Shown one piece after another: positions 1 to 21,367 of a DNA stretch of 21,367 nucleotides. The position numbers were made by a program, and so were the translations under genes. The notes below the pieces were generated by a model that saw only the letters and a list, made by a program, of their open reading frames with translations, did no database searches and had not been told where the DNA came from. Origin of the DNA: a virus. The stretch is taken from positions 1-21,367 of IMG/VR virus record IMGVR_UViG_3300031669_000276. One strand, written 5' to 3'. The first letter of the stretch is position 1. Each line of letters begins with the position of its first letter.

Positions 1-234
1 TATCCAGAGATAAATCAGTTAGATAATGATGACTATATTATTTCACATACAGAAACACGAATGGATTTGTTAGCATTTAATTATTACAATGATGTAAACT
101 TATATTGGATTATAGCAATATGTAATAATATTCAAGGAACTATTTTTGTTGAACCAGGAACACAACTTTGTATTCCTAATAGAAATAGACTATCAGACAT
201 ATTATCTGAATACAACATATTAAATAAAGGTTAG
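1..234 (+). CDS. Baseplate wedge gp53 / LysM-like protein, C-terminal part
   Basis: The frame is open from the first base and ends at TAG 232-234, giving 77 residues of a protein whose start lies outside the window. The visible part reads like the C-terminal LysM-like domain of T4 gp53-type baseplate wedge proteins: MDLLAFNYYNDVNLYWIIA, then a Cys-Asn-Asn segment, then EPGTQLCIPN. The family pattern is a D-x-L-A..Y-Y-x-D...W-x-I-A block, N-N and a closing G-x-x-L-x-I-P. It would sit in the tail baseplate, and the hub gene begins 3 bases after its stop, which fits. Its last codons contain the AATAAAGGTTA element (223-233) that serves as ribosome binding site for the hub gene. A general LysM tail protein is the alternative. 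Confidence 0.65.
   Translation, partial: YPEINQLDNDDYIISHTETRMDLLAFNYYNDVNLYWIIAICNNIQGTIFVEPGTQLCIPNRNRLSDILSEYNILNKG
223..233 (+). promoter_or_regulatory. AATAAAGGTTA ribosome-binding element, copy 1
   Basis: This 11-base string lies at the end of the gp53-like gene, 4 bases before the hub ATG. The identical string precedes the polymerase-A-like gene (3265-3275) and the family B polymerase (21003-21013), and a near copy precedes the SLOG gene (AAAAAGGTTA). Most other genes here use AGGAG instead. It contains the Shine-Dalgarno core AAAGG; why the flanks are kept is unknown. Confidence 0.5.
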
Positions 235-237
235 TAA

Positions 238-2874
238 ATGATTGACTACGAAGGTTATCCATATCTATCATTCATAGATGAAAACATACAAAAAGAATTA
301 AATAATCGTTCCGCACAGGATAACAGGATTCGAAATATTAATGCTTGGGTAAAGGTGACCAGTGGAGTTCAACAAACAAAAGCAACAACTTCTAGAAGTG
401 AAATTGCATATACCGATGGCAGACTTTATACATTACAATCAATTTTGACAACACAGTCATCTTCTATCGGATATGATTTTAATAGTATATATGATGAAGT
501 TGATAATAGACCTGCACCTGGAATTATTTCTATTGATATTAAATATACAGGTGATGTTGGTGGTGTTAGGGTTGCACAAATAAAATGGCAAGTTAATTCA
601 TTAGATCAATTTCAAAAATATGCACCCTATTTTTTAAATCCAGGTAGAACAATGTTAGTAGAATTTGGATGGACAAATCAATTAAGTAGTATTTATGAAC
701 TTAGTAGAGCCGAATATGATGCAATGAAAGCTGATAAATCACTTGAAGCGTGGGAATATTTAAATGAGCGTTCTTTAAAATCAAATGGAATGTATGATGC
801 AATGCTAGGTATGGTCACCAATTATGATTTTAATTTAAGAGAAGATGGCGGATATGATATAATGTCAGAAGTGACAAGCCAAGGAAACCTTATGTACGGA
901 TTAAATCTTGTACATCAAGCAAATGTTTCTGGACAAGGAGAAAATAAAGACGTATATCAAACAACAATTAAAAACTTTGTTAGAGATGAATTAAATGATG
1001 TAGTTGCAGCGTGGCCAAAAACGAGTAATACATTAGTAAATTTATTACCAGGTAAAAAAGTAGCAGATGATGTTGATGTATATATTGATTCAGAAGCAGA
1101 AATTCCTAATAACAAATTTATTACATGGGGATTTATTGAAGATATTATAGTTAACCCATGGATAGGAATACGATTTGGAAAACAAACAAATGGAACAAAT
1201 GGTAAACCTATGTTTCAACTAAAAAGTACAGATACAACGAATCCAACATCCGATACTGCATATACAACATATGCGCCTGTAGAGAATCAATCTAATTACA
1301 GATCGGTAAAAATATCTAATCATCCTAGACTAAGAACTACTAATTTAAATGTGTGTTTTATTAATAATACTATTTCAAGTAAAGGCCATAACTTTTTAAA
1401 TTTTTCTGAACCTGCTGATGGGGCATCATCTGATACTGAATCTAATACTGGATATTTAAGAAATATATATGTTAATTTAGCTTATGTGTATGAATCATTT
1501 GATCTTGCAGATACATTATCGGATGCACTATTACGTATATTAAATGAAATAAGTAGCACATGTATTCAATTTTGGGATTTCAATTTAAAACTAAGTGAGA
1601 AAGATCAAACTCTTAGAGTAATAGATAAAAATTATTCAGACAAATTTTTAAAACAATTAATTGATAGTTCTAAAAATACAGAAGACAATATTGTTAAAAA
1701 AATATATCTTTTTAGAGTATACGGTGGAAATGGATTTATTAAAACTATTAATTTTTCATCTAAATTATCTACTGATGTTGCTATGACTTCTATGTATGCA
1801 AATAATAAAGAAGAAACTGATAATTATATTATTAATAGTGATAGTGATGCATTTAGAAGTATTTGGGGTGCTGGAACTTATAGTGATTATTTTTATGAAA
1901 CACTTTATTACAAAACAAAAAATAGAGATGACTATTTAAATCCAGGTAGTAAAGGTACAGATAAAGATAATAAAGTAAATGTTTTATCTCTTCATGACAA
2001 TGACGATAATAAAGCATTTATAGAATCAAAACAATTTTTACCTACTAAAGAAAAAAATATAGATGAAATTAATCTAATGAAAGACAAAGTTTATGGAAAA
2101 TCAGAAACAGAAGATCAAAAATCTAATTTAATAATTCCCGCAGATTTCGAAATGACTATGGAAGGAATAGCCGGTCTAAGAATTGGTGATTTATTTTGGA
2201 TAGATGCTGTTCCTGATATGTATTTAGAAAATGCTGTCTTTCAGATTGTAGGAATATCCCAAGCAGTTCAAGATAATTATTGGTCAACTACAATACGAGC
2301 AATGTTAAAAGTGACAAATACTGGTGTATCTGCAAAACAAATTAAATCAGATAAAACTCGTTCAGGCATTACTACTCCAAAAATAAAACAAACTATCCAA
2401 TCTTTAAATGTAGATGGACGAGATACTTCTATTGTGACTGCTATAGATAAAGCTGAAACGTTAGCATTACTTAAAGAAATTTGGCAAAATAAATCGATTG
2501 AAGGATTTAAGGTATCTGATAAAGTCTTAAGTGATGCTGCTATAATCATAAATGCTGAGTCATCATTTAAAGCGACAAATTTTAATACGACTCCTCCAGA
2601 TTATAGTTTAGGTCTATTTCAAATAAACTTAATTAAACCTGGATTATATGCAGAAAGAGTTCAATGGTCAGACTTAGGGGTTATTAAAGATAAAGCAAGT
2701 GTTCATCCAACTACTGGAAAATCATTAATAAACCATAATCTATGGGATAAAAAAGTTAATATTAAAGCAGCTAAAAGAATATTTCAACAAGCACATTATT
2801 CTTGGTCACCGTGGTCAACACAAATACATTTGAGTTCTGATAGAATAAAACCACCAAGAAATGAAATAACATAA
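238..2874 (+). CDS. Baseplate hub protein with C-terminal lytic transglycosylase-like domain
   Basis: An 878-residue structural protein. The N-terminal third has a hub-like stretch with NPGRTMLVEFGW (E142 within it). Residues about 628-690 (IIPADFEMTMEGIAGLRIGD, then W-I-D-A-V-P-D-M-Y and NYWSTTIRAML) match the pattern of T4-like hub/tail-tube adaptor domains, which bridge the tail tube to the spike. The C-terminal ~110 residues resemble an SLT/lysozyme fold: INAESSF with candidate catalytic Glu774, then SLGLFQIN (G792), then NLWDKKVNIKAAKRIF and SPWS. This domain would cut peptidoglycan during tail penetration, the role played in T4 by the lysozyme part of gp5. The start ATG follows AAAGG at a spacing of 7. 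The gene lies between a gp53-like gene and a small companion that starts 1 base after its stop. The hub assignment is by pattern only; the hydrolase domain is the surer part. Confidence 0.75.
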   Translation: MIDYEGYPYLSFIDENIQKELNNRSAQDNRIRNINAWVKVTSGVQQTKATTSRSEIAYTDGRLYTLQSILTTQSSSIGYDFNSIYDEVDNRPAPGIISIDIKYTGDVGGVRVAQIKWQVNSLDQFQKYAPYFLNPGRTMLVEFGWTNQLSSIYELSRAEYDAMKADKSLEAWEYLNERSLKSNGMYDAMLGMVTNYDFNLREDGGYDIMSEVTSQGNLMYGLNLVHQANVSGQGENKDVYQTTIKNFVRDELNDVVAAWPKTSNTLVNLLPGKKVADDVDVYIDSEAEIPNNKFITWGFIEDIIVNPWIGIRFGKQTNGTNGKPMFQLKSTDTTNPTSDTAYTTYAPVENQSNYRSVKISNHPRLRTTNLNVCFINNTISSKGHNFLNFSEPADGASSDTESNTGYLRNIYVNLAYVYESFDLADTLSDALLRILNEISSTCIQFWDFNLKLSEKDQTLRVIDKNYSDKFLKQLIDSSKNTEDNIVKKIYLFRVYGGNGFIKTINFSSKLSTDVAMTSMYANNKEETDNYIINSDSDAFRSIWGAGTYSDYFYETLYYKTKNRDDYLNPGSKGTDKDNKVNVLSLHDNDDNKAFIESKQFLPTKEKNIDEINLMKDKVYGKSETEDQKSNLIIPADFEMTMEGIAGLRIGDLFWIDAVPDMYLENAVFQIVGISQAVQDNYWSTTIRAMLKVTNTGVSAKQIKSDKTRSGITTPKIKQTIQSLNVDGRDTSIVTAIDKAETLALLKEIWQNKSIEGFKVSDKVLSDAAIIINAESSFKATNFNTTPPDYSLGLFQINLIKPGLYAERVQWSDLGVIKDKASVHPTTGKSLINHNLWDKKVNIKAAKRIFQQAHYSWSPWSTQIHLSSDRIKPPRNEIT

Positions 2875-2875
2875 T

Positions 2876-3241
2876 ATGAGATATGCAAACGATCCATTAG
2901 TAAAAATATATGATATGCTTTCTAATTCAAAAGAATTTAAATTCGCTGAAGAGAAATATCCTGTTGTAAAAGCAAGTGATTATAAAGCAGGATATTTTAC
3001 AAGATATTTTTTTAGACAAGCAGAAAGTCCTGCATCTAAAATCTTAGAGATAGATAGGAAGCAATGGGTCTCTTTCAAGAATGAACCATATTATATTAGA
3101 GTTCAACTAAAATGGTTAGTCTCTGGTAAATGGGAATATGTCACTTCTTCTAATTTGAAGTCAATTACGTATGCTGACAAAAGTCTTCCCGGAGTTAAAA
3201 AGCTATTAGAGAACAATCTCAAACAATTCTATAAACCTTAG
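2876..3241 (+). CDS. Small baseplate/structural-region protein of unknown function
   Basis: A 121-residue basic protein with no signal peptide or membrane segment. The sequence YKAGYFTRYFFRQA (from residue ~38) followed later by YYIRVQLKWLVSGKWEY resembles, from memory, a small conserved protein found near tail genes of T4-like marine phages, but I cannot name it. It starts 1 base after the hub stop, so it is probably translated with the hub and acts in tail or baseplate assembly. That role is inferred from position only. It is the last gene before a short leader with a recurrent TTATATTTATTA motif, and so may end the structural transcription unit. Confidence 0.6.
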   Translation: MRYANDPLVKIYDMLSNSKEFKFAEEKYPVVKASDYKAGYFTRYFFRQAESPASKILEIDRKQWVSFKNEPYYIRVQLKWLVSGKWEYVTSSNLKSITYADKSLPGVKKLLENNLKQFYKP

Positions 3242-3250
3242 ATTTTTCTC

Positions 3251-3275
3251 TTATATTTATTAGTAATAAAGGTTA
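3251..3275 (+). promoter_or_regulatory. Leader shared with the family B polymerase gene: TTATATTTATTA plus AATAAAGGTTA
   Basis: The 12-mer TTATATTTATTA at 3251-3262 is followed 2 bases later by AATAAAGGTTA (3265-3275). The same two blocks in the same order occur before the family B polymerase (20982-20993 and 21003-21013). TATATTTA also occurs before the gene at 17343 (17310-17317), and TATATTTG before the SLOG gene (18496-18503). A phage promoter element is possible. The motif is AT-rich in an AT-rich genome, so chance is not excluded. Confidence 0.35.
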
Positions 3276-3277
3276 TT

Positions 3278-4657
3278 ATGCAAATTATAGAAACTCAAGA
3301 AAGGCTTTCTGCTTTTCTAACAGACTTTCATACATCAGATACGATTATCATTCCAATGTTTACTGACCATAGGGCTCATCCTGCAGTAAATGAATTATAT
3401 TTGATTTATGTATATATGATTTCCCACGATACAACTTACATACTTCCAATAAATACAGATGATTGTATTAATATAGACCCCTCTTTGGTTTCGGATATCT
3501 TGACTAAGATTTCTAACAACTCAACCAACAAATATGTTTTGGATAAAAAGATATTTCATTACATCTATAACAAATATGATTTGAAACCCGATAATAAGTA
3601 TTGTGATATTCGAGTTCTTGAATATGTTTCAAATGGAAAAGTTGATTATTCTATTGTCGACAGTATTACAACTTCTGCTCATTCCTTTATATATTACAAG
3701 TTTTATAGATTTGGAGATTTGAATGCCACTATTTCGGTTTCTAAACATATTGAAAGATTAGAATTATTAGCTGATTATATTTTATCAATAGTTGATAACT
3801 ATAAGTTCAATATTGCAAATGAAGCTTTCAAACAAATAAATAATGTTATGATTAATGTATTATTTAATTTAGAAAACAGTGGTATGTATGTTGATGATAC
3901 TTTCAAGAGACAAGACTTAGTAAAAGATAATTTGATTTATGGAGAATACAATTTATTTACATTGACCAATCGACCATCTTGCACATCTCAGGGTTATAGT
4001 TTTTCTTCAATCAATAAAACAGATGGAAGTAGAAAACCATTTGTAAGTAGGTTTGGAGACAAAGGTGAATTGGTAATGTTGGATTATCATTCATATCATA
4101 TTTATCTAATTGCAGATATTATAGGTGAAACATTTACTGAAAATCCACACTCAATATTAGCACAACTATACTTGGGTAAAGATACAATTTCAGAAGAAGA
4201 ATATGAACAATGTAAAGAAATAACCTTCAATATTTTATATGGTGGAGTTCCATCTGAGTTCACTCAAATACCGTTTTTCAAAAAGGTTGATAAATTTGTG
4301 AATGAATTATGGAATGCATATAATTCTGATAGATTTATATTTACAAAGTATTTCAAAAGAAAACTGTATAAAGATAAATTAACTAATATGAACCCACAAA
4401 AATTATTTAATTATTACCTACAAGCATTAGAAACTGAGAATAACATGAACATACTAAATACTATGTTTAATTATATTGACACCTCAGGAGCTAAGTCTAA
4501 GGTGATTCTATACATATATGATGCTATTCTTATTGATTTTAACTTAGATGATGGTAAAGAGTTTATGGATGCTGTTATTCAAATCTTAGAATATAATAAC
4601 CGCTTCCCGGTAGGACTTAGTCACGGAAAAAATTATCACGATTTAGTCAAAATCTGA
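3278..4657 (+). CDS. Degenerate, shortened family A DNA polymerase-like protein
   Basis: A 459-residue protein with a recognisable PolA palm. The TNRPS motif has R232, and motif A is LDYHSYHIYLIAD with D269; this 37-residue spacing equals E. coli Pol I R668 to D705. Motif B is CKEITFNILYGG with K313, F317 and Y321, matching K758, F762 and Y766. Motif C is YIYDAILID with D415, matching D882. Both metal-binding aspartates are therefore kept, but E710, R754, H881 and E883 equivalents are H274, Y309, Y414 and A416. The segment NVLFNLENSGMYVD, normally before the thumb, is only ~65 residues from motif A, so most of the thumb is missing. The N-terminal ~190 residues look like a 3'-5' exonuclease remnant without an obvious D-x-E. 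The phage also has a family B polymerase, so a repair, bypass or non-catalytic role is possible. Start ATG has AAAGG 5 bases upstream. Confidence 0.65.
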   Translation: MQIIETQERLSAFLTDFHTSDTIIIPMFTDHRAHPAVNELYLIYVYMISHDTTYILPINTDDCINIDPSLVSDILTKISNNSTNKYVLDKKIFHYIYNKYDLKPDNKYCDIRVLEYVSNGKVDYSIVDSITTSAHSFIYYKFYRFGDLNATISVSKHIERLELLADYILSIVDNYKFNIANEAFKQINNVMINVLFNLENSGMYVDDTFKRQDLVKDNLIYGEYNLFTLTNRPSCTSQGYSFSSINKTDGSRKPFVSRFGDKGELVMLDYHSYHIYLIADIIGETFTENPHSILAQLYLGKDTISEEEYEQCKEITFNILYGGVPSEFTQIPFFKKVDKFVNELWNAYNSDRFIFTKYFKRKLYKDKLTNMNPQKLFNYYLQALETENNMNILNTMFNYIDTSGAKSKVILYIYDAILIDFNLDDGKEFMDAVIQILEYNNRFPVGLSHGKNYHDLVKI

Positions 4658-4701
4658 TAGATTTCAATATTTATATTATATCATGCAATAAGGAGACAAT
4701 A

Positions 4702-4916
4702 GTGATATTATTTAAAAACTAATAGAAGCTAAAGAAGTAAAAGTATATTTACAAAAAGGTGAAAAAGCACCCAAAGGAAAAAAAGTTCAAAAAGGTCCTA
4801 ATGGTGGTTTATATTTCATGGGAACTCCTGACGAATCTGTGGTCAAAAAATATAAAGATAATATTGTTAAAATAGAAAAACAATTATATAATTTAAGTGG
4901 AGATGATGATGAATAA
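4702..4916 (+). pseudogene. Broken small tagged protein with GPxGG module (frameshift or nonsense)
   Basis: Good ribosome binding site AAGGAG (4690-4695) precedes GTG 4702, but that frame stops at TAA 4720 after six codons (M-I-L-F-K-N). The real coding frame is open from 4716 to TAA 4914-4916: KLIEAKEVKVYLQKGEKAPK, then GPNGG and LYFMG, ending in an acidic DDDE. It is very close to the gene at 8449. One extra A in the A5 run at 4714-4718 would join the two (M-I-L-F-K-K-L-I-E-A). Alternatively the second frame had its own lost start, since upstream it reads N-S-D-I-I-stop-K-L-I-E-A. The options are a decayed gene, a homopolymer sequencing error, or recoding at TTTAAAAAC. The reading frame itself is well conserved, which argues for recent damage or an error. 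Confidence 0.6.
4737..4823 (+). repeat. GPRGG module, copy in the broken gene
   Basis: A 29-codon module (VKVYLQKGEKAPKG, then KKVQKGPNGGLYFMG) starting 3 codons after the L-I-E-A of the tag. It is nearly identical to the copies at 7404 and 8491, with N in place of the R of GPRGG. Its intact coding sequence suggests that the lesion upstream is recent or apparent. Confidence 0.7.
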
Positions 4917-5193
4917 AATAGAATTAAGAAATATTATTAGAGAAGAAATTAAAAAAGTCTTGAAGGAAGATAATTTAACCCAACAAGGTCTAATTACTTT
5001 ATTTAATAAAAAAGCTAAAAATAAAGAATTAATGATTTTCTTAAAACACTCAGGAAAACATCGTAGCTTAGAATTAGTTATACATGATGAAGATCAAATA
5101 ACATCTAATAAAACTTATGGTCATGGAACAAACCAAGATGGTCATGAAGTAGATTTTAAATTTTCTGATGTTATTAATGCACGTATAGTATAA
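4909..5193 (+). CDS. Small protein with capsid-targeting-like N-terminus
   Basis: 94 residues. I chose ATG 4909 because GGAG (4899-4902) is 6 bases upstream and the protein then begins MNKIELRNIIREEIKKVLKE, the same pattern as other genes here; GTG 4897 and ATGs 4903 and 4906 are in frame but would place the start on or too near GGAG. The first 20 residues form a charged amphipathic helix ending in L18-K-E20, a match to the (L/I)xE site cut by T4-type prohead protease, followed by D-N. The remaining ~74 residues are hydrophilic, with an LVIHDEDQI stretch and a His/Gly-rich YGHGTNQDGHEVDFKFSD. I do not recognise the fold. The start overlaps the stop of the upstream broken frame, suggesting coupling. 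An internal head protein is an inference. Confidence 0.6.
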   Translation: MNKIELRNIIREEIKKVLKEDNLTQQGLITLFNKKAKNKELMIFLKHSGKHRSLELVIHDEDQITSNKTYGHGTNQDGHEVDFKFSDVINARIV

Positions 5194-5201
5194 GGATATT
5201 A

Positions 5202-7313
5202 ATGGAAACCAGAACTTATAGACCTAATGTGGATTTTGATATTATTGCGAATGAATTGTCTTATAGGGTAGGAAGACCTGATCTGAGAAATGAAGACCAC
5301 TTAGGTATACTTGTTGAAATTTTAAAAGAAGCCGGATGGAACAGTTCAGCAATAACTTATTTTATTAGAAATATTATCATTATTGCAGAAGCTACACCTC
5401 CTCCAAAACAACCGTCTGGAAAAAAAGTTAAAGTATATGTATCAAAAGGAGAAACACCACCCAAAGGAGTAAAATTAAAATTGGGTCCAGATGGTGGTAG
5501 ATATTATATGGGATATCCTAAGAACAAAGCTCAAGCTAATAATAAAACACAACTAAATAAAAACGTAAAAGTTGCTCCTAATAAAACTAAAGCTAAAGTG
5601 CAAGCACAACCTAAACAGAATAGTGTTCCTGTTGTACCAAATCAAACTAATCCTGATGCTATTAAGAAAACTAAACAGCCTATTGTAAAACCTGAAGTTA
5701 AGCATGATAAGGATGGGAAATATGTTCCATCTGACCAAGATAAACAAATGATACTGGATAAAGCACAGATAGTCACTACTCAGAGTAAATTTTTAGTAAA
5801 AAAAGCAGCAGTAGAATTAATGGCAAATTTTGATAAAGATGTTCAGCGATTAATTGATACAAGAGATCCTAAATTAGCTACAGATATGGTTGCTAAATAT
5901 GGATTAGAGCGTAAAGTCGATGCAGAAGTTGGTAATAAATCTAAACTTTATATAAATAAATTAAAAGGAGTTGAAGGTAAAGATAGTAAGGTAAAAGCAT
6001 ATAAGTATTTTTGTGATGATAAAGGAAATTTAGAATCTTCAATTCTTGCACAAATACTAATAGATACTGGTGCTCTTAAAAATGTTGGAGGTTATGGTAA
6101 GAAAGCAATGACGCCCAATAAAATTATTACAGAAAAAACTCAATTCGCTGTTAAAGAAATACCAGGTGGAATGCAGGTTGGTGATCACAAGGTTTTACGT
6201 AATGACAAACCATATAATTGGAAAAAAGTAGCACGTGCTTGGAAAAAACAATATGGCTGGTCTAATGAAGAAATTAATAAAAGAATAAAAATAGGGAAAA
6301 AAGCTCAACCCAGACACAATTATATGGTTGAACAAATGAAAGATGCAGTATTCGGTGGACAAGATTCTGTTTACATATTAAAAGTAAGTGATGCTGATAT
6401 AACTACTCCAGAAGGTAAGAGAGCTCACCAAGATGCAATGATAGATGCAACCCTAATAAAAATGAAAGAGCTTGCACGTAATAAATTAACGCCCGGGGTT
6501 AAGAATATTATGGACGGGTTTAGTAGTTTGAAAAATATAACTAATACAAATGATTATGCTACAAGACTCGGTGAAATAATGTTTCAGTTTGCTAAAGATC
6601 CAACAGTAAAACAAACTGCACCAGATATAGCAGAAGTAATTGAATATTTAGCACTATTAAATGAAGGTAAAATGGCATTTATACCAGGTGATGCAAATTT
6701 TGCATTTGGGGATATATTTACTATGTCATTTAAAGTACCTACACTTCAAGATTTAATAGATAATCCTGATAATTTAGCTACTATCTTCATTGGTACCGAA
6801 GATGTTAGTGTTAAGACTGGGCAAGGTGGCGCATCTGGACCCAAACCAAAAATATTATTAACACATTATGATCAACCGGAAGTTCAAGGCCATTTATTAG
6901 CTATCTTAGATAATTATAAAGATTTAATGATTAAAGGAAATACTGATGGTGCAGATAAATTAATAGCTAAATTAGAAAAAATATATGCAAAAGATTTAAA
7001 TAATGATATTTATAAAAAGAGACTGGCAAATATCCCAGATTGGGTAAAAAGAAATGCATCTAAAAAACCATGTAGTCCTGAAAGATGGAAGAGGTATCTT
7101 CGCTTAGGAGCTATATTAGATACAGTAAATAACCAACATATTGACTTTCAGTCTTTAAAAAATTCAAAATATGTTATAGGTAAAACCGGTGTTCATCGTG
7201 ATACAACTAATGGAGTTAATAAGATGGCAACAATGAAGTTTGATCCATCATCAAAATCAAATACTACGTGTACACCAAATCAACCATATGCAACAAGAGT
7301 CGTAAATCAATAG
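5202..7313 (+). CDS. Large protein of unknown function with (I)AE site and GPxGG module; possible internal head protein
   Basis: 703 residues, starting at ATG 5202 after AAGG. Residues 1-52 are a predicted helical segment (ELSYRVGRPDLRNEDHLG). Then comes a hydrophobic helix FIRNIIIIAEATPPP with I61-A62-E63, a possible prohead-protease site followed by Ala. The GPxGG module follows at residues 76-104 (VKVYVSKGETPPKG, GPDGGRYYMG). Residues ~107-165 are a Lys/Gln/Asn/Pro-rich linker. The remaining ~540 residues are a mixed soluble region with no family I can recognise; notable are PGGMQVGDHKVLRNDKPYNW and TGQGGASGPKPKILLTHYD. No membrane segment or signal peptide beyond the short hydrophobic helix. 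It is the largest member of the cluster and may carry the main enzymatic or structural function; delivery with the phage DNA is inferred, not shown. Confidence 0.6.
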   Translation: METRTYRPNVDFDIIANELSYRVGRPDLRNEDHLGILVEILKEAGWNSSAITYFIRNIIIIAEATPPPKQPSGKKVKVYVSKGETPPKGVKLKLGPDGGRYYMGYPKNKAQANNKTQLNKNVKVAPNKTKAKVQAQPKQNSVPVVPNQTNPDAIKKTKQPIVKPEVKHDKDGKYVPSDQDKQMILDKAQIVTTQSKFLVKKAAVELMANFDKDVQRLIDTRDPKLATDMVAKYGLERKVDAEVGNKSKLYINKLKGVEGKDSKVKAYKYFCDDKGNLESSILAQILIDTGALKNVGGYGKKAMTPNKIITEKTQFAVKEIPGGMQVGDHKVLRNDKPYNWKKVARAWKKQYGWSNEEINKRIKIGKKAQPRHNYMVEQMKDAVFGGQDSVYILKVSDADITTPEGKRAHQDAMIDATLIKMKELARNKLTPGVKNIMDGFSSLKNITNTNDYATRLGEIMFQFAKDPTVKQTAPDIAEVIEYLALLNEGKMAFIPGDANFAFGDIFTMSFKVPTLQDLIDNPDNLATIFIGTEDVSVKTGQGGASGPKPKILLTHYDQPEVQGHLLAILDNYKDLMIKGNTDGADKLIAKLEKIYAKDLNNDIYKKRLANIPDWVKRNASKKPCSPERWKRYLRLGAILDTVNNQHIDFQSLKNSKYVIGKTGVHRDTTNGVNKMATMKFDPSSKSNTTCTPNQPYATRVVNQ
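5427..5513 (+). repeat. GPRGG module, divergent copy in the 703-residue protein
   Basis: A 29-codon module (VKVYVSKGETPPKG, then VKLKLGPDGGRYYMG). It aligns without gaps to copies at 4737-4823, 7404-7490 and 8491-8577. It is the most divergent of the four, with GPDGG in place of GPRGG, and lies 12 residues behind an I-A-E site. Confidence 0.7.
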
Positions 7314-7334
7314 AATAATAAAAGGAGAAATTAA

Positions 7335-8036
7335 ATGAGCAAGTTAACACAACTAAGAAGATTAATAAGAGAAAGTATTCTTAGTCTCTTAAAAGAAGAA
7401 GATGTAAAAATATATTTACAAAAAGGTGAGAAACCTCCTAAAGGAAAGAAAGTTCAAAAGGGTCCAAGAGGTGGTCAATATTTTACTGGAAGTGCACAGG
7501 AGAAACAAGCTTTTAACGATGCACCTACTTCTCCTAAAGTGGCCAAAGATAGATTAGATAAAGTTAGAGCACTTGGTCAAAAATCAGAGGATGATGCATT
7601 TGCTGCTCAAGCAAAACCTAGAGTAAATATTTTTAATAAATCATCTACAAAAAAACCCAAAGAAAAATCTAATATCTCGGCAGATGTAATTAAAAATTCA
7701 TTACCTACAGATGAATATATGGATATGATTATAGATATTGAGAGAGATACTATGGGAGATGGTGAAGATAGTTTAGCTAAAGATTATACCGATTTAAAAA
7801 ATTATATAAATAAATCATGGCCAGGTGCAAAAATGTTGAGTACAGAAGACGATGGTGGTGAAGATGTTGGAGATATTATAGATGATTTGGATGGAAATAA
7901 TAAACAGGTTTCAGAGAAAAAGTTTGGTGATAATTTAGAAGTGACTGATTATGGTGAAGCAGCCGTGTTTAGATATAATGATATTGGTGGTTCAATGAAT
8001 ACATTGATAATAAAACCTAAGGGTGCGGAGAAATAA
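7335..8036 (+). CDS. Tagged GPRGG-module protein with acidic C-terminal region
   Basis: 233 residues; ATG 7335 has AAAGGAG about 8 bases upstream. The N-terminus MSKLTQLRRLIRESILSLLK is an amphipathic helix ending in L19-K-E21, followed by E-D, then the GPRGG module at residues 24-52 (VKIYLQKGEKPPKG, GPRGGQYFTG). Residues ~53-110 are a Lys/Ala/Pro-rich linker. Residues ~115-200 are strongly acidic (DEYMDMIIDIERDTMGDGED, later EDDGGEDVGDIIDDLDG), and the end returns to a small mixed domain. The architecture of tag, module, linker and variable domain matches its neighbours. I recognise no enzyme motif. DNA-mimic behaviour of the acidic part is possible but speculative. Confidence 0.65.
   Translation: MSKLTQLRRLIRESILSLLKEEDVKIYLQKGEKPPKGKKVQKGPRGGQYFTGSAQEKQAFNDAPTSPKVAKDRLDKVRALGQKSEDDAFAAQAKPRVNIFNKSSTKKPKEKSNISADVIKNSLPTDEYMDMIIDIERDTMGDGEDSLAKDYTDLKNYINKSWPGAKMLSTEDDGGEDVGDIIDDLDGNNKQVSEKKFGDNLEVTDYGEAAVFRYNDIGGSMNTLIIKPKGAEK
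7404..7490 (+). repeat. GPRGG module, copy in the 233-residue protein
   Basis: A 29-codon module (VKIYLQKGEKPPKG, then KKVQKGPRGGQYFTG), 2 residues behind the L-K-E of the tag. It is nearly identical to the copy at 8491-8577 in the core PPKGKKVQKGPRGG. Confidence 0.75.
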
Positions 8037-8037
8037 A

Positions 8038-8439
8038 ATGACAAATTCACAGTTATTAATTACGTTTACAAAAGATAGAAAACTTGATGACATAATACAA
8101 GAAATAAAGACTGCTTATATAATATCATTTAATAAAATATTTGTGTTAGAAAATGAAGATAATATTAAAGAATTGATTTGTAGCTATAATATTAATTTAA
8201 ACGAAAAGATAAATGAAGAAAGTATACCTCAGAACACAATTGGGGTTCATAGGAAAAAAGCAACAAATACCTTGTATACAATTAATGCATTGAATTATTT
8301 GATCTCTGCATTGAACGATGGAAACCTGGATGTTAATTTTCCAGTGCCATGGGAAAACTACAGGAATTGTATTCTTGTGACAAACGGTGGTGAGTTCAAA
8401 AAAATCAAAACTAAATTAAAAGTAATACTAGAAATATAG
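8038..8439 (+). CDS. Conserved-looking protein of unknown function
   Basis: 133 residues. I place the start at ATG 8038, which has GGAG 7 bases upstream (8027-8030) and begins 1 base after the upstream stop; an in-frame GTG at 8023 would lie in the preceding gene and overlap the ribosome site. The protein begins MTNSQLLITFTKDRKLDD, with no capsid-targeting-like segment and no GPRGG module, so it differs from both neighbours. It looks like a compact alpha/beta domain, with GVHRKKATNTLYTINALNYL in the middle and PWENYRNCILVTNGGEFKK near the end. I cannot assign a family. Its place between two tagged genes suggests co-expression, perhaps as a chaperone or regulator, but nothing in the sequence shows this. 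Confidence 0.6.
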   Translation: MTNSQLLITFTKDRKLDDIIQEIKTAYIISFNKIFVLENEDNIKELICSYNINLNEKINEESIPQNTIGVHRKKATNTLYTINALNYLISALNDGNLDVNFPVPWENYRNCILVTNGGEFKKIKTKLKVILEI

Positions 8440-8448
8440 GAGACTAAT

Positions 8449-8931
8449 ATGAGCATAAATCTAATTGACTTATTAACAGAAGCTAAAGAAGTTAAAATAT
8501 ATTTGGAACCTGGACAAAAACCACCCAAAGGAAAGAAAGTTCAAAAAGGTCCAAGAGGTGGAGAATATTTCTTGGGAACATCCGGAGAAAAAGCGATGCA
8601 TAAAGCAGTGACTAAATATGATTCTGACCGGGCCGCTGCTAAGGATAAACCAAACGTTAAATTAAATAAAAATAAAACAAACTCTATGGGAGAATCTGCT
8701 AAATTACCCAAAGGAATGAAAATTGGTTCTTATCTTGAACCATACAGTTGGGAATCAACATCTGTTGCTCCTCCTATATATAGGGTTGATAAAATTGATG
8801 ATAACAATGGGTATGTATATTTTACAAAACTTGACAGTAAAGGAAAACCAATTAAAAAATTAAAGAAAACATATGCAGGGGTTGATAATGGTATGTTAAC
8901 TATTATAAGAAAACCAAGAGGAACAAAATAA
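8449..8931 (+). CDS. Tagged GPRGG-module protein, short
   Basis: 160 residues; ATG 8449 has AGGAG 7 bases upstream. The tag is the shortest in the set: MSINLIDLLTEAKEVK, with L9-T-E11 followed by Ala. The GPRGG module covers residues 15-43 (VKIYLEPGQKPPKG, GPRGGEYFLG). A lysine-rich linker follows (DKPNVKLNKNKTNSMGESA), then a ~75-residue C-terminal domain that looks like a small beta barrel (LPKGMKIGSYLEPYSW, then IYRVDKIDDNNGYVYF). I do not recognise the C-terminal domain. The first 45 codons are very similar to the broken gene at 4702-4916, so the two are probably duplicates. It is the last gene before the gap upstream of the ssDNA-binding protein. Confidence 0.65.
   Translation: MSINLIDLLTEAKEVKIYLEPGQKPPKGKKVQKGPRGGEYFLGTSGEKAMHKAVTKYDSDRAAAKDKPNVKLNKNKTNSMGESAKLPKGMKIGSYLEPYSWESTSVAPPIYRVDKIDDNNGYVYFTKLDSKGKPIKKLKKTYAGVDNGMLTIIRKPRGTK
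8491..8577 (+). repeat. GPRGG module, copy in the 160-residue protein
   Basis: A 29-codon module (VKIYLEPGQKPPKG, then KKVQKGPRGGEYFLG), 3 residues behind the L-T-E of the tag. Its PPKGKKVQKGPRGG core is identical to that in the copy at 7404-7490. Confidence 0.75.
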
Positions 8932-9038
8932 AATTATTAGTATGTTTGGCATTTCACCTATATATATTAATAATCAGTTATTAATTTAACTAATTAAACA
9001 TTAAACTAATTAAACACTAAAGCGCAAGGAGAAACAGC
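8932..9038 (+). promoter_or_regulatory. Leader of the ssDNA-binding protein gene: hairpin plus UUAAAC repeats, likely autoregulatory
   Basis: The 107-base gap contains a perfect 8-bp hairpin at 8966-8985 (ATTAATAA, loop TCAG, TTATTAAT). It is followed by an unpaired AT tract with TTAAAC at 8995-9000, 9001-9006 and 9011-9016, and then the Shine-Dalgarno AAGGAG (about 9026-9031). In T4, gp32 represses its own translation by binding a pseudoknot and cooperatively coating a UUAAA-rich unstructured leader. The arrangement here is similar in outline, but I see only a simple hairpin, not a pseudoknot. A promoter may also lie here; no convincing -35/-10 pair is visible. Confidence 0.5.
8988..9019 (+). 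repeat. 16-bp tandem repeat in the ssDNA-binding protein leader
   Basis: Two adjacent 16-base units, AACTAATTAAACATTA (8988-9003) and AACTAATTAAACACTA (9004-9019), differ at one base. They lie between the hairpin and the ribosome binding site and carry the TTAAAC elements. Confidence 0.8.
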
Positions 9039-9851
9039 ATGGCAAAGACCCAATCGAAAGACGACCTTCTTAACCTCGTTAAGAAAAGATTAAAACAATT
9101 CTCAGATTCATCAACCAGAACTTCAGGCTTATGGAAACCAACAGGCGAACACACTATTCGTTTAGTTCCATATAAGTTTGCTGACTTCCCATTTATTGAA
9201 TTATATTTCCATTATGATTTCAATAAGAAAAATCTTTTATCACCAATTTCATTCGATAGACCAGACCCAATAGCTGAGTTTGCTGAAAAGCTAAAAGCAG
9301 CTGGCGACAAAGAGTCCTTCGACCTTAGCAGAAAAATTTCTCCGAAAATGAGAACTTATGTTGCTATGATTGTTCGTAGTGAAGAAGACCAAGGTGTTAG
9401 ATTCTACGGAATGGGTAAAACCGTTTACGAAGAAATACTAAAAATCATGGATGACCCGGATTATGGAAATATTTTTGACCCATACACCGGAACAGACTTG
9501 GTAATCACCTATGAAACCCCGGCAGAAGTTGGTAATGATTATGGTAAAACTTCAATTCGAGCAAAAAGGAATACTTCCAGACTTGCAGAAGCAGATGACG
9601 TAATTGAAGAGTTATTGAATAATCAAAAACCAATTACAGATATCTATAAGGAATTACCTTATGATGATATAGCTACACTCCTAAAAGAATGGTTGAACAA
9701 GGATGATGAAGAAGAAGCTCCAACAAAACCAGCTGCTAAACCTGAAGGTAGCTCAAAGAAACCTACAGAAAAAGTAGATGACGATGTTGTTGGTAAAGCG
9801 GATGAAGCATTCACTAAGTTGTTCGATAAAAAACCAAACGAAAAAAAATAG
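9039..9851 (+). CDS. Single-stranded DNA-binding protein, T4 gp32-like
   Basis: 270 residues. It would coat single-stranded DNA at the replication fork and in recombination and contact polymerase, helicase loader and recombinase through its acidic tail. Residues 30-44 (GLWKPTGEHTIRLVP) and FHYDF at 57-61 fit the OB-fold core of gp32-like proteins. The C-terminus is a Lys/Pro linker followed by an acidic/amphipathic tail (DDDVVGKADEAFTKLF), as in gp32. The protein has no cysteine at all, so the zinc site of T4 gp32 (His and three Cys) is absent. The start has AAGGAG 7 bases upstream, and the leader resembles a gp32 autoregulatory operator. The recombinase gene begins 9 bases after the stop, the natural partner in a shared operon. 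Length is slightly below T4 gp32's (301). Confidence 0.8.
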   Translation: MAKTQSKDDLLNLVKKRLKQFSDSSTRTSGLWKPTGEHTIRLVPYKFADFPFIELYFHYDFNKKNLLSPISFDRPDPIAEFAEKLKAAGDKESFDLSRKISPKMRTYVAMIVRSEEDQGVRFYGMGKTVYEEILKIMDDPDYGNIFDPYTGTDLVITYETPAEVGNDYGKTSIRAKRNTSRLAEADDVIEELLNNQKPITDIYKELPYDDIATLLKEWLNKDDEEEAPTKPAAKPEGSSKKPTEKVDDDVVGKADEAFTKLFDKKPNEKK

Positions 9852-9860
9852 GAGAAATTA

Positions 9861-11108
9861 ATGGCTAAATCTAAAAATAAAAGTGAGAAGTCACCAAAGA
9901 AAGTTGTAGCATCTTCTAAAGGTGAGCAAAGAGATAAGCTTATTGATAAAGTTTATGACTTGATTAATTATGGTGATGCGCCCGCATACTTCTTAGACCA
10001 GCCCGAACTATCCCCTTCAGATATCGTTGATTGGATTTCCACTGGCGATCCAATCCTCGATATTTATGTTAGTAATAGAGTCAATGGTGGTATACCAGTT
10101 GGAAGAATAACAGAAATAAACGGTTTAGAGTCATCTGGTAAATCATTATTAATCGGACATATATTAAAAGAAACCCAGAAAAAAGATGGAATAGCAGTAT
10201 TGATTGATACAGAGTTTTCTGTTGATAGAAACTTTTTAGAAGCTATTGGTGTAGATTTGAGTAAGATGATTTATGTTCCAACTAATCTTATTGAAAATGC
10301 ATTCCAAATTATTGAAAATATTATTGAGACAGTTCGTAAAGAAAATAGTGATAGATTAATTACAGTTGCTGTTGATTCAATTATGGGTGCTACAGATAAA
10401 ACTGAACTTGAAGGAGATTGGGCTAAAAAAGGATATGCGACTCAAAAATCTATCGTATTAGGTAGAGCAATGAGAAAAATAACAGAAACAATTGCTAAAC
10501 ATAGAATAGCACTTGTCTTTACAAATCAACTTAGAAGTAAAATTGGTGTAATGTTTGGAGATCCTTGGACAACAAGTGGTGGAAAAGCTATACCATTTCA
10601 TTCATCGTTGAGATTAAGATTAAAGATGATGTCTAAAATTAAATCAGGAGATAAAGTTCTTGGTATAAAAACTAATTGTGGTGTTATTAAATCACGATTA
10701 GGTTCAATGTATAATAGTTGTAATTTTGATATCTATTTTGATAGAGGAATAGATGCAGAAAATACTTGGTTTGAACAAGGAAAATCAGTTGGTGCAATTA
10801 TTAAAGCTAAAGCATTAACAGACCCAAATTTACCCGAAGGTCCTAAAAACAAGTATAAAGAAGTTAAAGGTTATTTTATGTTAGCAAATGACCCCGAAAG
10901 AAAACGATTTAATGCTTCAACTTTTGCAAGTATTGCTTTAGTTGATAATGCAAACAAAAAGTTTATTTTAGATGAAATTGCTGAACACGTTCTATTAAAA
11001 TATTCTTCTGATAAGGAAGCTATTAATAAAGAATTGATAGAATATGGAGAAGTAGGAGAACTTGATGACGGTGAAGATGTTGAACAGAAAATAAAAAATA
11101 AAGAATAG
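9861..11108 (+). CDS. uvsX: UvsX/RecA-type recombinase
   Basis: 415 residues. This ATPase would load on gp32-coated single strands and drive strand exchange, recombination-dependent replication and repair. The Walker A motif is GLESSGKS, residues 88-95 (K94); the RecA-like lead-in is GGIPVGRITEINGLESSGKS. Other RecA features are VLIDTEFSVD, a Walker B-like LITVAVDSIMGA, FTNQLRSKIGVMFGDPWTTS (matching the NQ...G....P..T..GG loop) and GGKAIPFHSSLRLRL. A lysine-rich N-terminal ~25 residues and an acidic tail (ELDDGEDVEQKI) flank the core. Ribosome site AGGAG is 6 bases before ATG. It follows the gp32-like gene directly and is closed by a strong terminator, so the two form one unit, possibly with upstream genes. 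Confidence 0.88.
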   Translation: MAKSKNKSEKSPKKVVASSKGEQRDKLIDKVYDLINYGDAPAYFLDQPELSPSDIVDWISTGDPILDIYVSNRVNGGIPVGRITEINGLESSGKSLLIGHILKETQKKDGIAVLIDTEFSVDRNFLEAIGVDLSKMIYVPTNLIENAFQIIENIIETVRKENSDRLITVAVDSIMGATDKTELEGDWAKKGYATQKSIVLGRAMRKITETIAKHRIALVFTNQLRSKIGVMFGDPWTTSGGKAIPFHSSLRLRLKMMSKIKSGDKVLGIKTNCGVIKSRLGSMYNSCNFDIYFDRGIDAENTWFEQGKSVGAIIKAKALTDPNLPEGPKNKYKEVKGYFMLANDPERKRFNASTFASIALVDNANKKFILDEIAEHVLLKYSSDKEAINKELIEYGEVGELDDGEDVEQKIKNKE

Positions 11109-11112
11109 TTAT

Positions 11113-11135
11113 AGGGGCTTCGGCCCCTTTATTTT
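11113..11135 (+). terminator. Rho-independent terminator after the recombinase gene
   Basis: A 6-bp stem (AGGGGC and GCCCCT, 11113-11128) closed by a TTCG tetraloop is followed by TTATTTT. It starts 5 bases after the recombinase stop. It is the only strongly GC-rich hairpin in the window. Confidence 0.9.
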
Positions 11136-11147
11136 AGGAAATTAATA

Positions 11148-11969
11148 ATGAAATTAAAAGACATAGTATCTGATTGTACAATAATATTGACAGGAACTAT
11201 TATTCCTGAAAAAATGGATATGATTGGGAGAATATTACAACACAACTCTGTAGTATTTAATCAATTTAAAAATATTGTATATAACGTAAATTGCATTCAT
11301 GACAGTGATTGGGATTTGGCCGATGATTATCAAAGTTTATTAACACATTTCCTTGGTCCAAACATTAAAATTTATTTATTGAGAGATTTTATCAATAGAG
11401 GATGGCAGTTTGGAACAATGGACCTTGAAAAAACTGCATATTCTTTTTGTAAATTGAACTTACATACCGAATGGGTATTAAAATTAGATTTTGATATGTT
11501 AGTGCAAAAAACTATATTAGATATGAATGTCGACAATGGAGATGCATTTTATTTACCATCAGTTGGATATGCTTCTATCGCAGACAAAAAGGATTTTGCA
11601 GATATTGTAGTAGATTTTGAAACTCAAACATTAGATATTATTAATCCACAAACTACGATGTATTTGTTAAGAAAAGAATTAGATTGTTTATATGCAAATC
11701 AAGAATGGACAAATTCTAAATATAAAGAAACTATATTAAATACAACTACAGCAATTAAGTTAGGAGTTTCATGTGAGTCACAACTTAATGCAACATTTAA
11801 AAGAAATAACTGCAGAATTAAGTGTATGTTATCAAATGAATTATTTCATACATTATTAGATACTATTGTTGAAAAAAATATACATGACCCTAGTCATAAA
11901 AATATTTTATTTAGTCAAATCGGTGTATGTCACATGTTAGATGATAAAGCAAACGTGATATTTATATAA
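11148..11969 (+). CDS. Possible GT-A-fold glycosyltransferase
   Basis: 273 residues, starting at ATG 11148 after AGGAAATTAATA. The N-terminus (CTIILTGTIIPEKMDMIGR) reads like the first beta strand of a GT-A fold. The central HTEWVLKLDFDMLVQ contains D114-F-D116, a DxD motif in the expected strand-end position for metal and nucleotide-sugar binding. WQFGTMDLEKTAYSFC precedes it, as the helix before the DxD often does. The C-terminal half gives no further clear motif. Targets could be DNA bases, host surface glycans or a virion protein; nothing in the window shows which, and no base hydroxymethylase is seen here. It sits after a terminator among replication genes, so DNA modification is conceivable. 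Another nucleotide-sugar enzyme or an unrelated protein is possible. Confidence 0.45.
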   Translation: MKLKDIVSDCTIILTGTIIPEKMDMIGRILQHNSVVFNQFKNIVYNVNCIHDSDWDLADDYQSLLTHFLGPNIKIYLLRDFINRGWQFGTMDLEKTAYSFCKLNLHTEWVLKLDFDMLVQKTILDMNVDNGDAFYLPSVGYASIADKKDFADIVVDFETQTLDIINPQTTMYLLRKELDCLYANQEWTNSKYKETILNTTTAIKLGVSCESQLNATFKRNNCRIKCMLSNELFHTLLDTIVEKNIHDPSHKNILFSQIGVCHMLDDKANVIFI

Positions 11970-11982
11970 TACAGGAAAGTTT

Positions 11983-13041
11983 ATGAGAAGCAAATTTGCA
12001 CAAATATTAGATGAAATTAAGCACGATAATGAAGTTCTAAAAACATCTAATTTAAATTCAAAAATTTTAATAGTTGATGGTCTAAACAATTACATTAGGA
12101 TATGGGTCACAATGCCTACTGTAAATGATGACGGCATTCATATTGGTGGGATTACAGGATTTTTACAAACGCTCGGTAAATCAATTCGAATATTAAAACC
12201 AACAAGATTAATTGTTGTGTTTGATGGTAAAGACTCTTCGAAAAAAAGAAAAAAAATATATCCAGGATATAAAGCTAACCGTGGTAAAGGGGTAAGACTA
12301 AATAGAACACACGACTGGAATAGTGATGCAGAAGAAGAACAACAAATGATACAACAACTACTAAGAGTTATTCAATATCTAACACAATTGCCCTGCACAG
12401 TAATGATGCTAAGTAATGTTGAAGCAGATGATACAATCGGTTATTTGGCAACTGAAATGTGTGAGAAAAATCCTGATGTTGATGAAGCATATATTATGTC
12501 TACAGACAAGGATTTCTACCAGTTAGTGAGTGATAAAATAAAAGTTTGGAACCCAATAAAAAAACAAGTTATTGATAAAGCAAAGGTTGTCGAACTATAT
12601 GGTATTCAACCTCATAATTTCTTATTATTTAAAGCGATGAACGGTGATGCAAGTGATAATTTACCGGGTATCAAAGGTATAGGAGTTAAGACAGCAGCAA
12701 AACAATTTCCTATATTAACCGAACATAAGTACCATACTACAGATGATGTAATTTCTTATGCTTCAGGGCATCAGAACTCATCGCGGTTATGCAAATTACT
12801 TATTGATAATAAACAACAATACCTATTAAATTATGAACTTATGAGGCTTACTGGAGGTGAAATTAACAAAACTTCAGCATTACAAATAATTGAATTATTT
12901 CGTAAAACAACAAAAAAATTAAGTATAAAGAAGATACAAGAAATGGTAATGCAAGACAAATTATGGTCAGCATTTCCAAATATTAACTCTTGGATTTCGA
13001 CAAACTTTTCTCATTTAAATCATTTTGCCGAACCCAGATAA
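11983..13041 (+). CDS. rnh: 5'-3' exonuclease / RNase H, FEN1-like (T4 Rnh type)
   Basis: 352 residues. It would remove RNA primers and 5' flaps from Okazaki fragments. The metal-binding acidic residues of the PIN/FEN family are in order: IVDGLNN (D32), VVFDGKD (D81), VEADDT (E147, D149, D150), STDKDFYQL (D175, D177) and GDASDNLPGIKGIGVKTAA (D222, D225). The last is also the helix-hairpin-helix that grips duplex DNA. IYPGYKANRGKG after D81 is the usual basic arch entry. Length is close to T4 RNase H (305) with an extra C-terminal ~40 residues. Its start is 13 bases after the previous stop. It is followed by the GAAAGTCGGCCA motif and then the helicase, all expected fork partners. Confidence 0.9.
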   Translation: MRSKFAQILDEIKHDNEVLKTSNLNSKILIVDGLNNYIRIWVTMPTVNDDGIHIGGITGFLQTLGKSIRILKPTRLIVVFDGKDSSKKRKKIYPGYKANRGKGVRLNRTHDWNSDAEEEQQMIQQLLRVIQYLTQLPCTVMMLSNVEADDTIGYLATEMCEKNPDVDEAYIMSTDKDFYQLVSDKIKVWNPIKKQVIDKAKVVELYGIQPHNFLLFKAMNGDASDNLPGIKGIGVKTAAKQFPILTEHKYHTTDDVISYASGHQNSSRLCKLLIDNKQQYLLNYELMRLTGGEINKTSALQIIELFRKTTKKLSIKKIQEMVMQDKLWSAFPNINSWISTNFSHLNHFAEPR

Positions 13042-13045
13042 CTTT

Positions 13046-13057
13046 GAAAGTCGGCCA
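13046..13057 (+). repeat. GAAAGTCGGCCA motif, copy 1
   Basis: A 12-base string 4 bases after the exonuclease stop. The identical string follows the helicase stop by 4 bases (14464-14475). The GTCGGCC core is unusually GC-rich for this genome and I see it nowhere else in the window. Confidence 0.7.
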
Positions 13058-13085
13058 ATAATTATTATAAATTAAGGAGTTATTC

Positions 13086-14459
13086 GTGCAAGTTGATAGT
13101 TTATCCACCTTAGGTCCCGCATATCAGTCTAAAATAATTGTAAGTTTAGTATTAGATAAAGATTTTTTAGAAGCATCAGACGATATTCTATATCCAGAAT
13201 ATTTTGAGTCTGAAGCGAACCAATGGATAGTGACAAAAATAAAAGAATATTATCAGATATATAAAACTCCACCAACGGCAGAAGTTTTCAAAGTAGAATT
13301 AGATAAAGAAACAAATGATTTATTTAAAGATGAAATTGTTAAAAAGCTGAAGGATGCAAGTGATTTTTCTGATGCTCCAGATTTAACTTTTGTTAAAGAA
13401 AAGTTTTTAGAGTTTTGTGTTAATCAACACTATAAGATAAGTATATATAAATCAATTGATTTATTGAAAAACAAAGAATATGATAAAATAAAGAAATTAT
13501 TTGATGATGCTTCTAAAGTAGGTCAAAATAAAAATATCGGTTTGAAATTATTATCAGAAGATGTTAATAATATATTCTTAAAAATGAAAAGAAATTGTAT
13601 TCCAACTCCTTGGGATATTATTAATGATATTTCAGAAGGTGGTTCTGGTGGTGGAGAATTATGGATAAATGTAAGTGGACCCGGCGGTGGAAAAACTTGG
13701 ACATTATGTGATGTTGGAGCATTTGCACTTAGAACCGGTTTGAGTGTAATTCATTATACATTAGAACTAAGTGAAACGATGGTAGCCAAAAGATATTATT
13801 CAGCAATTACAGGAATAGCATCTCACGATTTACCATATAACATTGCTGAAATTATGCATAAGATTAAATCACTTAGTGCAAAAGCAAGTAATTTAACTAT
13901 AAAAGAATATCCAACTAAAGGTGCAAGTGTAAATACATTAAGAGCTCATATAGATAAAATGATTAAACTTGGATTACCACCAAATTTAATTATAGTTGAT
14001 TATGGTGATTTATTAAAAGCACCACAATATTATAAAGAAAAACGCTTAGAATTAGGAAATATATTTGAAGAACTAAGAGGGTTAGCAGGAGAATTTAAAG
14101 TGCCAGTATGGACTGCTTCTCAAGCAAATCGTTCAGGTGCAGAAACAGATACTATTTCAGGAGAACAAGTAAGTGAGGACTATAGTAAAATATTTATTGG
14201 TGATTTTATTTTTTCTACTTCAAGAAAAGTTGAAGACCAAGTTCATAAAACAGCAAGAATATTTATTATTAAGAATAGATTTGGTGTTGATAAAATAACT
14301 TTTCCAGCAAAATTTGATGTGTCAAACGGCAATCTAAATATATATGAAGAAAAGAGTGTTCAAGGACAAGAATTAAAAGGAAATATGAATAAAAAGGAAA
14401 ATAATGTGAGAAAATTATTAAAAGACAGATTTTATTCAGACAAGAAAAAAACTGAGTAA
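13086..14459 (+). CDS. Replicative DNA helicase, DnaB / T4 gp41-like
   Basis: 457 residues. A hexameric 5'-3' helicase that would unwind the fork and recruit primase. It starts at GTG 13086, which has AAGGAG at 13074-13079, spacing 6. The N-terminal ~170 residues are the helical domain (LGPAYQSKIIVSLVLDKDFL). The RecA-like motor then has Walker A GPGGGKTW (K203), HYTLELSETMVAKRYYS (the DnaB motif 1a region), Walker B LIIVDYGDLLKAP, and the sensor VWTASQANRSG. The final block KNRFGVDKITFPAKFD corresponds to the arginine-finger region near the DnaB C-terminus. No primase domain is fused. Length is close to T4 gp41 (475). It follows the exonuclease by 44 bases and precedes the reductase. Confidence 0.88.
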   Translation: MQVDSLSTLGPAYQSKIIVSLVLDKDFLEASDDILYPEYFESEANQWIVTKIKEYYQIYKTPPTAEVFKVELDKETNDLFKDEIVKKLKDASDFSDAPDLTFVKEKFLEFCVNQHYKISIYKSIDLLKNKEYDKIKKLFDDASKVGQNKNIGLKLLSEDVNNIFLKMKRNCIPTPWDIINDISEGGSGGGELWINVSGPGGGKTWTLCDVGAFALRTGLSVIHYTLELSETMVAKRYYSAITGIASHDLPYNIAEIMHKIKSLSAKASNLTIKEYPTKGASVNTLRAHIDKMIKLGLPPNLIIVDYGDLLKAPQYYKEKRLELGNIFEELRGLAGEFKVPVWTASQANRSGAETDTISGEQVSEDYSKIFIGDFIFSTSRKVEDQVHKTARIFIIKNRFGVDKITFPAKFDVSNGNLNIYEEKSVQGQELKGNMNKKENNVRKLLKDRFYSDKKKTE

Positions 14460-14696
14460 AAAAGAAAGTCGGCCACTATATATTAAAGTGCACAAATAAA
14501 ATTTTAAATTAGAAATTAGTTTACGGTTATTTAACGGTATATTAGTGTGAAGTAAACCGCTTAACTATTTCTGCCGCGTGCGATTAATCCTAATTAATAA
14601 TTTAAACTTTTCCTTTTTTAAATTAAAAATATTTTTAAAACTAACAAATAATTAATAGTAATTATTAATCATAAGCTACGATTTGGAGAAACATAA
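14460..14696 (+). promoter_or_regulatory. 237-base leader of the ribonucleotide reductase gene
   Basis: The longest gap in the window. It holds the GAAAGTCGGCCA motif, then two spaced ACGGT units (TTTACGGTTAT and TTTAACGGTATAT, about 14520-14545), a GTTTAC...GTAAAC pairing and a small GC-rich patch CTGCCGCGTGCG near 14570. Long A/T runs follow, and a 7-bp hairpin ATTAATA-GTAAT-TATTAAT lies at 14651-14669, 15 bases before GGAG. The hairpin resembles the one before the ssDNA-binding protein. No clear cobalamin riboswitch or sigma-70 promoter is visible. A leader of this size suggests independent control of the reductase. Confidence 0.4.
14464..14475 (+). repeat. GAAAGTCGGCCA motif, copy 2
   Basis: Identical to copy 1 at 13046-13057 and in the same place relative to a stop codon (4 bases after the helicase stop). 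Downstream bases diverge after a C, though both continue into an AT-rich stretch. Confidence 0.7.
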
Positions 14697-17297
14697 ATGA
14701 TACAATTTGAAGACGTTAAAAATGTCACTACAGAAGACTATTTTAATAATAATCAGTTCTCTATTGACGCCTTCAACAAGAAATATGCAGCATTTTCAGG
14801 AGAAACTTACCCACAGGCTCTAAAAAGAGTTTGTGATTTTATAGCCTCAGTTGAAACTACAAAAGAACTTCAAAAATATTGGTCAGAAAAATGGTTCGAT
14901 GAAATATATAATGATTGGTGGCATCCCGCAGGCTCGATTATGCAAGGAGCCGGTGCCGATAGAAAAATCTCCCTGGCAAATTGCACCACGATATCGATGG
15001 GAGTTCAAGACGATAAAAAAGAATGGGACAATTTAGAGTCTATTATTAAAAATACCGGTTATACATTAGCAAAAACTGCTGCTTATCGCCAGGGTTTAGG
15101 CATTGACGGTTCACGATTGAGACCAGAAGGTTCAGCAATTATGAACTCAGCAAACAAATCTACGGGTGTAGTTCATTGGCTTCAATGGTTAGATAGTATG
15201 GCCTACTATGTTGGACAACAAGGTCGTATCCCTGCAATTCTTTTATCCCTGAGTATCAAACATCCCGATATTGAAAAGTTTATTACTGTAAAATCAGATT
15301 ATACTAAAATCCAAAATGCAAACATTTCAGTTCAAATCACAAATGATTTCTACAAAGCGGTTGAAAATAATGAAGATTGGGAATTATATTTTAAAATACC
15401 AAAAACTAAAAAAGGTGAAAAGATTTATGTTGATGTTCATTCAACTGATATGGACTGTAAATATGATGATGAAGTAAAAATGTGGTATAAGATAGCATCT
15501 CATAATAAAAAAGAAGAAGTAATTACAAAAACCATCAAAGCTAAAAAATTATTAGAATTATTAGCTGAGAATATGGGTAATAATGCTGAACCAGGAATAC
15601 AAAATATAGATATAGCAAGACAACTTTCCAACTCAGATGCAGTTTATGACCCTAATGATATTTATGACTCAAGAATATTATCTACAAATGCCTGTTCAGA
15701 ACAATACTTGTCTCGTGAGAGTTTATGTGTTCTTTCTTCTATTAATATGGAAACATTTTCTGTAGACTCAGTTGAATGTGGACACCAACTAATGAATATT
15801 GGTGAGTCGATAAATAGATTTTTAGATAATGTAAATGAATGTGAATTAGTATATCAGACTTATGCAACTCCTCATCAAAAATTAGCAATCGAAAAACTAA
15901 GAAGAACTGGTGCAGGAATTACAAATATTGGTGGTTGGTTATTTAAATTATATATGGAATATGGAAGTCCTAGTGCAAATCTAAAAGTTGATTACTTTTT
16001 AGAAATGTATAATTACGCGTTATATGTTTCTACAATAAAACTAGGTAAAGAGAAAGGTAGCTTTGGTTTATTTAATAAAGAAAAAATAGTAAAATCTGGA
16101 TTTATTAAACAATTACAAGCTCATCTAAAGAAACGTGGTTATAAAGAATTAGTATTCGATGCAATGAGAAATGTCACTGTGTCTTCAATAGCCCCAACAG
16201 GAACCTTATCACTTATGTTTAGAACAATGCCTATGAGTTATGGAATTGAACCTGGTTTTGGTTTATATTATTGGAAGAGAACAAGAATAAGTGGTAAGTA
16301 TGAATATTACTTTATTGTTCCAAATATAGTTAGAAGAGCATTTGAAGTATCAGGTATAGATTTAGGACTAAAATCAGATGCAATAAAAGATACTTGGGAT
16401 GGAAAATATGGAAAACCGGTAGCAAAAATTATAGATGAAAATAGAGATAAATTTAAATTCAAAAATGCAACTGAAATAGACCCAATGGATAAGTTAGATT
16501 TGATGAGTAGAGCTATGAAGTCAGTTGACTCCTCAATCTCTGTCACGTATATGCTTCCAGAGAAAACAACTACAAAAGATGTGTATAAGTTTATATTAGC
16601 TGCTTACAATAGTGGTGTCAAATCAATAGCAGCTTTCCCGGATAGAAAGATGTATGGTATAATTTCTTTAGTGCCGTTTAAAGATTTAGCAATGAAACTT
16701 AGGTCAGAAGGTGTCAACATTTCAGCACAGAACTTTTCTCCAGATGAATTAAAAGAAATGAATATGTCTTATGAATATATCCAAGTTTCTTCTGCTCCAA
16801 AAAGACCAACTAAATTACCATCAGACGTTTATAGCATTACTGTTAAAGGTGAAAAATTCGTAGTAGCTATTGGATTATTAAATGGTGCTCCTTACGAGAT
16901 TTTCTGCGGTAAAATGAATGGACTTAATTTCAAATTCCAATACAAAGAAGGTATTATTGAGAAGGTTAAAAAAGGTCAATACAAACTTGAAATAGGAGAA
17001 GATATTTCAGTTGAAGATTTCTCTGGTTATTTTAAACCGGTAGAAGCTGAACTATTTAGAATGGTTTCGACCTCAATGAGACACGGGGTTCCTATTAAGT
17101 TTATAGTAGAACAATTAAGCAAATCAGCACACGATTTTAGTTCTCTAACAGCAGCAGCAAGTAGAGTATTAAAGAAATATATTAAATCAGGTGAAATTGC
17201 AACAGGAATTACCTGTCCAAATTGTCACTCTGAAGTAGTTTATGATGATAGTGGTTGCACAACCTGTACTAAATGTGATTGGAGTAAATGTGCATAA
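14697..17297 (+). CDS. nrdJ: Class II ribonucleotide reductase (adenosylcobalamin-dependent)
   Basis: 866 residues. Reduces ribonucleotides to deoxyribonucleotides for phage DNA synthesis, with no separate radical-generating subunit. The active-site elements are SLANCTTISM (C96, the first redox cysteine) and STNACSEQ (N331, C333, E335, the radical-site N-x-C-x-E, with Ala in place of the usual Pro). SSIAPTGTLSLMF is the substrate-binding PTGTLS loop. The C-terminus has the NrdJ cysteine tail: CPNC, then GCTTCTKCDWSKC, which shuttles electrons from thioredoxin. The block KRPTKLPSDVYS followed by GAPYEIFCGKMNG is also typical of this class. Length fits the family, and no intein or frameshift is seen. 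GGAG lies 9 bases before ATG. The host must supply B12 or its coenzyme for it to work. Confidence 0.9.
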   Translation: MIQFEDVKNVTTEDYFNNNQFSIDAFNKKYAAFSGETYPQALKRVCDFIASVETTKELQKYWSEKWFDEIYNDWWHPAGSIMQGAGADRKISLANCTTISMGVQDDKKEWDNLESIIKNTGYTLAKTAAYRQGLGIDGSRLRPEGSAIMNSANKSTGVVHWLQWLDSMAYYVGQQGRIPAILLSLSIKHPDIEKFITVKSDYTKIQNANISVQITNDFYKAVENNEDWELYFKIPKTKKGEKIYVDVHSTDMDCKYDDEVKMWYKIASHNKKEEVITKTIKAKKLLELLAENMGNNAEPGIQNIDIARQLSNSDAVYDPNDIYDSRILSTNACSEQYLSRESLCVLSSINMETFSVDSVECGHQLMNIGESINRFLDNVNECELVYQTYATPHQKLAIEKLRRTGAGITNIGGWLFKLYMEYGSPSANLKVDYFLEMYNYALYVSTIKLGKEKGSFGLFNKEKIVKSGFIKQLQAHLKKRGYKELVFDAMRNVTVSSIAPTGTLSLMFRTMPMSYGIEPGFGLYYWKRTRISGKYEYYFIVPNIVRRAFEVSGIDLGLKSDAIKDTWDGKYGKPVAKIIDENRDKFKFKNATEIDPMDKLDLMSRAMKSVDSSISVTYMLPEKTTTKDVYKFILAAYNSGVKSIAAFPDRKMYGIISLVPFKDLAMKLRSEGVNISAQNFSPDELKEMNMSYEYIQVSSAPKRPTKLPSDVYSITVKGEKFVVAIGLLNGAPYEIFCGKMNGLNFKFQYKEGIIEKVKKGQYKLEIGEDISVEDFSGYFKPVEAELFRMVSTSMRHGVPIKFIVEQLSKSAHDFSSLTAAASRVLKKYIKSGEIATGITCPNCHSEVVYDDSGCTTCTKCDWSKCA

Positions 17298-17342
17298 TTA
17301 CCCAAAATCTATATTTATATATAATATAAAATAGGATAAGCT

Positions 17343-17888
17343 ATGAAAAATAAGCACGCAGTCACAGATTTAATATTAGAGAAATGGTATAAAAATCCAT
17401 TAAATGAAGCTGAAAGTAATTTTAAAGGTGGTCTATTAAAATCATCTAGAACCAAAACTCAGTGGTATTGGCTTCACGCATCTGTTCCAGCAAAATTTGA
17501 TATTGATTTCAAATATAAAGTTATTTTTAATATAAAAAATATTAAAAGAGATTTTGCTTTACCTGGAGATTTAGTTCACTGGGAAGGTTTTTATCAAAAT
17601 ATAATTAATAAAAACTTTTCTGAAAGAGGTGTTTGGATTAAAGCTAAATATGTGAATGTTCCAGGTTTTAAAGTCAATGGTGTTGTTTACAATTCTGAAG
17701 CAACCGACAGAACATTAAATCCTAAAAGAACTACTAAATATGATTTTAGACATACTATTACTTTAGAAGCAATTGATAAAACTAAAGTATTTAAGAAAGA
17801 TGAAATTGCAAAAGCTGCTCAAGAGTTTGTAAATAAATTCGAAAACATTGCGTATCAAGATACAGAATATTATAAGATAACAAAATGA
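17343..17888 (+). CDS. Protein of unknown function with possible (L/I)xE-type N-terminus
   Basis: 181 residues. The N-terminus MKNKHAVTDLILEKWYKNPL continues N-E-A, giving L20-N-E22 followed by Ala as in the tagged genes; I11-L-E13 is another possible site. The rest has WYWLHASVPAKFDIDFKYKV, LPGDLVHWEGFYQ and FSERGVWIKAKYVNV, and looks like a beta-rich soluble domain. A C-terminal helix (KDEIAKAAQEFVNKFE) closes it. I recognise no family. TATATTTA lies 26 bases before the start. It begins a run of three small genes that share the tag, separated from the first cluster by the replication genes. Confidence 0.55.
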   Translation: MKNKHAVTDLILEKWYKNPLNEAESNFKGGLLKSSRTKTQWYWLHASVPAKFDIDFKYKVIFNIKNIKRDFALPGDLVHWEGFYQNIINKNFSERGVWIKAKYVNVPGFKVNGVVYNSEATDRTLNPKRTTKYDFRHTITLEAIDKTKVFKKDEIAKAAQEFVNKFENIAYQDTEYYKITK

Positions 17889-17908
17889 AATAATTCAAGG
17901 AAAATAAA

Positions 17909-18154
17909 ATGAAAAAATCAGAATTAAAACGCATCATCCGTACTGAAATAAAAAAACTTTATGAAGCTAAAAGTCCAAAAGATTTAGCAGTTGGAGATAA
18001 TATTAAATTTTATACTTGGGTACCAGACCAGAATATTGGTAAAAAAATGCAAACCAACTCAGGTAAAATAATTAAAATAAACCAACAAACTATAGTTATA
18101 AAAGACAAATCTGGAAATACAGTTAAAATAGATAAAGAACAAATTGTAAAATGA
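17909..18154 (+). CDS. Small tagged protein with SH3-like barrel
   Basis: 81 residues, with AAGGA 9 bases before the ATG. The tag is clear: MKKSELKRIIRTEIKKLYEA, an amphipathic basic helix ending in L17-Y-E19 followed by Ala, very similar to the gene at 4909. The remaining ~60 residues (VGDNIKFYTWVPDQN, SGKIIKINQQTIVIKDKSGN, VKIDKEQIVK) alternate short beta strands and turns, as expected for a small SH3/KOW-type barrel. Such barrels often bind nucleic acid or protein, but no ligand can be deduced. Its stop overlaps the next start by 4 bases (ATGA), so the two are translationally coupled. If cut at E19, the mature protein is ~62 residues. Confidence 0.6.
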   Translation: MKKSELKRIIRTEIKKLYEAKSPKDLAVGDNIKFYTWVPDQNIGKKMQTNSGKIIKINQQTIVIKDKSGNTVKIDKEQIVK

Positions 18155-18465
18155 AAAATATAAAATTGAAAAGCTTATTAAAAGAAGAAACTGATTATGT
18201 TAATTATTTCAACAATAACAAATTTAGATTGTCAAAAACTTTTGTTAATTGGTATTTTAAAAAATATGGTAAAGATGTTCGTTATGACAATCCAGAAAAA
18301 TGGATAGGAAAATTAGCAAAAATATATAAAGTTAAGCCAGGAGATACTTCTATTCAAATTTCTTGGATGGCAAAATATAAATATTTTAATGATTATACTC
18401 CAAGATGGTCAATAATGATACCTTTCGAGGACGTTTTTAAACATAAATTATTAGATAAAATATAA
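18151..18465 (+). CDS. Small tagged protein of unknown function
   Basis: 104 residues, starting at ATG 18151 inside the ATGA overlap with the upstream gene. The N-terminus MKNIKLKSLLKEETDY ends a short basic helix with L10-K-E12 followed by acidic residues. The body is basic and aromatic (FVNWYFKKYGKDV, WIGKLAKIYKV, ISWMAKYKYFND, RWSIMIPFEDVF) and could be a compact nucleic-acid-binding or structural domain; I recognise no family. It shows no GPRGG module. It ends a three-gene run before a 61-base gap carrying TATATTTG and the AAAAAGGTTA ribosome site of the SLOG gene. Confidence 0.6.
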   Translation: MKNIKLKSLLKEETDYVNYFNNNKFRLSKTFVNWYFKKYGKDVRYDNPEKWIGKLAKIYKVKPGDTSIQISWMAKYKYFNDYTPRWSIMIPFEDVFKHKLLDKI

Positions 18466-18495
18466 AAAACTATTTACAGTTAGAATAAAAATGCT

Positions 18496-18525
18496 TATAT
18501 TTGTATTAAATTATTAAAAAGGTTA
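18496..18525 (+). promoter_or_regulatory. Possible promoter and ribosome site of the SLOG-cREC-helicase operon
   Basis: TATATTTG (18496-18503) is followed 12 bases later by AAAAAGGTTA, the near copy of the AATAAAGGTTA element. TATATTTG also fits the TAnnTTTG -7 box described for Bacteroidetes promoters, but I see no matching TTTG at the -33 distance, so this is weak. Confidence 0.3.
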
Positions 18526-18526
18526 T

Positions 18527-18961
18527 ATGCATCATATAGGATTTACAGGAACCCAATCTGGAATGACAGATACCCAATATTTAATTACAAAATTATTTTT
18601 TCAGAAATATAAAATTGAAATTGAAGATGTGCATCATGGGGATTGTATCGGGGCAGATGCCGATTTTCACATATTAGTACGATTATATAGTAATATAAAA
18701 ATTATTATTCATCCACCAAAAAATAAAAGTAAACGTGCATTTAAACAAGGTGATGTGATATTGGAACCTGATGAATATTTAAAAAGGAACCACGATATTG
18801 TGGATGCTTGTAATATTTTACTTGCAACTCCAAAAGAAAATGAAGAAGTTTTACGTTCAGGTACTTGGGCAACAATTCGATATGGTAAAAAATCTAAAAA
18901 GATGGTAATAATTATATTTCCAGACGGAAAGGTCGATATAACAAATGACAGAAAAAATTAA
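18527..18961 (+). CDS. SLOG-like (YspA/DprA-type Rossmann) nucleotide-binding protein
   Basis: 144 residues. The sequence MHHIGFTGTQSGMTDTQY followed by VHHGDCIGADADFHI fits the Rossmann-like SLOG superfamily: an N-terminal G-F-T-G-T strand-loop and a second G-D-C-x-G-A-D phosphate-binding motif. IIIHPPKN, YLKRNHDIVDACNILLATPK and RSGTWATIRYGKK are further conserved-looking blocks. SLOG proteins bind nucleotides or nucleotide-derived signals, or nucleic acid as in DprA; the ligand here is unknown. It overlaps the cREC gene by 17 bases and heads a three-gene operon with a DinG-like helicase. Sensing or sequestering a nucleotide signal from host defence is a possibility that I infer only from the family and the neighbour. 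Confidence 0.7.
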   Translation: MHHIGFTGTQSGMTDTQYLITKLFFQKYKIEIEDVHHGDCIGADADFHILVRLYSNIKIIIHPPKNKSKRAFKQGDVILEPDEYLKRNHDIVDACNILLATPKENEEVLRSGTWATIRYGKKSKKMVIIIFPDGKVDITNDRKN

Positions 18962-19391
18962 TATTCTTGTTCTTGAAGATGATGATACGAGAATAACACA
19001 CTTTAGAGAAAGATTTTTCTCTTTATTTCACAGTGGAAACTTAGAGGGTACTGGGAAATATATGAGTGAAGTTTGTTATGCAAAAACAGCCCAAGAGGCA
19101 ATTGAGTTTTTGAAAGAAATAGCACACTTTGATATAATTTTCTTAGACCACGATTTAGGTCAAAGAACATTTGTATCTCCAGATGATGAAAATACCGGCT
19201 CAGAAGTAGTAAGATATTTAGTTGAACATTCAAATGAATATTCTAATACTCGTTTTATTATTCATTCATTCAATCCAATTGGGGCTGAAAGTATGTTTAA
19301 TAATATCAAAGAACATATACACAGAGATGTTCAGTGTATTCCTGGAATATGGACGCGCGCCATTTTTAACTCAATCATAAGGATTAAATGA
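18945..19391 (+). CDS. cREC (cyclic-phosphate-processing receiver) domain protein
   Basis: 148 residues, a single receiver-like domain with no output domain. INILVLEDDDTRITHFRERF gives the N-terminal acidic pocket (D12-D14). FLDHDLGQRTF has D68-H-D70 where a receiver carries its phospho-accepting Asp. IIHSFNPIGAESM (H107, S108) matches the H-S-x-N-x-x-G-x-x-x-M signature of the cREC family, predicted from comparative genomics to act on cyclic phosphates at RNA ends or in nucleotides instead of relaying a signal. The start lies 17 bases inside the SLOG gene, and the stop overlaps the helicase start by 4 bases (ATGA), so all three are coupled. A role in RNA-end repair or in removing cyclic nucleotide signals is an inference. 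An ordinary response regulator is less likely. Confidence 0.75.
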   Translation: MTEKINILVLEDDDTRITHFRERFFSLFHSGNLEGTGKYMSEVCYAKTAQEAIEFLKEIAHFDIIFLDHDLGQRTFVSPDDENTGSEVVRYLVEHSNEYSNTRFIIHSFNPIGAESMFNNIKEHIHRDVQCIPGIWTRAIFNSIIRIK

Positions 19392-20971
19392 TAGAACAAA
19401 AAGATTGGATACAATATTTCCCTCACGAAACGCCGAGAGATATACAGGTCACATCAATAAATTTTATTTTAGAGCAATTTAAAAGTGGTAAAAGATTTGT
19501 AATTTGTGAAGCACCCGTAGGAACTGGAAAGTCTGCGATTGCAATTACTGTCTCTCGGTTTTTTGAGGCCGAAGTTGTTGATGAAAAAAATGCAAGTTGG
19601 ATTTTAACAACTCAAAAGATATTACAAAAACAATATCAATCCGAATTCGGCTGGCTCCCAACTGTTTGGTCAAAGAGTAATTATGAATGCAAAAAGCATT
19701 ATGGTGTTTCCTGCCAACTTGGTTTATGGATTAATAATATATTCAAGGGTAAATATTGTGATTGTATTTATACTGCAGATAAAAAAAGGTTTTTAGAAAG
19801 TCAAATCTCTCTAACAAATGTACAATTCTTCCTAAATCATTTCGAATATCAAAGAGATGCTATAAAACAGAGGAAATTATTAATTGTAGATGAAGCCCAC
19901 AACTTAGAAAATATTATTACTGATTTCGTATCTATTACAATCAACAAATATATTATTGCTGATTATGGAATAAATTGGATTGGCACTCATAAATCAATTG
20001 TTCAAGTAATGGAGTGGGTAAAGAAAACTTTAGTACCAAAACTAATTTCAATCAAAGCAAGATTAGAATATGAAATTAAATCATCAGACAGAAATGTTTT
20101 ACTAAGTAGTCCCGAAGGTAAATTGTTGATGAAACAATTTGATAGTATTGATAGGTATATCTGTCAATTAAATAGATGTGTAGAAAGATTTAATCCAAAT
20201 GAATGGGTTATGAGTATAAATAAAGATGAAGATGAATTAATATTAAGACCATTGTTTGCATCAAGATTTTCTGATAAACAATTGTTTGTGACAGCAGATA
20301 AAATATTATTAATGAGTGGAACTATATTAGATAAAGATACATATTGTAGAAATGTTGGTATTTCTATGAAAGATACAGCATTCATTTCCTTACCTTCTCC
20401 GTTTGATAAAGAAAATAGACCAATATTTATAGTCAAGGCTGCTTCACTGAGTTATAAAAATATCGATGCCTCATTACCAAAAATTGCCACCGTGGTAAAG
20501 AAAATAATGATTGACCATAAAGGTGATAAAGGTATTGTGCATTGCCATTCATATAAAATTGCTAATTATTTACAAAAACATATTAATACCAATAGATTTT
20601 TATTACACGATAGTTCAAATAGAATTGAAGTATATAATTTTCATTTAAATTCTACAACACCTACAATATTATTATCACCTTCATTTACAGAGGGAATAGA
20701 TTTGGTAGATGAACTATCACGATTTCAAATAATTGTAAAAGTTCCTTATCCATATTTAGGAGACGAGTTCATCAAAGAAAAGATGAGAAGAGTTTCTGGT
20801 TGGTATGAATGGGAAACTGCTAAAACAATTATTCAAGCAAGTGGACGTTCCGTTAGAAATGATGAAGACCATTGTATGACTTATATTTTAGACAGTGATT
20901 TTGCCCGCTTTTACAATCAGAACTCTCACTTATTTCCTAAGTGGTATTCTGACGCAGTTATTATCATCTAA
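19388..20971 (+). CDS. DinG/XPD-family iron-sulfur DNA helicase
   Basis: 527 residues, a superfamily 2 helicase expected to move 5'-3' on DNA. PRDIQVTSINFILEQFKSGK is the Q-motif region, APVGTGKSAIAI the Walker A (K48), LIVDEAHNLE the DEAH box (D168-H171), and LLMSGTILDKDTY motif III. GIVHCHSYKIANYLQKH, SPSFTEGIDLVDE and IIQASGRSVRNDEDH are motifs IV-VI. Four cysteines between Walker A and DEAH (C101, C109, C124, C126) are placed like the Fe-S cluster ligands of XPD/DinG. It starts within the cREC stop (ATGA). Roles could include R-loop or fork-block removal. It is shorter than E. coli DinG (716), as phage forms often are. It is the last gene before the family B polymerase. Confidence 0.88.
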   Translation: MIEQKDWIQYFPHETPRDIQVTSINFILEQFKSGKRFVICEAPVGTGKSAIAITVSRFFEAEVVDEKNASWILTTQKILQKQYQSEFGWLPTVWSKSNYECKKHYGVSCQLGLWINNIFKGKYCDCIYTADKKRFLESQISLTNVQFFLNHFEYQRDAIKQRKLLIVDEAHNLENIITDFVSITINKYIIADYGINWIGTHKSIVQVMEWVKKTLVPKLISIKARLEYEIKSSDRNVLLSSPEGKLLMKQFDSIDRYICQLNRCVERFNPNEWVMSINKDEDELILRPLFASRFSDKQLFVTADKILLMSGTILDKDTYCRNVGISMKDTAFISLPSPFDKENRPIFIVKAASLSYKNIDASLPKIATVVKKIMIDHKGDKGIVHCHSYKIANYLQKHINTNRFLLHDSSNRIEVYNFHLNSTTPTILLSPSFTEGIDLVDELSRFQIIVKVPYPYLGDEFIKEKMRRVSGWYEWETAKTIIQASGRSVRNDEDHCMTYILDSDFARFYNQNSHLFPKWYSDAVIII

Positions 20972-20981
20972 GAAATTAGAT

Positions 20982-21013
20982 TTATATTTATTAATACTAC
21001 ACAATAAAGGTTA
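20982..21013 (+). promoter_or_regulatory. Leader of the family B polymerase gene, matching the polymerase-A-like leader
   Basis: TTATATTTATTA (20982-20993) and AATAAAGGTTA (21003-21013) repeat the two blocks found at 3251-3262 and 3265-3275; only the spacer differs (9 versus 2 bases). The AAAGG core at 21006-21010 is 6 bases before TTG 21017, which decides that start. Confidence 0.4.
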
Positions 21014-21016
21014 ACA

Positions 21017-21367
21017 TTGTACACCTCAATATATTATGAAATGGAAAATAATAGGTTGCATCTTTGGGATGACCAGCACGGATACAAGTCATTTCCATAT
21101 AAGAAATATGCCTATATAGCAGACGAAGATGGAGACCATCATACCATTTTTGGCCAACCAGTAAAAAAAATATCTAAGTGGAATGACGGTATGAAGGCCG
21201 ATTTATTCGAGTCAGATGTTGCACCTGAAATTAGAACACTCATTGATTTATATTATGATGCAGCAGATGATGATTATCCAGAAAATAGAATAGTCACATT
21301 TGATATTGAAGTTGAAACAGATAAAACGTTTCCAGATATGGAAAAAGCCGATAATAAAATTACCGGC
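21017..21367 (+). CDS. Family B DNA polymerase (T4 gp43-like), N-terminal part
   Basis: 117 residues are visible; the gene runs off the window. The start is most likely TTG 21017, since AAAGG is 6 bases upstream and the reading continues L-Y-T-S-I-Y-Y-E-M-E-N-N-R-L-H-L-W without a stop; ATG 21041 is in frame but has no ribosome site and would remove the first conserved-looking strand. The N-terminal segment fits T4 gp43 (IYYEMENNRLHLWDDQHG, then YAYIADEDG). NRIVTFDIEVET with D-x-E is the exonuclease I motif of the 3'-5' proofreading domain, followed by the FPDMEKADNKI block of T4-like polymerases. It would be the main replicative polymerase, working with the gp32-like and helicase products encoded upstream. 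Confidence 0.85.
   Translation, partial: MYTSIYYEMENNRLHLWDDQHGYKSFPYKKYAYIADEDGDHHTIFGQPVKKISKWNDGMKADLFESDVAPEIRTLIDLYYDAADDDYPENRIVTFDIEVETDKTFPDMEKADNKITG

Follow-up and report, generated by a model that had tools for sequence, protein, structure and literature searches.

Candidate T4-type capsid-targeting propeptides, in new sequence dialects, on accessory proteins of uncultured T4-like phages

Functions have been assigned to few of the internal proteins of phages; those with an assigned role, such as the IPs and Alt of T4, counter host defences or alter host enzymes as soon as infection begins. With a tag recognizable in sequence, candidates for packaging and injection could be listed for many uncultured phages, and the tag peptides may also serve to direct proteins into the heads of phages of other bacterial groups.

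In T4, IPI, IPII, IPIII and Alt carry a capsid targeting sequence (CTS) that is cut by gp21 (PMC9026906; PMC12373910). The propeptide of T4 gp23 is 65 residues long, and IPIII has been used in tag-fusion experiments for bringing foreign protein into the head (PMC9026906). In phiKZ and SPN3US the ejection proteins gp53 and gp54 share 15 identical N-terminal residues and are cut after a glutamate (PMC5694885). The basic adaptor domain of PBCV-1 (PF08789) is found on A278L and A282L, which are abundant basic DNA-associated virion proteins (PMC3281028).

Here we examine a stretch of 21,367 nt (IMGVR_UViG_3300031669_000276, positions 1 to 21,367; the window), in which the feature spanning 4716-18465 had been read from sequence only as a set of tagged internal proteins. 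The N-termini in question are, in our judgement, probably T4-type capsid-targeting propeptides that use new sequence dialects and are carried by accessory proteins that change fast. As part of the same explanation, the window would come from an uncultured T4-like phage with relatives that encode a prohead protease of the gp21 type (S77). The record is a fragment with neither head genes nor protease, and its membership in the S77-encoding T4-like group therefore rests on synteny with G003 and other contigs.

Tagged genes in the window

All eight (L/I)xE sites named in the sequence-only reading are present where it placed them, and the Ala that it noted directly after five of them is there in IAE/A, LTE/A, LIE/A, LNE/A and LYE/A (Table 1; a slash marks the putative cut). 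A long dialect, M(K)K.EL[KR].II[KR]EEI..VL.E, opens ORFs 4909, 7335 and 17909, and a short dialect, M.I.LI.LLxE, opens ORFs 8449 and 18151 and the broken gene (4716); the N-terminus of ORF 17343 fits neither. The tags are 11-22 residues long in six window ORFs, and that of ORF 5202 (63 residues) lies outside the T4-type range of ~7-20 residues. The proposed amphipathic character of these segments holds for part of the set. Taken against internal 20-mers, the hydrophobic moment stands at the 97th percentile for ORF 4909 and the 99th for both 7335 and 17909, with the site helix of 5202 at the 91st and 17343 at the 72nd, but at the 22nd for 8449 and the 1st for 18151.

Table 1. Coordinates of tags, cargo and basic modules in the window
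Feature	ORF	Position	Strand	Sequence and putative site	Remark
Tagged-gene remnant with basic module		4716..4916	+	KLIE/AKEVKVYL (LIE/A)	
Basic adaptor-like module	broken gene	4737..4823	+		alignment A4
Long-dialect tag	4909-5193	4909..4968	+	MNKIELRNIIREEIKKVLKE/D (LKE/D)	LxE kept in L291 orthologue
Tagged cargo ORF, 94 aa	4909-5193	4909..5193	+		no assigned function
Putative N-terminal targeting domain	5202-7313	5202..5390	+	ends IIIIAE/A	site at residues 61-63
703-aa cargo	5202-7313	5202..7313	+		N-terminal domain, basic module, fast-evolving body
Basic adaptor-like module	5202-7313	5427..5516	+	VKVYVSKGETPPKGVKLKLGPDGGRYYMGY	alignment A4
Long-dialect tag	7335-8036	7335..7397	+	MSKLTQLRRLIRESILSLLKE/E (LKE/E)	
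Basic adaptor-like module	7335-8036	7404..7490	+	VKIYLQKGEKPPKGKKVQKGPRGGQYFTG	
Short-dialect tag	8449-8931	8449..8481	+	MSINLIDLLTE/A	
Basic adaptor-like module	8449-8931	8491..8577	+	VKIYLEPGQKPPKGKKVQKGPRGGEYFLG	
N-terminus	17343-17888	17343..17408	+	MKNKHAVTDLILEKWYKNPLNE/A (LNE/A)	outside both dialects
Long-dialect tag	17909-18154	17909..17965	+	MKKSELKRIIRTEIKKLYE/A (LYE/A)	
Short-dialect tag	18151-18465	18151..18186	+	MKNIKLKSLLKE/E (LKE/E)	

A loose form of the site, [LIVMF][LI]xE in residues 6-30, occurs in 10 of the 21 window N-termini compared with 8.2% of internal windows (p=2e-6). It also occurs in 5/14 core replication and tail genes (cargo versus core, p=0.14), and we dropped loose [LI]xE counts alone as a discriminator in the window because the core genes match too. 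The loose pattern does not discriminate within the window; the comparative data do. Whether such starts are equally common on non-virion genes, in which case the tag would lose its meaning, thus received a divided answer from this rough test: the loose pattern is on the window core genes, the long-dialect motif is absent there.

Relatives inform on most of the individual genes. The L291 orthologue of ORF 4909 (5675) begins MKNTELRKMIREEIKNALSE/V, retaining LxE, and the two proteins are 86-95% identical over residues 41-94 and only 35% over residues 21-40. The 4716 remnant has a stop codon just before its site and lacks a usable in-frame start; at the same place L291 has an intact 264-aa orthologue (4880-5674, MISIKKIISE/AKEVKVYL). 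G003 4081 resembles ORF 7335 C-terminally and has a different N-terminus, ending (by eye) VLSE/A. The tag of ORF 8449 shares its form with T4 gp24 (MAKINELLRE/S), IPII/IPIII (MKTYQEFIAE/A) and immuto 24569 (MIKLIDLLTE/S); as a direct query of viral contigs this ORF found no relatives. In L005 the orthologue of ORF 17343 (17082-17669) starts with a longer N-terminus of another sequence but keeps the junction (LDE/AES), and its body is conserved. The ORF 17909 tag opens like the tag recovered from IMG/VR contigs, and the form of the ORF 18151 tag matches MIKLKSLLTE/ (G026) and MIKLKSLLQE/ (Mel-JY01).

We rejected the site of ORF 5202 as a short tag: it closes an N-terminal domain of ~63 residues, for which the model shows three helices and then a disordered stretch (low confidence, mean pLDDT 46). 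Residues 1-60 are 85-95% identical to L291 per 20-residue block, compared with 45% for the whole protein and 88-95% for the neighbouring genes, and the site is retained in relatives as IAE/A and VSE/A. The S77 gene of G003 precedes the orthologue by 4.6 kb. ORF 5202 had no match in Pfam, PHROG or phage records, including cultured phages, and its predicted structure (pLDDT 46) was too poor for a fold search.

ORFs 5202, 7335 and 8449 and the 4716 remnant share, just after the site, a basic module of ~29 residues (VKIYLQKGEKAPKGKKVQKGPRGGxYF) that the sequence-only reading had missed. Alignment A4 holds eight copies with 71% mean column identity. PF08789 (PBCV_basic_adap) is the best Pfam match for four of the eight (best E=0.018), at 12.3 and 14.3 bits in the matches shown against a gathering cut-off of 20.4; the ORF 7335 copy (E=0.045) and a G003 copy (E=7e-4, 16.5 bits) also fall below it. 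The module thus weakly resembles the chlorovirus basic adaptor. Its profile had no match in the PDB, and a DNA pattern for it found nothing, partly because the pattern excluded Lys at one position.

The tag on unrelated proteins of other phages

Searched with a degenerate DNA pattern covering the first 13 tag residues, IMG/VR gave at least 120 matching stretches, and 84,980 genomes of bacteria and archaea gave four (counts not per base). In 92 proteins that show no BLASTP similarity beyond residue 22, conservation extends through residues 14-20, which lay outside the query, and [LIVMF]xE ends at residue 20 in 54 of them, where composition predicts 2.1. Conservation drops to background at residue 21, and the residue following the site varies (N, E, S, G, A, D). 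Fifteen of the 92 have no obvious site in residues 15-26. The suggestion that the tag is portable, with its check for more proteins of this start, is borne out: in relatives the motif stands on many otherwise unrelated proteins, and homologues swap tags. Exchange at or near the site is seen in the pairs L160 and L198, and L130 and L186, and between G008 12844 and immuto 125241 (E=3e-9); a head-operon protein (..TTGDVAGYxTPxAF) likewise occurs with several different N-termini.

Cultured relatives of tag-bearing phages infect Flavobacterium (immuto, on Flavobacterium sp. LMO8) and Microcystis (Mel-JY01), and the tag spans many environmental metagenomes. Tagged proteins in these two isolates are 24569, 102294, 113188, 118632 and 125241 of immuto and 11243, 60276 and 62056 of Mel-JY01. 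Tagged genes make up about a fifth of the genes of G008, and some tagged proteins bear a second, internal copy of the tag. Other searches returned little. With the short tag peptide as query, tblastn against phage records gave no match (the query was probably masked as low complexity), and the long dialect MKKSEL[KR]xIIKEEIxxVLxE did not occur in the paper text searched. Upstream of tagged genes the T4 late promoter TATAAATA showed no exact-match enrichment, and a weak one with one mismatch allowed.

The cargo is diverse. Pfam gave almost nothing convincing on 91 tagged proteins, and the cargo of L130 2026 and L133 was not found in cultured phages. A three-sequence model of the L133 cargo family (pLDDT 67) matched Tpt1 (E=6e-4) and DarT1 (E=2e-3) in Foldseek; both are ADP-ribosyltransferase folds, and the family is predicted to share this fold, like T4 Alt.

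Prohead protease and head-protein sites

The expected gp21-like S77 protease is encoded in relatives (in G003, which is syntenic with the window, in G026, and in 15/30 tag-bearing contigs overall) but the 21-kb window record, a fragment, gave no match to it, and neither did the control genomes. The 15 include 13/13 contigs with a T4-type Gp23, and both G003 and G026 have S77 and Gp23 together. S77 has a tagged gene no more than ~1.5 kb away at 11 of its 17 loci. S77 went undetected in G012, G017 and G013, yet these have some similar N-termini. The contigs were picked for bearing the tag and are fragments, so that this co-occurrence has no clean negative set. As both checks that could be run on sequence, for the S77 protease and for further tagged proteins, were positive in relatives, the reading of these genes as tagged internal proteins is supported.

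The head proteins of the same phages have putative sites of this kind. Most Gp23 propeptides end Q[LIV][IV]xE/[AST], the protease C-terminus has [LIVM]xE/[GS], and the G003 scaffold N-terminus has AIAE/A. By sequence, then, the Gp23 and protease sites are mainly [ILV]xE/[A/S/G] at the expected place, with a small residue after the putative cut, whereas the residue after tag sites is more varied; cleavage of some tags may therefore be inefficient or fail altogether.

Proposed route, alternatives and known systems

We propose that during prohead assembly the tag would carry its cargo protein into the scaffold core, where the S77 protease would cut after (L/I/V)xE. The mature cargo would remain in the head amid the packaged DNA and then enter the host with it. 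The tag would act as a portable address on many unrelated accessory proteins, among them small proteins and predicted host-modifying enzymes such as ADP-ribosyltransferases, and a conserved head-operon gene also bears it. In the four window genes with the basic module, directly after the cut, this part would be retained after cleavage and may anchor the mature protein to DNA. An extended version is possible, if rather doubtful: a two-part address, with a removable head-entry peptide and a retained DNA-holding basic module of the giant-algal-virus kind, together with tandem cargo polyproteins. Candidates for the latter, which the prohead protease would separate at internal tags, are G003 4081 and 14827, G026 343723 and G008 14599.

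The tag might instead be an uncut helix for docking to the head or during assembly, by which accessory proteins are held to the scaffold, to the portal or to some other part of the virion, with E20 merely ending the helix. The strong amphipathicity of the long tag and the variable residue after E20 would suit such a helix, as would the many ejection proteins of giant phages that are unprocessed although their homologues are processed (PMC5694885). We nevertheless consider it unlikely, given that conservation ends at the glutamate of LxE, that homologous cargo behind different tags starts at or near the site, and that a putative site of this kind is also present in the Gp23 and the protease of these phages.

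Less probable still is that the likeness of the 5' ends chiefly reflects DNA, as a translation-start or recombination sequence spreading among genes, with a peptide that has no role. Codons 2-5 are indeed nearly fixed as AAA AAA TCA GAA (H=0.09 bits per Lys codon versus 0.60 background), and tagged genes are frequently neighbours (46 adjacent pairs versus 27 expected). Against this, synonymous variation in codons 9-20 is near background while the amino acids are fixed, and that part is therefore kept as protein; genes of the same kinds also bear a second, short dialect with a different spelling. Chance, to which the commonness of both (L/I)xE and N-terminal helices and the poor cargo-core contrast in the window might point, can be almost dismissed in view of near-identical tags on 92 unrelated proteins, their near absence from cellular genomes and their exchange at the site. 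For the long dialect it is already refuted; the short dialect and ORF 17343 rest on fewer sequences.

The capsid-targeting propeptides proposed here can be set beside three described systems. Like PF08789 of PBCV-1, the module is a short, basic GPxGGxYY-type segment joined to varied proteins; it differs in the host, in the type of virus and in following a putative cleavage site, and its match is below the curated cut-off. The head propeptides of phiKZ and SPN3US similarly place a shared N-terminus on diverged proteins with glutamate at the site, but their sites are AxE or SxE and their propeptides mostly exceed 100 residues, compared with (L/I/V)xE and mostly 10-22 residues here. Relative to the T4 CTS, the tag has a different sequence, is borne by phages from many environmental metagenomes, occurs on about a fifth of G008 genes and is repeated inside some proteins. 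It is like the T4 CTS in being N-terminal, ~10-20 residues long and ended by (L/I)xE on otherwise unrelated proteins, in occurring in phages that have Gp23 and an S77 protease, and in its variable accessory cargo, which, with a predicted ADP-ribosyltransferase among it, would include a counterpart of T4 Alt.

N-terminal sites in the window and its relatives

In the window, a viral record of 21,367 bases, two groups of small ORFs flank replication genes of T4-like type (SSB, UvsX/RecA, exonuclease, helicase and ribonucleotide reductase). All eight (L/I)xE sites claimed in the sequence-only reading were found in place. The amphipathic character ascribed to the segments before them held for ORFs 4909, 7335 and 17909 and for the site helix of 5202, and did not hold for 8449 and 18151. 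The pattern [LIVMF][LI]xE occurs within residues 6-30 in 10 of 21 window N-termini, compared with 8.2% of internal windows (p=2e-6), and is also present in 5 of 14 core genes, giving a contrast between cargo and core of p=0.14. Because core genes match, this contrast is weak and two tags are not amphipathic, the window alone is insufficient to establish the tag.

Relatives were collected by searches with RecA (8 loci) and ribonucleotide reductase (39 loci). In L291, a close syntenic relative of the window's left cluster, the counterpart of the broken gene is intact and starts MISIKKIISE/AKEVKVYL (the slash marks the putative prohead-protease site), and the orthologues of 4909 and 5202 have the sites ALSE/V and IIIIAE/ATP. 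The genes neighboring 5202 are 88-95% identical between window and L291. At the sequence level the front end of 5202 is conserved while its cargo is altered, since the N-terminal domain is 85-95% identical, residues 61-100 including the basic module 70-80%, and the full protein 45%. For 17343 the junction is conserved (LNE/AES in the window, LDE/AES in the relative L005) and the preceding tag is different. In G008, a contig whose reductase is 82% identical to that of the window, about a dozen of 52 genes begin MKKSEL[KR]xII[KR]EE or with the short form MKLKxxIxE, many of them consecutive and adjoining tail genes. Some ORFs with a second, internal tag look as if tagged genes had been fused head to tail (Table).

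Eight copies of the basic module behind the site can be aligned across 29-30 columns, and PF08789 is the top Pfam match, under the cut-off, for four of them. Chlorovirus proteins with this domain are DNA-associated and abundant in virions (PMC3281028), and a possible kinship of the module with the PF08789 basic adaptor is a lead only.

Table. Additional features of the window and related phage loci
Locus	Position	Feature	Context
Window	238-4657	878-aa, 121-aa and family-A polymerase-like genes	Precede SSB/RecA; order much like Flavobacterium phage immuto
Window	11148-11969	273-aa ORF; Pfam gave no match	Between RecA and exonuclease; missing from that place in L001 and L002
L005, L002	L005 6773-8579, 11024-15315; L002 4453-5964	Intein- or homing-endonuclease-like insertions	Split RecA, helicase and reductase genes; window copies uninterrupted
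G003	ORFs 4081, 14827	Second, internal tag	
G026	ORF 343723	Second, internal tag	
G008	ORFs 13091, 14599	Second, internal tag	
Microcystis phage Mel-JY01 (L287)	11243-13162	639-aa cytidylyltransferase-like (CTP_transf_like) protein; short tag MGKLINILLSE at start	A few genes ahead of terminase

Spread and conservation of the long tag

Further proteins with the same start, which the sequence-only reading had proposed seeking, are present in number. A degenerate DNA pattern covering long-tag residues 1-13 matched at least 120 stretches in viral contigs and, across the genomes of 84,980 species, four stretches, each within a metagenome-assembled bin (raw counts, not normalized by bases). The tagged proteins reduce to 92 families without BLASTP similarity past residue 22. 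Across these families each position carries 1.1-3.0 bits of information up to residue 20 and <0.4 from residue 21 on. In 54/92 families residue 20 is the glutamate of an [LIVMF]xE, against 2.1 expected from composition, and in 77/92 the pattern lies anywhere in residues 15-26, against 17.4% of control windows. Synonymous variation in codons 9-20 is about background. Codons 2-5 in IMG/VR loci are nearly fixed as AAA AAA TCA GAA, with the Lys codons far below background synonymous variation.

Prohead protease, head genes and differing tags

A gp21-like S77 protease (PF03420), likewise sought on the sequence-only reading, is encoded in the relatives G003 and G026 and in 15 of 30 tag-bearing contigs. 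PF07068 (Gp23) matches 13 of the 30, G003 and G026, all of which have S77. At least one tagged gene, and up to five, lies within about 1.5 kb of S77 in 11 of 17 loci; in G003 tagged ORF 39779 immediately precedes the protease and the 5202 orthologue lies 4.6 kb after it. The Gp23 propeptide junction in tag-bearing phages is mostly Q[LIV][IV]xE/[AST], and [LIVM]xE/[GS] is conserved near the C-terminus of the protease. In-frame TGA codons inside all three S77 genes of contigs L163, L166 and L182 (G044, G046, G048), and inside Gp23 of two, suggest that these phages read TGA as an amino acid.

Homologues can differ in their tags. L160 117 (ITE/) and L198 465 (LNE/) share 67% across 78 residues behind differing tags, and the likeness between L130 4278 and L186 5589 starts just behind theirs. 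The match between G008 12844 (VLKE/QGGYVE) and immuto 125241 (TIQE/QGGYVE), a gene between protease and scaffold genes, begins at the site (E=3e-9). The ..TTGDVAGYxTPxAF protein of the portal-protease interval has N-termini of several kinds across phages.

Cargo and the T4 leader

The long-tagged proteins L133, L142 and L194 form one family, and two of the three weakly match Pfam Tox-ART-HYD1. Structural matches to the family's AlphaFold model (3 sequences, pLDDT 67) are Tpt1 (E=6e-4) and DarT1 (E=2e-3), each of which has an ADP-ribosyltransferase fold. Short-tagged proteins of Mel-JY01, G019 and G026 have H-x-T openings resembling this family, with Pfam support absent where scanned. Alt, which T4 packages in its head, is an ADP-ribosyltransferase.

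The T4 sequences read for comparison were IPII and IPIII (MKTYQEFIAE/A), gp24 (MAKINELLRE/S), gp22 (MLKEQLIAE/A) and gp23 (FLTE/A), in all of which the cut position is established. The N-terminal leader is the sole part shared by the T4 internal proteins, which are injected and inhibit host defence (PMC12373910; PMC9026906). The tags described here fit the same working principle, with putative virion presence, cutting and cell entry, but are written in sequence dialects that differ from that of T4.
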